Assembly: GCA_017303415.1 (NCBI GenBank)
Contig: JAFLBJ010000003.1
Location: forward strand, 62,001 to 126,000
Direction of reading: 5' to 3'
DNA length: 64,000 nucleotides
Origin: Chitinophagales bacterium
GTDB taxonomy: Bacteria > Bacteroidota > Bacteroidia > Chitinophagales > Chitinophagaceae
Of this stretch, positions 1 to 64,000 are shown piece by piece; within the stretch, counting starts at the first letter, position 1, and every line of letters starts with the position of its first letter. Position numbers and translations under genes: made by a program. A model generated the notes under the pieces. That model ran no database searches, was not told the DNA's origin, and worked only from the letters and a program-made list of their open reading frames with translations.

Positions 1-355
1 TGGTGATATCGATACGGTCATCGATCTTGCGAAATCTATTAAAGCTGGTGGCATTTTGAAACCCAAGGGCGATCTCAAAAAAATTGTCCCAGGTATATCG
101 ATCCGCTTTGTACTGTACGGCATAACTCAATAAACCATTTATGCCAAACGTATTTTGCTCTCCACCCGCGGCCCAGTTGCTCAGGGAGCCCTGGTTGAGG
201 TTTATCAACAGGGTTCCGCCCTTTTTCCAGCCCATGCTGTCCAGGCTTTTTACCTCTTTATTACTGGCTGACTGAAGTTCTTTGACGGTTCCGTCTTGAG
301 CGGTAAGGGTAAACGAACTAATGATAAGGAATAAATAAAGTAGTGTCTTTTTCAT
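1..355 (-). CDS. DUF3078 domain protein, 3' end outside window
   Basis: This is the N-terminal part of a secreted or outer-membrane protein; the gene runs off the left edge. Reading from the ATG whose complement ends at 355, the protein starts MKKTLLYLFLIISSFTLTAQ, a clear Sec signal peptide. It continues with GWKKGGTLLINLNQGSLSNW and then AAGGEQNTFG. The W-x-x-GG and NWAAGGE patterns are typical of the Bacteroidota DUF3078 family, which is generally predicted to be an outer-membrane beta-barrel of unknown function. No operon partner is evident; mscL lies just upstream on the same strand with a 27-bp gap. The family call is from memory of the motif; function is unknown. Confidence 0.75.
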   Translation of the reverse strand, partial: MKKTLLYLFLIISSFTLTAQDGTVKELQSASNKEVKSLDSMGWKKGGTLLINLNQGSLSNWAAGGEQNTFGINGLLSYAVQYKADRYTWDNFFEIALGFQNATSFNRFRKIDDRIDIT

Positions 356-382
356 ATTTTCTGATAATATAAATCGAACGAA

Positions 383-751
383 TTACTTTTTCAATGCATC
401 CCGGATCTCCCGAAGCAAAGTAATTTCTTCCGGAGTTGGAGCCGGAGCTGCCTCTTCCTTTTTCTTCATACTGTTCATGGCTTTCACCACCAGGAAGAGA
501 ATAAAGGCGATCACTACAAACTTGATGATAGCGGCCAGAAACTTACCATACTTGACAGCCCCCCAGGTGAGTTGGTCAATGTCTTTCGCATCAAGTTTTT
601 CCAGCGCTGGAGTAAGAAGAAGCGGCGTGATCACATCGTCTACAAGCGAGGAGATGATGGCCCCAAAGGCACCACCGATGATAACGGCAATCGCCAGGTC
701 GAGCATATTGCCTTTTACAGCAAACTCTTTGAATTCTTTAAGCATTCCCAT
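383..751 (-). CDS. mscL: Large-conductance mechanosensitive channel MscL
   Basis: MscL is a homopentameric inner-membrane channel that opens under membrane tension and releases solutes during hypo-osmotic shock. The 122-aa length fits the family. The N-terminal amphipathic segment (MLKEFKEFAVKGNMLDLAIA) is followed by TM1 with the glycine-rich pore stretch AVIIGGAFGAIISSLV (about residues 22-38), a periplasmic loop, TM2 (about 74-92, AAIIKFVVIAFILFLVVKA), and a charged C-terminal helix with the Pro/Glu-rich linker seen in many MscL proteins. It appears to be a single gene between DUF3078 and a PPK2 gene on the same strand. The upstream gap contains TAACTTTA (complement of 785-792), a one-mismatch version of the Bacteroidota TAnnTTTG -7 box. 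Confidence 0.96.
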   Translation of the reverse strand: MGMLKEFKEFAVKGNMLDLAIAVIIGGAFGAIISSLVDDVITPLLLTPALEKLDAKDIDQLTWGAVKYGKFLAAIIKFVVIAFILFLVVKAMNSMKKKEEAAPAPTPEEITLLREIRDALKK

Positions 752-832
752 AATGGTTGGTTTTTAAATGTTTGAAATATTAAATAAAGTTAGCATAAGT
801 AGTTTATGAACCATAAAAGGTTGCATGCCCTT

Positions 833-1576
833 TTATTTTTTTAATCCGGGGTATTTCATCTCCAATCCCTGTAAAAGATTGTACAAATGTGAGGCGATCA
901 CAAATTCCTTGTACCAGTTCTGGTCAGCCGGTACGATCACCCAGGGTGGCTGATTGCAGTGGGTGAAGCAATCATTGTAAACCTTCATGTAGTCATCCCA
1001 TTTTTTGGCTTCTTCGAGGTCCCTTTCATTGTATTTCCACATTTTGGCCGGGTCATGAAGTCTTTCCTGTAAGCGTTCATTCTGTTCCTCGGGTGAAACA
1101 TGGAGGTAGAATTTGAGGATATGAGTTTGATTGTGTTCCTGAAGCTGTTGTTCAAAATCATTGATCGCCTTCATCCTTTTTTTAGCGGTCGTATCATCAC
1201 ACCATCCATGGACACGGGTAACAAGGATATCTTCATAATGAGAGCGATTGAATATCTGTATCATGCCTTTGGGCGGAACATGGCGATGGATACGCCATAG
1301 AAAATCGTGGGATAACTCTTCCGGGGTAGGCACTTTAAAGGATTGTACCCGAACGCCCTGAGGGTTCATTTGTCCAAATACATTCCGGATCACTCCGTCT
1401 TTTCCACTGGCATCCATGCCCTGAAGGATGATCAATACCGAATGTTTGCCTTCGGCAAAAAGAAGGTTCTGCAGGTCATCCAGCTTATCTAATATCTCCC
1501 GGGTCTTTTTCTTGGTATTCTCTTTATCAAAATCCTTTGGAGCGCGTGTGGATAAGGAAGTAAGTTGTTTTGCCAT
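833..1576 (-). CDS. PPK2-family polyphosphate:nucleotide phosphotransferase
   Basis: PPK2 enzymes move phosphate between polyphosphate and nucleotides in the cytoplasm. The 247-aa protein has the Walker A-like loop GMDASGKDG (about residues 53-61), the lid/Walker B-like NRSHYEDILVTRVH (about 110-123), and a C-terminal PADQNWYKEF segment, all characteristic of the family. Size and sequence resemble the single-domain PPK2-related group that includes polyphosphate:AMP/ADP phosphotransferases. Whether AMP, ADP or another nucleotide is the main substrate cannot be read from the sequence. It is divergent from the EamA gene, with a 70-bp intergenic region, and has no partner gene. Confidence 0.9.
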   Translation of the reverse strand: MAKQLTSLSTRAPKDFDKENTKKKTREILDKLDDLQNLLFAEGKHSVLIILQGMDASGKDGVIRNVFGQMNPQGVRVQSFKVPTPEELSHDFLWRIHRHVPPKGMIQIFNRSHYEDILVTRVHGWCDDTTAKKRMKAINDFEQQLQEHNQTHILKFYLHVSPEEQNERLQERLHDPAKMWKYNERDLEEAKKWDDYMKVYNDCFTHCNQPPWVIVPADQNWYKEFVIASHLYNLLQGLEMKYPGLKK

Positions 1577-1646
1577 GCCAGGTGTTTATGACCGAAAATA
1601 AAAAAGTTTCGTCGCTTTGAGTCTGATTGGTGAATTTTGTCGGCTT

Positions 1647-2519
1647 ATGAATTCCAGCAAAGGGTTTGCCAATTGGGCGATTTTTATCCTGCTCTGTATA
1701 ATTTGGGGTAGTTCTTTTATCCTGATGAAGTGGAGCCGGGAGGGGTTAAATGCCACCCAGATCGCATCGGTCAGGATCTTTGCTGCGGGATTGGTCTTTC
1801 TTCCATTTGGGATACTTTACTTCCGACAGATCCCTCGCAATAAACTTCATCTCGTTCTTCTTTCCGCTCTTTTTGGCAATCTGTTTCCCGCTTACCTTTT
1901 TGCCGCGGCCATTGCCAAAAAGGTTGATAGTTCCCTGGCGGGTATCCTCAATTCACTCACCCCCTTGTTTGTCGTAGTGATCGGAGTGCTGGTCTTTCGT
2001 ACCACGGTGAAGCGCCAACAAATTCTGGGCATCCTGGTTGGATTTGCCGGACTTTGCCTGTTGACCTTGTCACGTGGTGGCATCCGGTTGGATAACCTGG
2101 AATATGCGGCCTGGATCGTTTTGGCAACCGCTTTGTATGGCACCAACGTCAATATTGTCAGTAAATATCTGCGGGAAGTGGACCCGGTAAAACTGGCTAC
2201 TGTTTCGCTCTCTTTTATGGTCATTCCTACTGCCCTTGTACTCTGGCAACAGGATATTCTTTATTTACCATTCGGGGATAAGACCGTGCAGTATTCACTG
2301 ATTGCCTCGGCCGTTTTGGGAATTGTAGGGAGTGCCATTGCCACCGCCCTGTTCTATGTGTTGGTGAAGAATGCAGGGGCGTTATTTGCCTCCCTGGTCA
2401 CTTATGGAATACCTTTTATTTCCATCTTCTGGGGACTCCTGGATGGAGAATTGGTGACTTCCATTCAGATCGCCTGTCTGATGGTTATTTTGGCCGGGGT
2501 TTATCTGGCCAGAAAATAA
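1647..2519 (+). CDS. EamA-family (DMT superfamily) transporter
   Basis: This is a predicted inner-membrane exporter of small metabolites; the substrate cannot be inferred. From the ATG at 1647 it is 290 aa with about ten hydrophobic helices in two similar halves, as in the drug/metabolite transporter superfamily. The first half begins IFILLCIIWGSSFILMKWS, a classic EamA N-terminus; the second starts near YAAWIVLATALYGTNVNIVS. It ends in a short cytoplasmic tail (YLARK). A TTG ten codons upstream (1617) would extend the protein, but the ATG places the start just before the first helix and is preferred. It is convergent with frr, with 8 bp between the stop codons. Confidence 0.88.
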   Translation: MNSSKGFANWAIFILLCIIWGSSFILMKWSREGLNATQIASVRIFAAGLVFLPFGILYFRQIPRNKLHLVLLSALFGNLFPAYLFAAAIAKKVDSSLAGILNSLTPLFVVVIGVLVFRTTVKRQQILGILVGFAGLCLLTLSRGGIRLDNLEYAAWIVLATALYGTNVNIVSKYLREVDPVKLATVSLSFMVIPTALVLWQQDILYLPFGDKTVQYSLIASAVLGIVGSAIATALFYVLVKNAGALFASLVTYGIPFISIFWGLLDGELVTSIQIACLMVILAGVYLARK

Positions 2520-2527
2520 AGGTTGTC

Positions 2528-3091
2528 TTAAACGGCCATTATCTCTTTCTCCTTAGAAGCCAGGTGTTTATCAACAAAGGCGATATACTTGTCAGTCACT
2601 TGCTGGACACGCTCTTCGGCGTCTTTGCAGGCATCTTCTGAGAGACCGTTCTTCTGAAGTTTCTTGATGCCTTCGATGGAATCGCGGCGGATATTCCGGA
2701 TGGCCACTTTGGAGTGTTCTCCTTCGCCATGACAACGTTTAACCAGTTCCTTTCTTCTTTCCTCGGTCAATGGGGGCAGAAAAAGGCGGATCACTGCGCC
2801 ATCATTTTGGGGGGTGACACCGATATTGGCAGCGATGATCGAGCGTTCGATAGGCTGCAGCATATTCTTTTCCCAGGGTTGGATACTCAGGGTCCTGGCA
2901 TCCAATACACTGATATTGGCTACCTGATTGAGTGCCGTGGGTGAACCGTAATAATCAACTACCAAACCATCCAACATCTGGGGATTGGCCTTTCCGGCGC
3001 GTATTTTAGTGAGTTCTGATTCTAGGTGGGCGATCGCTTTCTTCATGGAGTCTTCGGTAGACTCAATAATGCTGGAAATATCTTCTGCCAT
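2528..3091 (-). CDS. frr: Ribosome recycling factor
   Basis: RRF works with EF-G to split post-termination ribosomes. The start chosen (complement of 3089-3091) gives 187 aa beginning MAEDISSIIESTEDSMKKAI, matching the usual about 185 residues. The open frame continues upstream through the palindromic repeat at 3131-3254, but that extension is repeat-encoded (PPTSVIRHPSS-like) and is rejected. Diagnostic stretches are LTKIRAGKANPQML (helix 1), the beta-domain segment SIQPWEKNMLQPIERSI, and the C-terminal helical part RRDSIEGIKKLQKNGLSEDA. It lies downstream of the WecA-like gene on the same strand with the repeat between them. Confidence 0.97.
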   Translation of the reverse strand: MAEDISSIIESTEDSMKKAIAHLESELTKIRAGKANPQMLDGLVVDYYGSPTALNQVANISVLDARTLSIQPWEKNMLQPIERSIIAANIGVTPQNDGAVIRLFLPPLTEERRKELVKRCHGEGEHSKVAIRNIRRDSIEGIKKLQKNGLSEDACKDAEERVQQVTDKYIAFVDKHLASKEKEIMAV

Positions 3092-3130
3092 AACTGTGGA
3101 ATTTGGGAAGGCGAATTTAGGGAAAATAGT

Positions 3131-3254
3131 TGGATGACGGAGAGCAGATGACGGATGACGGATGACAGATGTCGGAGGTTGGATGTCGGAGGTTTGGAGT
3201 AGAAAAGCCAGAACCCCGGACAACCGTCATCGGTCATCGGTCATCTGTCATCCA
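3131..3254. repeat. Heptad-word palindrome, GGATGAC family
   Basis: The left arm reads as consecutive 7-mers (ggatgac, ggagagc, agatgac, ggatgac, ggatgac, agatgtc, ggaggtt, ggatgtc). The right arm is their complement (gtcatcg, gtcatcg, gtcatct, gtcatcc). The arms can fold into a long imperfect stem. It sits between the WecA-like gene and frr. Confidence 0.85.
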
Positions 3255-3257
3255 ATA

Positions 3258-4415
3258 TCAACTATTAACCGGAATTTTCTCCACCTGATAAGAATAAGAG
3301 TCCTTGGTGATCTTCGGAATCGCTCTTTCGGCTTTTTGACGGGCTTTTTGTTTGCGGGCGCCGAGGATATAGAGCCATTGGAAAACCAGGAACAGGGCTA
3401 CCACATACCCAAGCACACCAATGGAAGCGGCGGCTGTCCAGGCAATGGTATCGGTCATCAGAAGAACGGCGATCGGGAAAGAAAGAAGGCTGGTACCGAT
3501 CAGTACATAAGCTACCTGACGGTCTTTCAACCCGAGATAGGCCAGGTGGTGTGTAATATGGTCTTTCCCGCCAACAAAGGGGGATTGTTTTTTCATGAGC
3601 CGGCGGATGGTTACCGTGGTGGTATCGATCAGGGGAACAATAAAGAACAGGGCAGGAATTACGAAAGGTTTGATCTGGAATACACCCTGATTGCCATCGT
3701 TGAACTGCCAGAAGTAAAGAATGCTGGTAGAGGCCAGGAATACCCCCAGGAACTGGCTACCGGTATCTCCCATATAGATACGGGAGGGACTCCAGTTGAA
3801 ATACAGGAAACCAATGATGGATCCCAGTACACCGACCAGAAGATAGAGATAAAGATTTCCGGATACATTACCTGAAACAAGGGCCACAGTAATAAGTCCG
3901 CCGATGATCAGCGAAGAAATGGAACCCGTGATGGCATCCATATTATCCAGCATATTGATCGAATTCATCAGTCCCACAACCCAGGTAATGGTAAAGAGGA
4001 TGTTGATGATTTCAATATTGGAGATATTGGTCTTGATACCGCAGGCCAACAGTATAACGGCACAGGACACCTGCATCAGGAATTTGATCAGGGGGTTTGT
4101 GTTATAGGCATCATCGGCCAGTCCCATAAGAAAACCAAGCGTGGATGCAGCCATGATCCCGACCATCTGCTTATCCATGACAAAATTCTGTGCCTTGGGG
4201 ATGAGTCCGATGATAGCGATAGAGATCAGGAAAACGATAAAAAAGGAAATACCTCCTACCGAAGGTTTAACGTGAGAAGACCAACGTACCTGCTTAAAAG
4301 CGATGTTGTTTCGGGAACCGAGATTGAAGGAAAATTTGAGCAATAGATAGTTGATCAGAAACGATACTGAAGCCGCAATAATAAAATAAAACAGCAGTAA
4401 AGTTGTCGTAGTCAT
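3258..4415 (-). CDS. WecA/MraY-family undecaprenyl-phosphate sugar-1-phosphate transferase
   Basis: This integral membrane enzyme attaches a sugar-1-phosphate (GlcNAc-1-P in WecA) to undecaprenyl phosphate, the first step in making a lipid-linked glycan. The 385-aa protein has about ten helices and the family motifs in order: LADDAYN (Mg-binding DD, about residue 100), NSINMLDNMDA (NxxNxxDxxD, about 151-161), YMGDTGSQFLG (about 214-224), and HITHHLAYLG (the HxxHH loop, about 286). It is more like WecA/TagO than true MraY, since no mur genes surround it. The sugar specificity is not visible. Last 20 residues are polar and probably cytoplasmic. Confidence 0.88.
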   Translation of the reverse strand: MTTTTLLLFYFIIAASVSFLINYLLLKFSFNLGSRNNIAFKQVRWSSHVKPSVGGISFFIVFLISIAIIGLIPKAQNFVMDKQMVGIMAASTLGFLMGLADDAYNTNPLIKFLMQVSCAVILLACGIKTNISNIEIINILFTITWVVGLMNSINMLDNMDAITGSISSLIIGGLITVALVSGNVSGNLYLYLLVGVLGSIIGFLYFNWSPSRIYMGDTGSQFLGVFLASTSILYFWQFNDGNQGVFQIKPFVIPALFFIVPLIDTTTVTIRRLMKKQSPFVGGKDHITHHLAYLGLKDRQVAYVLIGTSLLSFPIAVLLMTDTIAWTAAASIGVLGYVVALFLVFQWLYILGARKQKARQKAERAIPKITKDSYSYQVEKIPVNS

Positions 4416-4722
4416 AAAGTCCTTTCGTTTGGTCCGTTATTTGGCCGATAGTAGCCGGTGGTTTTTGGATAATTGGATGGTGGCTACAATCAAGAAATAA
4501 CCGGAATTGGTTGCAAAAATAGGCTTCAACCGCCAAGATCAGGAATCACTGATGAACTTTTTTAATGCACATATGTGATTATCATGCGGATATTGGCAAT
4601 TTTGACCGGAATTTACTTAGGGCAAATGCGTGGTTCTTTCAAAAAAGTCAGACATTTGCACCGTTTCCAAAAACGATCATTTGAATTGATTTATTATAAA
4701 AAGTTTAAAATCTCCCCAAAAA
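4416..4722. other. Intergenic region, no gene seen
   Basis: This roughly 300-bp divergent region separates the WecA-like gene (minus) and transketolase (plus). It is AT-rich. I see no convincing coding frame or RNA. It contains a 10-bp palindrome CACATATGTG at 4568-4577, and GACATTTG at about 4652-4659, one mismatch from TAnnTTTG and a possible but weak -7 box for the transketolase gene. The start codon of transketolase follows an A-rich leader. Confidence 0.5.
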
Positions 4723-5559
4723 ATGGCAGCACTTACTGAAATCTCGTCGCAAATCAGAAGAGATATTGTTAGAATGGTTCATGGATGCGCCAGTGGTCAC
4801 CCGGGTGGTTCCCTCGGCTGTACAGACTACTTTACCGCACTCTTCTTTCGGGTGATGAAACATGACCCCTCCTTCCATATGGATGGCAAAGGAGAAGACC
4901 TGTTTTTCCTCTCCAATGGCCATATTTCCCCTGTGTATTACAGCACATTGGCCCGTTCCGGATATTTTGATATTAAAGAATTGGCCACCTTCCGTAAACT
5001 CAATTCCCGGCTGCAGGGACACCCGGCTACGCATGAACATTTGCCCGGTATTCGTATCGCTTCAGGCTCGCTCGGACAAGGAATGAGCGTGGCCATCGGC
5101 GCCGCTCTGACCAAAAGATTAAATGGTGAAAATACGACCGTATTTTCCCTGCATGGTGATGGAGAACTGCAGGAAGGACAGAATTGGGAGGCTATTATGT
5201 TCGCAGCACACCATAAATTGGACAATCTGGTCTCCACGGTTGACTGGAACGGTCAGCAAATTGACGGTCCAACCAAAAAAGTAATGAATTTGGGGGATCT
5301 CGGTGCCAAATTCGAAGCTTTTGGCTGGCAGGTGCTCCACCTCGAAAACGGAAATGACCCCGAAGCCGTTGCTGCAAAACTGGAAGAAGCAAAGACATTT
5401 CGTGGAAAAGGTAAGCCCATTGTCATACTCATGAAGACTCAAATGGGAAGCGGTGTTGACTTTATGCAAGGCACCCACGAATGGCATGGCATTGCCCCTA
5501 ATGATGAGCAACTGGCTAAAGCCCTGGCGCAGTTGCCAGAGACATTGGGAGACTATTAA
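4723..5559 (+). CDS. Transketolase, N-terminal (TPP-binding) subunit
   Basis: Transketolase moves two-carbon units between sugar phosphates in the non-oxidative pentose phosphate pathway. At 278 aa this is only the thiamine-diphosphate-binding half. It shows GHPGGSLGCTDY near the N-terminus, the switch SLGQGMSVAIGAA (about 114-126), and the TPP motif GDGELQEGQNWEA about 30 residues before VDWNGQQIDG. In split-type transketolases a separate C-terminal subunit supplies the pyrimidine-binding and C-terminal domains; it usually lies directly downstream. Here the next gene is an unrelated permease on the other strand, so the partner must be elsewhere. The protein ends cleanly (LPETLGDY) with no sign of truncation. 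Confidence 0.93.
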   Translation: MAALTEISSQIRRDIVRMVHGCASGHPGGSLGCTDYFTALFFRVMKHDPSFHMDGKGEDLFFLSNGHISPVYYSTLARSGYFDIKELATFRKLNSRLQGHPATHEHLPGIRIASGSLGQGMSVAIGAALTKRLNGENTTVFSLHGDGELQEGQNWEAIMFAAHHKLDNLVSTVDWNGQQIDGPTKKVMNLGDLGAKFEAFGWQVLHLENGNDPEAVAAKLEEAKTFRGKGKPIVILMKTQMGSGVDFMQGTHEWHGIAPNDEQLAKALAQLPETLGDY

Positions 5560-5566
5560 CTACCAG

Positions 5567-5623
5567 GATAAAAGGATTTATAAGATTGATTAGTCGATAA
5601 TCAATCTTATAAATCCTTTTATC
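5567..5623. terminator. Perfect 26-bp inverted repeat, likely bidirectional terminator
   Basis: The arms at 5567-5592 and 5598-5623 are perfect reverse complements around a 5-nt loop (gtcga). The element lies between two convergent genes, 7 bp after the transketolase stop and 15 bp before the end of the permease gene, with T/A-rich ends on both sides. This placement fits a shared transcription terminator. Its arms are AT-rich and do not show the exact 7-nt words of the heptad palindromes. Confidence 0.8.
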
Positions 5624-5638
5624 TTTTAATCCAGGTAT

Positions 5639-6859
5639 TTAGTACCTCAACTCCCCGTCCGTCTCCCCTGCTTTTCTTGCCGGGATCCAGGCGGCTAACA
5701 AAGAGATCAGGAAAACCGTAGCACCAACCAGAAGAAAATCGGCCAGGTGTAATTCCACAGGAAAATAGCTGATGAGGAAGGATCCTCCGCCAAGACTCAG
5801 CCAGTGAAAATGTTGTTGCCCCAGGGCGATGATGATGGCCAATATCATTCCCAGCCCACCACCTATCAGGGCCAGCAAAAGCCCTTCGGTGATGAATATC
5901 CGCTGAATGAATCCAGGTGTGGCCCCAAGTGCATGCAAGACCAATGTATCCTTTCGCTTTTCCAAAACCAGCATAGTCAATGCCCCGATCATATTGAAGG
6001 CTGCTACAACCAGTATCAGGCTCAACACAGCATAGATCACCCATTTCTCAGCACGCATTACGGAATACAACCCCTTGTTTTGTTCATACCGGGTCATCAC
6101 CTTAAAATTATTCCCCAGCAGCGCCTGGATCTGGTCGCGCAATGCATTGGCCTGTCCGGGATCGGTGATTGCGATCTCCAATCCACCGGATTGGTCTTCA
6201 CGCAAACCCGTCATCTGTCGCAGAAAATCCAGGTTGGTGATCGCATATTTATTATCAAAATCCTTCTGGATTGCAAATACGCCTGAAGCGAGGGCTGTTT
6301 GCGAACGAACTGAACGCATGAGATCGGTGGATAACCCCGCCTGTTTATCCGGCAGATAAACCACCAGAGGCAGTAGGGTACGATCGGCCATTACATTTAG
6401 CGCATTTTCCACCCCTGACCCGAGTACCAGCGAAGGGTTCTCGGCATTTCCCAGGGTGAATTCGCCCCGCACTACATTACGAGCCACGCCCGACACCCGT
6501 GGATACTGGGCATCCACTCCTTTGATAGTTACCATCGATTGGTAGTCACCATTCTGAACAAGGGCCTTTTCCTCCAGTACAAAGGACCAGGCATTGACGC
6601 CACTCACTCCTTTGATCTGGTCCAATTGAGATTGGGACAGGGTCAGCACCTTTCCTTCGGCGGGAAATACCTTAAGATCCGTATAAAAAGAAGAGTAAAG
6701 GGATTTGACCAATCCCTCAAAGCCATTGAAAACACTTAAAACAAGGATAAGCGCCGCCGTCCCAATCAACATAGCCAGGATACTGATCCAGGCAATGATA
6801 TTGATGGCATTTGTGGTCTTTTTGGCCTTGAAATAGCGCCAGGCAAATAGAAAATGCAA
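5639..6859 (-). CDS. LolC/LolE-type ABC transporter permease (FtsX superfamily)
   Basis: This 406-aa inner-membrane permease resembles the LolC/LolE subunits that release lipoproteins from the inner membrane. It has one N-terminal helix (IAWISILAMLIGTAALILVL), a large periplasmic domain of roughly 200 residues (about 50-255), and three C-terminal helices with the FtsX-domain feature ERKDTLVLHALGATPGFIQR (about 300-320). The N-terminus FLFAWRYFKAKKTTNAIN is typical. No LolD-like ATPase is adjacent; it probably lies elsewhere. It follows rbfA on the same strand with 11 bp between, so the two are probably cotranscribed. MacB-type permeases are an alternative, but topology and start favour LolC/E. 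Confidence 0.87.
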   Translation of the reverse strand: MHFLFAWRYFKAKKTTNAINIIAWISILAMLIGTAALILVLSVFNGFEGLVKSLYSSFYTDLKVFPAEGKVLTLSQSQLDQIKGVSGVNAWSFVLEEKALVQNGDYQSMVTIKGVDAQYPRVSGVARNVVRGEFTLGNAENPSLVLGSGVENALNVMADRTLLPLVVYLPDKQAGLSTDLMRSVRSQTALASGVFAIQKDFDNKYAITNLDFLRQMTGLREDQSGGLEIAITDPGQANALRDQIQALLGNNFKVMTRYEQNKGLYSVMRAEKWVIYAVLSLILVVAAFNMIGALTMLVLEKRKDTLVLHALGATPGFIQRIFITEGLLLALIGGGLGMILAIIIALGQQHFHWLSLGGGSFLISYFPVELHLADFLLVGATVFLISLLAAWIPARKAGETDGELRY

Positions 6860-6870
6860 GGTATTCGCGG

Positions 6871-7251
6871 TTATTGTTGTTTGTTCCCTTCTTCTTCGTC
6901 ACGGATCTTCTTAAAGAGGTCTTCCATCTTGAATACATGGTCGAGGGTATCATCGGCAAAATACTTGATCTCAGGTATGCGCCGCAATTGGAGTTTGATA
7001 CGGTTGGCCAACTCCTTCTTGATCTCCCAGCCCCTGTCTTCGATCCGCTTCAAGGCAGCTGCAGGATCCTCGATCTTGAAAAAACTCAAATAGATCCGGG
7101 CCTCCAACAGATCGGGCGTGATCCGAACCGCCGAAACCGATACCATACCCCCATCGATCATGGACAAACCAAGTCGCTGAAGAATATCATTTATCTCCTT
7201 ATTGATCAGGCTGCCAACCTGTTTCTGTCTTTTACCTTCCTTCATATACAC
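6871..7251 (-). CDS. rbfA: Ribosome-binding factor A
   Basis: RbfA is a small KH-fold protein needed for late 30S subunit maturation. The 126-aa product has the expected layout: an N-terminal helix (KRQKQVGSLINKEINDILQR), the strand MVSVSAVRITPDLLEARIYL, the helix RIEDRGWEIKKELANRIKL, and the conserved end RRIPEIKYFADDTLDHVFKM. The first ATG is at 7251 and a second in-frame ATG lies two codons later (7245); either is possible. It is divergent from the ABC exporter with only 37 bp between start codons, so the promoters must overlap. Confidence 0.94.
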   Translation of the reverse strand: MYMKEGKRQKQVGSLINKEINDILQRLGLSMIDGGMVSVSAVRITPDLLEARIYLSFFKIEDPAAALKRIEDRGWEIKKELANRIKLQLRRIPEIKYFADDTLDHVFKMEDLFKKIRDEEEGNKQQ

Positions 7252-7288
7252 ACATTTATTCGTGGTAAAATTAGTTACTTTGCCCCGA

Positions 7289-9115
7289 ATGAAGCAGTAC
7301 TCCCGGATTTTCAGGTATCTGTCGCCCTACACAGGGAAGATCACCCTCTATTTTCTGTTCATCCTCCTGAGCATCGTGTTCTCCATCGTGTCCATCGGGA
7401 TGTTGATGCCCTTCTTTGACCTGATCTTCATGAACCCCAAACCGGAATGTGCAGATTGCAGTACCATCACCCAAACTTCCTCCAATCCCCTGATCCAATG
7501 GGTCAAGACCTTTCTGCTTGATTCTATTGGGAAAAAAGGAAAGATCCCAACACTGGGGATGATCTGTATCCTGATGGTGATTTTTATCTTCCTCAAAAAC
7601 CTGACCCTTTATTTATCCTACTATATCCTCAACCCGTTAAAGAACCGGGTAGTGAATAAGTTACGGGAGGACCTGTATGACAAGATCCTTCGGCTACCCA
7701 TTGGTTTTTTTAATGAAAAAAGAAAAGGCGACCTGATGAGCCGGATGACCACTGATGTGGCCGAAGTGGAAACATCTGTTGTCGGGACCCTCGAAGGCTG
7801 GATCCGTGATCCGCTGACCATACTCATTACACTGGGGGTATTGTTTTTTATCAGTCCCCAGCTCACTTCTTTTATCATTGTGCTCCTACCTGTCCTGGGA
7901 CTCGTGATCGGCCGCATTACCCGGTCACTAAAAAAACACTCCCAACGCGTGGCGGATAAATTTGGTGAAACCCTCTCCACACTCGATGAAACCCTGGGTG
8001 GGTTAAGGGTGATCAAGGCATTTAATATTGAAAAGCTGCTGCGAAATAAATTCTTCCGCACCAATGAAGAATTATTGCACTCCAAAAACCAGATCAGTTA
8101 TCGTCGTGATTTAGCCTCTCCCTTGTCAGAGGTCATGGGGGTGGCTCTGTTTTGCGGAGTTCTTTATTTTGGCGGACGATTGGTATTGAACAAAGAGATC
8201 GCCCTGGAAGCTTCTGCTTTCATCGGCTACCTCGGTATTTTTTATAACCTGATCAACCCGGCCAAAACCCTTTCCACCTCCTTTAGCAATATGCGCAAAG
8301 GCACGGCTGCCATTGGTCGTATTGAAGAGATATTGGATACACCCGTAACGGTAGATGACAACCCGAATGGAAAGATCATTGATACATTCAAAGACAGGAT
8401 CGAATTCAGGGGTGTGCGTTTTGCCTATGATGATGCGGTGATCCTGGACGATATCAACCTCGTGATCGAAAAAGGAAAGACGGTTGCCCTGGTAGGTTCT
8501 TCCGGTGCAGGTAAATCCACGCTGGCCGATCTGGTTCCCCGTTTTCATGATGTGACCGCCGGAGAAGTACTGATAGACGGAATCAATATTCGGGATTATT
8601 CGCTTCATTCGGTCAGACAACTAATGAGTATCGTAACTCAGGAACCGATCCTGTTCAATGACACCATCGCCCATAATATCAAACTGGGTATGTCGGATGC
8701 CAGTCAGCAGGAAGTGGAACAGGCGGCGAAAGTGGCCAATGCCCACGACTTTATCATGCAAAAAGAAGCGGGCTACGAAACGAATATCGGAGACAGGGGG
8801 AGTAAATTAAGTGGCGGCGAAAGACAACGCATGACGATTGCCCGTGCCGTACTCAAGAACCCTCCTATCCTGATCCTGGATGAAGCCACTTCCTCACTCG
8901 ATACTGAAAGCGAAAGACTGGTGCAGGATGCCATCAACAATATGATGCAAAACAGAACAAGTATCGTGATCGCCCACCGGCTTTCCACGATCCGGCATGC
9001 TGATGAGATCATTGTGCTGCAAAAAGGCCGTATCGTTGAGCGAGGAAATCACGATCAGTTGATGACACTGAATGGATTTTACAGGCGATTGGTGGATATG
9101 CAGGAAGTGAGGTGA
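7289..9115 (+). CDS. MsbA-like ABC exporter, fused permease and ATPase
   Basis: This is a half-size ABC exporter that would act as a homodimer in the inner membrane; lipid or lipid A flipping is plausible but not proven. From ATG 7289 it is 608 aa. The first about 330 residues hold six helices. The nucleotide-binding domain shows Walker A (GSSGAGKST, about 413), Q-loop (VTQEPILF), signature LSGGERQRMTIARA (about 512-525), Walker B ILILDEATSSLD, and the H-loop IVIAHRLST. An upstream in-frame ATG (7202) would overlap rbfA and is rejected. The last codons and the stop (gtg agg tga) lie inside the following palindromic repeat. Confidence 0.93.
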   Translation: MKQYSRIFRYLSPYTGKITLYFLFILLSIVFSIVSIGMLMPFFDLIFMNPKPECADCSTITQTSSNPLIQWVKTFLLDSIGKKGKIPTLGMICILMVIFIFLKNLTLYLSYYILNPLKNRVVNKLREDLYDKILRLPIGFFNEKRKGDLMSRMTTDVAEVETSVVGTLEGWIRDPLTILITLGVLFFISPQLTSFIIVLLPVLGLVIGRITRSLKKHSQRVADKFGETLSTLDETLGGLRVIKAFNIEKLLRNKFFRTNEELLHSKNQISYRRDLASPLSEVMGVALFCGVLYFGGRLVLNKEIALEASAFIGYLGIFYNLINPAKTLSTSFSNMRKGTAAIGRIEEILDTPVTVDDNPNGKIIDTFKDRIEFRGVRFAYDDAVILDDINLVIEKGKTVALVGSSGAGKSTLADLVPRFHDVTAGEVLIDGINIRDYSLHSVRQLMSIVTQEPILFNDTIAHNIKLGMSDASQQEVEQAAKVANAHDFIMQKEAGYETNIGDRGSKLSGGERQRMTIARAVLKNPPILILDEATSSLDTESERLVQDAINNMMQNRTSIVIAHRLSTIRHADEIIVLQKGRIVERGNHDQLMTLNGFYRRLVDMQEVR

Positions 9116-9356
9116 GGGCGGAGAGGCGGGAGGCGTGAGACGTGAGACGTGAGACGTGAGAGGTGAGAGGTGAGGCGTGAGGCGTGAGGGGTGAATAGTG
9201 AATAGTGAATGAAAAGAGTATTATGCTCACGATTCACCATTCACTATTCACCATTCACCATTCACTATTCACTATTCACCCCTCACGTCTCACGTCTCAC
9301 GATTCACGATTCACTATTCACCATTCACGTCTCACCATTCACGCCTCACGTCTCAC
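9107..9356. repeat. Long heptad-word palindrome, GTGAGAC/GTGAATA family
   Basis: The left arm (9107 to about 9210) is a run of 7-mers (gcgtgag, acgtgag three times, aggtgag, gcgtgag, tagtgaa). The right arm (about 9233-9356) is the complementary run (attcacc, attcact, cctcacg, tctcacg). The loop is about 25 nt. The left arm includes the stop codon of the ABC exporter. The right arm ends about 26 bp before the S9 peptidase start. Confidence 0.9.
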
Positions 9357-9382
9357 AAAACAATCAAAAAACACCCCAAAAT

Positions 9383-11482
9383 ATGAAACGACTTCTAACA
9401 CTTGCCTTCTTCGCTCTATCTCTGGCAGTAATTGGCCAGACGAAAGAAGTAAGTTACCAACAGGCATTTGAGAACGCCCCGATCAAGCTGAGCAAACCAT
9501 TGCCCCAGGTTAGGGATTGGGTAGATGACAATCATTATATTGAAAACCGCAAGGATGAGGCGGATGGAAAAATGAAATTGTTTTCCGTGGATGTAAAAAC
9601 CGGAAAAGCAGTTCCGTATGTAACCGCTTCCACCAATATGGCGCAAAAGGATATGGCCTCTCCCAAGGAGGCTAAAAACCTGACCCTCTCCCCGGATGGT
9701 AAATGGGCGGCCTATACGCTGAACAATGACCTGTATGTAATGGATGTGGCCACTGAACAATCCACCCGCCTGACCACCGATGGCAGTGAGACCATTAAAA
9801 ATGGCTATGCTTCATGGGTTTATTTTGAAGAGATACTGGGCCGTCGTTCGAGATACAAAGCTTTTTGGTGGAGCCCCGATAGCAAGAGCATCTGCTTTAT
9901 GCGTTTTGATGACAGCAAGGTTCCAACCTTTCCGATCTATGTGATCAAAGACCAGCATGGTTTTCTTGAAAATGAAAGATATCCCAAAGCAGGTGACCCC
10001 AACCCCGAAGTACGGATGGGGGTAGCAGATATTGCCACCTCCAAAATAACCTGGGCGGATTTCAATGAAAAAGACGACCAGTATTTTGGTACGCCCAGCT
10101 GGACACCTGATAACAAACTCTGGGTATCCTGGATGAACCGTGGTCAAGACCATTTGAAGATTTATGATATCGCCCTGAACACCGGCGCAAAATCCCTGGT
10201 GTATGAAGAAGAACAGAAAACCTGGATCGATCTGGATCAGGAAGACCGTTTTGAATTTCTTCCTTCCGGAAATGGATTTATTCTTAAAAGCGATAAAAGC
10301 GGATGGGCACAACTTTACCTGCATGACAAACAGGGTAAAGAGATCAGCCGTATCACCAATGGTGAATTCACCGTTGGGGCCATTTATCGTATCGATGAAA
10401 AAAAGAAAACGGTTTATTTCAGCGCCCGCAAAGAGAATTCAGCACGATTTGATCTTTATTCGGCATCCTTTGATGGCAAGAAACTTATCCGCCACTCCTT
10501 TGGTGAATATAGTTTCACCAACATGAACCTATCTCCGAACAACAAATATTTTATCACGACTTATTCCAACCTGACCACACCCAATACCATGGTGCTGATG
10601 GATATGAAAGGGAAGGTGATACGTGAATTGGGTAATGCTATTGGCGAGGAATATGGAGATTTTGCCAAGCCCCGGACCGAGATCGTACGGGTAAAGTCGG
10701 CAGATGGATTATTTGACCTGCCGGTCAAGATCACCTACCCGCTCAATTTCGATCCCTCTAAAAAATATCCTGTCCTGACCAGCATTTACGGTGGACCCAA
10801 TGCAGGTACCGTATATGATCAATGGCGTACTTCGGCCCAGGAACTTTGGTGGGCCAAGGAAGGATTGATCCAGGTAGCTTTTGATAACCGCAGCAGTGGT
10901 CATTTTGGAAAGAAAGGCCAGGATTTCATCCATCGCCAATTGGGGAAATATGAGATCGAGGATTATATGCAATGTGCCAAATGGCTCCGTGGCCAATCCT
11001 TTGTGGACAGTAACCGGATCGGTATTACCGGTGGAAGTTTTGGTGGATATATGACCTGTATGGCGCTGACCTATGGGGCAGATGTGTTTACCCATGGTGT
11101 GGCCAATGCCTCGGTAACCGATTGGCAATTTTATGACACCCACTATACCGAACGTTTCATGGATACACCACAGGAGAACCCTGAAGGCTATAAACTTACT
11201 TCGGTAATGACCTATGCCGATAAACTCAAAGGCACCTTACGCATCATTCATGGCACATCGGATGACAATGTGCATATGCAAAACAGTCTTGTCCTGATCG
11301 ATAAATTACAAGACCTGAAGAAGAGGTTTGAGTTCATGGTATATCCCGGACAGCGGCATGGGATCGGCGGACAGAAGGGTATTCACAACCGGACCGAGAC
11401 TTATACCTTCTTTTATAAATACCTGTTGCAACGCGAGGTGCCGGAGTTTTTTTGGAAAAGCTCGGGGCAGCGGCCGTTTTAG
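9383..11482 (+). CDS. S9-family prolyl (tri/di)peptidyl peptidase, DPP-IV-like
   Basis: This is a secreted or periplasmic serine exopeptidase that would remove N-terminal di- or tripeptides, usually after proline. The 699-aa protein from ATG 9383 starts with a signal peptide (MKRLLTLAFFALSLAVIGQ). A beta-propeller N-terminal domain (to about residue 430) includes the LTLSPDGKWAAYT blade. The alpha/beta-hydrolase domain carries the nucleophile in TGGSFGGYM (Ser about 552), Asp in HGTSDDNVHM (about 627/628) and His in GQRHG (about 659). The pair of glutamates in WVYFEEILGR, typical of the DPP-IV subfamily for binding the peptide amino terminus, is present. The open frame extends upstream into the repeat, but that part is repeat-encoded. 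Confidence 0.92.
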   Translation: MKRLLTLAFFALSLAVIGQTKEVSYQQAFENAPIKLSKPLPQVRDWVDDNHYIENRKDEADGKMKLFSVDVKTGKAVPYVTASTNMAQKDMASPKEAKNLTLSPDGKWAAYTLNNDLYVMDVATEQSTRLTTDGSETIKNGYASWVYFEEILGRRSRYKAFWWSPDSKSICFMRFDDSKVPTFPIYVIKDQHGFLENERYPKAGDPNPEVRMGVADIATSKITWADFNEKDDQYFGTPSWTPDNKLWVSWMNRGQDHLKIYDIALNTGAKSLVYEEEQKTWIDLDQEDRFEFLPSGNGFILKSDKSGWAQLYLHDKQGKEISRITNGEFTVGAIYRIDEKKKTVYFSARKENSARFDLYSASFDGKKLIRHSFGEYSFTNMNLSPNNKYFITTYSNLTTPNTMVLMDMKGKVIRELGNAIGEEYGDFAKPRTEIVRVKSADGLFDLPVKITYPLNFDPSKKYPVLTSIYGGPNAGTVYDQWRTSAQELWWAKEGLIQVAFDNRSSGHFGKKGQDFIHRQLGKYEIEDYMQCAKWLRGQSFVDSNRIGITGGSFGGYMTCMALTYGADVFTHGVANASVTDWQFYDTHYTERFMDTPQENPEGYKLTSVMTYADKLKGTLRIIHGTSDDNVHMQNSLVLIDKLQDLKKRFEFMVYPGQRHGIGGQKGIHNRTETYTFFYKYLLQREVPEFFWKSSGQRPF

Positions 11483-11483
11483 A

Positions 11484-11629
11484 GGTGGGGGTTGGTGGTT
11501 GGATGATGGATGTTGGATGTTGGATGTTGGATGTTGGATGACAAAGGCGGAAAAGGCCGGACTTCGAACTTCTTCCCGATTCTTCGGGACCCGTACCCAT
11601 CATCCAACATCCAACATCCAACCTCCCCT
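11484..11629. repeat. Heptad-word palindrome, GGATGTT family
   Basis: The left arm has ggatgat followed by four or five ggatgtt words and ggatgac. The right arm is catccaa-type words ending acctcccc. A roughly 60-bp GC-richer loop contains its own small hairpin (cccgattcttcggg). It lies between two convergent genes (S9 peptidase and the NarL-type regulator). Confidence 0.85.
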
Positions 11630-11642
11630 ATTACCAAAAATC

Positions 11643-12287
11643 TCAAAGCTTGTGCAACCCGATCTTCACTGCATACAAAGCCAGTGCCACCCGGGTTTTA
11701 ACTCCTAGTTTTTCAAATAAGGTATCCCGGTAGCTTTCGACGGTGCGGGGGCTGCAATACATTTTTTCAGCGATCTCCTTATAGGTAAGCTCGGTACAGG
11801 CGTATTGAAGAAATTCTTTTTCCCGGTTACTGAGTTGATTGGTCACCGTATTTTCTTCGTTGGGCGAAAGGCTTTGAAAAATACGGCTGGCGGCCCAATC
11901 GGAGTAGTAGAACCCACGGGTGGTGAGTGATTCAAGCGCCTTTTCAAGTTCGGCGGGGTGAATATTTTTTTGAATAAACCCGCGGGCCCCGCATTTGATC
12001 ATGCGGAGCAGGGTCTGGTCATCCCCTTGCATGGTCAGGGTCATGACCTGTACACCCGGATGATTTTTATAGATCCATTCGGCAGTTTCGAATCCATCCA
12101 TTTCGGGCATGGAAACATCGAGCAGGACAATATCCGGCACCTGTCCAGTTTGAAGAAATCGTTCCTGGAGGACCCTTCCATTTTCGCATTCGTATAAAAC
12201 GCGGTATTGAGAAAATTGATCAATGATCGAACTGATGGCTTTCGCGATCAGGATATGATCATCGACAATGACAATGGTTTTTTCCAT
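11643..12287 (-). CDS. NarL/LuxR-family response regulator
   Basis: This is a two-component transcription regulator of 214 aa. The receiver domain (1-120) has the acidic pair VDD (residues 8-10), the phospho-acceptor Asp57 in LLDVSMPEMDGF, and Lys in FIQKNIHPAEL. The C-terminal LuxR-type helix-turn-helix (about 150-210) contains LSNREKEFLQYACTELTYKE and SPRTVESYRDTLFEKL. The histidine kinase gene ends 3 bp upstream of this gene's start on the same strand, so the pair is almost certainly cognate and cotranscribed. Targets are unknown; the membrane protein and lipoprotein genes upstream are candidates for the same signalling unit. Confidence 0.93.
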   Translation of the reverse strand: MEKTIVIVDDHILIAKAISSIIDQFSQYRVLYECENGRVLQERFLQTGQVPDIVLLDVSMPEMDGFETAEWIYKNHPGVQVMTLTMQGDDQTLLRMIKCGARGFIQKNIHPAELEKALESLTTRGFYYSDWAASRIFQSLSPNEENTVTNQLSNREKEFLQYACTELTYKEIAEKMYCSPRTVESYRDTLFEKLGVKTRVALALYAVKIGLHKL

Positions 12288-12290
12288 CGG

Positions 12291-13076
12291 TTATTCATCA
12301 GAAGCGAGGTTCTTACCCGGTATCTTGATCTCAAGATGAGTACCCTTGCCTGGTTCACTCCGCAAATTAAAGAATCCCCCGATGAGATGGACACGGCGTT
12401 TCATATTTCCGAGTCCGATCCCACGCGACTGCACATTATCGCTATCAAATCCGATCCCATTATCCGCTGCAGAGAGCAGCAGCCCGTCCGGCATCTCCCG
12501 GAGCTGCAGGGTGATCAAATCGCCCTGGGAATGTTTGAGACTGTTTTGAATGAATTCCTGGACGATCCGTAACAGAAAACTTTTGACCAATACACTTACC
12601 CTACCCTGGTAATCCGAATGAACGGTCGCCCGGCATACACCTGTATCATTCACACGGCCACATTCAAAGGAAAGCAGCTCGGACAAGGAGGCGTCCTGCA
12701 TACGATTATCCGTTAGGGTACGAGACAGGTCACGCAACTCTTCCAGCGAATCATTGAGCACGCTACTCACCTTTTTTAGTCGCTCGGTAAGCACCGGGAA
12801 CTGGTTCTCATACTCCATTTTCTGGGTATAGATCGTGGCTAGGGTCAGTTTCTGGGCCACACTATCGTGAATCTCCCGGCCGATGAACTGCATCGTTTGC
12901 TCCTGGGCATTTAACTGGGTATGGAGTATTTCCAGTTTATGCTGTTCTTCCACCAGCAATTTCTCTTTTTCGTACAATACCTTCCTTCGCCGGTATTGAA
13001 AAATAAACACCAGGATCCCGACCACAAGGATCAGCATCACAATATTGATCAGTATGAGGAAGAGGGTTGTTTCCAT
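12291..13076 (-). CDS. Sensor histidine kinase, NarX/DesK (HisKA_3) type
   Basis: From the ATG at complement 13074-13076 the protein is 261 aa. It has one N-terminal helix (LFLILINIVMLILVVGILVF), a coiled-coil linker (KVLYEKEKLLVEEQHKLEIL), the HisKA_3 phospho-acceptor motif REIHDSVAQKL (His about 74), and an HATPase domain with NSLKHS (N-box), DNGIGFD and GIGLGNMKRRV. There is almost no periplasmic sensor part, so the signal may come from a partner. Its start overlaps the end of the upstream membrane-protein gene by 28 bp, which suggests coupled translation and points to that protein as a sensory partner. A longer start at 13145 is possible but adds no recognisable domain. Confidence 0.9.
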   Translation of the reverse strand: METTLFLILINIVMLILVVGILVFIFQYRRRKVLYEKEKLLVEEQHKLEILHTQLNAQEQTMQFIGREIHDSVAQKLTLATIYTQKMEYENQFPVLTERLKKVSSVLNDSLEELRDLSRTLTDNRMQDASLSELLSFECGRVNDTGVCRATVHSDYQGRVSVLVKSFLLRIVQEFIQNSLKHSQGDLITLQLREMPDGLLLSAADNGIGFDSDNVQSRGIGLGNMKRRVHLIGGFFNLRSEPGKGTHLEIKIPGKNLASDE

Positions 13077-13726
13077 TTTCCCATAATAAATGATAAGGCA
13101 AAGAAAGTGTACATCAGGCAGTTCAACACCATTTGCAGGATCCAATAATGGCTAAAGAATTTTATATACTTGGTGGCCAGGGTATTCCATAATCCAAAAA
13201 AAGGCAGGGTCATCAGGTAAAAGACCAGTAAACCAAGACAGACCCAGAACATCGGCTCCTGTCGGTAATTCAATATCCGGTCACTGCTTATAAACCCGAC
13301 AAAGAATTGTAGGATCAATAAAAGCAGGATGATATTTCCCATGGTATAGGAAAAGGACTGAAACGCTAACCGGGTCTGCTGAAGGAAAAGGAATTCGGTC
13401 CACCAGGCCAGAATATAGACGCCGGCCCCGATATAGGACCAGCGTCTTTGTTTTTGTTCCGCGTATGACCTGGAGAAAAGCCAGAAAAAAAAAAGAAACT
13501 GAAAGGGGATCGCAAAAAAGAAATACATCCGGTACATGGGTTTTACCAAACCAAGCACATGACCCACGTATTCCGCCGTCAATTCTGTCAGGAAGATCAC
13601 ACCCAGATAAAGGGCAAACCATTTCCAGTAATGATGGCGGTACTTCTTCCAGAAGATAATTCCGGTTAAAAAGGCCAGCCCTTCAAAAACATTCAGGGTC
13701 ACCACCCATTTCAGGTAATCACTCAT
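13049..13726 (-). CDS. Uncharacterised multi-pass membrane protein
   Basis: I do not recognise this 225-aa protein. It has about seven predicted helices: NVFEGLAFLTGIIFW, WFALYLGVIFLTELTA, RMYFFFAIPFQFLFFFWLF, YIGAGVYILAWWTEFLFL, GNIILLLLILQFFVGFI, MFWVCLGLLVFYLMTLPFF and LQMVLNCLMYTFFALSFIM. The count and the aromatic-rich helices suggest a 7TM sensor-like fold. Its 3' end overlaps the histidine kinase start by 28 bp and the kinase lacks an input domain, so a role as membrane sensor or adaptor for the kinase is an inference worth testing. The lipoprotein gene lies 18 bp further upstream. Confidence 0.8.
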   Translation of the reverse strand: MSDYLKWVVTLNVFEGLAFLTGIIFWKKYRHHYWKWFALYLGVIFLTELTAEYVGHVLGLVKPMYRMYFFFAIPFQFLFFFWLFSRSYAEQKQRRWSYIGAGVYILAWWTEFLFLQQTRLAFQSFSYTMGNIILLLLILQFFVGFISSDRILNYRQEPMFWVCLGLLVFYLMTLPFFGLWNTLATKYIKFFSHYWILQMVLNCLMYTFFALSFIMGKWKQPSSSY

Positions 13727-13744
13727 ACTGTGAAAACAATTTTA

Positions 13745-14416
13745 TTAATTTCCGGTCGGAAAGCTTCCATCGCCAAAGGGCGGAGGGATCAATCCACCGT
13801 GATTCAATGCCCCGGCTCCTTCATCGCCTCCTCCTTTCATCACCATGCCCTCACCCTTGTTCGCAGCCTGGGCCATATAAGACTTTAGCGGAGTCGGCTT
13901 ACATTTCTGGCTTCCGACATAGTAAGGATCAAAATCGATATTGGTCTTGCCATCTTTATAGGTTGCCGTAATCACCAGGGTCTGGTGGTGGGCGTAAGAG
14001 GAATCAACTCCCATGGCCACACATTGCTTGGCATCCGGGTACTTGGCCATATAGAAATGAAGCCCAAGCCCCAGGCTGTCCAGGTTACAACCTTGTTTAC
14101 ATAAGGTATCCTCGATGGCCCAAATATATTTCTTCAATGTTTCCAGGCTATACCAGATATTTCTTGTGTCCTCATCTTTGGTCACCTTCCCATCCACTCC
14201 GATATGTGATTTATTATAATCCTGATAATAAAGTTGGGTAATCTCCGTGGCCTGAGCAAGGGAGATCATTCCTTCGGCTTTCTGTCCCGAATAATCACGG
14301 GCATGTACGGATGTGCAGGGATTCATTTCGTCGGTGCCTGCCGTCCTTTGCTTACAGGCGTAAATACCAATAAATACCAATGCGATGGCATTTAGGGCCA
14401 CTAATGTTTTTTTCAT
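13745..14416 (-). CDS. Putative lipoprotein, unknown function
   Basis: This 223-aa protein starts MKKTLVALNAIALVFIGIYA followed by Cys, a plausible lipoprotein signal peptide (Cys21). The mature part has four further cysteines (PCTS, LCKQGC, QKC) that may form disulfides, and an extreme Gly/Pro-rich C-terminus (GGGDEGAGALNHGGLIPPP). No known domain is recognised. It is the first gene of the same-strand run that continues into the membrane protein, kinase and regulator, so it may be an extracytoplasmic component of that signalling unit. The 120-bp upstream gap has no clear regulatory motif. Confidence 0.75.
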   Translation of the reverse strand: MKKTLVALNAIALVFIGIYACKQRTAGTDEMNPCTSVHARDYSGQKAEGMISLAQATEITQLYYQDYNKSHIGVDGKVTKDEDTRNIWYSLETLKKYIWAIEDTLCKQGCNLDSLGLGLHFYMAKYPDAKQCVAMGVDSSYAHHQTLVITATYKDGKTNIDFDPYYVGSQKCKPTPLKSYMAQAANKGEGMVMKGGGDEGAGALNHGGLIPPPFGDGSFPTGN

Positions 14417-14535
14417 AAAAGATCAGTTTTAAGATGATGAATGGATGCGTGTCCGCAAATCTATCGTCATTTTTCTTAATCTGACCTCCGTTGAATGAAC
14501 AGTAATCACTCCGTTTTTTAACGGTATTTCATTAC

Positions 14536-15675
14536 TTATTTGAGAACTTCCCGGGAGATAACGAGTTTTTGTATCTCGCTGGTGCCTTCACCAATGGTGC
14601 AAAGTTTGGCATCCCGGTAATGCTTTTCTACGGGGAAATCCTTGGTATAGCCATACCCGCCAAATATCTGGACGGCGTCGGTAGCCACGCGTACCGCCAC
14701 TTCACTGGCATAATACTTGGCCATGGCGCTCACTTTGGTCATTGGTTCCCCACGTTGTTTCAGGTCACAGGCCTGAAGGATGAGCAGTTCAGCCGCAGTG
14801 ATCTCCGTGGCCATGTCGGCAAGTTTAAAGGAAATAGCCTGAAAATTTGATATGGGTTGGTCGAACTGATATCGTTCTTTGGAGTATTGAACGGAAGCCT
14901 CATATGCGCCTTTAGCTATACCCAGGGCCAGTGAGGCAATGGAGATACGCCCTCCATCCAACACCTTAAGGGACTGTTTAAACCCCTCTCCCACTTCTCC
15001 CAGTCGCTGACTATCGGGTATTCTGCACTGATCGAAGATCATTTCAGCAGTTTCGCTGGCGCGCATCCCCAGTTTATTTTCCTTTTTACCCCCACTAAAG
15101 CCAGTGGTTCCACGCTCAACCACAAAGGCAGTGGCATTGTTCCTGGCGCGAGGCTCGCCTGTTCTGGCAATCACTACGGCTATATCTCCACTCCGGCCAT
15201 GGGTGATCCAACTCTTGGTGCCATTCAGTATCCAGTGGTCACCTTCACGAACGGCTGTGGTCCTCATGTTACCGGCATCGCTCCCGGTATTGGGTTCGGT
15301 AAGCCCCCAGGCTCCGATCCACTCGGCAGTGGCCAGTTTGGGAAGGTATTTCTGTTTCTGTTCTTCATTACCAAAGGCCAGGATATGACCGGTGCACAAA
15401 GAATTATGGGCAGCCAGGCTCAGGCCGATGGAGCCACAAACCTTAGCGATTTCTTCAATGATCGATTTATACTCATAATACCCCAAGCCGGCTCCACCAT
15501 ATTTCTCGGGTACCAAAACCCCCATCATTCCGAGTTTTCCCAACTCTTTAAATACCTCCACGGGGAACTCCTGGCTCTCATCCCATTTCATGACGTGGGG
15601 AAGGATATGCTGTCGGGCAAAATCGCGTGCTGTTTGAGCTACCTGATCGGTCAATTCTGATTGTCTAAAATCCAT
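14536..15675 (-). CDS. Acyl-CoA dehydrogenase
   Basis: This FAD enzyme oxidises acyl-CoA to trans-2-enoyl-CoA in fatty-acid or branched-chain amino-acid breakdown. The start at 15675 gives 379 aa beginning MDFRQSELTDQVAQTARDFA. Typical stretches are the FAD-binding WGLTEPNTGSDAG (about 126-138), TKSWITHG, the middle-domain KLGMRASET, and QIFGGYGYTKDFPVEK near the C-terminus. The catalytic glutamate is in GEGTSEIQ (about residue 365), its position in short/medium-chain family members. Chain-length preference cannot be read. A 16-bp perfect palindrome lies 28 bp upstream of the start and probably regulates it. Confidence 0.93.
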   Translation of the reverse strand: MDFRQSELTDQVAQTARDFARQHILPHVMKWDESQEFPVEVFKELGKLGMMGVLVPEKYGGAGLGYYEYKSIIEEIAKVCGSIGLSLAAHNSLCTGHILAFGNEEQKQKYLPKLATAEWIGAWGLTEPNTGSDAGNMRTTAVREGDHWILNGTKSWITHGRSGDIAVVIARTGEPRARNNATAFVVERGTTGFSGGKKENKLGMRASETAEMIFDQCRIPDSQRLGEVGEGFKQSLKVLDGGRISIASLALGIAKGAYEASVQYSKERYQFDQPISNFQAISFKLADMATEITAAELLILQACDLKQRGEPMTKVSAMAKYYASEVAVRVATDAVQIFGGYGYTKDFPVEKHYRDAKLCTIGEGTSEIQKLVISREVLK

Positions 15676-15702
15676 ATTTAAAGAATTATGGGTACGCAAT
15701 AT

Positions 15703-15718
15703 ACTAACAATTGTTAGT
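15703..15718. promoter_or_regulatory. 16-bp perfect palindrome, candidate operator
   Basis: ACTAACAATTGTTAGT is a perfect dyad located 28-43 bp upstream of the acyl-CoA dehydrogenase start. Its size and symmetry fit a TetR/AcrR-type operator, and such regulators often control fatty-acid degradation genes. No regulator gene is adjacent. The site overlaps the place where a -7 box would lie, so binding would repress. Confidence 0.55.
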
Positions 15719-15740
15719 TTTTTGATACACTGCGGGAATC

Positions 15741-16517
15741 TCAAACTTCCAAACTCAGGCCATCATACGCGAGATGGATATGTTGGGGCAGTTCGGATTC
15801 TACTTCGTCATGCAAACCCAACTGGTGGGAAATATGGGTAAAATAAGCTAAGGGTACACTCAATTCCATGACTGTGTCTATCGCCTCCGATAAACTGAAA
15901 TGGGAGATATGTTTCTGTTTACGAAGCGCGTTTAACACCAGCACTTTACTCCCCCTGATCTTATTTTTTTCCTCTTCTTCAATCCGGTTGGCATCGGTAA
16001 TATAGGTAAAGTCTCCGATCCGGAATCCCATAACGGGCATCTTCATATGCCAAACCTGTACAGGAATGATGGGAATATCGCCAATATAAAATGGCTCATT
16101 TGTAAAAGTGTGCAGGTCAAGTTCGGGAATACCCGGGTAGCGGGTGTCAGAAAAAGCATAATAAAAATCACGCCGCAGGGCCTCTTCGGTAAGTGAATCG
16201 GCATACACTTCCATGGGCTTTTTGGAAAAAAAATTAAACGCCCGTATATCATCCAATCCTGCCAGATGGTCTTTATGCGGATGGGTAAAAAGAACAGCAT
16301 CCAGTTTCTTTACCTGCTGCCGGAGCATCTGGTACCTGAAATCGGGACCAGTATCGATGACGAGTGATGTTCTTTCAGAACGGATCCATACGCTGGAACG
16401 AAGCCTTTTATCTTTTTTATTGGTAGAGAGGCAAACCTCACAATCGCAGGCGATCATGGGAACCCCGCTGCTGGTACCGGTGCCAAGAAAAGTTATGGAT
16501 AACGGAGGACAGGTCAC
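15741..16517 (-). CDS. MBL-fold metallohydrolase, PhnP-like
   Basis: This is a metallo-beta-lactamase-fold phosphodiesterase; PhnP relatives hydrolyse cyclic phosphates, but the substrate here is unknown. The family N-terminus SITFLGTGTSSGVPMIACDC is followed by the zinc motif HPHKDHLAG (about residue 80), a structural-Cys set (CDCEVC), a YITDANRI segment and the end motif THISHQLG with its His. No ATG precedes SITFLGTG in frame close by, so a GTG at complement 16515-16517 (Met-Thr-Cys-Pro-Pro-Leu-Ser-Ile) is proposed, giving 258 aa. Further upstream the frame is repeat-encoded. It sits upstream of the acyl-CoA dehydrogenase on the same strand, separated by the operator-like palindrome. Confidence 0.85.
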   Translation of the reverse strand: MTCPPLSITFLGTGTSSGVPMIACDCEVCLSTNKKDKRLRSSVWIRSERTSLVIDTGPDFRYQMLRQQVKKLDAVLFTHPHKDHLAGLDDIRAFNFFSKKPMEVYADSLTEEALRRDFYYAFSDTRYPGIPELDLHTFTNEPFYIGDIPIIPVQVWHMKMPVMGFRIGDFTYITDANRIEEEEKNKIRGSKVLVLNALRKQKHISHFSLSEAIDTVMELSVPLAYFTHISHQLGLHDEVESELPQHIHLAYDGLSLEV

Positions 16518-16537
16518 TGGACGAAGGTACGATGTTT

Positions 16538-16750
16538 GGGGGTTGGATGTTGGATGTTGGATGACAGATGACTGAGGACAGATGACTGAGGATGGATGTG
16601 CGAGACCTCTGGTCTCGCACGTGTCTTCCGTCGCCTCTGGCGACATAAGCTAATAATATTATTAAAAGATGTGCCCTTCAACTCCCTTCCAACATCCAAC
16701 ATCCGTCATCTGTCATCCGTCATCTGTCATCCAACATCTGTCATCCCTCC
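16538..16750. repeat. Heptad-word palindrome with a nested REP-like element
   Basis: The left arm (16538-16597) uses ggatgtt, ggatgac and agatgac words. The right arm (about 16688-16750) is the complementary run (atccaac, gtcatct, gtcatcc). The 90-bp loop holds the two small hairpins at 16598-16644 and an AT-rich stretch. It lies between the MBL hydrolase start and the end of the 89-aa gene. Confidence 0.85.
16598..16644. repeat. REP-like double hairpin, copy 1
   Basis: There are two adjacent perfect stems with 3-nt loops. One is gtgcgagacc-tct-ggtctcgcac at 16598-16620, the other gtcgcc-tct-ggcgac at 16630-16644. The same pair of stems recurs at 17162-17301. The unit is unlike the heptad palindrome around it and is GC-richer. 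Confidence 0.8.
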
Positions 16751-17020
16751 TCAAACCGTCCCTACCCGCTCCAGCACTTCCGCGTACAGCTTCTGTGATT
16801 CGGGGGTCAGGTTTTCGGCTTCGATGCGTAATTGGGGAAGAAGGTCAACCATGGTATTGATGCGACCTTCCATTTGAAGAAATTTATTTAACACGATCAC
16901 TTTTCGTTGCTCCAGAATGCAATATCCGGATTGAAAAGTGCCACGTTCGTAGCGAATGATGTAACCGGCTTCCTGCGCGATGCCTTCAAGTTTATCCAGG
17001 GTCGTTTGATTGTACTTCAT
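16751..17020 (-). CDS. Small protein of unknown function (89 aa)
   Basis: I do not recognise this 89-aa soluble protein. It starts MKYNQTTLDKLEGIAQEAG and contains a short beta stretch (YIIRYERGTFQSGYCILEQR KVIVLNKF) followed by a helical C-terminus (RINTMVDLLPQLRIEAENL and SQKLYAEVLERV). It has normal composition, an ATG start and a clean stop, so it is probably a real gene. It is boxed in by two nested repeat structures (16538-16750 and 17109-17385). No functional inference can be made from the neighbours. Confidence 0.72.
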   Translation of the reverse strand: MKYNQTTLDKLEGIAQEAGYIIRYERGTFQSGYCILEQRKVIVLNKFLQMEGRINTMVDLLPQLRIEAENLTPESQKLYAEVLERVGTV

Positions 17021-17108
17021 GTATTCGTTTCTTCTTCAGTTCATACAAATTTAGGCGGATTGAAGGGGGTTGGAGAGAGGAGTTTTCCACAGGGGAGTGG
17101 GGGGGGGG

Positions 17109-17385
17109 CGGAGGATAGATGACAGATGTTGGATGTTGGATGTTGGTTGGCGGAGGGTGCCTGTGCGAGACCGGAGGTATGGCATGTGTCTCCTGTCGCC
17201 TCTGGCGAAATCTCTTATTATACTGTCAAATTCAATTTATCTTAATTCGAGTCGCCAGAGGCGACAAGATAATGGTGCGAGACCTCCGGTCTCGCACAGC
17301 AAACCCCCACCAACCAACATCCAACATCTGTCATCTGTCCTCCGTCATCTGTCATCTGTCATCTGTCATCAGTCCTCCGTCACTT
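17109..17385. repeat. Heptad-word palindrome enclosing a REP-like element
   Basis: The left arm (17109-17157) has gatgaca, gatgttg and ggatgtt words. The right arm (17304-17385) has the complementary accaacatcc and gtcatct runs. The loop contains the whole 17162-17301 element. The right arm runs up to the stop codon of porX at 17380. A G-rich stretch including a run of nine G (17100-17108) immediately precedes the left arm. Confidence 0.83.
17162..17301. repeat. REP-like/MITE-like inverted pair, copy 2
   Basis: The left unit (17162-17208, tgtgcgagaccggaggt then gtcgcctctggcga) is homologous to the 16598-16644 element. The right unit (about 17250-17301) is the same element in inverse orientation (gtcgccagaggcgac, then gtgcgagacc-tcc-ggtctcgcac). 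They enclose about 40 bp of AT-rich sequence, giving a small element with terminal inverted repeats and no coding capacity. Confidence 0.8.
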
Positions 17386-18936
17386 CCCTCCCATCCGTAT
17401 CACCGGCACGATCATTTCTTCCAGACTGATACCTCCATGTTGGAAGGTGTTCCGATAGTAATTCGCGTAATAATTATAGTTATTGGGATAGCAGAGATAC
17501 CCGTCTTCACGGGCAAAGATGAAAGAAGAATTCACGGTAGGTACTGGAAGTCCGGCTTCGCGGGGATCACGAAAAGCAAGCACTTCTTTGGCTTCGTAGT
17601 TCAGGTTGCGACCATGTTTATAACGAAGGTTCGCCGTGGTCTGTTTGTCACCAACCACCTTATACGGTGTTTTTACCCGCACCGAACCATGATCGGTGGC
17701 CAGGATCAGTTTCAGGTTTTTATCCGCGATCTTTTTCAGGGCCTGGTGTAGTGGAGAATGCTCGAACCAGCTTTGCGTAATGCTCCGGTAACTAACTTCA
17801 TCCCCGGCCAGTTCCTTTAACACTTCCATTTCCGTGCGGGCATGACTGAGCATATCGACAAAATTATAGACGATCACATTCAGGTCATTGTTCATCAGGT
17901 TATGGATATTGTTCACGAGATCAAGTCCCGCCTGATTATTTACCACTTTGGTATAGGATACGCGAAGGCCATCCATTTTTAACCGTTTCAACTGTGCTTT
18001 CAGGAATAACTCTTCATGCAGGTTTTTGCCTCCTTCCTCATCATCATTCTTCCATTCTGACGGAAATTGCTTTTCAATTTCCATCGGTAGCAGTCCCGAA
18101 AAAATAGCATTGCGGGCATATTGGGTGGCCGTGGGGAGAATGCTGTAGAAGGTTTCCTCTTCCAGTACCCGAAAGCTTTCGGAAAAGATCGGCTGAATCG
18201 CTTTCCACTGATCAAAGCGCAGGTTATCCAATAAGACAAAAAACAAAGGTGTCCCCTTTTCCAGATGAGGAAGCACTTTGAATTTCATCAACTGGTGGCT
18301 CATAATGGGACTGGATTCGGCCTTGCCACTGATCCAGGATGCATAGTTCCGGGAAATGAATTTAAAGAACTCCGTATTGGCCTCATTCTTCTGGGTTTGG
18401 AGTACTTCACGCATTTCCGGACTATCCGACTTACCCATTTCCAATTCCCAATACACAAGTTTTCTATAAATATCCATCCACTCATTGTGGTCGGGATTGC
18501 TGTTCAGGGCCATGAACAGGTTGCGAAACTGCTGCTGATAGGCCGTAGTTGTTTTCTCCGATACCAGTCTTTTATTATCCAGGATCTTCTTTAAACTGAG
18601 CAACACCTGGTTGGGGTTGACTGGTTTGATCAGGTAATCGCTGATCTGGGAACCAATGGCATCATCCATCAGGTTCTCTGTTTCATTCTTGGTGATCAAC
18701 ACGACAGGGATCTGCTGGTTTACCTCCTTGATCTTGGACAGGGTTTCCAACCCGGTTATACCCGGCATACTCTCATCCATTAATACCACATCCACGGGAT
18801 TTTCCTTTACATAATCGATCGCATCAAAGCCATTGGTCAGGGCATGCACCTCATATCCCTTGCTTTCCAGGAAGAGTTTTTGGGATTGCAGGCTTTCGAT
18901 TTCATCATCTACCCAGAGTATTTTTGCTAAGGCCAT
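17380..18936 (-). CDS. porX: PorX: response regulator with PglZ-type phosphatase/phosphodiesterase domain
   Basis: PorX is the T9SS-associated response regulator of Bacteroidota; in studied species it regulates T9SS genes with the PorY kinase, and its PglZ domain hydrolyses oligonucleotides. The 518-aa protein begins with a receiver domain (ILWVDDEIES, phospho-acceptor Asp54 in VLMDESMPG, Lys104 in LIKPVNP). After a helical linker comes the alkaline-phosphatase-fold domain, with the metal motif LLDNLRFDQW (about 235), the nucleophile region LPTATQYARN (Thr about 269-271), NFVDMLSHAR and the metal ligands in ATDHGSVRV. Length and order match the family. porY is not nearby. Its 3' end lies in a repeat. 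Confidence 0.93.
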   Translation of the reverse strand: MALAKILWVDDEIESLQSQKLFLESKGYEVHALTNGFDAIDYVKENPVDVVLMDESMPGITGLETLSKIKEVNQQIPVVLITKNETENLMDDAIGSQISDYLIKPVNPNQVLLSLKKILDNKRLVSEKTTTAYQQQFRNLFMALNSNPDHNEWMDIYRKLVYWELEMGKSDSPEMREVLQTQKNEANTEFFKFISRNYASWISGKAESSPIMSHQLMKFKVLPHLEKGTPLFFVLLDNLRFDQWKAIQPIFSESFRVLEEETFYSILPTATQYARNAIFSGLLPMEIEKQFPSEWKNDDEEGGKNLHEELFLKAQLKRLKMDGLRVSYTKVVNNQAGLDLVNNIHNLMNNDLNVIVYNFVDMLSHARTEMEVLKELAGDEVSYRSITQSWFEHSPLHQALKKIADKNLKLILATDHGSVRVKTPYKVVGDKQTTANLRYKHGRNLNYEAKEVLAFRDPREAGLPVPTVNSSFIFAREDGYLCYPNNYNYYANYYRNTFQHGGISLEEMIVPVIRMGGK

Positions 18937-18980
18937 TTAATATTTATTTTAAATAATCTTTGCAGTTCAATTGTTATTAT

Positions 18981-19097
18981 CACGAATTTTAATGAATTAA
19001 CATGAATTGCATGAATTATATGGAAGAAAGGATTTACATCAATACCACAAGTTGGCATTAAATTCGTGTAATTAGTGTTAATTCGTTAAAATTCGTG
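18981..19097. repeat. Inverted repeat of ACGAATT/ATTCGTG words
   Basis: The left arm (about 18981-19020, cacgaattttaatgaatta...) is the near reverse complement of the right arm (about 19059-19097, ...ttcgttaaaattcgtg), with only a few mismatches over about 39 bp and a 40-bp loop. It occupies the divergent promoter region between porX and the HD-domain gene. The same words recur around dtd (61156-61202 and 61930-61968). Confidence 0.8.
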
Positions 19098-19134
19098 TTT
19101 AAAAATTCGTGTCATTAAGTTTGGATCTTTAACT

Positions 19135-20349
19135 ATGCCATCCATTCGCAAGATCATAAACGACCCGGTCTACGGTTTTATTACCATCGATCATCCCTTA
19201 TTGCTTGATATTATTGCCCATCCTTATTATCAGCGGCTTCGCCGCATTTACCAGATGGCTTTTGCCCACCTGGTCTATCCGGGGGCGGTTCATTCCCGGT
19301 TACACCATTCCCTGGGTGCATACCACCTGATGTGTAATGCCCTGCAGGAACTTAAAGGCAAGGGTGTGGACATTACTCCCGAAGAGGAATTAGGCGCCAA
19401 GATCGCGATCCTGCTTCATGATATCGGACATGGGCCTTATTCGCATACACTCGAGCACGAATTGATCAGGGATGTACATCACGAGACCATTTCCCTCCAG
19501 ATCATGCAATTATTGAACAAGGAGTTTGGTGGACAGCTGGAAACGGCCATCGCCATTTTTACCAACCAATATACAAAGCCCTTTCTCCATCAGTTGGTAT
19601 CGGGTCAATTGGATGTGGACCGGATGGATTACCTGAGCCGTGACAGCTTTTTTACCGGTGTTTCGGAGGGTGTTATCGCGTATGACCGTATACTCAAAAT
19701 GCTGGCTGTTCACAATGGGAACCTGGTAGTGGAGGAAAAAGCCATTTATTCCATAGAAAAATTCCTGGTCTCCCGCCGGTTGATGTACTGGCAGGTCTAT
19801 TTACATAAGACCGTGGTCTGCGCCGAAATGATGTTGGTACACATCATTCGCCGAGCAAAAGAACTGATCGAAAACGGGACGCCGGTAAAGGCTGCCACCC
19901 CCGCCCTTGATTTCTTTTTGCAGAAAACCGGAGCCGGGGCTTTTGACAGTACCCACCTGGATATCTTTTGTAGTCTGGATGACTATGACGTAATGGCCAC
20001 GGTGAAAACCTGGATGGGGCATCCGGACAAGATCCTGTCAACTCTATGCAGGCAATTGGTGGACCGCCGATTGCTCAAGATCAGGCTTCAGGCCGAGCCT
20101 TTCCCAGTGGAAATGCTGGCCGGGAAACAGCAGGAAGCAGTGGAAAAACTGGGTATCTCCACAAACGAAACACATTATTTTGCCTTTACCGGGGCCGCTA
20201 CCATCACCACCTACAATGTGCGGGATGAGAAGATCAATATCCTGTTCAAGGATGGCACCCTCAGGGATATCTCGGAGGTGGATAATGCCCTTATCCATAC
20301 CCAGGTATCTGCCCCTGTTAAAAAGCACTACATTTGCTATTTACGCTGA
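19135..20349 (+). CDS. HD-domain phosphohydrolase (dNTPase/SAMHD1-like)
   Basis: This is a predicted cytoplasmic metal-dependent phosphohydrolase of 404 aa, related to dGTP triphosphohydrolases and YdhJ-type proteins. The N-terminus INDPVYGFITID is typical. The HD metal ligands are seen in SRLHHSLGAYHL (about 58-69), LLHDIGHGPYSHTLEHE (about 91-107) and DVDRMDYLSRDS (about 163-174). The substrate is unknown. It lies directly upstream of lpxD, an arrangement I recall as common in Bacteroidota. Its last codons (TAC ATT TGC) also form a perfect TAnnTTTG promoter box for lpxD. Confidence 0.9.
   Translation: MPSIRKIINDPVYGFITIDHPLLLDIIAHPYYQRLRRIYQMAFAHLVYPGAVHSRLHHSLGAYHLMCNALQELKGKGVDITPEEELGAKIAILLHDIGHGPYSHTLEHELIRDVHHETISLQIMQLLNKEFGGQLETAIAIFTNQYTKPFLHQLVSGQLDVDRMDYLSRDSFFTGVSEGVIAYDRILKMLAVHNGNLVVEEKAIYSIEKFLVSRRLMYWQVYLHKTVVCAEMMLVHIIRRAKELIENGTPVKAATPALDFFLQKTGAGAFDSTHLDIFCSLDDYDVMATVKTWMGHPDKILSTLCRQLVDRRLLKIRLQAEPFPVEMLAGKQQEAVEKLGISTNETHYFAFTGAATITTYNVRDEKINILFKDGTLRDISEVDNALIHTQVSAPVKKHYICYLR
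20329..20336 (+). promoter_or_regulatory. Candidate -7 box TACATTTG for lpxD
   Basis: TACATTTG exactly matches the Bacteroidota TAnnTTTG -7 consensus. It is located 25 bp before the lpxD start codon, inside the last codons of the HD gene. No clear -33 TTG was found at the usual spacing, so this is a sequence match only. Confidence 0.45.
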
Positions 20350-20360
20350 CTTCAATTCTT

Positions 20361-21410
20361 ATGACATTTACTGCTGCACAAATCGCCTTGATGATCCAGG
20401 GAAAAGTGGAAGGAGATCCGGGAATAGCGGTTGGATCATTTGGCAAGATCGAGGAGGCCCGCGAGGGCCAATTGGCATTTCTGGCCAATCCTAAATACGA
20501 AGATTACTTATATACAACAGGCGCAAGTATCATTATCATCAATGAGTCGCTGCCTTTAAAAAAAACCGTATCGGCCACCCTGATCCGGGTACCCGATGCC
20601 TATTCAGCCTTTGCGGCTTTATTGGGAAAATACCAGGAATTGAGGACCCAGCAACTGACGGGTATCCAGCAACCCTCCTTCCTGGCACAAAGTGCCAGTA
20701 TTGGAGAGCAGGTTTTTGTCGGGGCATTTGCGTATATCAGTGATGGCGTTGTTGTTGGTAAAGGCACCAAATTATTTCCCGGTGTATTCCTGGGCAACCA
20801 GGTAAAAGTGGGTGAAAATTGTATCCTTCATCCGGGTGTGGTGATCTACCATGATTGTGTGATCGGAAATAATGTGATCATTCATAGTGGCACTGTGGTG
20901 GGAAGTGATGGGTTTGGATTTGCCCCCCAGGCGGACGGTAGCTTCAAGAAAGTACCCCAGATTGGAAATGTGGTTGTAGAGGACCATGTAGAGATAGGTT
21001 CCAATTCCACGATCGACCGGGCCACCATCGGCTCTACGATCATTCGAAGTGGCGCCAAATTGGATAACCTGATACAGATCGCCCATAACGTGGAGATCGG
21101 TCATAGCAGTGTGATCGCGGCCCAGGCCGGTGTGAGCGGCAGTACCAAAATTGGAAAAGGTGTAATGATCGGCGGACAAGCGGGTATTGTTGGTCATATC
21201 ACTATTGGGGATGGCGCCAAGATCAACGCGCAGAGTGGTGTGAGTAAATCCATCGAACCCGGAAAGGCCGTAACAGGTTCCCCGGCCCATGATTATACGG
21301 CCGCCCTGCGCAGTCAGGCGGTTAGCCGAAAACTTCCTGAACTGGAAAAAAGGGTAAAGGACCTGGAAGCCATCATCAGGAAACTCCTCGAAAAAGAAAA
21401 CTCCTTTTAA
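20361..21410 (+). CDS. lpxD: UDP-3-O-(3-hydroxyacyl)glucosamine N-acyltransferase
   Basis: LpxD adds the N-linked acyl chain in lipid A synthesis (third step), using acyl-ACP. The ATG at 20361 gives 350 aa. The N-terminal uridine-binding domain (to about 100) includes GQLAFLANPKYEDYLYTTGA. The rest is a left-handed beta-helix of hexapeptide repeats (IGEQVFVGAFAYISDGVVVG, VIIHSGTVVGSDGFG). The catalytic histidine lies in IQIAHNVEIG (about residue 236). A C-terminal helix (ELEKRVKDLEAIIRKLL) ends the protein, as usual. An earlier ATG (20334) would overlap the HD gene and is rejected. It lies in an HD-lpxD-GT2-lpxC/fabZ cluster. Confidence 0.96.
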   Translation: MTFTAAQIALMIQGKVEGDPGIAVGSFGKIEEAREGQLAFLANPKYEDYLYTTGASIIIINESLPLKKTVSATLIRVPDAYSAFAALLGKYQELRTQQLTGIQQPSFLAQSASIGEQVFVGAFAYISDGVVVGKGTKLFPGVFLGNQVKVGENCILHPGVVIYHDCVIGNNVIIHSGTVVGSDGFGFAPQADGSFKKVPQIGNVVVEDHVEIGSNSTIDRATIGSTIIRSGAKLDNLIQIAHNVEIGHSSVIAAQAGVSGSTKIGKGVMIGGQAGIVGHITIGDGAKINAQSGVSKSIEPGKAVTGSPAHDYTAALRSQAVSRKLPELEKRVKDLEAIIRKLLEKENSF

Positions 21411-21419
21411 ATCACCGGC

Positions 21420-22292
21420 ATGAAGGTCACCGGCTTTACCATCGTACGTAATGCAGTATTGTATGATTACCCGGTGGTGGAATCGATCCTGTCCATCCTT
21501 CCCCTGGTGGATGAATTTGTGGTGAGTGTCGGACAGAGCGAAGATGGCACGCTCGAACTCATCCGCTCGATCCAATCGGAGAAGATCCGGATTGTACAAT
21601 CCCATTGGGATGATAAACTTAGGTCGGGCGGCAGTATCCTTGCCATTGAAACCGATAAAGCCTTTCAGGCCATTTCCCCGGATACGGACTGGGCCTTTTA
21701 TTTGCAGGCCGATGAAGTGGTACACGAAAAATATCACCCGGCTATTCGGGCGGCCATGGAGCAGTATTGTTCCGATCAGCATATTGAAGGTCTGCTCTTC
21801 AAATACCTCCATTTTTATGGAAACTATGACCATGTGGGAGACTCCCGCCGGTGGTACGACCGGGAGATCCGGATCATTCGGAATGACCCGGCAATAAAAT
21901 CCTACCGCGATGCCCAGGGTTTTCGGAAAAACGGCGAGAAACTTCGTGTTAAACCCATTGAAGCTTATATCTATCATTATGGCTGGGTAAAACATCCGGA
22001 AAAGCAAAAACTGAAACGCGAAAACTTTGGCATTTTCTGGAGTGAAGACCAGGAGAAAGAGTTTCAAAAAGAAGTAAAGGATATTTTTGATTACACTGGT
22101 GATTTTGATTCCCTCGACCGGTTTACCGGCACCCATCCCCACGTAATGAAAGAGCGCATTGCCCAAAAGAACTGGGATGTGCAATTAGACATTTCCCGAA
22201 AGAACATGCCATTCAAATACCGCGTCCTGCATTTCATTGAAAAGAAATTTGGGAAGCGGTTGTTTGCGTATAGGAATTACAGGGTGGTGTGA
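21420..22292 (+). CDS. Family 2-like glycosyltransferase
   Basis: This 290-aa cytoplasmic protein is probably a sugar transferase. The N-terminus KVTGFTIVRNAVLYDYPVVE followed by LVDEFVVSVGQSEDGT is the nucleotide-sugar binding start of GT-A folds, and WAFYLQADEVVHE (about residues 96-108) carries an ADE in place of the usual DxD. The C-terminal half is basic and has no membrane helix. It lies between lpxD and lpxC/fabZ with only 9 bp after lpxD, so a role in envelope glycan or lipid A-core assembly is plausible but inferred. The last codons (agg gtg gtg tga) abut the palindromic repeat. Confidence 0.8.
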   Translation: MKVTGFTIVRNAVLYDYPVVESILSILPLVDEFVVSVGQSEDGTLELIRSIQSEKIRIVQSHWDDKLRSGGSILAIETDKAFQAISPDTDWAFYLQADEVVHEKYHPAIRAAMEQYCSDQHIEGLLFKYLHFYGNYDHVGDSRRWYDREIRIIRNDPAIKSYRDAQGFRKNGEKLRVKPIEAYIYHYGWVKHPEKQKLKRENFGIFWSEDQEKEFQKEVKDIFDYTGDFDSLDRFTGTHPHVMKERIAQKNWDVQLDISRKNMPFKYRVLHFIEKKFGKRLFAYRNYRVV

Positions 22293-22505
22293 GGGTGGAG
22301 GACGGATGTTGGATGATAGATGACGGAGGACAGATGACTGATGACGGATGTTGGATGTTGGATGTTGGATGACCTAGGGTGGCTGTCATCCGCCATCTGT
22401 CATCTGTCATCCGTCATCTGTCATCCGTCATCAGTCATCTGTCCTCCGTCATCCAACATCCAACATCCAACCTGCGCCATCCAACCTGCGCCATCCAACC
22501 TCCCC
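22293..22505. repeat. Heptad-word palindrome, GGATGAC/GGATGTT family
   Basis: The left arm (22293-22370) uses ggatgtt, agatgac, ggatgac and the variant ggaggac. The right arm (22386-22505) has many complementary words (gtcatct, gtcatcc, atccaac), ending with two copies of atccaacctgcgcc. The loop is about 15 nt. It lies between the glycosyltransferase stop and the lpxC/fabZ promoter. Confidence 0.87.
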
Positions 22506-22515
22506 GATTTCCTCC

Positions 22516-22523
22516 TATCTTTG
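22516..22523 (+). promoter_or_regulatory. Candidate -7 box TATCTTTG for lpxC/fabZ
   Basis: TATCTTTG matches TAnnTTTG exactly, 17 bp before the start codon at 22541. The place where a -33 element would lie is the right arm of the palindromic repeat. The leader would be short, about 10 nt. Confidence 0.5.
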
Positions 22524-22540
22524 CCCTCCAAATACTTGTC

Positions 22541-23944
22541 ATGAGTCAACCCTTTAACCCTGATAAGCAACACACTATCTCCGGAGAAGCAAATATCTCG
22601 GGAACCGGTTTACATACTGGTGTCATGGTGGATATGCGGATCAAGCCAGCAAATCCCGGTTATGGCATCCAGTTTAAGCGTATCGATCTGCCGGGTGAAC
22701 CCGTGATCAAAGCCGATTGTGACCTGGTGACCGATACCAGCCGGGGCACCACCCTGGAAGCAAATGGGGGCAAAGTGAGTACGGTGGAACATTTGCTGGC
22801 GGCCCTGACCGGAATGGGGGTAGATAATGCACTGGTTGAATTAAATGGGCCTGAGATCCCCATTATTGATGGAAGTTCCCAGCCTTTTATCGAGATCATA
22901 GAAAAGGCAGGGGTACTGGAACAGGATGCAACCAAACACTGGTACAGCATTGACGAAAACCTGAATTATTACGACGATAAAAAGCGGGTGGAAATGGTGG
23001 CCCTTCCTGCCACCGATTATTCCGTAACCACCCTCATTGATTTTAATTCGCCCGTTCTTGGTACCCAACATGCGGTACTGAAAAAGATGGGGGATTTTAA
23101 ATCCGAGATCGCACCCTGCCGCACTTTTTGCTTTTTACATGAATTGGAAATGCTGTTGGAGCATAACCTGATCAAAGGCGGGGATGTAAACAATGCGATC
23201 GTTGTGGTAGACAAACCGGTAGATGAAAAGGAACTGGCCCGTCTGCAAAAAATATTCAAGAAAGAGAAGATCGAGGTTAAAAGCGAAGGCTATTTGAATA
23301 ACCTTGAACTTCGTTTTCCCAATGAACCTGCCCGGCATAAATTATTGGATGTGGTAGGCGACCTGAGTCTTGTAGGTTACCCCATCAAGGCCCGGATCAT
23401 TGCCAACAGACCGGGACATAGCACCAATGTTGAATTTGCCAAAGTGATCAAACAGTATATCAAGAAGAACCGGCATATCCGGGATATACCAAACTATGAT
23501 CCCAATCAGCCACCGATCTATGACCAGAGCTATATTGAAAAAACATTGCCTCATCGTTTTCCATTTGCGTTGGTCGACAAGGTCATTGACCTGAGTGATA
23601 ACCATATCGTAGGGGTAAAGAATGTGACTTTCAACGAGTGGTTTTTTCAAGGCCATTTTCCGGGTAATCCAGTGATGCCCGGGGTGCTTCAGATCGAGGC
23701 CCTGGCCCAATGTGGTGGTATCCTGGCGATTAACCTGAGTGGTGAGGGCCAATATGATACTTATTTCCTGAAGATCGATAATTGCAAATTCAAGCAAAAA
23801 GTGGTTCCCGGAGATACCCTGATCCTGAAAATGGAACTGGCGGCCCCTATCCGCCGGGGAATCTGCGAAATGAAAGGCACCACATATGTGGGTAATAAGG
23901 TATGTTGCGAAGCCGATCTGGTGGCGCAGATTGTGAAGAGATAG
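22541..23944 (+). CDS. lpxC/fabZ: Fused LpxC deacetylase / FabZ dehydratase
   Basis: This is a bifunctional enzyme typical of Bacteroidota. LpxC is the committed zinc deacetylase of lipid A synthesis; FabZ dehydrates 3-hydroxyacyl-ACP in fatty acid elongation. From ATG 22541 it is 467 aa. The LpxC part (1-about 310) starts KQHTISGEANISGTGLHTG and has zinc ligands in VEHLLAAL, ARHKLLDVVGDLSL (His and Asp), and the catalytic His in GHSTNVEFAK. The FabZ part (about 325-467) has LPHRFPFALVDK and FQGHFPGNPVMPGVLQIEAL with the catalytic His and downstream Glu. Fusion lets one polypeptide use or divert the shared 3-hydroxyacyl-ACP pool. lpxA does not follow. Confidence 0.97.
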   Translation: MSQPFNPDKQHTISGEANISGTGLHTGVMVDMRIKPANPGYGIQFKRIDLPGEPVIKADCDLVTDTSRGTTLEANGGKVSTVEHLLAALTGMGVDNALVELNGPEIPIIDGSSQPFIEIIEKAGVLEQDATKHWYSIDENLNYYDDKKRVEMVALPATDYSVTTLIDFNSPVLGTQHAVLKKMGDFKSEIAPCRTFCFLHELEMLLEHNLIKGGDVNNAIVVVDKPVDEKELARLQKIFKKEKIEVKSEGYLNNLELRFPNEPARHKLLDVVGDLSLVGYPIKARIIANRPGHSTNVEFAKVIKQYIKKNRHIRDIPNYDPNQPPIYDQSYIEKTLPHRFPFALVDKVIDLSDNHIVGVKNVTFNEWFFQGHFPGNPVMPGVLQIEALAQCGGILAINLSGEGQYDTYFLKIDNCKFKQKVVPGDTLILKMELAAPIRRGICEMKGTTYVGNKVCCEADLVAQIVKR

Positions 23945-24012
23945 TGAAACGTGAGTCGTGAGGGGTGAGTCGTGAGTCCAGTCTCACTCCTCACGATTCA
24001 CGTCTCACGACT
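23942..24012. repeat. Heptad-word palindrome, GTGAGTC family
   Basis: The left arm reads gtgaaac, gtgagtc, gtgaggg, gtgagtc, gtgagtc. The right arm reads tcactcc, tcacgat, tcacgtc, tcacgac. The loop is very short. It begins in the lpxC/fabZ stop codon and probably terminates that transcript. Confidence 0.85.
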
Positions 24013-24070
24013 CCCTGATTGTCAATCTCCAAAATCCATAATTAAAAGCCTGGATTCGACCCTGTTTTCG

Positions 24071-24078
24071 TACATTTG
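24071..24078 (+). promoter_or_regulatory. Candidate -7 box TACATTTG for gyrB
   Basis: TACATTTG matches TAnnTTTG exactly, 45 bp upstream of the gyrB ATG, just after the lpxC/fabZ terminator-like palindrome. A good -33 TTG at the expected spacing is not evident. Confidence 0.5.
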
Positions 24079-24096
24079 CAGACCTGCGTTTTCTGA

Positions 24097-26103
<2,007 letters not shown>

Positions 26104-26139
26104 TAAATAAAAACGAATTATTCATTAAAACCGAAAATC

Positions 26140-26343
26140 ATGTCCAACGTAGTATTGACCGCGTATAATGTGAAGACCAAAGAAAAGAACGTACCCATCA
26201 TGGATGCTGTGATCACTAAAACCTCCAAAGGTGCGTACATGGCCCAGGGTCATGATGGCAAAGGAAATAAGCTGACCACCCTGCTGGGAGAAGCGAAAGC
26301 CCTCGCCGCCATTGAAGCTGGTGTAGCAAAGCAAGGCTGGTAA
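26140..26343 (+). CDS. Small conserved protein of unknown function (67 aa)
   Basis: This 67-aa soluble protein starts MSNVVLTAYNVKTKEKNVPI and ends with AKALAAIEAGVAKQGW. It has a Lys-rich, beta-then-helix character. I recall similar short proteins in Bacteroidota but no function. It lies 36 bp after gyrB and before a strong hairpin, so it may share the gyrB transcript. The good start, normal codon use and tight position argue that it is real. Confidence 0.7.
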   Translation: MSNVVLTAYNVKTKEKNVPIMDAVITKTSKGAYMAQGHDGKGNKLTTLLGEAKALAAIEAGVAKQGW

Positions 26344-26351
26344 AAATCCTG

Positions 26352-26421
26352 GCGCCCCTTAGCGCCCTTGCGTCATGGCGGTCATGATTTACCGCAAAGA
26401 CACTAGGACCCTAAGGGGCGC
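26352..26421. terminator. GC-rich hairpin after gyrB and the 67-aa gene
   Basis: A perfect 11-bp stem (gcgccccttag at 26352-26362; ctaaggggcgc at 26411-26421) encloses a second partial stem (cttgcg at 26367 and cgcaaag at 26393). It is followed by a T-rich tract (gagtttttatt). The site is convergent with the large subtilase gene and probably terminates both. Confidence 0.7.
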
Positions 26422-26428
26422 TGAGTTT

Positions 26429-29400
26429 TTATTGCTTCAATAGTCTGAATACCTGAGTTTCGCCACCTCCGCTTAATTCCACCAGATACATCCCCGCCGG
26501 ATATTTTGCTTCACTGAGTTCGATCACCCATTTCTCTACAAAACCTGTTCCTTTACGGGCCATCTGCATCACGGTTCTACCTGTAGCATCCACTACCCTT
26601 CCCTGTACCTGTTCACCATCTTCCACCTGGAATACCAACTGGAATATCCCCGATGATGGATTGGGATATACTTCCCACCGAAGGTCATTGTTGAAACGAA
26701 CCGGACGTACCGCTGAATAGGTCGAACTTCCATCGCGTTCAACGATCCGAAGCCGGTAATATCGGGTGCCCGTTTTACCCGGTTCTGCATCCGTATAGGA
26801 ATAGTTATGACCGCCCGGAGCATTGCCGAGGCTGTTTACCCGACCGGCTTCCAAAAATCTTCCTGTCTGGAAATCAGCCAGTGTTCGAGCCACTTCAACA
26901 ACATAATAGGATATCTGGAATTCATTCTCCGTTCTCCATTGCACGAACACATCATTAGTTCCCTGTCTTTGCGCCGAGAAACCGGTAATACTGACGGGCA
27001 ATGTGGTCAGGTTATCCAAACCACCATTGCTTAACCAGAATTCAGAAAAATCTTTTACCCTGAACTCAGCATAGTACCCTTTGTCAAAAGGTACTTTCTG
27101 TACATTGTCACTATTGATAAAGAGCCAGTCACCACCATTATTATCAGCTATTGTTCCATTCTCTTTTGTATCATCTGTATTTCCATATTTTGAAACCCCC
27201 AATTGATAGGCCATGGAAGGTTTGGTACAGGTAGCACAACCCGTGGCATTGATCAGGGCCTCTGTTTCAGTATCCAGGAAATAAAAACGGACCAGCGCCG
27301 AATCACCCAGGGCTGTCGTTGCAGGTTTGATGGTGATATTCCGATCGTGATAATATTGATTGCCATCATTTCGTACGCCTCCGGTAAAGATATAAGCCTG
27401 TACATCCGTTGACCCCATGTTCTGGTTATTGGGTTGAATTGAAGCAACAAGTTTACCACCGGAGGTGAAATCGATCCAGCTTGTGCCCCCTGAAATGGTT
27501 TGGTTGACGGGTGCACCCATGGTAGCGCCATCATAAATGCCATTCAGGTTGTCATAGATATGAATATCATCGATGGCCATTCCTTCCCTTGTTACAAAAG
27601 GATCGGAGGTCACCACAAAGCGTAAACGCAGGTTGGATATACCTGTTGGTAATGCGATCGTAGCCACATGCCAGCGGGTATAATTCTCTATGCTCCACAG
27701 ATGGTTGGAAGGATAGCTCTTGTTATACCAATTGGTACCTGAACCGAAGGCTCCCAGGCGTGTCCAGGTCAACCCATCAGCAGAATATTCAATATAGGCC
27801 CCATCACAAAGTGAACTGCCACAATCTTCAAAATCAAGAGCCGTACTAAAGCTCAGGGTTGGCGTGGTCATGCTGCTGATATTGAAACAGGGCGAATAGA
27901 GATATGAAAGTTCACGGGTATTGTAATTTCCTACCAGCCTTGTTTTCCAGGCCTTGGTTCCATTGGCAGCCCGGTTGATCTGTGAGGAGGCCGGGGTTCC
28001 ATATTCCCAGGAATCATTCTTCCCGCGACTGTACCAGTTACCGTTGTTTGATTCAAAGGTTTCCAGATAGGGGTAACTGGTGACGACGGCTGAGTTTATG
28101 AGATCCACTTCGAGGGTATCATTCTCCGGAAAATCGTCTGTGGGGTATTGAACGATCACTTGCACCGTATGCGCGCCGGTGGCCAGCAAATTAGCCGTTG
28201 CCGTAAAAGTGTAGGTGACCGTAGCATCCGGTCCGATACTCGGGATATTTTCGATCACCGGAGCCCCGCCATCCACGGAGAACTGCACCGGAATATTATT
28301 GACGGTATTGGAGGATGAGTTGCGTACCTGAATACGAACCGGCGTAGTGGCCGTCAACGCGCAACTATTGGTAATCGGTGTATCGATCGCGATCATCTGG
28401 ATATCATCGGTGACCGCATATAAACGAATATCATCAAAACTGTTTCCCTGGAAGGCATCGTTGTCAATGATACGCACATACCCGAATTGTCCGAAACGTA
28501 CCTGAAAACTCGTTGAAAAATTTTGTCCATTGGCACTTAGCAGGTCCGAGACCTCAATACTTGGGGTACGTACAAAGGACCCGGGATCATTTCCATTGGC
28601 AGAGAGTGTAAAGGCCGGTATCCAGGATTGCGTATCATCGCCCCTTACCCAGATCGTATTATTCGCATGTGGTACACTATCGCCATGTTGTTTATACTCT
28701 ACATCCAGTCGTACATCCGTGACTGCGGCATTGATGCCATTCAGGTTAAAGGTTCCGGTGACGAGGTTGGTATTTCCCGCACCGTCAAAACCATCGAGGT
28801 CAAGCAATAAAGAGCGTGATCCTGAATTGGCCATACCAGCGATAAGATATGTGCTGGCCCTGCCAAAGGTGGATGTGCGGGTATAGTCATACCGTTCGAT
28901 CCCTTCCATACCAAAATAGTTCCGGTAATACTTAGCACTGTCGGCTGTTTCCAGGTCATCGGTAAAGGGAAGGGTGATCAGGGTATTGGCGATCTGTTTG
29001 ATCGTATCGATCCGCGCGTTATTGCCGGCAACGGGGTCTGCAGCACCCTGGTTTATAACTTCTATTTCCACCTCATAATTTCCGGCAGCGGAAAAATCAT
29101 AGGTCGTGGCAAAGCTATGGGTAAAGGTAGCTCCTGCTGCCACGGTAGTGCCGGGGTTTTCAGTAACCCAGGCGCCGCCATTGACACGATAACGCAGATC
29201 AAAATTGTTGACCGCCGCGTCATCCAGGTTTCGGATTCGCGCCTGTATGGTCGTGGTTGCCGTCAAAGCGGTTGAGGTGGCGATACGTCCGGATATGGGA
29301 GCCACCAGTGCTTCAATGGCCAGATCATTGTCGGATATCGTTCCAGCGCAGGTACCGGTGGAGGGCAGGCGGCTGATGGCCTGGGCTCTTTTCCCGGGAA

Positions 29401-31807
29401 CCCCATTGAGGCGGGCCCGAACCGATACCCAGTAGGTAGTGCTTTGTGATAATCCGGAGAAAATATAGTTAGTGGCTGTGGTGGTACCAACAGCGGTCAT
29501 TTCATTTCCGGTAAGCATAAATACTTTATAGTCGGTGGCTCCTGTAACGGCCGTCCAGTTTAATGAAATATAACCCGGACATTGGGTTGCGGCCAATGAA
29601 GCAGTGGGAACACCCAGGATGGTAAACGGATTGCTGGTACTTACCATCGCCGTTCCATTTCGGGTGATACGGATCAGTGCCTGTTCTGTCGGGGTATTGG
29701 GAACGGTCCAATCCAGCTGACGAAGATTGGCCGCAACAGCCGCATTGATGGTTGTCCAGCTTCCGCCATTATTGGTTGAATATTCTACCAGATATGTATT
29801 GGCCGGGTCACCAAAAGCATCCCATTGAATAGTCATGGTTTCGGCGGGGGCCACCCCTTCGCCACCAACGGGATAGGTGAGTGTGGTAGAAACAGGAACA
29901 AAATCATAAACGACAAAATACTCCTGCGGAGGGCTTTGGGTAACAGATGTCCCTTTGATGGTAATGGTATAACCACCTGCTGCGGGATTCGTGATCACCA
30001 CCTGCTCCATATTGTTGATGTGATCGGCCCCGGTGGTAGCAGCATTGTTTACATTGGCCGCTACTGTATCCAGTAACCAGGGAAAATGGATCACCGCGGA
30101 AGGATCAGTGAGTTCAAGGTCAAGATCGTTCACCAGCGTATGTGCCGAAAGAGGTGTGGCCGCCGGGTCATTCCAGTACAACATCACTTTCAATTGGGCT
30201 GTATTGGCAGGAACCGTGATATTGTGGGTGGAAGTGCCGGTATGGTTAACCGACGAAATAAAATAGCGGGAATTGTTCAACATGTCTATTGAACGAAGCA
30301 GGTTCAATGAGCCATAGCCATAGGTAAAATCGGCACCTGTATTTCCAAGGTCCACTCCGCCATTACAAACAAGTGCTTTCATTAACCCGCTTTTCGGATC
30401 GGCATTGCCATTCAGTTGGCGGTAACGTTCATACAGAAGAGCCAGTCCTCCCGAAACGGCAGGTGCTGCCATACTGGTCCCGGAACTGAAACCATACGCG
30501 TTATTGGGATAGGTGGAGATCAAAAACCGGCCGTAAGACATGATCTCCGGTTTTGTCCGTCCATCCTTTACAGGTCCGCGACTGGAAAAACTACTGATGG
30601 AGAAGTTCTTTTCGGTTGATCCTACCACCAGCACATTCTTGGAGGATTGATAAGCACCTAATACGGTTTTAAAACTGGCAGGATAAGGTGAACAATTGAG
30701 AACGGCGCCATCATTACCCGATGCAAACACATGTTGCAAATGGGGTAGCTGTATAGCCTGCAGGTCCATGATCCGGCTGATCAGGTCATAGGTTCCTGCA
30801 TAATCGCAATCGCCTGTTACATCGCCATAGGAGTTATTGGCCACCACCATATTGTGATCGGCCACATAGTTGGGGGCATTGACCACAATGCCGGAGAAAT
30901 ATTGTGAGATCAGGGTGGACCGGGGTGCATAACCCTGATAATCTTGCAAGATATTTCCGGCTCCACCCACTGTACCATTCACATGGGTTCCGTGATTGGC
31001 TGCCACCACGGATCCATGGTTGATCAATCGGCCCCTGAAATCGATATGGTACTGTGGATCTGAGTCATCTCCCACTCCTACCACAACATTTTGTCCTTTC
31101 AGGTCAAACCCGCCAACGGCGGTGGCTGCATTTAATACATTTCCTTTGGCATTGGTGCGACTGATCAGATTGAGCGACTGGTCGCCATGCGGAGCAAATT
31201 GGATATATTCTACAAAAGGTTCCGCAGCGAGTTGTTCAGCCAGGTCTGCATTGAGTTCTACTCCCAGGATCGAATAGGATTCAAAATCGGTAAAGGTCAC
31301 GGGGATATTCAGGCGGGTAAGGCCGGCCCTTACTTCTTCTTTGGAAAATGTTTTAAAAAAACTGATCCAGCATTTCCAGTTACCTGAACTGGCCCGGGCA
31401 TAACTCGGAAATTCCCCCTTACCCAACGGGACCGACATTTTTTGTTTACCACCAATGGTAACCAGGGCAATGGCCTGGTTGCGTTGTAACACCGAAAGTT
31501 CAGGTTGTTTGGAGAAACTAACCACATAACTGTTCCGGGGGATATAATCCAATAATTCCATTCCCGCTGCGGAGAGTTCACGACGTTGTGACAAAGAAGG
31601 TATCGCGGCAAATTGAATAATGGCGGTGGTCTTTCCTCCTACCCAACGGGCCGTTTGGGAAAAATCATTGACTGATTGGGGATTGATATTCCGTACAGGG
31701 GTGGATGCTCCGCTTCGGAGATAAAGCCGAAGATCGTTTTCAACCTGGGCCATTATAACGGAAGAAACAGCCAGGCATAGGGTGAGCAGGGCAGAGCGTA
31801 TTTTCAT
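26429..31807 (-). CDS. Giant T9SS-secreted S8 (subtilisin) family protease
   Basis: This 1792-aa protein is predicted to be exported by Sec and then by T9SS to the cell surface or medium. A signal peptide (MKIRSALLTLCLAVSSVIMA) precedes a prodomain-like region and the subtilase domain (about 235-500), with Asp about 247/248 in VGVGDDSDP, His275 in NHGTHVNGTVGG and Ser445 in SGTSMAAPAVSGG. A proprotein-convertase-like P-domain region, fibronectin type III-like modules (SLNWTAVTGATDYKVF) and CARDB-like repeats (RIATSTALTATTTIQARIRN) follow. A MAM/jelly-roll-like section (FDDIRLYAV, AIDDIHIYD) precedes a T9SS type A sorting domain (WEVYPNPSSGIFQLVFQ ... YPAGMYLVEL, last about 80 residues). Substrate unknown. 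Confidence 0.92.
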   Translation of the reverse strand: MKIRSALLTLCLAVSSVIMAQVENDLRLYLRSGASTPVRNINPQSVNDFSQTARWVGGKTTAIIQFAAIPSLSQRRELSAAGMELLDYIPRNSYVVSFSKQPELSVLQRNQAIALVTIGGKQKMSVPLGKGEFPSYARASSGNWKCWISFFKTFSKEEVRAGLTRLNIPVTFTDFESYSILGVELNADLAEQLAAEPFVEYIQFAPHGDQSLNLISRTNAKGNVLNAATAVGGFDLKGQNVVVGVGDDSDPQYHIDFRGRLINHGSVVAANHGTHVNGTVGGAGNILQDYQGYAPRSTLISQYFSGIVVNAPNYVADHNMVVANNSYGDVTGDCDYAGTYDLISRIMDLQAIQLPHLQHVFASGNDGAVLNCSPYPASFKTVLGAYQSSKNVLVVGSTEKNFSISSFSSRGPVKDGRTKPEIMSYGRFLISTYPNNAYGFSSGTSMAAPAVSGGLALLYERYRQLNGNADPKSGLMKALVCNGGVDLGNTGADFTYGYGSLNLLRSIDMLNNSRYFISSVNHTGTSTHNITVPANTAQLKVMLYWNDPAATPLSAHTLVNDLDLELTDPSAVIHFPWLLDTVAANVNNAATTGADHINNMEQVVITNPAAGGYTITIKGTSVTQSPPQEYFVVYDFVPVSTTLTYPVGGEGVAPAETMTIQWDAFGDPANTYLVEYSTNNGGSWTTINAAVAANLRQLDWTVPNTPTEQALIRITRNGTAMVSTSNPFTILGVPTASLAATQCPGYISLNWTAVTGATDYKVFMLTGNEMTAVGTTTATNYIFSGLSQSTTYWVSVRARLNGVPGKRAQAISRLPSTGTCAGTISDNDLAIEALVAPISGRIATSTALTATTTIQARIRNLDDAAVNNFDLRYRVNGGAWVTENPGTTVAAGATFTHSFATTYDFSAAGNYEVEIEVINQGAADPVAGNNARIDTIKQIANTLITLPFTDDLETADSAKYYRNYFGMEGIERYDYTRTSTFGRASTYLIAGMANSGSRSLLLDLDGFDGAGNTNLVTGTFNLNGINAAVTDVRLDVEYKQHGDSVPHANNTIWVRGDDTQSWIPAFTLSANGNDPGSFVRTPSIEVSDLLSANGQNFSTSFQVRFGQFGYVRIIDNDAFQGNSFDDIRLYAVTDDIQMIAIDTPITNSCALTATTPVRIQVRNSSSNTVNNIPVQFSVDGGAPVIENIPSIGPDATVTYTFTATANLLATGAHTVQVIVQYPTDDFPENDTLEVDLINSAVVTSYPYLETFESNNGNWYSRGKNDSWEYGTPASSQINRAANGTKAWKTRLVGNYNTRELSYLYSPCFNISSMTTPTLSFSTALDFEDCGSSLCDGAYIEYSADGLTWTRLGAFGSGTNWYNKSYPSNHLWSIENYTRWHVATIALPTGISNLRLRFVVTSDPFVTREGMAIDDIHIYDNLNGIYDGATMGAPVNQTISGGTSWIDFTSGGKLVASIQPNNQNMGSTDVQAYIFTGGVRNDGNQYYHDRNITIKPATTALGDSALVRFYFLDTETEALINATGCATCTKPSMAYQLGVSKYGNTDDTKENGTIADNNGGDWLFINSDNVQKVPFDKGYYAEFRVKDFSEFWLSNGGLDNLTTLPVSITGFSAQRQGTNDVFVQWRTENEFQISYYVVEVARTLADFQTGRFLEAGRVNSLGNAPGGHNYSYTDAEPGKTGTRYYRLRIVERDGSSTYSAVRPVRFNNDLRWEVYPNPSSGIFQLVFQVEDGEQVQGRVVDATGRTVMQMARKGTGFVEKWVIELSEAKYPAGMYLVELSGGGETQVFRLLKQ

Positions 31808-31870
31808 ATACTGGATTCTTGGTACAAATTAGGGAAAATTATGGTGGAAGGGAAGTGATTGCACGAAATC

Positions 31871-34800
31871 TTATCCTACCGTAAGCCTCATTTGCTTTAA
31901 AAACCTATGCATTTCTTCCATGGACTTAACAGGTTCGGCAATAAGGATGAACAACCGACCGGTTTGTTTAAGCCGGGCTTTGTTGGTGCCGGTCTGGATA
32001 TAGGCCAGTATCCGATGGAAGGTATCCGATTCAAAATAGGGAGAATCGGGCCGGTTGATAAAGAAACACCGCAGGGTGGTATCTTTCAAACTCATTTTTT
32101 CAAATCCCAGTTCCACCGCCAGCTTACGGCAACGCACAGTCGTGAACAGATCTTCCACCGGGCGGGGAATAGGACCAAACCGGTCGGTCATTTCCCGGTG
32201 CATTTCCATCAATTCCTCTTCGGTTTCGCAGTTATCCAAACGCTGATACAGGGAGAGACGCTCGGTGATGCTCTCTACATAATCGTCGGGGATCAATACT
32301 TCCTGGTCGGTATCAATGGTACAATCCTGTACAAAATCATCCTGTTTGGAAATCTCTTCGCTAAACAATTCTTTGAAAGATGTTCGTTTCAGTTCACGGA
32401 TAGATTCCTCCAATATTTTTTGATAGGTTTCAAACCCGATCTCTGCCATAAACCCACTTTGCTCGCCTCCCAACAGGTTGCCTGCTCCGCGAATATCCAG
32501 GTCACGCATGGCGATCTGGAAACCACTTCCCAATTCACTGTGTTGTTCCAGGGTTTGTAATCTTTTGCGCGAATCGGCAGGCAGGGTACTCATGGGTGGT
32601 GCCAGAAGATAGCAGAATGCCTTTTTGTTACTTCGCCCTACCCTTCCTCTTAACTGGTGCAGGTCACTCAACCCAAACTGATGGGCGTTGTTGACGATGA
32701 TCGTATTTACATTGGGTATATCCACTCCGCTTTCAACGATATTCGTACTGATCAGCACATCATATTTGCGGTCAATAAAATCGAGGATACGCTCTTCGAG
32801 CAAATGACCTTCCATTTGCCCATGGGCATACCCTATGCTCAGGTCTGGACAAAGAGCCTTGATGATGGCCGCCATTTCGGAAAGACCCTGGATGCGGTTG
32901 TAAATAAAAAAGACCTGCCCTCCCCTTTCTGTTTCGTAATAGATCGCATCGCGAATGGCATCTTCATTGTACACCAACACTTCGGTTTGAATGGGTTGGC
33001 GATTGGGAGGCGGGGTATTGATGATACTCAGGTCACGGGCGCCCATCAAACTAAACTGCAGCGTACGGGGAATGGGTGTGGCGGTCAGCGTAAGACAATC
33101 TACGGTGGTCTTGAGGGTCTTGATCTTCTCCTTATGCCCTACTCCAAATTTTTGTTCTTCATCAATTACCAACAGACCCAGGTCTTTGTATTTAACTTCT
33201 TTGCCCAGTAAAGCATGGGTGCCGATAACGATATCGATCTTGCCTTCCTCCAGTTTTTTCAGGGTTTCCTTTTTCTCCTTGGCTGATTTGAAACGATTGA
33301 CATAATCCACCGTCACAGGAAAATCCTGTAACCGGTCTTTGAACGTTTTATAATGCTGAAAGGCCAGGATGGTAGTAGGTACAAGAATGGCGGCCTGTTT
33401 GCCATCAATACAGGTTTTGAATGCGGCACGTACCGCGATCTCCGTTTTACCAAACCCTACATCACCGCAAACCAATCGGTCCATGGGGGAAGTGGATTCC
33501 ATATCCTTTTTTACATCCGCCGTAGCCTTGGCCTGATCGGGTGTGTCCTCATAGATAAAGGATGCCTCCAATTCGGTCTGCATATAGTTATCGGGTGTAT
33601 GCGAGAAACCTTGCTGTGCTTTACGTTTGGCGTATAATTTTATCAGGTCAAAAGCGATCTCTTTGACCCTTGTCTTGGTCTTTTCTTTAAGCCGGCTCCA
33701 CGCATCACTTCCCAGTTTATTCACCTTGGGTACAGTTCCCTCCTTGCCGGTAAATTTGGCAATCTTATGAAGCGAGTTGATATTGACGTAGAGAATATCG
33801 CTGTCTTTGTAAATGATGCGTACAGCCTCCTGCATCTTTCCATTGGCTTCGATCTTCTGCAAACCACTGAAGACACCTACCCCATGATCGATATGGGTAA
33901 TGTAGTCGCCTGGTTGTAATTCACGCAGGGTACGCAGGGTCAGGGCCTTATTTTTATTATATGCCTGTTTGACCTTGTATTTATGATACCGTTGAAATAC
34001 CTGGTGGTCAGTATAACAGACGATCTTCTGGTCCTCGTCCACAAACCCTTCATGGATTGAACGGGCAATGGGATTAAAGGGGATATCCGCTTTAAGGTCT
34101 TCAAAAATGATCTGCAGGCGCTCGAGTTGCTTCGCGTTCTCGGCAAAAATATACAGGTCAAATCCCTTGTTTTTCCATCCCTGAAGATCACGTATGAGCA
34201 GATCGAATTGCCGGTTAAAAGAAGGCTGTTCGCGTGTATGAAACCCGATCACAAAACCCGGGGGTAGTAGCGTAGATGCCTGATGGCCAAACCCGATCGT
34301 ATGTCTTTTTCCGAGGGAAATCATGGCCTCATCGGCTGAAATAAAATCAGTGGGCTTGCTTTCTTTTATCAGACTGCGATCGTCCTGGTTCTCCGGTGCA
34401 CGTTGATAGCCCGGGCTGTCCATGAACAATTGGAATTCATCGGCACAATCGAGTAACCGGTCGTGCAGTATCTCTACATCCTGTACCCAGATAACTGTAT
34501 TCTCCGGCAGGAAATCAAACAGAGAGACCTTGTCTTCTTCTTCATACCGGATATCAATATTGGGGATGATGCTGACCTGAAGAAGTTTTCGCTCACTCAA
34601 TTGGGTTTCCGGGTCAATAATGCGGATGGAATCCACTTCATTTCCAAAAAGCTCGATCCGGTAGGGTTTTTCATTCCCATACGAATAGATATCAAGGATA
34701 CCTCCGCGAATGGCAAACTGACCCGGCTGATAAACAAAATCCGTGCGTTCAAACCCCAGGTCTGCCAGTTTTAACAAAGTACCCTCCACATCCAGGGTAT

Positions 34801-35281
34801 CTCCTGTTTTTATCAGCAGTATGCCTGCGCTGATCACATTGGGGACCACCACTTTTTCAAATAAAGCCTCCGGGTAGGTTACGATCACTTTTTTATTCAC
34901 GTCCTGTCCGGTAGCCGCTTGTCCGGCAATCCGGGTAAGGGCTTCTGTCCGGAGCATGACATGGCTGCTGTTGAGCAGGGAATAGTTCTTTCTGTTTTTA
35001 AAAGAAGAAGGGAAATAGAAGATATCCAGCGCTTCCGTCAGGTTTTCCAGGCTATTGTGAAAATAGGCGGCATCCTCTGACTCGTTCAATACGATAAGAT
35101 GATTGAGACCGGAGCAGGAAGCGTGCTTGAAAACGGCGGCCACCACAAAGGGGGCAGAGCTACCACGCAGATTTTCAAGATGTATGTGTTGAGTAGAGGC
35201 AAAAGATAACCTGTCCGTCAACTGAAAAAGACGGGGGGATTGCTGATACGATCCGAGAAGCGCTTCCAAACTGGTTTCCAC
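31871..35281 (-). CDS. mfd: Transcription-repair coupling factor Mfd
   Basis: Mfd removes RNA polymerase stalled at DNA lesions and recruits UvrA. The 1136-aa protein follows the standard order: UvrB-like N-terminal domain (to about 330), RNA-polymerase-interacting domain (GDYITHIDHGVGVFSGLQK, about 455-475), the RecG-like translocase with Walker A GDVGFGKTEIAVRAAF (about 608), the DEEQ box in IDEEQKFGVGHKEK, TATPIPRTLQFSLMG, and motif VI region NIVESGVDIPNVNT with QLRGRVGRS. The TRCF C-terminal domain (about 985-1090, IDTDQEVLIPDDYVESITER) is complete. It lies between two secreted-protein genes; I see no reason for the association. Confidence 0.97.
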   Translation of the reverse strand: METSLEALLGSYQQSPRLFQLTDRLSFASTQHIHLENLRGSSAPFVVAAVFKHASCSGLNHLIVLNESEDAAYFHNSLENLTEALDIFYFPSSFKNRKNYSLLNSSHVMLRTEALTRIAGQAATGQDVNKKVIVTYPEALFEKVVVPNVISAGILLIKTGDTLDVEGTLLKLADLGFERTDFVYQPGQFAIRGGILDIYSYGNEKPYRIELFGNEVDSIRIIDPETQLSERKLLQVSIIPNIDIRYEEEDKVSLFDFLPENTVIWVQDVEILHDRLLDCADEFQLFMDSPGYQRAPENQDDRSLIKESKPTDFISADEAMISLGKRHTIGFGHQASTLLPPGFVIGFHTREQPSFNRQFDLLIRDLQGWKNKGFDLYIFAENAKQLERLQIIFEDLKADIPFNPIARSIHEGFVDEDQKIVCYTDHQVFQRYHKYKVKQAYNKNKALTLRTLRELQPGDYITHIDHGVGVFSGLQKIEANGKMQEAVRIIYKDSDILYVNINSLHKIAKFTGKEGTVPKVNKLGSDAWSRLKEKTKTRVKEIAFDLIKLYAKRKAQQGFSHTPDNYMQTELEASFIYEDTPDQAKATADVKKDMESTSPMDRLVCGDVGFGKTEIAVRAAFKTCIDGKQAAILVPTTILAFQHYKTFKDRLQDFPVTVDYVNRFKSAKEKKETLKKLEEGKIDIVIGTHALLGKEVKYKDLGLLVIDEEQKFGVGHKEKIKTLKTTVDCLTLTATPIPRTLQFSLMGARDLSIINTPPPNRQPIQTEVLVYNEDAIRDAIYYETERGGQVFFIYNRIQGLSEMAAIIKALCPDLSIGYAHGQMEGHLLEERILDFIDRKYDVLISTNIVESGVDIPNVNTIIVNNAHQFGLSDLHQLRGRVGRSNKKAFCYLLAPPMSTLPADSRKRLQTLEQHSELGSGFQIAMRDLDIRGAGNLLGGEQSGFMAEIGFETYQKILEESIRELKRTSFKELFSEEISKQDDFVQDCTIDTDQEVLIPDDYVESITERLSLYQRLDNCETEEELMEMHREMTDRFGPIPRPVEDLFTTVRCRKLAVELGFEKMSLKDTTLRCFFINRPDSPYFESDTFHRILAYIQTGTNKARLKQTGRLFILIAEPVKSMEEMHRFLKQMRLTVG

Positions 35282-35289
35282 TCGAGGGA

Positions 35290-35398
35290 GGGGATTATGA
35301 ATTGTTAATGATCGATTACTGATTATCTAAAAGATTCCGGGTCAAAGGTAAACACAAGCCTGCACCTAATAATCAACAATCAATAATTAATAATCCCC
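35290..35398. repeat. Heptad-word palindrome, ATTATTA/ATTGTTG family
   Basis: The outer arms (ggggattat at 35290-35298; ataatcccc at 35390-35398) are perfect complements. Inside, the left arm reads attatga, attgtta, atgatcg, attactg; the right arm, complemented, reads attatta, attattg, attgttg. The architecture is the same as the GC-richer palindromes but with AT-rich words. It separates mfd from the 153-aa gene. Confidence 0.75.
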
Positions 35399-35400
35399 GC

Positions 35401-35862
35401 TTAATAAGCGGCATCATAATCCACCCGCACATCGATCTCGGTAAAAACACCGGCTGTTACGGTCACCGGAGCGATATTGTTGAACTGATCAAAGGTATTC
35501 GCGTAAAAAAGTTCACCTTTCCGGGTAAAAATGGAGTAAGTACCCGGAGCCAGCTTGATCTTGAATCTGCCATCGGCATCGCTACGTACCTCTTTGATAA
35601 GCTTGGTGGAAATGGAAGAATAGAAAGGACCTCCGTCAACCGATTTTACCTGGTCACGGTTGGTGCTTTCATATATATAGAGAATTGTTTTCATGGGTTT
35701 TGGAGCCGGTGGAGGTATATCAGGTGAAGGCATTTGATTGCCACTCAGCCAGTAAACCTTTCCTTTGATTCCCTGTTTTTTACAAAAAGGGGCCTGGAGG
35801 AAGGAACTCATGAATATCAGGCTGGTTATCAGGGCCATTAAACGTATGGACAATTTAACCAT
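35401..35862 (-). CDS. Secreted protein with carboxypeptidase-regulatory-like domain
   Basis: This 153-aa protein has an N-terminal hydrophobic segment (LSIRLMALITSLIFMSSFLQ), probably a signal peptide, then GIKGKVYWLSGNQMP and a Pro-rich stretch. The core (SDADGRFKIKLAPGTYSIFT, about 105-124) is the classic turn of the carboxypeptidase-D regulatory or transthyretin-like fold: a beta-sandwich often found at the start of TonB receptors or as a stand-alone secreted module. No catalytic residues are present. It is the first gene after the divergent region with the 1260-aa subtilase. Function is unknown. Confidence 0.75.
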   Translation of the reverse strand: MVKLSIRLMALITSLIFMSSFLQAPFCKKQGIKGKVYWLSGNQMPSPDIPPPAPKPMKTILYIYESTNRDQVKSVDGGPFYSSISTKLIKEVRSDADGRFKIKLAPGTYSIFTRKGELFYANTFDQFNNIAPVTVTAGVFTEIDVRVDYDAAY

Positions 35863-35946
35863 CTTAACAAGTGTTTATTTATATTTATAGCTGATTTCAG
35901 ATTAAACTTATCACTTATTTTTCATAATCATACACCTATAAAACGT

Positions 35947-38900
35947 ATGCGCCGGATTTCTGTCTATTTGGCCTTGTGTCTCCAATTCCTGGCCTTTACC
36001 TCCGTGTCCTTTTCCCAGCAAACCACTCGTACGGATATCCTGCTTCAGGCGTCCAGGGAACAAGCGGCTTCTGAAAAGAAGACGTCAGAGGAATTGGTAC
36101 GGTTGTCTCTTCAAAAGGGCTGGCCACTTACGTTGACTGGTCCCAACGGAAAATATGCCTTGCTGACCGGAGTAGACATGCTGGGGTATCCCATTTATAC
36201 CACCACCGATAATAATATTCGCGCCGCGGCTACCATTCGTACAAACGAATTGTGGAATGGAGGAAGTACCGGTTTAAATCTGAGTGGATCCGATGCCAGT
36301 GTAAAAGGGAAACTTGGAATTTGGGATGGGGGCCGTCTTCGGAATACGCATCAGGAATTGACTGGTCGCATTACCCAGCGTGATAACCCTGCTTCAACCA
36401 GCGACCATGCCACTCACGTAGCGGGAACCCTGATTGCAGGCGGTGTCAATCCGCTGGCAAAAGGAATGTCGTATGGCATGCAGGAACTGATCGCTTATGA
36501 TTTCAGCAGTCATATTTCCGAAATGCTTACAGAAGCTCCTAATCTGCTCGTATCAAACCACTCCTATGGCGCCATTGCTGGTTGGAGGTATAATGATGAT
36601 CAAAGCCGTTGGGAATTCTGGGGCCAATGGAACACCAATGAGGATTATAAATTCGGGTATTATTCATCCGAGACCCAGCTTTTTGATTCGATCGCCTACA
36701 ACGCTCCCTTTTACCTGATCGTTAAATCATCTGGAAATAATAGAAATGAAAATGGGCCTGCCGTTGGTGCCAACTACTGGCGCTATGATGCCAGCAATAC
36801 AATGATCAATGCAGGTACACGTCCGGCGGGTATCAGCAGTAACGATGGATACGACATCATTTCCACCTATGGTACGGCAAAAAATATTCTTACAGTTGGC
36901 GCAGTCAATCCCATTGAGAATGGGTATGGCCGTCCCGAAGATGTAGTCATGTCCTCCTTTAGCAGTTGGGGTCCTACCGATGATGGCCGTATCAAACCTG
37001 ATGTAATGGCCAACGGGGTCAACCTGGTATCTTCCATTGCTACGGCAGATAATGCCTATGCCAATTACAGTGGTACATCGATGTCCTCCCCCAATGCAGC
37101 TGGTTCTGTGTTGTTATTGCAGGAATATTACAAAAGATTACATCCGGCAAGTCCCTTTTTGCGGGCCTCTTCCCTGAAAGGATTGGTGATCCATACCGCC
37201 GATGAGGCGGGTCCCTCTGCCGGACCGGATTATCAAAATGGCTGGGGTCTGATGAATATGGAAAAAGCCGCCGCCGTATTGACCTCCAATAACACCAAGC
37301 AATTATTACAGGAGAATACGCTGAACAATGGCGCTACTTTCACCCTTCCCGTCATTGCTTCCGGTGAAGGCGTGTTAAAAGCTACATTATGCTGGACCGA
37401 CCCCAAGGGATCGGTGGAAACAGTAAATATTTTAAATAATACCACACCCAAACTGGTGCATGACCTTGATCTGCGGATCAAATCAGGTCCTACCACTTAT
37501 TTGCCCTGGATACTCGAACCCGCATCTCCTGCCTCCTCGGCTACAACGGGAGATAATTTCCGTGATAACGTTGAAAAAATTGAAGTGACCGGGGCTGTAC
37601 CTGGTCAGGCATATACCATTGAAGTAACCCATAAAGGCACGTTAGAAAGAAGCAGCCAGGTCTATTCACTTATCGTAAGTGGTGTGGGTGGTACGGCCTA
37701 CTGTGCTTCTGCCCCTTCCAGTACTTCAGGTGCGCGGATCGACTCTGTTTCATTTGGCAGCATGCAAAAATTAAATCCTGCGGGATGTACAGGCTATAAC
37801 AACTTTACCAATTCAACAGCGGCGATCGAATCCAACACCTCTGTTCCCTATTATGTAAAAGTATCCAGTTGTGATGCCACCAGTACGGGTAAGATCGTAA
37901 AAGCCTTTATTGATTTCAATAACGATGGCGACTTTACCGATGCCGGTGAAAACATAGCTACCAGCGGAGTGATCAATGGAAATGGTTTCTTCTCCGGCAA
38001 TGCGACTATTCCGGCTTTGACTTCGGGCAACTATACCATTATGCGTGTCATTGTTCAGGAAACCACGGATCCGGCCAATGTGAACCCCTGCGGTACCTAT
38101 GCCAATGGAGAGACACAGGATTTCAGAATTCTGGTCAATACCGCTTCGAAGGATGTTGGTGTAGCCGGTATTGAATCTCCCACCAGTGGCAACTGTGCCG
38201 ATGGTGTACAATATGTGTCGGTTAAACTTCAAAACTTTGGTCGTGTTGCACAATCTTCCATCCCCGTGGTGGTAACGATAAAAGAAGGATCAACCACCAT
38301 TGCCAACCTGAGCGCTACCTACCCGGCCAGTATTGCGGCCTATGGTAGTGTGGTATATACCATGCAAACGCCTTTTGTTGCTGAGGCGGGTAAGACCTAT
38401 ACCATCACCGGCACCACTTCGCTATCCGGTGACCAGAACAGTGGCAATAACCAAAAAGAATCAACTGTAACCATTGCTTCCGCAGGCGCAGGGCCGGCAG
38501 GTCAGGCAGAGATCTGTGGCACAAGCACCGTTTTCCTGAAGGTAACCAGCCCGGTAGCTACCGATGTTTATACCTGGTATAGCAGTGCGGGGGCGACTAC
38601 TCCGATCGCCACAGGGGCTAATACCAATTCAAGTGTGATCACAGGCAACTCCACCTATTATGTTTCCAAAAACGAACAAAGTAACCGGGTTGGCCCGGCC
38701 AATAAATCTGTATTCACCGATGGTGGTTACAATGCCTTTAGTGGAAACTTTGTCCGGTTTACCAATGATGTACCGGTGGTGATCAAAACAGCCCGGCTTT
38801 ATATCGGAAACCCCGGAAAGATCACTTTCATTGTAGCGGATATTTCCAATTTCAATGAAACAACGGGTTCGTATAGTTACCTGCCGCTGGCGAGTAAGAC

Positions 38901-39729
38901 GATCGATGTGTATGCCACCGATCCCACGCCGCAAGCGGGGGTACAAACCGGAAATGACCCTGCCGACCTGGGGGCTGTTTTCCAGCTCGATCTGCCCGTT
39001 ACTGAAACCGGCAGCCATGCGATCATTGTACAATGTTCGGATGGGGCTACCATCTTCCGCAATAATAATATCGTATCGAACCCCTATCCATACAGCATTC
39101 CGGGAGTATTCTCCATTACGGGGAACAGTGCTGTGCAGGCCGGAGATGCGAATTTCTACCAGAAATTCTATTATTTCTTCTATGATGTGAAGATCGATGC
39201 CGGGTCCTGCCCCAGTGCCCGGACCGCGGTAGTGGCTACCAACGGGACCGCCCCAACGATCACAGCCAATGGCAATGACCTGACCACAGCATCTCCTGCG
39301 GTAAGTTATCAGTGGTACCTGGGCAGCACCCCTATTCCCGGAGCAAATCTGGCCATTTATTCCGCCACACAGAGTGGGTTATATAAGGTACAGACCACCG
39401 ATGCTTTTGGTTGTCAGTTGTTCTCCAATGAGATCAACCTCACGGTAACATCCATTCCCGAATTGAATGCCGGGGAAATTGGCCTTCGTGCCTTGCCCAA
39501 CCCGAACAATGGCAGCTTTGTGGTGGAGTTTAAAATGGATAAAAAGTCCGATATGTCCATTAGCCTTCAAAATATGCTGGGCCAGGATGTTTACCGTCAA
39601 TTCTACCCTGATTTTATCGGCACCTTTAACCAGCAGCTCAATCCGGGCAAACTGGGGTCGGGTGTCTATTTATTAAGAGTGGACCATGGCGGGAAGGTCT
39701 ATTTGAAAAGGATCATAATTTCTGAATAA
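35947..39729 (+). CDS. T9SS-secreted S8 family protease with GEVED domain
   Basis: This 1260-aa secreted protein begins with a signal peptide (MRRISVYLALCLQFLAFTSV). The subtilase domain (about 120-440) has Asp127 in LGIWDGGR, His157 in DHATHVAGT, Asn264 in SSGNNRNE (oxyanion) and Ser378 in SGTSMSSPNAAG, so it is probably active. Then come a P-domain-like region, a GEVED-type beta-sandwich (KAFIDFNNDGDFTDAGENI, about 656-674), a CARDB-like module (SVKLQNFGRVAQSSIPVVVT), Ig-like parts (YQWYLGSTPIPGA) and a T9SS type A sorting domain at the end (LRALPNPNNGSFVVEF, GSGVYLLRV). It differs from the 1792-aa protease in module order, so the two are paralogous in the protease domain only. Confidence 0.91.
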   Translation: MRRISVYLALCLQFLAFTSVSFSQQTTRTDILLQASREQAASEKKTSEELVRLSLQKGWPLTLTGPNGKYALLTGVDMLGYPIYTTTDNNIRAAATIRTNELWNGGSTGLNLSGSDASVKGKLGIWDGGRLRNTHQELTGRITQRDNPASTSDHATHVAGTLIAGGVNPLAKGMSYGMQELIAYDFSSHISEMLTEAPNLLVSNHSYGAIAGWRYNDDQSRWEFWGQWNTNEDYKFGYYSSETQLFDSIAYNAPFYLIVKSSGNNRNENGPAVGANYWRYDASNTMINAGTRPAGISSNDGYDIISTYGTAKNILTVGAVNPIENGYGRPEDVVMSSFSSWGPTDDGRIKPDVMANGVNLVSSIATADNAYANYSGTSMSSPNAAGSVLLLQEYYKRLHPASPFLRASSLKGLVIHTADEAGPSAGPDYQNGWGLMNMEKAAAVLTSNNTKQLLQENTLNNGATFTLPVIASGEGVLKATLCWTDPKGSVETVNILNNTTPKLVHDLDLRIKSGPTTYLPWILEPASPASSATTGDNFRDNVEKIEVTGAVPGQAYTIEVTHKGTLERSSQVYSLIVSGVGGTAYCASAPSSTSGARIDSVSFGSMQKLNPAGCTGYNNFTNSTAAIESNTSVPYYVKVSSCDATSTGKIVKAFIDFNNDGDFTDAGENIATSGVINGNGFFSGNATIPALTSGNYTIMRVIVQETTDPANVNPCGTYANGETQDFRILVNTASKDVGVAGIESPTSGNCADGVQYVSVKLQNFGRVAQSSIPVVVTIKEGSTTIANLSATYPASIAAYGSVVYTMQTPFVAEAGKTYTITGTTSLSGDQNSGNNQKESTVTIASAGAGPAGQAEICGTSTVFLKVTSPVATDVYTWYSSAGATTPIATGANTNSSVITGNSTYYVSKNEQSNRVGPANKSVFTDGGYNAFSGNFVRFTNDVPVVIKTARLYIGNPGKITFIVADISNFNETTGSYSYLPLASKTIDVYATDPTPQAGVQTGNDPADLGAVFQLDLPVTETGSHAIIVQCSDGATIFRNNNIVSNPYPYSIPGVFSITGNSAVQAGDANFYQKFYYFFYDVKIDAGSCPSARTAVVATNGTAPTITANGNDLTTASPAVSYQWYLGSTPIPGANLAIYSATQSGLYKVQTTDAFGCQLFSNEINLTVTSIPELNAGEIGLRALPNPNNGSFVVEFKMDKKSDMSISLQNMLGQDVYRQFYPDFIGTFNQQLNPGKLGSGVYLLRVDHGGKVYLKRIIISE

Positions 39730-39761
39730 GCTATTAGCTGTTAGCTATAAGCTAACAGCTT
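39728..39761. repeat. AGCTATT/AGCTGTT heptad palindrome
   Basis: The sequence reads agctatt, agctgtt, agctata, agctaac, agct, and its core (39736-39746 against 39750-39760) is a perfect stem. It starts in the stop codon of the 1260-aa protease gene, is followed by a short T run (tgtttaaaa), and probably acts as its terminator. The same words recur inside the nuo operon. Confidence 0.8.
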
Positions 39762-39854
39762 GTTTAAAAATATTTGGAAGTTTAAATAATTTATCTATTT
39801 TCAAGTGTTCGATTGCTTGCTACAAATGAAGGCGGTGCTTCGGTGCCGCTTTTT

Positions 39855-39862
39855 TATTTTTG
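39855..39862 (+). promoter_or_regulatory. Candidate -7 box TATTTTTG upstream of the FNR-like gene
   Basis: TATTTTTG matches TAnnTTTG, but lies only 4 bp before the ATG at 39867. If used, the transcript would start at or inside the start codon, so the mRNA would be leaderless. An upstream promoter or a different start cannot be excluded. Confidence 0.35.
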
Positions 39863-39866
39863 TATT

Positions 39867-40586
39867 ATGGCATTACTACCCTGGCAAAAAGGCATTATCA
39901 CCCGTATAGAGGAAGAAACAGAAAGCACCCGGCGGTTTTGGATCACTGTCCCGGAATTAGACTCTTTTTCCTTCAAGCCTGGTCAATTTGTGACCCTCGA
40001 CCTCCCCATTCATGAAAAGCCAAACAAGCGTTGGCGGAGTTATTCCATTGCCAGCTGGCCCGATTGCAGCAATACCTTTGAATTGGTAATAGTAAAACTC
40101 GAAGGCGGAGCGGGCTCCAGTTGGATATTTGAACAAGGTCAGGTAGGCCAGGAGGTGGTATTCCGGGGACCGCAAGGCGTGTTTGTCTTACCTGAAACCA
40201 TTGAAACTGACCTGGTATTTATATGTACAGGTACAGGTATTGCCCCTTTCCGGAGTATGGTTCACCACATATTTAATCAGCATATACCCCATCGTAAATT
40301 ATACCTCGTCTTTGGAACACGCAAGCGCGCGGACCTGCTCTATTTTGATGAATTGAATGCGCTCCAAAAGGCCCATCCCAGTTTTGAGTACCATCCTGTG
40401 TTGAGCCGCGAGGATTGGGAGGGGCATACCGGTTATGTACACACGGTTTATGAACAAATCTGTGCAGATCGTCAACCCACTGGTTTCTTTCTTTGTGGCT
40501 GGCGGAATATGATCGATGAGGCCAAAAAGCGAATTACCGAGATGGGATACGACCGAAAAGCCATTCACCAGGAGCTGTATGGATAA
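39867..40586 (+). CDS. Ferredoxin-NADP(+) reductase-like flavoprotein
   Basis: This 239-aa protein has the two-domain FNR fold without a fused ferredoxin. The FAD domain includes PGQFVTLDLP and the FAD-binding RSYSIASWP (about residues 55-63). The NAD(P)-binding domain has CTGTGIAPFRSMV (about 115-127) and the C-terminal CGWRNMIDEAKKRI. Proteins of this shape transfer electrons between NAD(P)H and ferredoxin or flavodoxin. It lies 128 bp upstream of nuoA on the same strand, next to a complex I that lacks its NADH module, so a role in supplying or exchanging electrons with complex I is a testable inference. The longer ATG at 39813 has no supporting homology. Confidence 0.85.
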   Translation: MALLPWQKGIITRIEEETESTRRFWITVPELDSFSFKPGQFVTLDLPIHEKPNKRWRSYSIASWPDCSNTFELVIVKLEGGAGSSWIFEQGQVGQEVVFRGPQGVFVLPETIETDLVFICTGTGIAPFRSMVHHIFNQHIPHRKLYLVFGTRKRADLLYFDELNALQKAHPSFEYHPVLSREDWEGHTGYVHTVYEQICADRQPTGFFLCGWRNMIDEAKKRITEMGYDRKAIHQELYG

Positions 40587-40688
40587 CGACCCTTCCCTGT
40601 AGCCATCATTGAATCAATTCGTTCTGCCCCTGATTTTTTACATCTTTCACGCTGACATCTCTCATATTGTGTTTTAACCCATAGTTCC

Positions 40689-40696
40689 TATATTCG
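40689..40696 (+). promoter_or_regulatory. Candidate nuo operon promoter (-33 TTG, -7 TATATTCG)
   Basis: TATATTCG is one mismatch from TAnnTTTG and is located 18 bp before the nuoA ATG. A TTG at 40667-40669 lies 19 bp upstream of it, the spacing usual for Bacteroidota -33/-7 pairs. This is the best-formed promoter candidate of the region, but it is only a sequence match. Confidence 0.4.
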
Positions 40697-40714
40697 TGGG
40701 AAACCAAGTTGATT

Positions 40715-41065
40715 ATGGGTGCAGGATCACTCATCGCCTTAATGATTGCCGCCATTGGTTTTTCCGGTGCGGCGATCCTGATTTCAAAATTCGTACTGAA
40801 GGCAACAACCAACCCTCAAAAAGCCGAGCCTTACGAATGCGGAATACCTACGCAGGGCCCCAGCTGGGTACAATTCAATGTGGGCTACTACTTATTCGCC
40901 CTTATCTTCCTCATTTTTGATGTTGAACTGATTTTTTTGTTTCCCTGGGCCGTCGTGGTAAAACAAGTTGGCTGGGTAGCATTCATTGAAATATTGATAT
41001 TCTTTTTTATTCTCTTTATGGGGTTATTATATGCCCATAAGAAAGGATCATTGAAATGGAAATAA
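40715..41065 (+). CDS. nuoA: Complex I subunit NuoA
   Basis: NuoA is a small membrane subunit at the junction of the proton-pumping arm and the Q-binding peripheral arm. The 116-aa protein from ATG 40715 has three helices (ALMIAAIGFSGAAILISKF; GYYLFALIFLIFDVELIFLF; AFIEILIFFFILFMGLLYA) and the conserved loop PYECGIPTQGP with the Cys before helix 2, plus the acidic FDVELIF. A TTG two codons upstream (40709) could serve as an alternative start; the frame closes upstream at 40682. Its 3' end overlaps nuoB by 10 bp. Confidence 0.93.
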   Translation: MGAGSLIALMIAAIGFSGAAILISKFVLKATTNPQKAEPYECGIPTQGPSWVQFNVGYYLFALIFLIFDVELIFLFPWAVVVKQVGWVAFIEILIFFFILFMGLLYAHKKGSLKWK

Positions 41066-41607
41066 AACCAACGAATACAACAGAACCATTTCCCGGTATC
41101 GTACACCAAACCGCCGGAGGCGGTATTGTGGTCAGTAAAATGGATCAGGTGATCAACTGGGCCCGTAGCAACAGCCTTTGGCCACTTGTATTTGGTACGA
41201 GTTGCTGCGCCATTGAAATGATGAGTGCCGCTTCCGCGAAATATGACTGGTCGCGATTCGGATTTGAAGTGGCCCGGGCCACTCCCCGTCAGGCCGATGT
41301 GATCATTATTGCCGGGACCATCGTCAACAAGATGGCACCCGTTCTCAAACGCTTATATGACCAAATGGCCGATCCCAAATTTGTGATCGCCATGGGCGCC
41401 TGTGCCACCAGCGGAGGGCCCTTTTTCTATAATACATATTCGGTGATCAAAGGTGCAGACCATGTGATACCTGTAGATGTTTATATCGCCGGATGCCCCC
41501 CACGACCCGAAGCCCTGATCCATTCGCTGATCACTTTACAGGAAAAGATCAAAGGCGGAATGACAAGGGAACAGATTCGGGAAGAGATGAAAGAGACGGG
41601 GGCGTGA
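41056..41607 (+). CDS. nuoB: Complex I subunit NuoB
   Basis: NuoB carries the N2 [4Fe-4S] cluster that passes electrons to quinone. The 183-aa protein contains the four ligand cysteines: the adjacent pair in GTSCCAIEMM (about 54-55), one in MGACATSGGPF (about 116) and one in GCPPRPEALI (about 146). It starts inside nuoA (10-bp overlap), so translation is probably coupled. The last codon and stop (gcg tga) lie in a GTGAGGC heptad palindrome that separates it from nuoC by about 100 bp, unusual inside a nuo operon. Confidence 0.97.
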   Translation: MEIKPTNTTEPFPGIVHQTAGGGIVVSKMDQVINWARSNSLWPLVFGTSCCAIEMMSAASAKYDWSRFGFEVARATPRQADVIIIAGTIVNKMAPVLKRLYDQMADPKFVIAMGACATSGGPFFYNTYSVIKGADHVIPVDVYIAGCPPRPEALIHSLITLQEKIKGGMTREQIREEMKETGA

Positions 41608-41678
41608 GAGGCGTGAGGCGTGAAGCGTGAGGCGTTAGGCGTGAGACTCAACTGACGACTCACGATTCACGACTCACG
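41602..41678. repeat. GTGAGGC heptad palindrome between nuoB and nuoC
   Basis: The left arm reads gcgtgag, aggcgtg, gcgtgaa, gcgtgag, gcgttag, gcgtgag. The right arm reads gactcac, gattcac, gactcac. The arms pair around a short loop (actcaactgac). It overlaps the nuoB stop codon. The position inside an operon suggests attenuation or mRNA processing rather than full termination. Confidence 0.8.
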
Positions 41679-41709
41679 AAAAAATTAAATAAAAGACATT
41701 AAAGAACCT

Positions 41710-42168
41710 ATGCTTCCAGAAGAACTCAAATCCTCCCTCACCACCCTCTCCCCTTCTGTAACTTTTGAAGAAGGAGGCGAGTGGTTGAATGTGGTGGTGG
41801 AGAATGGTGATTGGGCCAGATTGGCTCCGTTATTAAAAAATACGCCGGAGCTGGGTTTGGATTATTTGTTTTGCCTGACCTGTGTAGATTGGAAGACCCA
41901 TTTAACCATGGTTTATCATTTAAGCTCTACCACGCACCGGCATTCGATCGTGGTGAAAATAAAGCTGGACAGAAATAACCCTGAAACAGAGACTGTATGC
42001 CAGATCTGGCGTACCGCTGAGTTTCACGAAAGAGAGGTATATGAAATGTTTGGGGTGAATTTTCGCAACCACCCTGATCTTCGCCTCCTGATATTGCCCG
42101 AAGGTTGGGAGGGAAAGAACCCAATGCGTAAGGATTTTGAAGATCCGGTGAATATGATCAAACTCTGA
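41710..42168 (+). CDS. nuoC: Complex I subunit NuoC (30 kDa)
   Basis: NuoC is a peripheral-arm subunit that binds NuoD. The 152-aa protein has the family core DWKTHLTMVYHLSSTTH and the signature AEFHEREVYEMFGVNF followed by LPEGWEGKNPMRKDF. NuoC and NuoD are separate here, not fused as in some bacteria. A small AGC-type palindrome follows before nuoD. Confidence 0.94.
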   Translation: MLPEELKSSLTTLSPSVTFEEGGEWLNVVVENGDWARLAPLLKNTPELGLDYLFCLTCVDWKTHLTMVYHLSSTTHRHSIVVKIKLDRNNPETETVCQIWRTAEFHEREVYEMFGVNFRNHPDLRLLILPEGWEGKNPMRKDFEDPVNMIKL

Positions 42169-42171
42169 TGA

Positions 42172-42205
42172 AAGCTATTAGCTGTTTGCTCTTTGCCAAT
42201 AGCTA
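42172..42205. repeat. AGCTATTAGC-type hairpin between nuoC and nuoD
   Basis: The arms agctattagc (from 42173) and gccaatagct (to 42204) pair with one mismatch around a loop. They use the same words as the repeats at 39728, 43381, 45081 and 51226. It lies within the nuo operon, about 20 bp before the nuoD start. Confidence 0.65.
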
Positions 42206-42223
42206 CTTGTAATATGAAAAAGG

Positions 42224-43357
42224 ATGTACACTGAAAAGACCATACAAAACGCCCCTGGTGATCTCGAAGGCAACAACCTCGTGATCAATATGGGCCCCCA
42301 ACACCCGGCCACCCACGGCGTATTGCGCCTGGTGATTCATGTGAATGGGGAAACAATTCAAAAAGTAGAGCCACACCTGGGGTATATCCATCGTTCCATT
42401 GAAAAAATGAGCGAAAGCCTGACCTACCGGCAATTCATCTATGTGACCAGCCGGATGGACTATCTCTCCTCTCATATAAATAACCATGCCTGTGCCCTGG
42501 CAGTAGAAAAAGGGCTACAGATCGAAGTGCCTGCCCGGGCTCAATATATCCGGGTGATCATGGATGAACTGACCCGCATAGCCTCCCACGTTCTTTGGTG
42601 GGGAGCCATGGCCATGGATGTGGGTGCCTTAACCCCCTTCTTCCTGGCCTTCCGGGAAAGAGAAATGATCAATGATATCATGGAAGAGACCTGTGGCGCC
42701 CGGTTGACCATGAACTATATGGTGCCCGGCGGCGTGATGTATGATATCCATCCCAATTTTCAACAGAAGGTAAAAGAATTCCTGAAGCATTTCTATTCCC
42801 GAATTGACGAATATGACCAACTGGTCACGGGTAATGTCATCTTCCAGAACCGGATGAAAGGAATCGGGTATATCTCTAAAGAAGATGCCATCTCTTACGG
42901 CTGCTCAGGCCCTACTGCCCGTGGCAGTGGCGTTTCCTGTGATATCCGCAAGCTTTATCCGTATGAAATATATGATAAGGTGGATTTCAAAGAGGAGATC
43001 GAAACAGCCGGCGACAGCTTTGCCCGTTATCTGGTTCGTCTCCGCGAATTGCGCCAGTCTATGTCCATTGTAGAGCAATTGATCGATCAGATACCCGAAG
43101 GAGATTTTCAGGCCAAAACCAAAGCCGTATTGAAACTTCCCAAAGGGGAATTCTATACACGTGTGGAAACAGCCCGTGGTGAATTGGGTGTATATATTGT
43201 GAGTGAGGGCGGAACCACTCCTTACCGGATCAAGTACCGCTCACCTGGTTATTCCAATCTTTCTGCACTTGACCATATGGCCAGAGGTGCAAAGATCGGC
43301 GACCTGGTAGCGATGATGGGAACCCTGGATCTGGTAATACCGGATATAGATCGTTGA
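42224..43357 (+). CDS. nuoD: Complex I subunit NuoD (49 kDa)
   Basis: NuoD forms most of the quinone-binding pocket with NuoB and descends from the large subunit of [NiFe] hydrogenases. The 377-aa protein has INMGPQHPATHGVLR near the N-terminus (quinone-contact His), HLGYIHRSIEKMSE, MDYLSSHINNHA and VGALTPFFLAFREREMI, ending IGDLVAMMGTLDLVIPDIDR, the usual conserved C-terminus. The nearby ATG at about 42215 opens only a very short frame. In 14-subunit operons nuoE, F and G follow; here nuoH follows after 58 bp that contain an AGC-type hairpin. Confidence 0.97.
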   Translation: MYTEKTIQNAPGDLEGNNLVINMGPQHPATHGVLRLVIHVNGETIQKVEPHLGYIHRSIEKMSESLTYRQFIYVTSRMDYLSSHINNHACALAVEKGLQIEVPARAQYIRVIMDELTRIASHVLWWGAMAMDVGALTPFFLAFREREMINDIMEETCGARLTMNYMVPGGVMYDIHPNFQQKVKEFLKHFYSRIDEYDQLVTGNVIFQNRMKGIGYISKEDAISYGCSGPTARGSGVSCDIRKLYPYEIYDKVDFKEEIETAGDSFARYLVRLRELRQSMSIVEQLIDQIPEGDFQAKTKAVLKLPKGEFYTRVETARGELGVYIVSEGGTTPYRIKYRSPGYSNLSALDHMARGAKIGDLVAMMGTLDLVIPDIDR

Positions 43358-43380
43358 TACAACGAGGAATTGTTTACTGG

Positions 43381-43413
43381 AAGCTAAAGGCCAATAGCAA
43401 TTAGCTTTTAGCT
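43381..43413. repeat. AGC-type hairpin between nuoD and nuoH
   Basis: The sequence has aagctaaagg at the left and ttagcttttagctt at the right, forming an imperfect stem from the same word family as the other nuo gaps. It sits exactly where nuoEFG would be in a 14-subunit operon. Confidence 0.6.
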
Positions 43414-43415
43414 TA

Positions 43416-44504
43416 ATGAAAAATAAAATGCCAACATTAGAAAGCATATCCCAGAACGTACACGACTGGCTCTATCTCCAGTTTCATCCCACATTGGCTT
43501 TGATCATTGAGTTTGCGATCATCGGGGTATTGATCATTGCCCTTTTTTCCATGTTGGGTTTGGTATTGATCATGATGGAAAGAAAAGTATCTGCCTGGAT
43601 GCAACTGCGCCTTGGTCCAAACCGTGTTGGCCCAAAAGGGATGTTCCAAACCGTGGCCGATACCCTCAAACTGATTGTCAAGGAAGGTATGACCCCGGCC
43701 AGTGTCGATAAATTACTCTTTAACCTGGCTCCTTTTATCGTTATGATCGTGGCCATGGTGATCATGGCGCCACTGGCCTTCTCCAAAGGTTTTCAGATCT
43801 GGGATATCAATATAGGTATCTTCTTTATTACGGCCGTATCCTCGCTTTCTGTGATCGGTATTCTGATGGCCGGCTGGTCAAGTAATAATAAATATTCGCT
43901 CCTGGGTGCCATGCGCAGCGGCGCACAGATCGTGAGTTATGAATTATCTGCCGGTTTCGCCATCCTCGTGATCGTGATCCTGACCGGCGACCTGCGTATA
44001 ACAGAGATCGTGAATGCACAGGCCAACGGATGGTGGATCTTTAAAGGACATATACCTGTATGGATCGCCTTTGTGATCTTTATGATCGCAGTGACTGCGG
44101 AAACCAACCGGGCACCTTTTGACCTCGCTGAAGCAGAATCTGAATTGACCGGTGGTTTTCACACCGAATACTCCGGGATGAAATTCGCACTCTTCTTCCT
44201 GGCTGAATATGTAAACATATTTGTGGTTTGCGCCGTTGGAGCTACCATCTTCCTGGGTGGTTGGATGCCGCTTCATTTTGGCACCAACACCACTTTCAAT
44301 ATGGTCATGGATTATATACCGGGGATTGTATGGTTCTTTGGCAAGACCTTCTTCCTCATTTTTGTGATCATGTGGTTTCGCTGGACCTTCCCCCGTTTGC
44401 GGATCGACCAGTTACTGAACCTGGAATGGAAATACCTGCTGCCGATCAGCATGTTCAACCTGCTCTTAGTCACCCTAATCTCAATCCTGCAATGGCATTT
44501 TTAA
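43416..44504 (+). CDS. nuoH: Complex I subunit NuoH
   Basis: NuoH is the membrane subunit that links the quinone pocket to the proton pumps. The 362-aa protein has eight helices and the family motifs MERKVSAWMQLRLGPNRVGP (cytoplasmic loop 1) and ETNRAPFDLAEAESELTGGF (loop 3). A second ATG at 43428 is as good a start as 43416 and is better spaced from the preceding repeat. The 3' end overlaps nuoI by 13 bp. Confidence 0.96.
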   Translation: MKNKMPTLESISQNVHDWLYLQFHPTLALIIEFAIIGVLIIALFSMLGLVLIMMERKVSAWMQLRLGPNRVGPKGMFQTVADTLKLIVKEGMTPASVDKLLFNLAPFIVMIVAMVIMAPLAFSKGFQIWDINIGIFFITAVSSLSVIGILMAGWSSNNKYSLLGAMRSGAQIVSYELSAGFAILVIVILTGDLRITEIVNAQANGWWIFKGHIPVWIAFVIFMIAVTAETNRAPFDLAEAESELTGGFHTEYSGMKFALFFLAEYVNIFVVCAVGATIFLGGWMPLHFGTNTTFNMVMDYIPGIVWFFGKTFFLIFVIMWFRWTFPRLRIDQLLNLEWKYLLPISMFNLLLVTLISILQWHF

Positions 44505-44974
44505 TAAAATATATTAAAGAAGTAGCATCCGCCGTTGGCTCTCTCTGGGCGGGCATGAGGCTGACCGGGAAATATGCCCTGCGGCATGGGAAGGAAAAAC
44601 TGACCCAACAATACCCCGACAACCGGGTGGAACTTGTATTACCCGAACGATTCCGGGGAGAAGTGGTCATGACACACGATACCAACAACGAACACGCCTG
44701 TACCGGTTGTACCGCCTGTGAACTGGCTTGTCCCAATGGCACCATCAAGATCATTACCAAATTCGATATAAGCCCAGAAGGAAAAAAGAAAAAGGCACTC
44801 GACACCTTTATCTACCACCTCGAGCTTTGTACCATGTGTAATCTCTGCATCGAAGCCTGCCCGACCAATGCGATCAAGATGGCCCAAACTTTTGAACACA
44901 GTGTATTTGACAGAAATAAACTGACCAAGAAATTAAACCTGCCCGGATCGAAGATCAGGGAGGGAGTGGAGTGA
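44492..44974 (+). CDS. nuoI: Complex I subunit NuoI (two [4Fe-4S] clusters)
   Basis: NuoI carries clusters N6a and N6b in the peripheral arm. The ATG at 44492 gives 160 aa. Two ferredoxin motifs are intact: CTGCTACELACP (about residues 70-81) and CTMCNLCIEACP (about 111-122). The start overlaps nuoH by 13 bp; a longer frame reaching back inside nuoH is an overlap artefact. The stop codon lies at the edge of a GTGA heptad repeat. Confidence 0.95.
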   Translation: MAFLIKYIKEVASAVGSLWAGMRLTGKYALRHGKEKLTQQYPDNRVELVLPERFRGEVVMTHDTNNEHACTGCTACELACPNGTIKIITKFDISPEGKKKKALDTFIYHLELCTMCNLCIEACPTNAIKMAQTFEHSVFDRNKLTKKLNLPGSKIREGVE

Positions 44975-45112
44975 GGGGAGGCGTGGGACGTGAGGCGTGA
45001 GGCGTGAGGCGTGAGACGTGAATGGTGAATAGTGAATAGTGAATGGTGAATATTATTGTAATAATAAAAAACTTGTATTAAAGCTAACAGCTAATAGCTA
45101 TCAGCTATCAGC
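44966..45112. repeat. Heptad repeats between nuoI and nuoJ
   Basis: From 44966 there is a one-armed run of gtgaggc, gtgagac and agtgaat words to about 45050. I do not see an inverted partner, unlike the other loci. An AT-rich spacer follows, then agctaac, agctaat, agctatc, agctatc (45081-45112). Both word families thus occur at one gap. Confidence 0.7.
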
Positions 45113-45133
45113 CTCTCTTCAAAAGCCAACTCA

Positions 45134-45649
45134 ATGACAGCTTCGCAAATCATATTCTACCTTATTTCCGCCTTTATACTGGGTTCGGGCCTTTTGGCCA
45201 TGACCACGCGGAAAATATTTCGTTCGGCGATCTGGTTGCTTTTTAGTTTGATCGGTGTAGCCGCTTTATATTTTTGGCTGGAGGTAGAATTCATCGCTGC
45301 CGTCCAGATCGTGGTGTATGTAGGCGGTATCGTGGTACTGATCATTTTCTCCATTTTTCTTACCCAGCAATCGGGTGTATTGATGGCTAAAGCGCCACGG
45401 ATGCGGGTCATCTTCTCCACGCTGGCGGTGGTATTTGGTTTTGCACTTACTTACCTTTTGATATATAGAAACAGCTTCCCGGGTTCTGGCCGGCCATTTG
45501 AATGGTCCATGCAGAAGATCGGAACCCAGATGCTGAATACAGGCCCCCAGGGGTATGCCCTCCCTTTTGAAGTGGTGAGCATGCTCCTGCTGGCGGCCAT
45601 GATCGGGTGTATTGTCATTGCCCTCAAATCAAAACCTGAACAAAAATGA
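45134..45649 (+). CDS. nuoJ: Complex I subunit NuoJ
   Basis: NuoJ is a membrane subunit of the Q-module boundary. The 171-aa protein has five helices (QIIFYLISAFILGSGLLAM, AIWLLFSLIGVAALYFWL, AVQIVVYVGGIVVLIIFSIF, RVIFSTLAVVFGFALTYLL, EVVSMLLLAAMIGCIVIAL). The conserved pi-bulge-forming helix YVGGIVVLIIF is present. The stop overlaps the nuoK start (atga). Confidence 0.92.
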   Translation: MTASQIIFYLISAFILGSGLLAMTTRKIFRSAIWLLFSLIGVAALYFWLEVEFIAAVQIVVYVGGIVVLIIFSIFLTQQSGVLMAKAPRMRVIFSTLAVVFGFALTYLLIYRNSFPGSGRPFEWSMQKIGTQMLNTGPQGYALPFEVVSMLLLAAMIGCIVIALKSKPEQK

Positions 45650-45960
45650 ACGAGATACCGGTAAGCCATATACTCTTTGTCAGTACCGCTCTCTTCTTTA
45701 TAGGGATGTACGGGCTGTTTACCCGCCGGAATATGATCACCATGCTTATGGCGGTAGAGCTGATCCTGAATAGCGTGAACATCAATTTTGTGGTGTTCAA
45801 TAAATACTTGTACCCCGAACAATTGGACGGCTTGTTCTTTACCATCTTTATCATTACGATCGCTGCTGCTGAAGCCGCCGTAGCCATCGCCATCATCATC
45901 AATCTATACCGCAGCCACAAATCGATCGATGTGGAAGAAGCGACTGAAATGAAATATTAA
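45646..45960 (+). CDS. nuoK: Complex I subunit NuoK
   Basis: NuoK is a three-helix membrane subunit with two conserved glutamates in the proton path. The 104-aa protein has MAVELILNSVNINFV (Glu about 38) and ITIAAAEAAVAIAI (Glu about 71). The 4-bp overlap with nuoJ and 1-bp gap to nuoL indicate coupled translation. Confidence 0.95.
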   Translation: MNEIPVSHILFVSTALFFIGMYGLFTRRNMITMLMAVELILNSVNINFVVFNKYLYPEQLDGLFFTIFIITIAAAEAAVAIAIIINLYRSHKSIDVEEATEMKY

Positions 45961-45961
45961 A

Positions 45962-47884
45962 ATGAACTACGCATCCTATATCGCCTTGATCCCCCTGCTG
46001 CCCCTGGTCAGTTTTCTGGTGCTGGGTATTGGTGGCCGGGGACGGTTCAAACAATCTGCCGGATGGATCGCCACCCTTTTATTGGCTGTCTCTGCCGGTC
46101 TTGCCCTGTTTACCGCCTACCAGTATTTTCTGGTGGATGGAAAAATAGACGGGGTCTATCCAACCCTTACCGTATTACAGCATGACTGGCTGCGTTTTTC
46201 TCCCAGCGTCACCATCAATATGGGTATGGTCATCGACCCACTTTCCGTAATGATGCTGGTGGTGGTGACCATGGTTTCATTCATGGTCCATCTTTTCAGT
46301 CTGGGTTATATGCATGGAGAAGAAAGGTTTAGCACCTACTATGCTTTCCTGGGTCTCTTTACTTTCTCAATGCTGGGTCTCGTTGTTTCTTCCAATATCT
46401 TTCAGATCTACATCTTTTGGGAACTGGTGGGTGTTTCTTCCTACCTGCTCATTGGATTTTATTATCAGAAAGCATCGGCCGTGGCCGCTGCAAAAAAAGC
46501 ATTTATCGTTACCCGTTTTGCCGACCTGGGTTTCCTGGTCGGTATCCTGATCCTGGGGTTCAATGGAAACACCCTTGATTTCAATACCCTGATCCAACGG
46601 CTGACCGATCCGCAATCCCCTTATCTGATCGGAATGACCACCTCCTCCTTCCTGGGTATATCTATGATCAGTTGGGCATTGGTACTGGTATTTGTCGGTG
46701 GTGCTGGTAAATCTGCCATGTTCCCACTGCATATCTGGCTGCCCGATGCCATGGAAGGTCCTACACCCGTCTCCGCCCTTATACACGCCGCTACGATGGT
46801 GGTAGCTGGTGTGTTCCTGGTGGCCAGAATGTTCCCGCTGTTTTATGTCAATCATCTGTCCCTGCAGGTAGTAACATGGGTCGGTGCCGCATCAGCGCTG
46901 TTTGCCGCCTTAATTGCCTGTACCCAAACAGATATCAAACGGGTACTGGCCTACTCTACCATGTCCCAGATCGGGTATATGATGTTTGCATTAGGTGTTT
47001 CAGGATATGGCGGTGAGGCTGGATTGGGTTATACCGGATCGCTCTTCCATCTCTTTACCCATGCGTTCTTTAAATCGCTTTTGTTCCTGGGTGCTGGCGC
47101 TATCATTCATCTGGTACACAGCAATGAAATGAAGGACATGGGCGGTTTGCGAAAATACATGCCTATCACCCATATTACTTTTCTGGTAGCCTGTCTGGCC
47201 ATTGCCGGGGTACCTCCCTTTGCCGGATTCTTTAGCAAAGAAGAGATCCTGCTGGCTGCCTACGAACACAACCCGGCTGTTTACTATCTCGGGTTGATCA
47301 CCTCGGGTATCACGGCCTTTTATATGTTCCGGCTTTATTTCAACATTTTTTGGAACAAACCAACCGAAGTACATGCCCATGGCGAAGGAACTTTAAGCAT
47401 GAAAATACCTTTGATCGTTCTGGCCCTGGCTACGATCATTGTGGGCTTTGTTCCATTCTCCCACTATCTGTCCTCCGACAACCGGGGATTTGAAAGTCAT
47501 CTGCATCTTGGATTCTCGATAGCTCCCGTATTGATCGGACTGGCCGGTATCGGGCTTGCCTTTCTATTTTATTTTAAACAAAACGACCGCGCGGCGAAGG
47601 TCTCCGGTAGCCTGGGTGCTTTATATAAAGCAGCCTATCATAAATTTTATATTGACGAGATCTATCTCTTTGTCACCAAAAAAATATTATTCAACCTGGT
47701 TGGCCGACCCGCCGCCTGGATCGATCGGAATATCATTGACGGATTAATGAATGGCATTGCCGTTACCACTGCTGAATTGTCAAATGCCATCAAAGGCATT
47801 CAATCCGGCCGGGTACAGCAATATGCGCTCTACTTCTTTGGTGGGGTACTGGCGCTGGCCGTGTTATTCATTTTTTTCTGGTAA
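45962..47884 (+). CDS. nuoL: Complex I subunit NuoL
   Basis: NuoL is the distal antiporter-like proton pump with a long lateral helix. The 640-aa protein has the antiporter core motifs FWELVGVSSYLLIGF (Glu about 150), GGAGKSAMFPLHIWLPDAME (Lys about 246), the HAATMV segment, and KRVLAYSTMSQIGYMMFALG. The C-terminal segment (about 540-640) corresponds to the lateral helix and the last helix. Length and order are usual. Confidence 0.96.
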   Translation: MNYASYIALIPLLPLVSFLVLGIGGRGRFKQSAGWIATLLLAVSAGLALFTAYQYFLVDGKIDGVYPTLTVLQHDWLRFSPSVTINMGMVIDPLSVMMLVVVTMVSFMVHLFSLGYMHGEERFSTYYAFLGLFTFSMLGLVVSSNIFQIYIFWELVGVSSYLLIGFYYQKASAVAAAKKAFIVTRFADLGFLVGILILGFNGNTLDFNTLIQRLTDPQSPYLIGMTTSSFLGISMISWALVLVFVGGAGKSAMFPLHIWLPDAMEGPTPVSALIHAATMVVAGVFLVARMFPLFYVNHLSLQVVTWVGAASALFAALIACTQTDIKRVLAYSTMSQIGYMMFALGVSGYGGEAGLGYTGSLFHLFTHAFFKSLLFLGAGAIIHLVHSNEMKDMGGLRKYMPITHITFLVACLAIAGVPPFAGFFSKEEILLAAYEHNPAVYYLGLITSGITAFYMFRLYFNIFWNKPTEVHAHGEGTLSMKIPLIVLALATIIVGFVPFSHYLSSDNRGFESHLHLGFSIAPVLIGLAGIGLAFLFYFKQNDRAAKVSGSLGALYKAAYHKFYIDEIYLFVTKKILFNLVGRPAAWIDRNIIDGLMNGIAVTTAELSNAIKGIQSGRVQQYALYFFGGVLALAVLFIFFW

Positions 47885-47901
47885 AAAATAGTTGAACCAA
47901 C

Positions 47902-49395
47902 ATGAACTTATTACTCTTACTCCTCGTTCCCCTCGCTACGCTGCTGGCACTTTTGCCGGTGCGCGGATTGAAGCAGGTCAGGGCCGTATCCCTGGCAGGT
48001 ACCACCGCTCAGTTGGGAATTTCGCTTTACCTGCTCTGGAAATACCTGCAGGTACGTACCCCCGGAGGAGAGAACATGTATTTTCAACAACAATACTCCT
48101 GGTTTGGCCCCCTGCGGATCGATTTTCATATCGGAGTGGATGGCATATCCGTAGGTATGATCCTGCTGACCGCCGTTGTAGTGATGGCCGGCGTACTGGT
48201 TTCCTGGAAACAGGAAAAATGGAAAAAAGAGTTCTTCTTCCTGCTCATCTTACTGAGCATGGGAGCCTATGGTTTCTTTATCTCACTTGACCTCTTTACC
48301 CTTTTCTTCTTCCTGGAAGTAGCGGTTATACCCAAGTTCATGTTGATCGGTATTTGGGGGAGTGGCAAGAAAGAATACAGTGCCATGAAACTAGCCCTCA
48401 TGTTAATGGGAGGATCAGCCCTGGTGTTTGTTGGTCTGGTAGGCCTATATTTCAATACCAATATCAATGGTCATCATAGTTTCAGTTTTCTGGAGATCGT
48501 GAATCTGAACATTCCGATAGCCACCCAACGGATCTTCTTTCCCTTCCTATTTATTGGCTTTGGCGTATTCACGGCCTTGTTTCCGTTTCATACCTGGGTA
48601 CCCGATGGTCACTCCTCAGCGCCAACCGCCGCTTCGATGTTCCTTGCCGGTATTTCCATGAAATTAGGCGGGTATGGATGTTTGCGCGTAGCCACCTTAT
48701 TAATGCCTGAAGGAGCCAAAGAATATTCCTGGATCATCATTGTTTTATCCACCATTGCCATCATCTATGGCGCCTTTGCTACGATGATGCAGAAGGACCT
48801 TAAGTATATCAATGCTTATTCCTCCATCAGCCACGTAGGGTTTGTGTTATTGGGAATTGGGATGCTGACGCGTACGGCCCTTGCCGGAGCGGTAATGCAA
48901 ATGATCTCACATGGATTGATCACTGCCCTCTTCTTCGCAGCCATAGGCATGATCTATGAAAGGACTCATACCCGGGACATGGCCAAGCTTGGCGGGTTGC
49001 TGAAAGTGATGCCATTTATCTCCACCATATTTGTATTGGCCGGACTTGCCTCCCTGGGACTGCCCGGGTTTAGCGGGTTTGTGGCGGAGATGACGGTATT
49101 TATGGGTGCCTGGGAAAAAACCGATACGCTTTACCGCATTGCCACCATCCTGGCCTGTGCCTCGATCGTGGTGACAGCTGTTTATATACTTCGGGCGGTT
49201 GGCAAAGCTATCATGGGACCGCTGGAATCTGGCGACCATGCTACACTGGCTGATGCCCAATGGAATGAAAAATTGGCTGCGGCCCTCCTGATCGCTGGTA
49301 TTGTGATCATTGGGGTAGCGCCATTCTGGTTGAATGAATTGATCGGACCGGGTATGGATGTTATGATCCAAAAACTGTCCGTCATACCAAAATAA
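47902..49395 (+). CDS. nuoM: Complex I subunit NuoM
   Basis: NuoM is the second antiporter-like pump. The 497-aa protein has about 14 helices, FFFLEVAVIPKFMLIGIWG (key Glu about 141), FPFHTWVPDGHSSAPTAASM, and KYINAYSSISHVGFVLLGIG. The gap to nuoL is 17 bp and to nuoN 12 bp. No unusual insertions. Confidence 0.96.
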   Translation: MNLLLLLLVPLATLLALLPVRGLKQVRAVSLAGTTAQLGISLYLLWKYLQVRTPGGENMYFQQQYSWFGPLRIDFHIGVDGISVGMILLTAVVVMAGVLVSWKQEKWKKEFFFLLILLSMGAYGFFISLDLFTLFFFLEVAVIPKFMLIGIWGSGKKEYSAMKLALMLMGGSALVFVGLVGLYFNTNINGHHSFSFLEIVNLNIPIATQRIFFPFLFIGFGVFTALFPFHTWVPDGHSSAPTAASMFLAGISMKLGGYGCLRVATLLMPEGAKEYSWIIIVLSTIAIIYGAFATMMQKDLKYINAYSSISHVGFVLLGIGMLTRTALAGAVMQMISHGLITALFFAAIGMIYERTHTRDMAKLGGLLKVMPFISTIFVLAGLASLGLPGFSGFVAEMTVFMGAWEKTDTLYRIATILACASIVVTAVYILRAVGKAIMGPLESGDHATLADAQWNEKLAAALLIAGIVIIGVAPFWLNELIGPGMDVMIQKLSVIPK

Positions 49396-49407
49396 TTAAG
49401 AGCGATC

Positions 49408-50814
49408 ATGTACAATGAGTTACTCCTTTTAATGAAACAGGAATGGTTGGTGGCGCTGATCATCTTCCTGCTCCTGTTTATCAAACTCGGCTCCAGGGAA
49501 TGGAACCCGGGTATGTTATTGAATGTGATCAATGTGCTGCTGGTGACCAACCTGGCTGCCGGGTTTATCTATCCGGGAGAAGGGAACCTGTTTGGCAATA
49601 TGTTCCGCACCAATTCCCTGATCACCTTTGAAAAGAATCTGTTGAACCTGGGTACCCTGATCATTTCGCTTCAATCCTACGAATGGTTGAAAACCCATAA
49701 ACACCTCATTGAATTCTATCTGTTGCTGCTGTCTACCTTGTTGGGTATGTTCTTTATGCTTTCCAGCAACAACATGCTAATGTTCTACCTGGGCCTTGAG
49801 CTCTCGACAATCCCCCTTTCGGCACTTGCTAATTTTGACCTGGAGAAAAAGAAGTCCTCTGAAGCGGCCTTTAAAATGATCATCTCTTCTGCTTTTAGTT
49901 CAGGACTTCTTCTTTTTGGTATCTCCCTGACCTATGGGGCAACTGGCACGCTTGATTTCGACCTGCTGGCAGGCAGCTTTACCGATGCTCCACTCAGCCT
50001 GTATGCCTTTGTTTTGATCATGGCCGGACTGGCCTTTAAGATCTCGGCGGTTCCTTTCCATTTATGGACCGCCGATGTGTATGAAGGGGCGCCGGTAGCA
50101 GTTACCTCCTATCTCTCCGTCATTTCCAAAGGAGCTGTTGTTTTTGTGATGGTGTCGGTGCTTTATCGTTTATTCTCGGGGATCCCATATATACTTTACT
50201 ATACCCTCTTTATACTTTCGGTAGCATCCATGGTAATTGGTAACCTGTTTGCCCTGCGCCAACAGAACCTGAAACGATTCCTTGCTTTTTCCTCGATTGC
50301 GCAGATCGGTTTTATTCTGATCGGTCTGGCCGGCGATTTTGGGGCAGGAAGGGTATCGGTCATCTATTTTATTTTGATCTATATCTTTTCCAACCTCGGC
50401 GCTTTCGCGGTGATCTCACTCGTGAGTGCAACAACAGGAAAAGAGAATATCGATGATTATAAAGGTTTTTACAAAACCAATCCCGGTTTAAGCTGGGTAC
50501 TGGCCATATCACTATTTTCACTGGCTGGCATACCGCCAACGGCCGGTTTCTTTGGTAAATTCTTTTTGCTTATCTCCGGCGCGGGAACCGGTAATTATGT
50601 ATGGATCACGATAGCCGCCCTCAATATGGTTATCTCCCTCTACTATTACCTTAAAGTGATTAGGGCCATTTTCATGGATGCCAATGAAAATCCCATCGAG
50701 GCCGTACGAACAAGTTGGTCACCGAAAATCGCCATGGTATTGTGCCTGGCAGGTATCCTTGTAACGGGATTGTACAGTGGTGGCTACCAATATATCTTTT
50801 CATTATTGAAATAA
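49408..50814 (+). CDS. nuoN: Complex I subunit NuoN
   Basis: NuoN is the third antiporter-like pump, next to NuoK. The 468-aa protein has FYLGLELSTIPLSALANFDL, KISAVPFHLWTADVYEGAPV, and KRFLAFSSIAQIGFILIGLA. The end (SPKIAMVLCLAGILVTGLYS) is intact. It is followed after 6 bp by an uncharacterised gene in the same operon. Confidence 0.95.
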   Translation: MYNELLLLMKQEWLVALIIFLLLFIKLGSREWNPGMLLNVINVLLVTNLAAGFIYPGEGNLFGNMFRTNSLITFEKNLLNLGTLIISLQSYEWLKTHKHLIEFYLLLLSTLLGMFFMLSSNNMLMFYLGLELSTIPLSALANFDLEKKKSSEAAFKMIISSAFSSGLLLFGISLTYGATGTLDFDLLAGSFTDAPLSLYAFVLIMAGLAFKISAVPFHLWTADVYEGAPVAVTSYLSVISKGAVVFVMVSVLYRLFSGIPYILYYTLFILSVASMVIGNLFALRQQNLKRFLAFSSIAQIGFILIGLAGDFGAGRVSVIYFILIYIFSNLGAFAVISLVSATTGKENIDDYKGFYKTNPGLSWVLAISLFSLAGIPPTAGFFGKFFLLISGAGTGNYVWITIAALNMVISLYYYLKVIRAIFMDANENPIEAVRTSWSPKIAMVLCLAGILVTGLYSGGYQYIFSLLK

Positions 50815-50820
50815 AAGACC

Positions 50821-51219
50821 ATGGCGATCAATAAGAATCATGAATTCGAAGACCTGGATGGCATCAAATGTGCCATTGTGGAAAAGAATGCTTCCCCGGA
50901 AAGAGTGGCCTTCCTTAAATCGCTGTTGGAATTCAATAAATATACGGTAGTGGTGGTCGCTTCTCCCCCACCCAAAGCGGCTCCGGCACCCAAACCTGTT
51001 GAAGGCGAAACACCGGCTGAACCTGTTGCTGCAGCACCAGCCTCTGCAACATTTACCGTTGGCGTTACCGATGTTACATTCAATCCTACCAATGCGGTAT
51101 TTGGTCGCTTGTTACATACTCCGGACGGACATGTTGTTACCCTGGCTTACTGGCATCAAAAAGAAAAAATCAGCCACGACGAGATCCCCTACTACGAAAG
51201 GAAGTTTCCCTCTCTCTGA
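50821..51219 (+). CDS. Uncharacterised protein at the end of the nuo operon
   Basis: This 132-aa soluble protein is not a known Nuo subunit. An N-terminal alpha/beta part (DLDGIKCAIVEKNASPERVA FLKSLLEFNKYTVVVV) is joined by a Pro/Ala-rich linker (about residues 43-75, starting SPPPKAAPAP) to a C-terminal module (FTVGVTDVTFNPTNAVFGRL, HEIPYYERKFPSL end). The 6-bp spacing after nuoN shows cotranscription. The linker resembles flexible tethers, so an accessory or assembly role for this Nuo complex is possible but only inferred. No signal peptide or membrane helix was seen. A 14-bp palindrome just downstream (51226-51239) may be the operon end. Confidence 0.8.
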   Translation: MAINKNHEFEDLDGIKCAIVEKNASPERVAFLKSLLEFNKYTVVVVASPPPKAAPAPKPVEGETPAEPVAAAPASATFTVGVTDVTFNPTNAVFGRLLHTPDGHVVTLAYWHQKEKISHDEIPYYERKFPSL

Positions 51220-51225
51220 TAACTA

Positions 51226-51239
51226 CTAATAGCTATTAG
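51226..51239. terminator. CTAATAGCTATTAG palindrome at nuo operon end
   Basis: This is a perfect 14-bp palindrome using the AGCTATT words, 7 bp after the 132-aa gene stop and followed by a T-rich stretch (tctttaaaag). A hairpin with no loop is sterically limited, so the terminator role is uncertain. Confidence 0.4.
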
Positions 51240-51269
51240 CTTCTTTAAAAGATTTATTAACTTTCCTAT

Positions 51270-51716
51270 ATGGAAATTAAAAGCCTTTTCGACCCGGTTG
51301 CCAAGCAGCAAATACTCGATCGAATAGAATTATTGACTCCGGAAACCCAACGCGTTTGGGGAAAGATGGACGTAGCCCAGATGTTGACCCATCTGCAAAA
51401 ACCAATAGGCGTGGCCCTGGGAACCCATGAAGTAAAAGGCAACCTCATGATGCGGCTTATCATGCCCTTCTTTAAAAAAATGCTGTATGATGAGAAACCT
51501 TACAAAAGGAGTTTACCTACGGACAAGACCTTTATCATCACCGATCACCGGATATTTGAACAGGAGAAAAAAATACTGATGGATATGATCCATCAATTCA
51601 CCCCGCAAAATATGGCCACGGAAGTACATCCTGTCTTCGGCCGTATGACAAAAGAGAACTGGAGCAAGGCCATGTGGAAGCATGCGGATCATCATTTAAA
51701 GCAATTCGGGGTTTAA
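51270..51716 (+). CDS. DUF1569 (DinB-like) protein
   Basis: This 148-aa cytoplasmic protein resembles DUF1569, a DinB-like four-helix family. The typical opening RIELLTPETQRVWGKMDVAQ then MLTHLQKPIGVALG and the C-terminal FGRMTKENWSKAMWKHADHH LKQFG are seen. DinB-like proteins often bind a metal through three His; here His52, His136 and His139/140 are candidates. Function is unknown. It lies between the nuo operon and the tryptophanase gene; there is no evidence that it works with either. Confidence 0.82.
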   Translation: MEIKSLFDPVAKQQILDRIELLTPETQRVWGKMDVAQMLTHLQKPIGVALGTHEVKGNLMMRLIMPFFKKMLYDEKPYKRSLPTDKTFIITDHRIFEQEKKILMDMIHQFTPQNMATEVHPVFGRMTKENWSKAMWKHADHHLKQFGV

Positions 51717-51727
51717 TTCTCCCAACG

Positions 51728-51826
51728 TTGTGTTCTTCGTGTCTCCTTTGTGTCCTTCGTGTCCTCCTACGCCAGACTTGCGTAGGAGGACACGAAGGAC
51801 ACAAAGGAGGCACAAAGGACACGAAG
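51728..51826. repeat. GTGTCCTTCGTGTCCTCC-type palindrome, copy 1
   Basis: The arms (51728-51772 and 51780-51826) pair along almost 45 bp around a 7-nt loop (cagactt). The central stem cctcctacgc / gcgtaggagg is shared exactly with the copy at 54878-54988; outer words (cttcgtg, ctttgtg, tcctcc) are reshuffled between copies. Confidence 0.85.
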
Positions 51827-51977
51827 AAAAGCATTACCTGACCAAGGTCATTCTCCCAGCGCACCCCGCTTGCTACCTTTACTCCGTACATGAACATCTG
51901 GAAAAATATCATTCGCAAGCCTACCTGACCGGCCATCTTCCCCGCCGAAATCCATTTGTTCACGCATTTCATTTTCC

Positions 51978-53369
51978 ATGAAAACGATCATTGAGCCGTT
52001 CCGCATCAAATCAGTGGAACCGATTCAGTTTACCACCAAAGCTGAACGTGAAAACATTTTAAAAGAAGCCTTCTTCAATCCCTTCCTCATCCATGCCGAT
52101 CAGGTGCTGATTGACCTGCTGACTGATAGTGGCACCTCCGCCATGAGCAGTGATCAATGGGCGGGGATCATGAAGGGAGATGAATCCTATGCCGGAAGCC
52201 CAAGTTATTATCGCTTTAAAAACGCGGTGCAGGATATTACCCAAATGGAGGAGGTCATTCCCACCCACCAGGGCCGCGCAGCCGAAAAGATCCTCTTTAG
52301 TATCCTGGGTGGAAAGGGCAAGACCTTTATCAGCAATACATTTTTTGACACCACCCGGGCGAATATTGAATTTACCGGCGCTGAGGCGATCGATCTGCTC
52401 TGTGAAGAAGGCAAACACCCATCTGTTCCTGCTCCTTTCAAAGGGAATATGGATACCGATGCCTTGCGAAAAATGATCCGGGAAACAGGAGCGTCCCATA
52501 TACCGCTTTGTATGCTTACCATCACCAATAATTCAGGTGGTGGGCAACCCGTAAGTCTGGAGAATATAAGGGCTGTAAAAAAGATATGTGAAGAAAACAA
52601 GATTCCCCTTTATATCGATGCCTGCCGGTTTGCCGAGAACAGTTATTTTATTCAACAGCGGGAGTCGGGTTATCAGGAAAAATCGGTGAAAGCCATTGCC
52701 CGGGAGATCTTCTCCTATGCGGATGGTTGTACCATGAGCGCCAAAAAAGATGCGTTTGCCAATATCGGAGGTTTCCTGGCCATGCGTGATCCTCAACTCG
52801 CCCGTCAGTGCCGCAACCTGCTGGTCATTACTGAGGGGTTCCCTACCTATGGCGGACTTGCCGGTCGTGACCTGGAAGCCATCACCATCGGACTGGAAGA
52901 AGTATTGGATGAACATTATCTCCAATACCGTATCCGAAGCATTGAATACCTCGCCAACAAACTCATATCCGCGGGAGTCCCGGTAATGCAGCCTGCCGGT
53001 GGCCATGCGGTCTATCTGGATGCCAAAGCCTTCCTGCCCCATGTACCTGTTGAGCAATATCCGGGTCAGGCGCTGGTAGGTGCGCTTTATGTGGAAGGGG
53101 GGATCCGTGGCGTAGAGATCGGTTCCTTGATGTTTGGGAAATATGATGCGGATAAAAAATTGATCCCCGCCGCGCTGGAACTTGTCCGTTTGGCCATTCC
53201 ACGAAGAGTGTATACCCAAAGCCATATTGACTATGTGGCCGAAGTGATCATCGAAGTGTTTGAAAAAAGAGGGGCGATAAAGGGATTAAAGATCATAGAG
53301 GAATCTGAACTGTTAAGACATTTTACGGCAAAACTTAGTCATGTATCAATTTCTCGCAGCGTGCGCTAA
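51978..53369 (+). CDS. tnaA: Tryptophanase (tryptophan indole-lyase)
   Basis: This PLP enzyme splits L-tryptophan into indole, pyruvate and ammonia. The 463-aa protein shows the beta-eliminating lyase landmarks LIDLLTDSGTSAMS, PTHQGRAAEKILF, NNSGGGQPVSLENI, IDACRFAENSYFI and the PLP-lysine in CTMSAKKDAFANIGG. Features that separate tryptophanase from tyrosine phenol-lyase are RGVEIGSLMFG (tyrosine phenol-lyase has MERG) and LLRHFTAKL (His where tyrosine phenol-lyase has Phe). The last residues SISRSVR lie beyond the usual C-terminus and are encoded by the left arm of an inverted repeat. It sits in tandem with a tyrosine phenol-lyase. Confidence 0.88.
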   Translation: MKTIIEPFRIKSVEPIQFTTKAERENILKEAFFNPFLIHADQVLIDLLTDSGTSAMSSDQWAGIMKGDESYAGSPSYYRFKNAVQDITQMEEVIPTHQGRAAEKILFSILGGKGKTFISNTFFDTTRANIEFTGAEAIDLLCEEGKHPSVPAPFKGNMDTDALRKMIRETGASHIPLCMLTITNNSGGGQPVSLENIRAVKKICEENKIPLYIDACRFAENSYFIQQRESGYQEKSVKAIAREIFSYADGCTMSAKKDAFANIGGFLAMRDPQLARQCRNLLVITEGFPTYGGLAGRDLEAITIGLEEVLDEHYLQYRIRSIEYLANKLISAGVPVMQPAGGHAVYLDAKAFLPHVPVEQYPGQALVGALYVEGGIRGVEIGSLMFGKYDADKKLIPAALELVRLAIPRRVYTQSHIDYVAEVIIEVFEKRGAIKGLKIIEESELLRHFTAKLSHVSISRSVR

Positions 53370-53460
53370 GAGGCAAAGAACGCAACGGCTATCTGAAAGT
53401 TGACAATCCAATTAATAGATGTCCGCAGCGATCGCTGCCTCCTGGCGCCCGCTGCGAGAA
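53351..53460. repeat. Inverted repeat between tnaA and tpl
   Basis: The outer arms ttctcgcagcg (53351-53361) and cgctgcgagaa (53450-53460) are perfect complements. Inside lies a perfect 14-bp palindrome (gcagcgatcgctgc, 53425-53438). The left arm encodes the last residues of tryptophanase. It probably acts as a terminator or attenuator between the two lyase genes. Confidence 0.75.
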
Positions 53461-53490
53461 ATAATAACCACCACCTTTAAAAAAACTGCC

Positions 53491-54873
53491 ATGAATAATC
53501 ATTTTAAAAAAAGCTGGGCCGAGCCATTTAAGATAAAAATGGTGGAGCTCCTTAAAATGACAACCCCTGCTCAACGTCGTAAAGCACTTCAGCAGGCGGG
53601 CTACAATACTTTCCTGTTACGCAGCGAGGATGTTTATATTGATCTGCTGACCGATAGTGGCACTTCCGCCATGAGCGATCAACAATGGGCAGGAATGATG
53701 CTCGGCGATGAAGCCTATGCCGGTAGCCGCAATTTCTATCACCTGGAAGAGGTGGTTAAAAATGTGTATGGCTATAAATACCTGGTGCCAACCCATCAGG
53801 GCCGCGGCGCAGAGAATATCCTGTCTAAAGTAATGATCCGGAAAGGTGATATCATTCCCGGTAATATGTACTTCACCACCACCCGGCTTCACCAGGAACT
53901 GGCCGGGGGAAAATTTGAAGACATCATCATTGATGAGGCGCATGATCCGGAGAATGAACATCCTTTCAAAGGAAATGTAGACCTTGAAAAACTGGATAAG
54001 CTGGTCAAAAAGTATGGCGCCAAGCGCATCCCCTATGTCAGCATTGCCACCAGTGTAAACATGGCCGGTGGTCAGCCCATCAGTATGAAAAACCTGAAAG
54101 AGCTAAGGGCTTATACCCGGAAACACGGTATCAAGGTCATCCACGACATGACCCGTGTGGCCGAAAATGCTCATTTCATCCAGCAAAGGGAAAAGGGTTA
54201 TGAAAACAAATCCATTGCCCAGATCGTCCGAATGATCTGTGACCTGACCGATGGCGCCACAATGAGTGCCAAGAAAGATGCATTGGTCAATATCGGTGGC
54301 TTTCTTGCCGTAAATGACTGGGATGTATTTGAAGAAGCCCGCAACCTCGTGGTGGTTTATGAAGGATTGCACACCTATGGCGGACTTGCCGGACGGGATA
54401 TGGAAGCCATGGCCATCGGGATCATGGAAAGTGTATCTGATGCTCATATCCATGCACGGGTGGGGCAAGTGATCTATCTCGGTGAAAAAATGATCAGCTA
54501 TGGCGTGCCGATCGTCAAACCCATTGGTGGGCACGGGATCTTTGTCGATGCGAAAAAATTCCTGCCTCATATTCCTCAAGCCCAGTATCCCGCACAAACG
54601 CTGGCTGCAGCCATCTATCTCGATTCAGGGGTAAGGACCATGGAAAGAGGAGTGGTATCGGCCGGCCGCAAACCCAATGGTGAAAATTATTATCCCAAAC
54701 TTGAACTGGTACGCTTTACCATTCCACGCCGCGTATACACACAGGCACATATGGATGTGATCGCGGAATCAACAGCCCGGGTATTTGATCAAAGAAATAA
54801 AATACATGGGCTGAAGATGGTGTATGAACCGAAGTACCTTCGGTTTTTCCAGGCCCGCTTCGAATCCTTATAA
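53491..54873 (+). CDS. tpl: Tyrosine phenol-lyase
   Basis: This PLP enzyme converts L-tyrosine to phenol, pyruvate and ammonia. From ATG 53491 it is 460 aa. Motifs are NTFLLRSEDVYIDLLTDSGT, THQGRGAENILS, MYFTTTRLHQE (Thr that contacts the substrate phenol), the PLP site SAKKDALVNIGG and RTMERG (the Arg that binds the phenol OH in characterised enzymes). The C-terminal LRFFQARF keeps the FF pair seen in tyrosine phenol-lyase. It differs strongly from the neighbouring tryptophanase, so the pair is an old duplication, not a recent one. The 24-residue upstream extension is repeat-encoded. Confidence 0.9.
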   Translation: MNNHFKKSWAEPFKIKMVELLKMTTPAQRRKALQQAGYNTFLLRSEDVYIDLLTDSGTSAMSDQQWAGMMLGDEAYAGSRNFYHLEEVVKNVYGYKYLVPTHQGRGAENILSKVMIRKGDIIPGNMYFTTTRLHQELAGGKFEDIIIDEAHDPENEHPFKGNVDLEKLDKLVKKYGAKRIPYVSIATSVNMAGGQPISMKNLKELRAYTRKHGIKVIHDMTRVAENAHFIQQREKGYENKSIAQIVRMICDLTDGATMSAKKDALVNIGGFLAVNDWDVFEEARNLVVVYEGLHTYGGLAGRDMEAMAIGIMESVSDAHIHARVGQVIYLGEKMISYGVPIVKPIGGHGIFVDAKKFLPHIPQAQYPAQTLAAAIYLDSGVRTMERGVVSAGRKPNGENYYPKLELVRFTIPRRVYTQAHMDVIAESTARVFDQRNKIHGLKMVYEPKYLRFFQARFESL

Positions 54874-54877
54874 CCCT

Positions 54878-54988
54878 TTGTGTCTCCTTTGTGTTCTTCG
54901 TGCCTCCTTTGTGTTCTTCGTGCCCTCCTACGCCAGTCTTGCGTAGGAGGACACGAAGAACACAAAGGAGGCACGAAGAACACGAAGA
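54878..54988. repeat. GTGTTCTTCGTGCCTCC-type palindrome, copy 2
   Basis: This is an almost perfect palindrome with the shared core cctcctacgc / gcgtaggagg and a 7-nt loop (cagtctt). It follows the tpl stop by a few bases, and the convergent nifJ gene ends 73 bp further, so it probably serves as a terminator for tpl. Confidence 0.85.
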
Positions 54989-55060
54989 AATTCAATAAAT
55001 AAGAGAGGCCCCTGGAAAGGGGCCCCACTATTCTTATACTTGTCTTGACTCTTGCCTTGA

Positions 55061-58000
55061 TTATAACTGCTTCAATGCCTCAATGCGCTCCCAATGCAGT
55101 TTGATTCCTTCATTGGCCTGGTTCAGGAACTGACCCGCCATATCCGGATTGCTGCTCTTGATCGTCGCAAAGCGGTTCTCATGATAGAGGAACTCATCCA
55201 GCGGTACTGTTGGATTTTTGCAATCGAGTGAGAAGCGTTTTCCTTTTTCATTCAGCGGATTGTACCGGAATAGCGGCCAGTAACCCGAGTTCACGGCCAG
55301 TTTCTGCTGATCCAATCCATGGCACATATCATAACCATGCGCGATGCAATGGCTGTAAGCAATGATGATGGAAGAACCGGGGAAGGCTTCGGCCTCCAGG
55401 ATGGTTTTGAGTGCATGAACATCATTGGCCCCCATAGCGATCTGGGCTACATAGGCATTGCCGTGGGCAATGGCCTGCATGGCCAGGTCTTTTTTACCAG
55501 TGGTCTTACCTTTTACGGCAAACTTGGCACTGGCCCCGATCGGGGAAGCTTTTGATTTCTGCCCACCGGTATTGCTGTACACTTCCGTATCCATCACAAG
55601 GATATTGATGTTCTCGCCGGTGCTCAGCACGTGGTCGAGACCTCCGAAACCAATATCATAGGCCCATCCATCTCCTCCAACGATCCATACTGATTTCTTT
55701 TCCAGGAATTCAGCGATCTGGTAGAGCCGGTATGACTCTTCTGTATTGATCGTGCGGAGGCGTTTCTTTAATTCATTGACATATTTGCGTTGTTCTATCA
55801 GTTCACCTTCGCTATTCTCCTCATTCTTCAGAATGGCATCTGCCAATTCGCTGCCTACTTCTTCCCGCATATGTTTCAGGATATGGAAGGCCATCTCGCG
55901 TTTTTTGTCAGTAGCCAGTTTGATACCTAAACCAAATTCGGCATTGTCTTCAAAGAGGGAGTTGGCCCAGGCTGGTCCATGTCCTTCATGATCGGTACTC
56001 CAGGGCGTGGTGGGCAGGTTACCTCCAAAGATGGACGAACATCCGGTGGCATTGGCCACGAGCATCCGGTCACCAAATAACTGTGTCAACAGTTTGAGGT
56101 AGGGTGTTTCACCACAACCACTACAAGCTCCGGAGAATTCAAACAGGGGTTCCAGCAGTTGCGAACCTTTTACCGTACCCTTGTTTACACGGGTGCGGTC
56201 AATATCCGGCAGGGAAAGGAAATAATCCCAGTTATTCTTTTCATGTTCTTTCAGCGGCTCTACATCCATCATATCAATGGCTTTGTGGCCAGGCTCTGTC
56301 TTGCTTTCAATCGGACAAACTTCGGTGCAGAGTTTACAACCGGTACAATCTTCCACGGCTACCTGAAGGGTATAGGCTTCCTTGTCTTTATAAAATTCCT
56401 TTCCAATGGGATCGGTATGTTTAAAGAATGCAGGGGCATCGGCCAGCCAGTCGCGATCATACACTTTAACACGAATGGCGGCATGGGGGCATACAAAATA
56501 GCACTTACCACATTGTGAGCAGAGGCTCGGATCCCAAACGGGAACCTGGTCGGCGATATTTCGTTTTTCCCATTTGGTGGTACCCGAAGGATAGGTACCA
56601 TCGACGGGGAAGGCGCTGACCGGAAGATCGTCTCCCTCCCCGGCAATGATCTTACCCAGGACTTGCTGTACAAAATCAGGTGCCTCGACTGAGACCGGCG
56701 CTTCAATGGGGACCTCCCCGGTAATGTAGGCGCTGTAATCGATCCGATGCAGATTGTCGAGTGTCATATCAACAGCCTGGTAATTCTTCTCCACCACGGC
56801 CTCGCCTTTGCGGCTATAGGTCTTTTTAATGGCGGATTTGATGTATTGGATGGCCAGATCCCTGGTCATCACATTGGAAATGGCAAAGAAGCAGGTTTGA
56901 AGAACGGAGTTGATCCTCGACCCCATCCCCGCTTCACGGGCAACCTTAGAGGCATTTATCGAATAAAACTTGAGCTGCTTGTGGATGATCTCTTCCTGAA
57001 TTTTCTTGGGAAGATGTTGCCATACCTCTGTGGCTTCATACGGCGCATTGAGCAGGAAGGTAGCTTCCTTCTCCGCATACTTCAGCACATCATATTTCTT
57101 GAGGTAATTGAAATGGTGACAGGCCACAAAATTGGCCGAATTGATCAGGTAAGTGGATTGGATGGGATGCTCACTAAAACGCAGGTGCGATACGGTCAAT
57201 GATCCCGATTTTTTGGAATCATATACAAAGTACCCCTGTACATAGTCATCGGTTACTTCCCCTACGATCTTGATGGTATTCTTATTGGCACCTACGGTTC
57301 CGTCTGCACCCAGTCCATAGAATAAACCGCGGAAAAGGTGTTGGTCCTCCAGCGAGAATTCTTTATTCCAGGACAGGCTGGTATGTGTCACATCGTCTTC
57401 AATACCGATGGTAAACCCGTTCTTGGGTTGTTCTTTTTTCAATTCATCATAAACAGCAAGCACCATACCCGGATTGAATTCTTTGGAGGCAAGTCCATAA
57501 CGGCCACCAACCACTTTAGGCATCGGGCCGTTCCAACCGGCATGGAATGCATTGATTACATCCATGAAAAGTGGCTCGCCAATGGCACCGGGTTCTTTAC
57601 AACGATCCAGCACCGCGATCTTTTTCACACTGGTTGGCAGGGTTTGGATAAAATCAGCTACAGAGAATGGGCGGAAAAGATGAATATTCAGATAACCCAC
57701 TTTTTCTCCCTTGGCATTCAGGTAATCGGTCACCTCATGCACAGGGCCTGTACCCGAACCCATGATGATGATCACGCGTTCCGCTTCGGGGTGTCCGTAA
57801 TAATCAAACAGGTGATAGGTACGTCCGGTCAGTTGGGCAAATTCCTCCATGGCCTTTTTTACAAAACCAGGGGTTTCATTATAATATATATTGGAGGCCT
57901 CGCGGCTTTGAAAGAATACATCAGGGTTTTGGGCAGTACCGCGTACAATGGGATGTTCGGGGTTGAGCGCGCGTTTCCGGTGTTTGCTTACCGCTTCTTC

Positions 58001-58636
58001 ATCGATCATTTGCCGGATCACATCATCGGGGATCACTTCCACCTGGTTCAGTTCATGTGAAGTGCGGAACCCGTCAAAAATATTCAGGAAAGGTACCCGG
58101 GCCTTAAGTGTGGCCGAGGTAGAAATCATGGCCATATCCATGGCCTGTTGTGGGTTGTTGCCAAAAAGCATGGCAAAGCCGGTGGCGCGGGTGGCCATCA
58201 CATCACTGTGATCACCAAAAATGGATAGGGCATGCGTAGCCACCGTACGGGCGGCTATATGAAAAACAGCCGGGGTCAGTTCACCGGCGATCTTGTACAT
58301 ATTGGGGATCATCAGCAGCAATCCCTGCGAAGAGGTAAACGTGGAGGCAAGCGCACCGCCTTGCAAAGCCCCGTGAATGGCACCGGCGGCACCTGCTTCG
58401 CTTTGCATTTCAATGACTTTGGGTACCTCCCCATAGATATTGGTTTGGCCATTACTGCTCCATTCATCCGCCCATTCGCCCATCGAGGAGGATGGGGTAA
58501 TGGGGTAAATAGCGCATACTTCGCTGGTTTTGTAGGCAATATAAGAGGCGGCCTCATTGCCATCCATGATGGCCTTGACTACTTCCTTTTGCCCTGGTTC
58601 TTGTTCCTGGTGGATCGGTTTGGTTATCGTTTCCAT
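55061..58636 (-). CDS. nifJ: Pyruvate:ferredoxin (flavodoxin) oxidoreductase
   Basis: PFOR converts pyruvate and CoA to acetyl-CoA, CO2 and reduced ferredoxin or flavodoxin. The 1191-aa single-chain enzyme matches the NifJ type. Domain I starts YKTSEVCAIYPITPSSSMGE; two [4Fe-4S] motifs occur in the ferredoxin-like domain, CSQCGKCYFVCPH (about 706-718) and CTGCKLCTEVCP (about 764-775). The TPP domain includes GACSGCGETPYLKL and VANATGCSSIFGG with proximal-cluster cysteines, and GGDGWAYDIGFGGLDHVLS (about 1000). It may supply low-potential electrons to other complexes; no ferredoxin gene is beside it. It is convergent with tpl. Confidence 0.96.
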   Translation of the reverse strand: METITKPIHQEQEPGQKEVVKAIMDGNEAASYIAYKTSEVCAIYPITPSSSMGEWADEWSSNGQTNIYGEVPKVIEMQSEAGAAGAIHGALQGGALASTFTSSQGLLLMIPNMYKIAGELTPAVFHIAARTVATHALSIFGDHSDVMATRATGFAMLFGNNPQQAMDMAMISTSATLKARVPFLNIFDGFRTSHELNQVEVIPDDVIRQMIDEEAVSKHRKRALNPEHPIVRGTAQNPDVFFQSREASNIYYNETPGFVKKAMEEFAQLTGRTYHLFDYYGHPEAERVIIIMGSGTGPVHEVTDYLNAKGEKVGYLNIHLFRPFSVADFIQTLPTSVKKIAVLDRCKEPGAIGEPLFMDVINAFHAGWNGPMPKVVGGRYGLASKEFNPGMVLAVYDELKKEQPKNGFTIGIEDDVTHTSLSWNKEFSLEDQHLFRGLFYGLGADGTVGANKNTIKIVGEVTDDYVQGYFVYDSKKSGSLTVSHLRFSEHPIQSTYLINSANFVACHHFNYLKKYDVLKYAEKEATFLLNAPYEATEVWQHLPKKIQEEIIHKQLKFYSINASKVAREAGMGSRINSVLQTCFFAISNVMTRDLAIQYIKSAIKKTYSRKGEAVVEKNYQAVDMTLDNLHRIDYSAYITGEVPIEAPVSVEAPDFVQQVLGKIIAGEGDDLPVSAFPVDGTYPSGTTKWEKRNIADQVPVWDPSLCSQCGKCYFVCPHAAIRVKVYDRDWLADAPAFFKHTDPIGKEFYKDKEAYTLQVAVEDCTGCKLCTEVCPIESKTEPGHKAIDMMDVEPLKEHEKNNWDYFLSLPDIDRTRVNKGTVKGSQLLEPLFEFSGACSGCGETPYLKLLTQLFGDRMLVANATGCSSIFGGNLPTTPWSTDHEGHGPAWANSLFEDNAEFGLGIKLATDKKREMAFHILKHMREEVGSELADAILKNEENSEGELIEQRKYVNELKKRLRTINTEESYRLYQIAEFLEKKSVWIVGGDGWAYDIGFGGLDHVLSTGENINILVMDTEVYSNTGGQKSKASPIGASAKFAVKGKTTGKKDLAMQAIAHGNAYVAQIAMGANDVHALKTILEAEAFPGSSIIIAYSHCIAHGYDMCHGLDQQKLAVNSGYWPLFRYNPLNEKGKRFSLDCKNPTVPLDEFLYHENRFATIKSSNPDMAGQFLNQANEGIKLHWERIEALKQL

Positions 58637-58743
58637 AACAAAGAAGATTTTGATGTGAAGAGGAGGCTAAAGTAGAAATATGCCGGGGGGGAGGGGGTGA
58701 GGAAGGTCAGTCAAATTGCTGATTTTTGGAGGAAACCGGGGAA

Positions 58744-58838
58744 TAATAAGAAATAAGGAACAGAGAAATAAGAAATAAGGAAGTATGGAGGGTCCACTTC
58801 CTTATCTCTTATTTCTCTGTTCCTTATTTCTGATTTCC
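58744..58838. repeat. AAGAAAT/AAGGAAC heptad palindrome
   Basis: The left arm reads aagaaat, aaggaac, agagaaat, aagaaat, aaggaag. The right arm is the complement (cttcctt, atctctt, atttctc, tgttcct, tatttct). The loop is tatggagggtcc. It lies between nifJ and glyS, ending at the glyS stop codon. The upstream stretch 58682-58697 is G-rich. Confidence 0.85.
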
Positions 58839-60329
58839 TCAGGAAATCGCCTGTAAAACAATCTGCTTTACCTGGTCCATGGCCACCCGTTCCTGCACCA
58901 TGGTATCCCGGTGGCGGATGGTGACCGTTCCGTCTTCCTTGGTCTGTTGGTCAATGGTGACACAGAAAGGAGTGCCAAGCGCATCCATCCGACGGTAACG
59001 TTTACCGATCGTATCTTTTTCTTCGTAGAAAGTATAGAAGGAGGTCTTACATTCATCCATCAACTGCCGGGCGATCTCGGGCAATCCATCCTTTTTTACC
59101 AGGGGCAGGATCGCCAGTTTGATCGGGGCCAGTTTGGGGGGAAATTTCAGTACTACCCTTTCGTCTTTTTTCTCCTCTGTGCTCAGGTCTTCTTCGGTAT
59201 AGGCCTGGCTCATTACGGCAAGGAACATCCGGTCAAGTCCGATGGAGGTCTCGATCACATAGGGAATATAATTACCAAATGGCTTTCCGGTGGCCGGATC
59301 CAGGTCATTATCAAAATACTGCATCTTCTTCTTGCTGTATTCCTGGTGTTGACGAAGGTCGAAATCGGTCCGGCTATGAATTCCCTCGAGTTCCTTGAAA
59401 CCGATCGGAAATTCAAACTCAATATCACAGGCGGCATCCGCGTAGTGGGCCAGTTTTACATGGTCGTGAAAACGGTACTTATCTGCAGGAAACCCTAAGG
59501 AAAGATGCCAGTCAAGACGCGTCTGTTTCCATTTCTCGTACCATTCTTTCTGTGTGCCGGGACGGATAAAGAACTGCATCTCCATCTGCTCAAATTCACG
59601 CATCCGGAAAATGAACTGACGGGCTACGATCTCATTCCGGAAAGCCTTACCGATCTGAGCGATCCCGAATGGGATCTTCATCCGGCCTGATTTCTGGACA
59701 TTCAGAAAATTCACAAAAATACCCTGGGCGGTTTCCGGGCGGAGGTAGACCTTATTGTCTTCTCCATCGGAGGAAACGGTTGACCCGAATTCGGTACTGA
59801 ACATCAGGTTAAACTGACGGATATCGGTCCAGTTACAGGTGCCGCTCACCGCGCATTTGATCTTGTTAGTTTCGATCAGGGTCTTGAGTCCGGGAAAATC
59901 ATCTTTCGCGATCAGGGCTTCCATCTCGGCGATCAGGCTATCACTCTTTGCCTCATCCCCGGCAGCCTTGAGTTCGGCGGCATAGCCTTCGATCAGGTGA
60001 TCCACACGATAGCGTTTCTTGCTATCCTTGTTATCGATCATCGGGTCGTTGAAATTGTCAACGTGCCCGCTGGCCTTCCAGGTGGTGGGATGCATAAAGA
60101 TGGCGGCATCGATACCTACAATATTATCATGCAGGCGGGTCATGCTGTTCCACCAATAGTCGCGGATATTCCGCTTCAATTCACTCCCCCACTGGCCATA
60201 GTCATACACGGCCTGAAGGCCATCATAGATCTCACTGCTGGGGAAGATGAACCCGTATTCTTTACAATGCGAGATGATCGCCTGAAAACGGCCATCCGGC
60301 TGGTTTTGTTTGTTCGCTTCGTTTGCCAT
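58839..60329 (-). CDS. glyS: Glycine--tRNA ligase (class II, single-chain homodimeric type)
   Basis: GlyRS charges tRNA-Gly. The start at 60329 (MANEANKQNQPDGRFQAIIS) gives 496 aa. Class II motifs are seen: motif 2 FRNEIVARQFIFRMREFEQM (about 217-236) and motif 3 in IETSIGLDRMFLAVM (about 368). The anticodon-binding domain (about 395-496) is present (IKLAILPLVKKDG, GTPFCVTIDQQTKED). The type resembles the eukaryote/archaeal-like alpha2 enzyme common in Bacteroidota rather than the alpha2beta2 GlyQ/GlyS form. A longer frame upstream (to 60518) overlaps the mazG-like gene and is rejected. Confidence 0.95.
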   Translation of the reverse strand: MANEANKQNQPDGRFQAIISHCKEYGFIFPSSEIYDGLQAVYDYGQWGSELKRNIRDYWWNSMTRLHDNIVGIDAAIFMHPTTWKASGHVDNFNDPMIDNKDSKKRYRVDHLIEGYAAELKAAGDEAKSDSLIAEMEALIAKDDFPGLKTLIETNKIKCAVSGTCNWTDIRQFNLMFSTEFGSTVSSDGEDNKVYLRPETAQGIFVNFLNVQKSGRMKIPFGIAQIGKAFRNEIVARQFIFRMREFEQMEMQFFIRPGTQKEWYEKWKQTRLDWHLSLGFPADKYRFHDHVKLAHYADAACDIEFEFPIGFKELEGIHSRTDFDLRQHQEYSKKKMQYFDNDLDPATGKPFGNYIPYVIETSIGLDRMFLAVMSQAYTEEDLSTEEKKDERVVLKFPPKLAPIKLAILPLVKKDGLPEIARQLMDECKTSFYTFYEEKDTIGKRYRRMDALGTPFCVTIDQQTKEDGTVTIRHRDTMVQERVAMDQVKQIVLQAIS

Positions 60330-60357
60330 AATAATAGTGCGCAAAAGTAAGAAATGC

Positions 60358-60705
60358 TCAGTGAAGCTTGGGGTTATTTTGATGACGGTCGGCGTCCCGT
60401 TGGTTCTTTTTGTCCAGGTTTTTTTGCATGGCCAGCTCCAGGTCGACCCCGGTCTGATTGGCCAGGCAAAGCAGCACCCAAAGCACATCAGCCATTTCCT
60501 CCGCCATCGGACTCTCATTTCCTTTCAGATGGGCGGGTTCCTTTCCCGGGCGATAGGATTGCTCCCCATATACCCTTGACATGTGTCGCGCCAGCTCGCC
60601 TACCTCTTCGGTGAGGATGGCCATATTGGTAAGCTCACTGAAATATTTTACCCCAACGGTTTGGATCCATTGGTCAACCTGTTTTTGTGCCTCCGACAAG
60701 GTCAT
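60358..60705 (-). CDS. MazG-like nucleotide pyrophosphohydrolase
   Basis: This is an all-alpha NTP pyrophosphatase domain that would hydrolyse nucleoside triphosphates to monophosphates and PPi; a house-cleaning role is common. From ATG 60705 it is 115 aa. The metal-binding motifs are LTEEVGELARHMSRVYGEQ (about 27-45) and EEMADVLWVLLCLANQTGVD (about 69-88), the EExxE...ExxD layout. It precedes glyS by 28 bp on the same strand, so they may share a transcript. The upstream extension to 60792 has no homology to the domain. Confidence 0.88.
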   Translation of the reverse strand: MTLSEAQKQVDQWIQTVGVKYFSELTNMAILTEEVGELARHMSRVYGEQSYRPGKEPAHLKGNESPMAEEMADVLWVLLCLANQTGVDLELAMQKNLDKKNQRDADRHQNNPKLH

Positions 60706-60818
60706 AACAAAACTTTTTGATAAGACATGCAATTTAGCATGATTCTTGCCGTTTTGAGACTCCCTTACCCTTTGAGAACCAGTAATAACCAATTTCCAAA
60801 CACCGATCTTATTATCCC

Positions 60819-61151
60819 ATGATCCGCCTCTTGTTGACCTTTTTCGTGTTCACCACCTTTACGATGGCCGGTTTTTCACAAAAACCCAGTCCAAAAACCA
60901 TTGCCGAAAACAGTGTTTCCCGGGCCAAAAAGCCATTTAAAATACTAACAAGTGGTCGGACCATCACGATCAAATCCACCAACAACCTCAAGAATATCAT
61001 GATCTGGACCTCGCAAGGTAACCGCGTGGTGGAGCAAAAAGATATTCGCCAAACCCAGTTCACCTACAATGCCACCATCCGCGAGAATGTGTTTTTTATT
61101 CTGGTGGAGATGGAAAGTGGGGAGAGGTTTACTGAACGGGTGGGGATTTAG
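60819..61151 (+). CDS. Tiny secreted protein made of a T9SS-CTD-like module
   Basis: This 110-aa protein begins with a signal peptide (LLLTFFVFTTFTMAGFSQKP). The remaining about 85 residues look like the beta-sandwich of a T9SS sorting domain: KILTSGRTITIKSTNNLKNI then MIWTSQGNRVVEQKD, ending FFILVEMESGERFTERVGI, in the strand order and last-strand pattern of PorSS_CTD domains. No cargo domain is present. It could be a degenerate end of a lost cargo or a stand-alone surface module. It has an ATG start and is divergent from the mazG-like gene. Confidence 0.7.
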   Translation: MIRLLLTFFVFTTFTMAGFSQKPSPKTIAENSVSRAKKPFKILTSGRTITIKSTNNLKNIMIWTSQGNRVVEQKDIRQTQFTYNATIRENVFFILVEMESGERFTERVGI

Positions 61152-61155
61152 ATGT

Positions 61156-61202
61156 CACGAATTTGAACGAATTGGCACGAATTTATAATTTATAAATTCG
61201 TG
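61156..61202. repeat. Inverted repeat of ACGAATT/ATTCGTG words, left of dtd
   Basis: Two cacgaatt-type words are followed by a perfect stem (cacgaattta / taaattcgtg). The words match those at 18981-19097 and, in inverse orientation, at 61930-61968 on the other side of dtd. Confidence 0.7.
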
Positions 61203-61474
61203 TTTATCTCTTTTTCTCCAGTTAAATACCCCGCAATAAACTGCCTGTCTGGTTTTACTCTTAGATAGAATTTGCCTTTCAATCCATTCTAAAAAATCCT
61301 ATTCACTCAATCGACTAAATTTATCATTGACGCCTTTATTTGTCAAACCCTTAATTATGTAAAGGCATCCAATAACCGTTTGGGAATTGTAGTTAATTTT
61401 GGCGAAGCATCATTAACATACAAAAGGGTGGTAAATTAATGTTTGTAAAAGAACAAGTATAAAAGAGTTAAGAT
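61203..61474. other. AT-rich leader region before dtd
   Basis: Together with the preceding repeat, about 320 bp have no gene. I see no open frame of note and no RNA motif. The only signal is a TAnnTTTG match at 61394-61401. The composition is clearly more A+T-rich than the surrounding genes. Confidence 0.5.
61394..61401 (+). promoter_or_regulatory. Candidate -7 box TAATTTTG for dtd
   Basis: TAATTTTG matches TAnnTTTG exactly, 73 bp before the dtd start. A TTTG at 61379-61382 is too near to serve as the usual -33 element, so support is limited. Confidence 0.35.
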
Positions 61475-61927
61475 ATGCGTGCGGTTATTCAACGAGTTAG
61501 GCCTGCCCAGGTTATGATTGAAGGAGAGGTATGTGGAAGGGTTGAAAATGGGCTGTTGGTTCTTTTAGGTATTGAGGACAATGATTCACAGGAGGATGTT
61601 ACCTGGCTTAGCAGTAAAATTGTAAACCTTCGGGTATTTGATGATGCGCAGGGGGTAATGAACTTGTCTGTTAAAGAAACGGAGGGTGGAATCCTATTGG
61701 TCAGTCAGTTTACCTTACATGCTTCCACAAAAAAAGGAAATAGACCCTCATATATCCGGGCAAGCAAACCGGAAAAAGCTATCCCTCTCTACGAATCCAT
61801 GATCCAGCAATTAAGTATTGATCTTGGTAAAAAAGTAGAAACGGGTAGCTTTGGAGCAGATATGAAGGTGGATCTGGTAAATGATGGCCCAGTTACCATC
61901 ATTATCGACACCAAATTGAAAGAATAA
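61475..61927 (+). CDS. dtd: D-aminoacyl-tRNA deacylase
   Basis: DTD removes D-amino acids (and misattached Gly) from tRNA. The 150-aa protein starts MRAVIQRVRPAQVMIEGEVC and has the catalytic-site motifs LLVSQFTLHAST (about 75-86) and VNDGPVTIII (about 136-145; the Gly-Pro that provides chiral proofreading). The length fits the family exactly. It is more A+T-rich than its neighbours and lies between ACGAATT-type repeats in opposite orientation, hinting that the segment may have a different history. arfB follows. Confidence 0.95.
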   Translation: MRAVIQRVRPAQVMIEGEVCGRVENGLLVLLGIEDNDSQEDVTWLSSKIVNLRVFDDAQGVMNLSVKETEGGILLVSQFTLHASTKKGNRPSYIRASKPEKAIPLYESMIQQLSIDLGKKVETGSFGADMKVDLVNDGPVTIIIDTKLKE

Positions 61928-61929
61928 AA

Positions 61930-61968
61930 ATTCGTGAAATTTCGTGTCCATTCGTTCCAATTCGTGCT
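61930..61968. repeat. ATTCGTG words, right of dtd
   Basis: The sequence contains attcgtg, atttcgtg, attcgtt and attcgtg in direct order. They are the complement of the left-hand words at 61156-61190. They lie between the dtd stop and arfB, just before the likely arfB start. Confidence 0.65.
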
Positions 61969-61982
61969 TATAACACCAAAAA

Positions 61983-62384
61983 ATAAACCTCACACCCGAA
62001 ATATCATTTCAGACCACCCGCTCGGGCGGTAAGGGCGGCCAAAATGTAAATAAGGTCGAAACAGCCGTCATTGGCAGCTTTTCCATTAGCGACTCGCAGG
62101 TCCTCAATGAAGATCAAAAAATAAAACTGCTGGAACGTTTAAGCCATCGCCTCACCAAGGATGGTTTGCTTCAGGTACGTTCACAAACCTATCGTACCCA
62201 GTTAGAAAACAAAGAAGAAGTGGTCCGCAAAATGCAGGTATTGATCGGCAACGCCTTGATAGAAAAGAAAAAGCGGAAAGCCACCAAACCCTCCAAGGCG
62301 GCAAAGGAAAAAAGACTGGAAGGAAAAAAGAAGGAAGCCCGGATCAAAGAAGGCCGGAAAAAATGGAAGCCCGGGGAATTTTGA
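61983..62384 (+). CDS. arfB: ArfB/YaeJ-type peptidyl-tRNA hydrolase with apparent ATA start
   Basis: ArfB rescues stalled ribosomes by hydrolysing peptidyl-tRNA. Reading in this frame gives NLTPEISFQTTRSGGKGGQN then VNKVETAVIG. It carries the release-factor GGQ motif (about residues 18-20) and a Lys/Arg-rich C-terminal tail (about 95-133) that in ArfB enters the mRNA channel. Homologues begin Met-x-x-x-Pro-Glu-x-Ser-Phe, which aligns the Met with an ATA codon at 61983. The frame closes at 61971 and holds no ATG, GTG or TTG before the GGQ. So the start is ATA, a different rare codon, or there is a sequence error. The gene is 133 aa and overlaps mbnP. A plain ORF search would miss about 60 residues. 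Confidence 0.88.
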   Translation: MNLTPEISFQTTRSGGKGGQNVNKVETAVIGSFSISDSQVLNEDQKIKLLERLSHRLTKDGLLQVRSQTYRTQLENKEEVVRKMQVLIGNALIEKKKRKATKPSKAAKEKRLEGKKKEARIKEGRKKWKPGEF

Positions 62385-63175
62385 TTAATTTCAATTCAAC
62401 TTTCCCCTTGCCAGACACATTTCCCATACGACGCATTATATTGGCAGCCGTACTCGTCATGCTCTCTTTTTCTTTCATTAAAAAAGAAGCCGGTCAGGCT
62501 GATACGGCAACGGTTAGTATTCAATTGACACATTCGTTTGGAGCTGAGGAATTAGGTTTTGAAAAAAAATATACGAACACAGCCGGCGAAGAGTTCACCC
62601 TTTCAAAGTTCAAATATTACCTCTCCAATTTTATCCTTATCGGCAGCCCGAATAAACCCGCAACAGGTGAAACATATTTTTTGATCGATGAAGAGAACCC
62701 GGAATCAAAAAAGTTGATTGCCCCTTTCGAACCCGGAACCTATAGCGGATTACGCTTTCTTTTGGGTGTAGACAGCCTCCGCAATGTAAGCGGGGCGCAG
62801 ACCGGCGCACTTGATCCCCTGCATGGAATGTTCTGGACCTGGAACACCGGATATATCATGGCCAAAATAGAAGGCCATTCCCCGGTTTCCCGTATGCCTG
62901 GAAATTTCTTTGAATACCATATCGGCGGATTTAAAGGAGAAACAAATACACTCAAACAGATCGATCTGAAATTTCCACAAGCCATATCATTGAAAAAAAA
63001 TCAGCAGCTGAAGATTCAGATACAAGCAGACCTGTCGAAATGGTTTAGCGGACCGGTTGACCTTTCCATAGCCGCCAAGCCCTCCATCACTTCTCCGGGG
63101 GCCAATGCCAAAAAAGTCGCGGATAATTATGCCGACATGTTCACTCTGGTAGATGTCAAAACGAATGAACCATGA
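62363..63175 (+). CDS. MbnP-family copper-binding protein
   Basis: MbnP proteins are periplasmic copper binders in which a Trp can be modified by the partner MbnH. The 270-aa protein has an N-terminal hydrophobic segment (IILAAVLVMLSFSFI, signal peptide) and the family signature MFWTWNTGYIMAKIEG (W158 and W160), with FKYYLSNFILIG upstream and a His in SFGAEEL-type N-terminal region. The ATG at 62363 lies within arfB; an IRRIILAAV start (ATA at 62426) also looks attractive but is not canonical. The stop overlaps the following cytochrome peroxidase start by 4 bp (atga), so the two form a pair. Confidence 0.8.
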   Translation: MEARGILINFNSTFPLPDTFPIRRIILAAVLVMLSFSFIKKEAGQADTATVSIQLTHSFGAEELGFEKKYTNTAGEEFTLSKFKYYLSNFILIGSPNKPATGETYFLIDEENPESKKLIAPFEPGTYSGLRFLLGVDSLRNVSGAQTGALDPLHGMFWTWNTGYIMAKIEGHSPVSRMPGNFFEYHIGGFKGETNTLKQIDLKFPQAISLKKNQQLKIQIQADLSKWFSGPVDLSIAAKPSITSPGANAKKVADNYADMFTLVDVKTNEP

Positions 63176-64000
63176 AAAAGACAAAAAGCACGATCTCCAT
63201 ATTACTCCTGATCACTTTCGCCTTTGGCCTGATGGCCGATAGTTGCAAGAAAAAGGATGCATCAGCCTATAACCCAACACTGGAAACACTAAGTGTTCCG
63301 GAAGGATTCCCGGCAATGGCCTATGACTTTTCCCAAAACCCATTGACCAAAGAGGGTTTTGAACTGGGTAGAAAATTGTTTTACGATGGTCGTCTCTCCC
63401 GCGATGGGAATTTCCCTTGCGCCTCCTGTCACCAGCAGTTTGCCGCGTTTTCATCATTCGACCATTCCTTTAGTCATGGCTTTGATGACGGGTTTACCAC
63501 CCGCAATGCGCCGGGTTTGTTCAACCTCGCCTGGCAAAAGGAATTTCACCTCGATGGAGGGATCAACCACCTCGATGTTCAGCCCCTTGCGCCTTTGACG
63601 GCTCCCAATGAAATGGCGGAAACCATTGAAAATATCATCCGGAAATTAAAAGCAGATCCCGACTATCCCCGTATGTTCAGGTCCGCCTTTGGCAATGATG
63701 AGATCAACAGCCAGCGTCTGTTGCGGGCCTTGTCCCAATTCATGGTATCGGTCGTCTCCTCCCAATCCAAATATGATCTGGTTAAAAAAGGCGAAACGAG
63801 TTTTACCCCCTATGAGGAAAGAGGGTACACCCTGTTCAAAGCAAACTGTGCTTCCTGCCATACCGAACCTTTGTTTACCGACCTGAGCTATAGAAATATC
63901 GGTTTACCAGGTATCCCCAACCTGTTGGATGCAGGAAGAATGCGGATCACCAACGACCCGGCCGATTCCATGAAATTTAAAGTTCCTTCCCTGAGAAATG
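63172..64000 (+). CDS. MbnH/MauG-family di-heme cytochrome peroxidase, 3' end outside window
   Basis: This partial protein (276 residues visible) starts MKKTKSTISILLLITFAFG and is probably a lipoprotein (MADSC, Cys25). Two c-type heme sites are seen: CASCH at about residue 83 and CASCH at about 226, with the di-heme peroxidase pattern GFELGRKLFYDGRLSRDG before the first and LDVQPLAPLTAPNEM between. MbnH relatives oxidise a Trp in MbnP; CcpA-type peroxidases reduce H2O2. The position overlapping mbnP favours the MbnH role. The C-terminus, with the distal heme ligands, is cut off. Confidence 0.85.
   Translation, partial: MKKTKSTISILLLITFAFGLMADSCKKKDASAYNPTLETLSVPEGFPAMAYDFSQNPLTKEGFELGRKLFYDGRLSRDGNFPCASCHQQFAAFSSFDHSFSHGFDDGFTTRNAPGLFNLAWQKEFHLDGGINHLDVQPLAPLTAPNEMAETIENIIRKLKADPDYPRMFRSAFGNDEINSQRLLRALSQFMVSVVSSQSKYDLVKKGETSFTPYEERGYTLFKANCASCHTEPLFTDLSYRNIGLPGIPNLLDAGRMRITNDPADSMKFKVPSLRN

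Follow-up and report, generated by a model that had tools for sequence, protein, structure and literature searches.

Paired arrays of short tandem words have already been published for Xanthomonas and Geobacter. In two Xanthomonas genomes, GGGAATC heptads form 70 and 75 convergent inverted pairs, with a preference for four units (PMC4692102). The paired "global regulator binding sites" of Geobacter metallireducens lie on opposite strands and consist of tandem words, five heptanucleotides in class 3 and four octanucleotides in class 1 (PMC2700814), and TAACTGA heptamers occur in Beggiatoaceae, Cyanobacteria, and Bacteroidetes (PMC4679880). The 23S rRNA IVS has complementary ends that form a stem, an S23 ORF in the loop, and a patchy spread; the S23 protein of Xanthomonas is a toroidal homopentamer (PMC4990558). 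A link between paired word arrays and S23 was not found in the literature searched. We propose here, as the probable reading of our analysis, a stem-loop element carrying the S23/IVP gene, of which the palindromes in the window are likely gene-less copies and whose protein is predicted to read the words and to drive the spread.

The window (the whole 64-kb stretch of DNA that was analyzed) had been reported in a preliminary description to carry palindromes with arms of 7-nt words in ten intergenic gaps. All ten have heptad arms, 35290-35398 being weak as had been said, and one more element, 44971-45117, was absent from that list. Gene-less palindromes with the words of locus L021 are found at 3131-3254 (GGATGAC/GGATGTC), which ends at the stop of the minus-strand gene 3258-4415; at 11484-11629 (GGATGTT), with convergent stops at 11482 and 11643 on either side; at 16538-16750 and 17109-17385 (both GGATGTT/GGATGAC), whose loops hold nested GC-rich hairpins, the former ending at the 16751 stop of a small minus-strand gene and the latter overlapping the stop at 17380 of another minus-strand gene; and at 22293-22505 (GGATGTT/GGATGAC), which begins just after the stop of the ORF 21420-22292. 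Those with the words of locus L024 overlap a stop codon in each case: 9107-9356 (GTGAGAC/GTGAATA; TGA at 9113-9115), 23942-24012 (GTGAGTC; TAG ending at 23944), and 41602-41678 (GTGAGGC; TGA ending at 41607). The additional array pair at 44971-45117 begins at a TGA ending at 44974 and joins a GTGAGGC/GTGAATA arm to a non-pairing AGCTAAT-type arm (L024 and L022 words). The weak palindrome 35290-35398 (ATTATTA/GATTATT-like words) ends near the stop at 35401 of a minus-strand gene, and the gene-less palindrome 58744-58838 (AAGAAAT) ends at the stop at 58839. A scan of the window with Rfam gave no family at gathering score, rRNA among them, and the elements sit between protein genes.

The claim that the 7-nt step is constant while the words vary held both in the window and in a larger sample of the genome, with a clear excess of lag 7 and its multiples over other lags. 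At a self-match of at least 60% in 70-nt windows, the 64-kb stretch gave 806 windows at lag 7, 634, 367, and 246 at lags 14, 21, and 28, 10 at lag 20, and zero at all remaining lags from 2 to 30. This 464-kb sample, made up of the window and 20 pieces of 20 kb taken at regular intervals and scored at a self-match of at least 66%, gave 1836 at lag 7, 1215 at lag 14, 564 at lag 21, 222 at lag 28, 107 at lag 23, 34 at lag 30, and none at any other lag from 4 to 30.

The arms are paired and inverted, as had been noted, and reach 105 nt. Pairing scores far exceed those of base-shuffled arms in 10 of the 11 window elements (17-52, versus shuffle maxima of 4-10), the exception being 44971-45117 (6 versus a maximum of 12), whose two arms are made of different words. 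The G-rich strand reads toward the loop. A strict mirror order of words between the arms was considered and set aside, since the true order gains only slightly over shuffled words (mean z 2.0 over the 11 elements). Cyanobacterial STRR are heptads in direct arrays, whereas the heptad arms described here are paired in inverse orientation. The TAACTGA repeats likewise form intergenic heptads mixed with other heptamers, in the same phyla, but are chiefly direct arrays and often stand directly before start codons (PMC4679880). No named Bacteroidota element that fits was found in open-licence literature, in line with the preliminary description; the BrickBuilt MITE of Porphyromonas gingivalis is also intergenic, with tandem repeats and inverted ends, but its unit is 23 nt, its small inverted ends lie outside the array, and it is located at least 49 nt from genes (PMC4596501).

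The arrays of this genome fall into a few word families, and identical words return at many loci. We counted 24 array groups in 400 kb of evenly spaced stretches, which, with weak AT-rich groups counted, extrapolates very roughly to 220 for the genome. A 3.5-kb query containing the 22293-22505 element gave at least 148 matches in its own genome, self counted (40 of 265 candidate stretches were scored). The view that this is not one element copied around is thus correct in that there are several word families, but within a family the loci are related copies. This bears on the mechanism put forward with that view, slippage and hairpin replication building and flipping words in place without a mobile element. 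Word mixtures within arms and arm lengths do vary from locus to locus, and mirrored word order is slightly above shuffled, as it would predict; yet the same words recur at many loci and beside IVP genes, this link is seen in independent genomes, and neither a loop gene, nor a clade-specific pitch, nor edges at stop codons would be expected. We consider it very improbable as the whole explanation. Slippage probably accounts for array length and word mixing, but it is insufficient alone: word and pitch belong to a gene-bearing element, because the words match those beside the S23/IVP genes of this genome and pitch clusters by IVP clade.

All four PF05635 genes of this genome (the S23/IVP four-helix-bundle family) have heptad arms, three on both sides and one, L024, with a single arm. 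We extended the analysis to 112 IVP loci from this genome and its relatives, chosen as top scorers and not independent, some coming from sister genomes. Inverted arms are present in 99 of the 112, with a 7-nt pitch on both sides in 53 and an 8-nt pitch on both sides in 22; the remaining 13 have none at threshold. With the same scoring, 400 random positions gave 13, 0, and 0 for inverted arms, lag 7, and lag 8, and 164 ordinary ORFs gave 14, 0, and 0. In most of the Bacteroidota loci examined, the IVP gene sits between the arms; among the cyanobacterial plasmid loci this is so in about half (6 of 13 lack inverted arms). PF13366, chosen as a control family, itself has inverted arms. Within a locus, the left and right words differ by at most one letter in 52 of 81 cases, compared to 5.5% between loci, and the left arm has more G than C in 72 of these 81 loci, fewer in 6, and as many in 3. 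The pitch of 7 or 8 nt clusters on the IVP protein tree (none of 500 shuffles gave as low a value), and word distance declines as protein identity rises (r -0.48 and -0.64; 0 of 2000 permutations). Such a link between tree and words would also arise from co-inheritance of arms and gene without protein-arm contact. The IVP gene is under purifying selection (median dN/dS 0.127 in 72 pairs).

We regard the window palindromes as likely gene-less copies of an element whose full-length form encodes S23/IVP between the arms, because 47 of 51 sampled arrays of this genome share words with the arms of its own IVP loci. Mean 7-mer sharing is 0.375 with these arms versus 0.033 with IVP loci of other genomes; 35290-35398, under the array threshold, was left out of this set, and the AAGAAAT family, including 58744-58838, has no word match to any IVP of its own genome. 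The window elements are MITE-like: short, gene-less, present in many copies, and with inverted ends common to a full-length relative. Similarity to the 23S rRNA IVS extends to complementary stem ends, size, and patchy spread, and, in the IVP-bearing copies, to the S23/IVP gene in the loop, which the window copies lack. However, the IVS are located within helices of rRNA and excised by RNase III, while the present elements follow the stops of protein genes, have arms of tandem words, and include many gene-less copies.

In an alternative reading, the arrays would be older, independent repeats and IVP genes would only insert into their loops, much as some IS elements insert into REP sequences. 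With arrays much more numerous than IVP genes (24 groups in 400 kb versus four genes), landing in one would be easy, and the nested hairpins at 16538 and 17109 show that loops take in other sequences. Nevertheless, word and pitch go with IVP clade in different genera, and some genomes in which the array pattern has few matches or none, such as G024 and G010 (0 matches), still have IVP arms; we hold this alternative to be unlikely. A second one, in which REP-like palindromes are spread by a RAYT or IS200-type transposase (Y1_Tnp), draws on the four Y1_Tnp matches in the genome; three of them are without a heptad array in the surrounding 3.2-3.3 kb, the fourth has one about 850 nt away, and none of the four is closely flanked by palindromes. 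Its chances appear slim. The full-length relative encodes no recognized transposase: the four own IVP genes match TIGR02436/PF05635, and at E≤0.001 NCBIfam assigns them no transposase model. We know of no catalytic domain in IVP. One S23 gene of Xanthomonas campestris, XCC0516, has a product of known structure (PDB 2gsc).

Outer edges of the elements abut stop codons in all 11 window elements and in 64 of 81 IVP elements, compared to 17/810 and 22/810 per control edge, and in 58 of 63 cases the gene inside the element runs in the same direction as the gene that stops at its edge. Such positions, together with the stability of five folded stretches relative to shuffles (z -2.8 to -10.9) and the crowding of Xanthomonas heptads near stops (PMC4692102), could point to terminators or mRNA 3'-end stems under selection, the words being a by-product of slippage. 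But most elements occur in gaps between genes in tandem as well as in convergent gaps, no heptad stem is itself among the terminator-like sites listed for 8900-25000 (23 found versus 16.5 expected), and a sister species lacks the stems at the same genes. We also rejected the idea that base pairing within the sense transcript maintains an RNA stem, the IVP arms having no excess of G-U wobble (153 versus 158, p 0.82). As an origin for the elements, selection for terminators or 3'-end stems is unlikely too, and if anything less credible than insertion into older repeats, although a terminator role for a copy already in place is possible. The comparison with the sister species revealed a collinear stretch without arrays. 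Between G129 and G040, gap lengths were 485 versus 253 nt and 512 versus 78 nt; this pair, the nearest usable one, yielded neither a base-exact insertion site nor a target duplication and is too diverged for junction placement.

For the stem-loop IVP element, we envisage that the IVP ring would recognize the word array, probably as DNA, with one subunit per word; ring geometry would set the pitch and protein specificity the letters. The protein would drive the spread of the element, in the role of a transposase, and gene-less copies would be mobilized in trans. Insertion aimed at gene ends would leave the host protein intact and let the inner gene ride host transcription, and slippage would afterwards lengthen the arms and mix the words. 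Mobility and the chemistry of insertion are inferred from these patterns. Recognition as DNA rather than RNA is favored by the failure to find a reverse transcriptase and by arm mismatches without RNA-wobble bias. A retroelement in which IVP, as a relative of the DGR protein Avd, acts with a reverse transcriptase copying stem-loop RNA is disfavored, and is the least probable of the alternatives: two of the four own IVPs match the Avd model weakly (24.2 and 23.3 bits, below the cut-off of 80), while a search with PF00078 was negative for this genome, which is 99.99% complete, and for 97 of 147 family genomes. Median words per arm are 4.4-4.6 for the 7-nt pitch and 4.1-4.3 for the 8-nt pitch, and a match of five words to the pentamer was not retained, these values being only suggestive for loci classed with a 35- to 36-nt window.

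The Xanthomonas heptads share with these elements the 7-nt words, the inverted pairs, and a sense-strand position close to stop codons or overlapping them, but they have been explained by G-quadruplexes, with one word per genome, and the available portion of that report gave no link to S23 (PMC4692102). The Geobacter pairs have identical pitches, 7 and 8, but were interpreted as IHF/HU sites, with insertion sequences near some pairs, and again no S23 link was found in the portion available (PMC2700814). Under the IVP reading, heptamer and octamer repeats separately reported in these and other bacteria could have a common explanation. More tentatively, with somewhat less than even confidence, we suggest a widespread class of mobile elements without a known transposase, in which the pentameric S23/IVP ring would be both cargo and mobility factor, the 7- and 8-nt arrays the address, and insertion at stop codons a means of sparing host proteins and being transcribed from host genes; gene-less copies would move in trans, the 23S rRNA IVS would be the rRNA branch, and GxxExxY nuclease-like genes would lead a parallel branch whose arms have other words.

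The link between IVP and the palindromes also points to stop codons as sites where an insertion would be safe. That the words themselves supply stop codons in all three frames proved not to be general, judging from stops per nucleotide in IVP arms (observed versus permuted 0.0905 versus 0.0859 at lag 7 and 0.069 versus 0.0575 at lag 8) and in the arrays of this genome (0.1066 versus 0.0744). For S23/IVP, a small protein with no assigned function that is very common, being present in 112 of 147 family genomes and in 61 of 80 sampled from the phylum as a whole, the word-armed palindromes give a testable job.

The source genome G000 has 3.72 Mb and is 99.99% complete; searching GTDB genomes with a protein brings up mainly Chitinophagaceae records. 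The dominant self-match is at lag 7 and its multiples, both in the window (G000:C3:62001-126000) and in a 464-kb genome sample, in agreement with the 7-nt step given in the preliminary description. All ten gaps that it had listed as carrying heptad-arm palindromes are real; its list overlooked 44971-45117. The words fall into families (GGATGAC/GGATGTT, GTGAGAC/GTGAATA, AGCTAAT, AAGAAAT). A 20-nt GGATGAC pattern, allowing at most two mismatches, matches G000 252 times forward and 220 times in reverse (backward control, 0), and a 3.5-kb query containing the 22293-22505 element gave 148 matches (itself among them) when 40 of 265 candidates were scored. In all 14 sample groups with at least two arrays (15 elements if 16525-17386 is split), the opening array is rich in G and the final one in C, and thus the polarity of the arms is fixed.

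All four PF05635 genes of G000, encoding S23/IVP proteins (NCBIfam: four helix bundle protein, TIGR02436), have heptad arms. These lie on both sides at L021 (GGATGTT words), L022 (AGCTAAT-like words) and L023 (GGGGTCC words, left arm weak), and on one side only at L024 (GTGAGGG/GTGAGAC words). Exact 7-mers from these arms recur in 47 of 51 sample arrays, a set that leaves out the weak 35290-35398: 20 arrays share them with L021, 20 with L024 and 7 with L022, and only one also matches a second locus. The four arrays lacking 7-mers from the own IVP arms, 58744-58838 included, are all AT-rich. Sharing of 7-mers averages 0.375 with the own IVP arms, as against 0.033 with the IVP loci found in other genomes, and reaches at least 0.3 in 30 arrays versus 1.3 expected. 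Judging from these shared words, the window elements appear to belong with the IVP word system of their own genome.

PF05635 is present in 112 of 147 genomes of the family. We analyzed 112 of 114 fetched loci, which include those of G000, are top scorers and comprise a few pairs from sister genomes. Inverted arms (score at least 15) were found at 99 of the 112, with two-sided pitch (at least 18 of 28) at lag 7 in 53 and at lag 8 in 22. The corresponding counts were 13, 0 and 0 for 400 random positions, and 14, 0 and 0 for 164 ordinary ORFs of 100-200 aa. When the left flank of one locus was combined with the right flank of another, 9% reached score 15. A Bacteroidota-wide draw (30 loci fetched, one trimmed, 29 used, among them L367 from the same family) gave inverted arms at 22 of 29, with both-side lag 7 in 15 and lag 8 in 2. 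On plasmids (14 matches fetched of 27), inverted arms occur at 7 of 13 cyanobacterial loci and at the single Gemmatimonadota one. Three cyanobacterial plasmid IVP genes (L383, L385, L388) are housed in CRISPR-Cas clusters, with cas6/cas4 neighbors twice and cas10/Cmr3 once. Purifying selection acts on the IVP gene: in the 72 of 254 pairs for which dS could be estimated, dN/dS has a median of 0.127 and reaches at most 0.247. Published work describes paired heptad or octad arrays in Xanthomonas (PMC4692102) and Geobacter (PMC2700814), as well as heptamers in Beggiatoaceae and others (PMC4679880); in the parts of the open-licence literature consulted, we found no tie between these repeats and S23/IVP.

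Word, pitch and IVP protein go together. Within a locus, left and right arm words are at most one letter apart in 52 of the 81 strong cases, versus 5.5% between loci; 32 loci were not strong enough to be classed. On the protein tree, in which many forks are weak because it has only 105 columns, pitch 7 requires 22 changes versus 37.7 when shuffled and pitch 8 requires 9 versus 19.7, none of 500 shuffles being equally low in either case. Word distance also follows protein identity (r -0.48 at pitch 7, r -0.64 at pitch 8; 0 of 2000 permutations). L023, with its 7-nt GGGTCGG-like word, clusters with loci bearing 8-nt words of the AAGTCGGG kind. Left-arm words have an A-G core in common and carry 5.08 bits at pitch 7 versus 4.03 (sd 0.12) for shuffled letters, and 6.38 bits at pitch 8 versus 4.99 (sd 0.27); right-arm values are 4.53 and 5.32. 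The fixed polarity, the clade-specific word and pitch and the ring-shaped protein suggest that the IVP protein may read the word array; common descent of arms and gene could produce the same word-protein link. The solved relatives of the L022 protein (2gsc and 2rld) have five chains each, and a Xanthomonas S23 protein is described as a toroidal homopentamer (PMC4990558). No reverse transcriptase match was found in the 99.99% complete G000 and no G-U bias between the arms, which together argue for recognition as DNA, although IVS biology is RNA-based. Cutting and joining of the DNA would possibly fall to a host enzyme.

G021, a genome of the same genus, is collinear with the window save for a few genes (65-79% identity). 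No heptad array was found in its collinear stretch, and the 120 kb fetched contain a single weak AT-rich one outside that stretch. Matches to the GTGAATA pattern number 216 in G000, 1 in G021 and 198-237 in G003, G055 and G060, which are of other genera; 47 of 147 genomes have any match. The window elements thus appear to be recent. The genes at 11643-14416, located in the stretch from the 11484-11629 palindrome to 14536, are missing from G021, so gain or loss of a block of genes has taken place beside this element.

In 64 of 81 IVP elements, an outer edge comes no more than 15 nt from the stop codon that closes a frame of 100 codons or longer (controls, 17/810 and 22/810 per edge). Of the 63 one-edge cases, 58 have the IVP gene pointing the same way as the stopped gene. 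A stop lies within 15 nt of 15 of the 25 sample elements that have a stop side, in a survey where starts are unreliable because the arrays are themselves open frames. For the window elements, the preliminary coordinates and ORF ends place a stop within about 8 nt in 11 of 11. Between convergent genes, the elements at L034 (7981-8029), L039 (13191-13333), L042 (4477-4701), L044 (9543-9790) and L045 (13231-13292) span the gap from stop to stop within about 15 nt, so that hardly any native spacer is left. Eleven flanking genes, one adjoining the weak array at 39724, have a homologue in G021: seven align through the last residue, three are equal in length with changed last residues, and one (stop at 16751) differs; the gene preceding 22293 has no G021 homologue. 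Since element-free genes end alike too, these intact protein ends show the harmlessness of the elements, not targeting. The stems, where present, may well influence how transcripts end; RNA folds are stable in five stretches (z -2.8 to -10.9). A scan of 8900-25000 for terminator-like sites listed no heptad stem itself.

GxxExxY genes (PF13366), picked as a control, look like a parallel class: after 3 of the 30 fetched loci were trimmed, 23 of the remaining 27 have inverted arms. Their words are irregular (e.g., CACAGAG, CTTTGCG), with 7-nt pitch on both sides at none of the 27; 14 of the 23 armed loci abut a stop, all 14 co-oriented. In the window, 51728-51826 and 54875-54989 are near-perfect palindromes of CTTTGTG/CTTCGTG-type words without 7-nt pitch, each directly behind a stop codon (51716 and 54873). 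Similar to the arms that flank GxxExxY genes in G000 and its relatives, they look, compared by eye only, like gene-less members of this class. An intergenic AT-rich palindrome at 18974-19104, with ATTCGTG/CATGAATT-type words, is possibly a third word class. GC-rich hairpins at 16597-16650 and 17160-17300 (GTGCGAGACC..GGTCTCGCAC; GTCGCC..GGCGAC) are nested inside two heptad palindromes, in their loops, as if a smaller repeat had inserted there.
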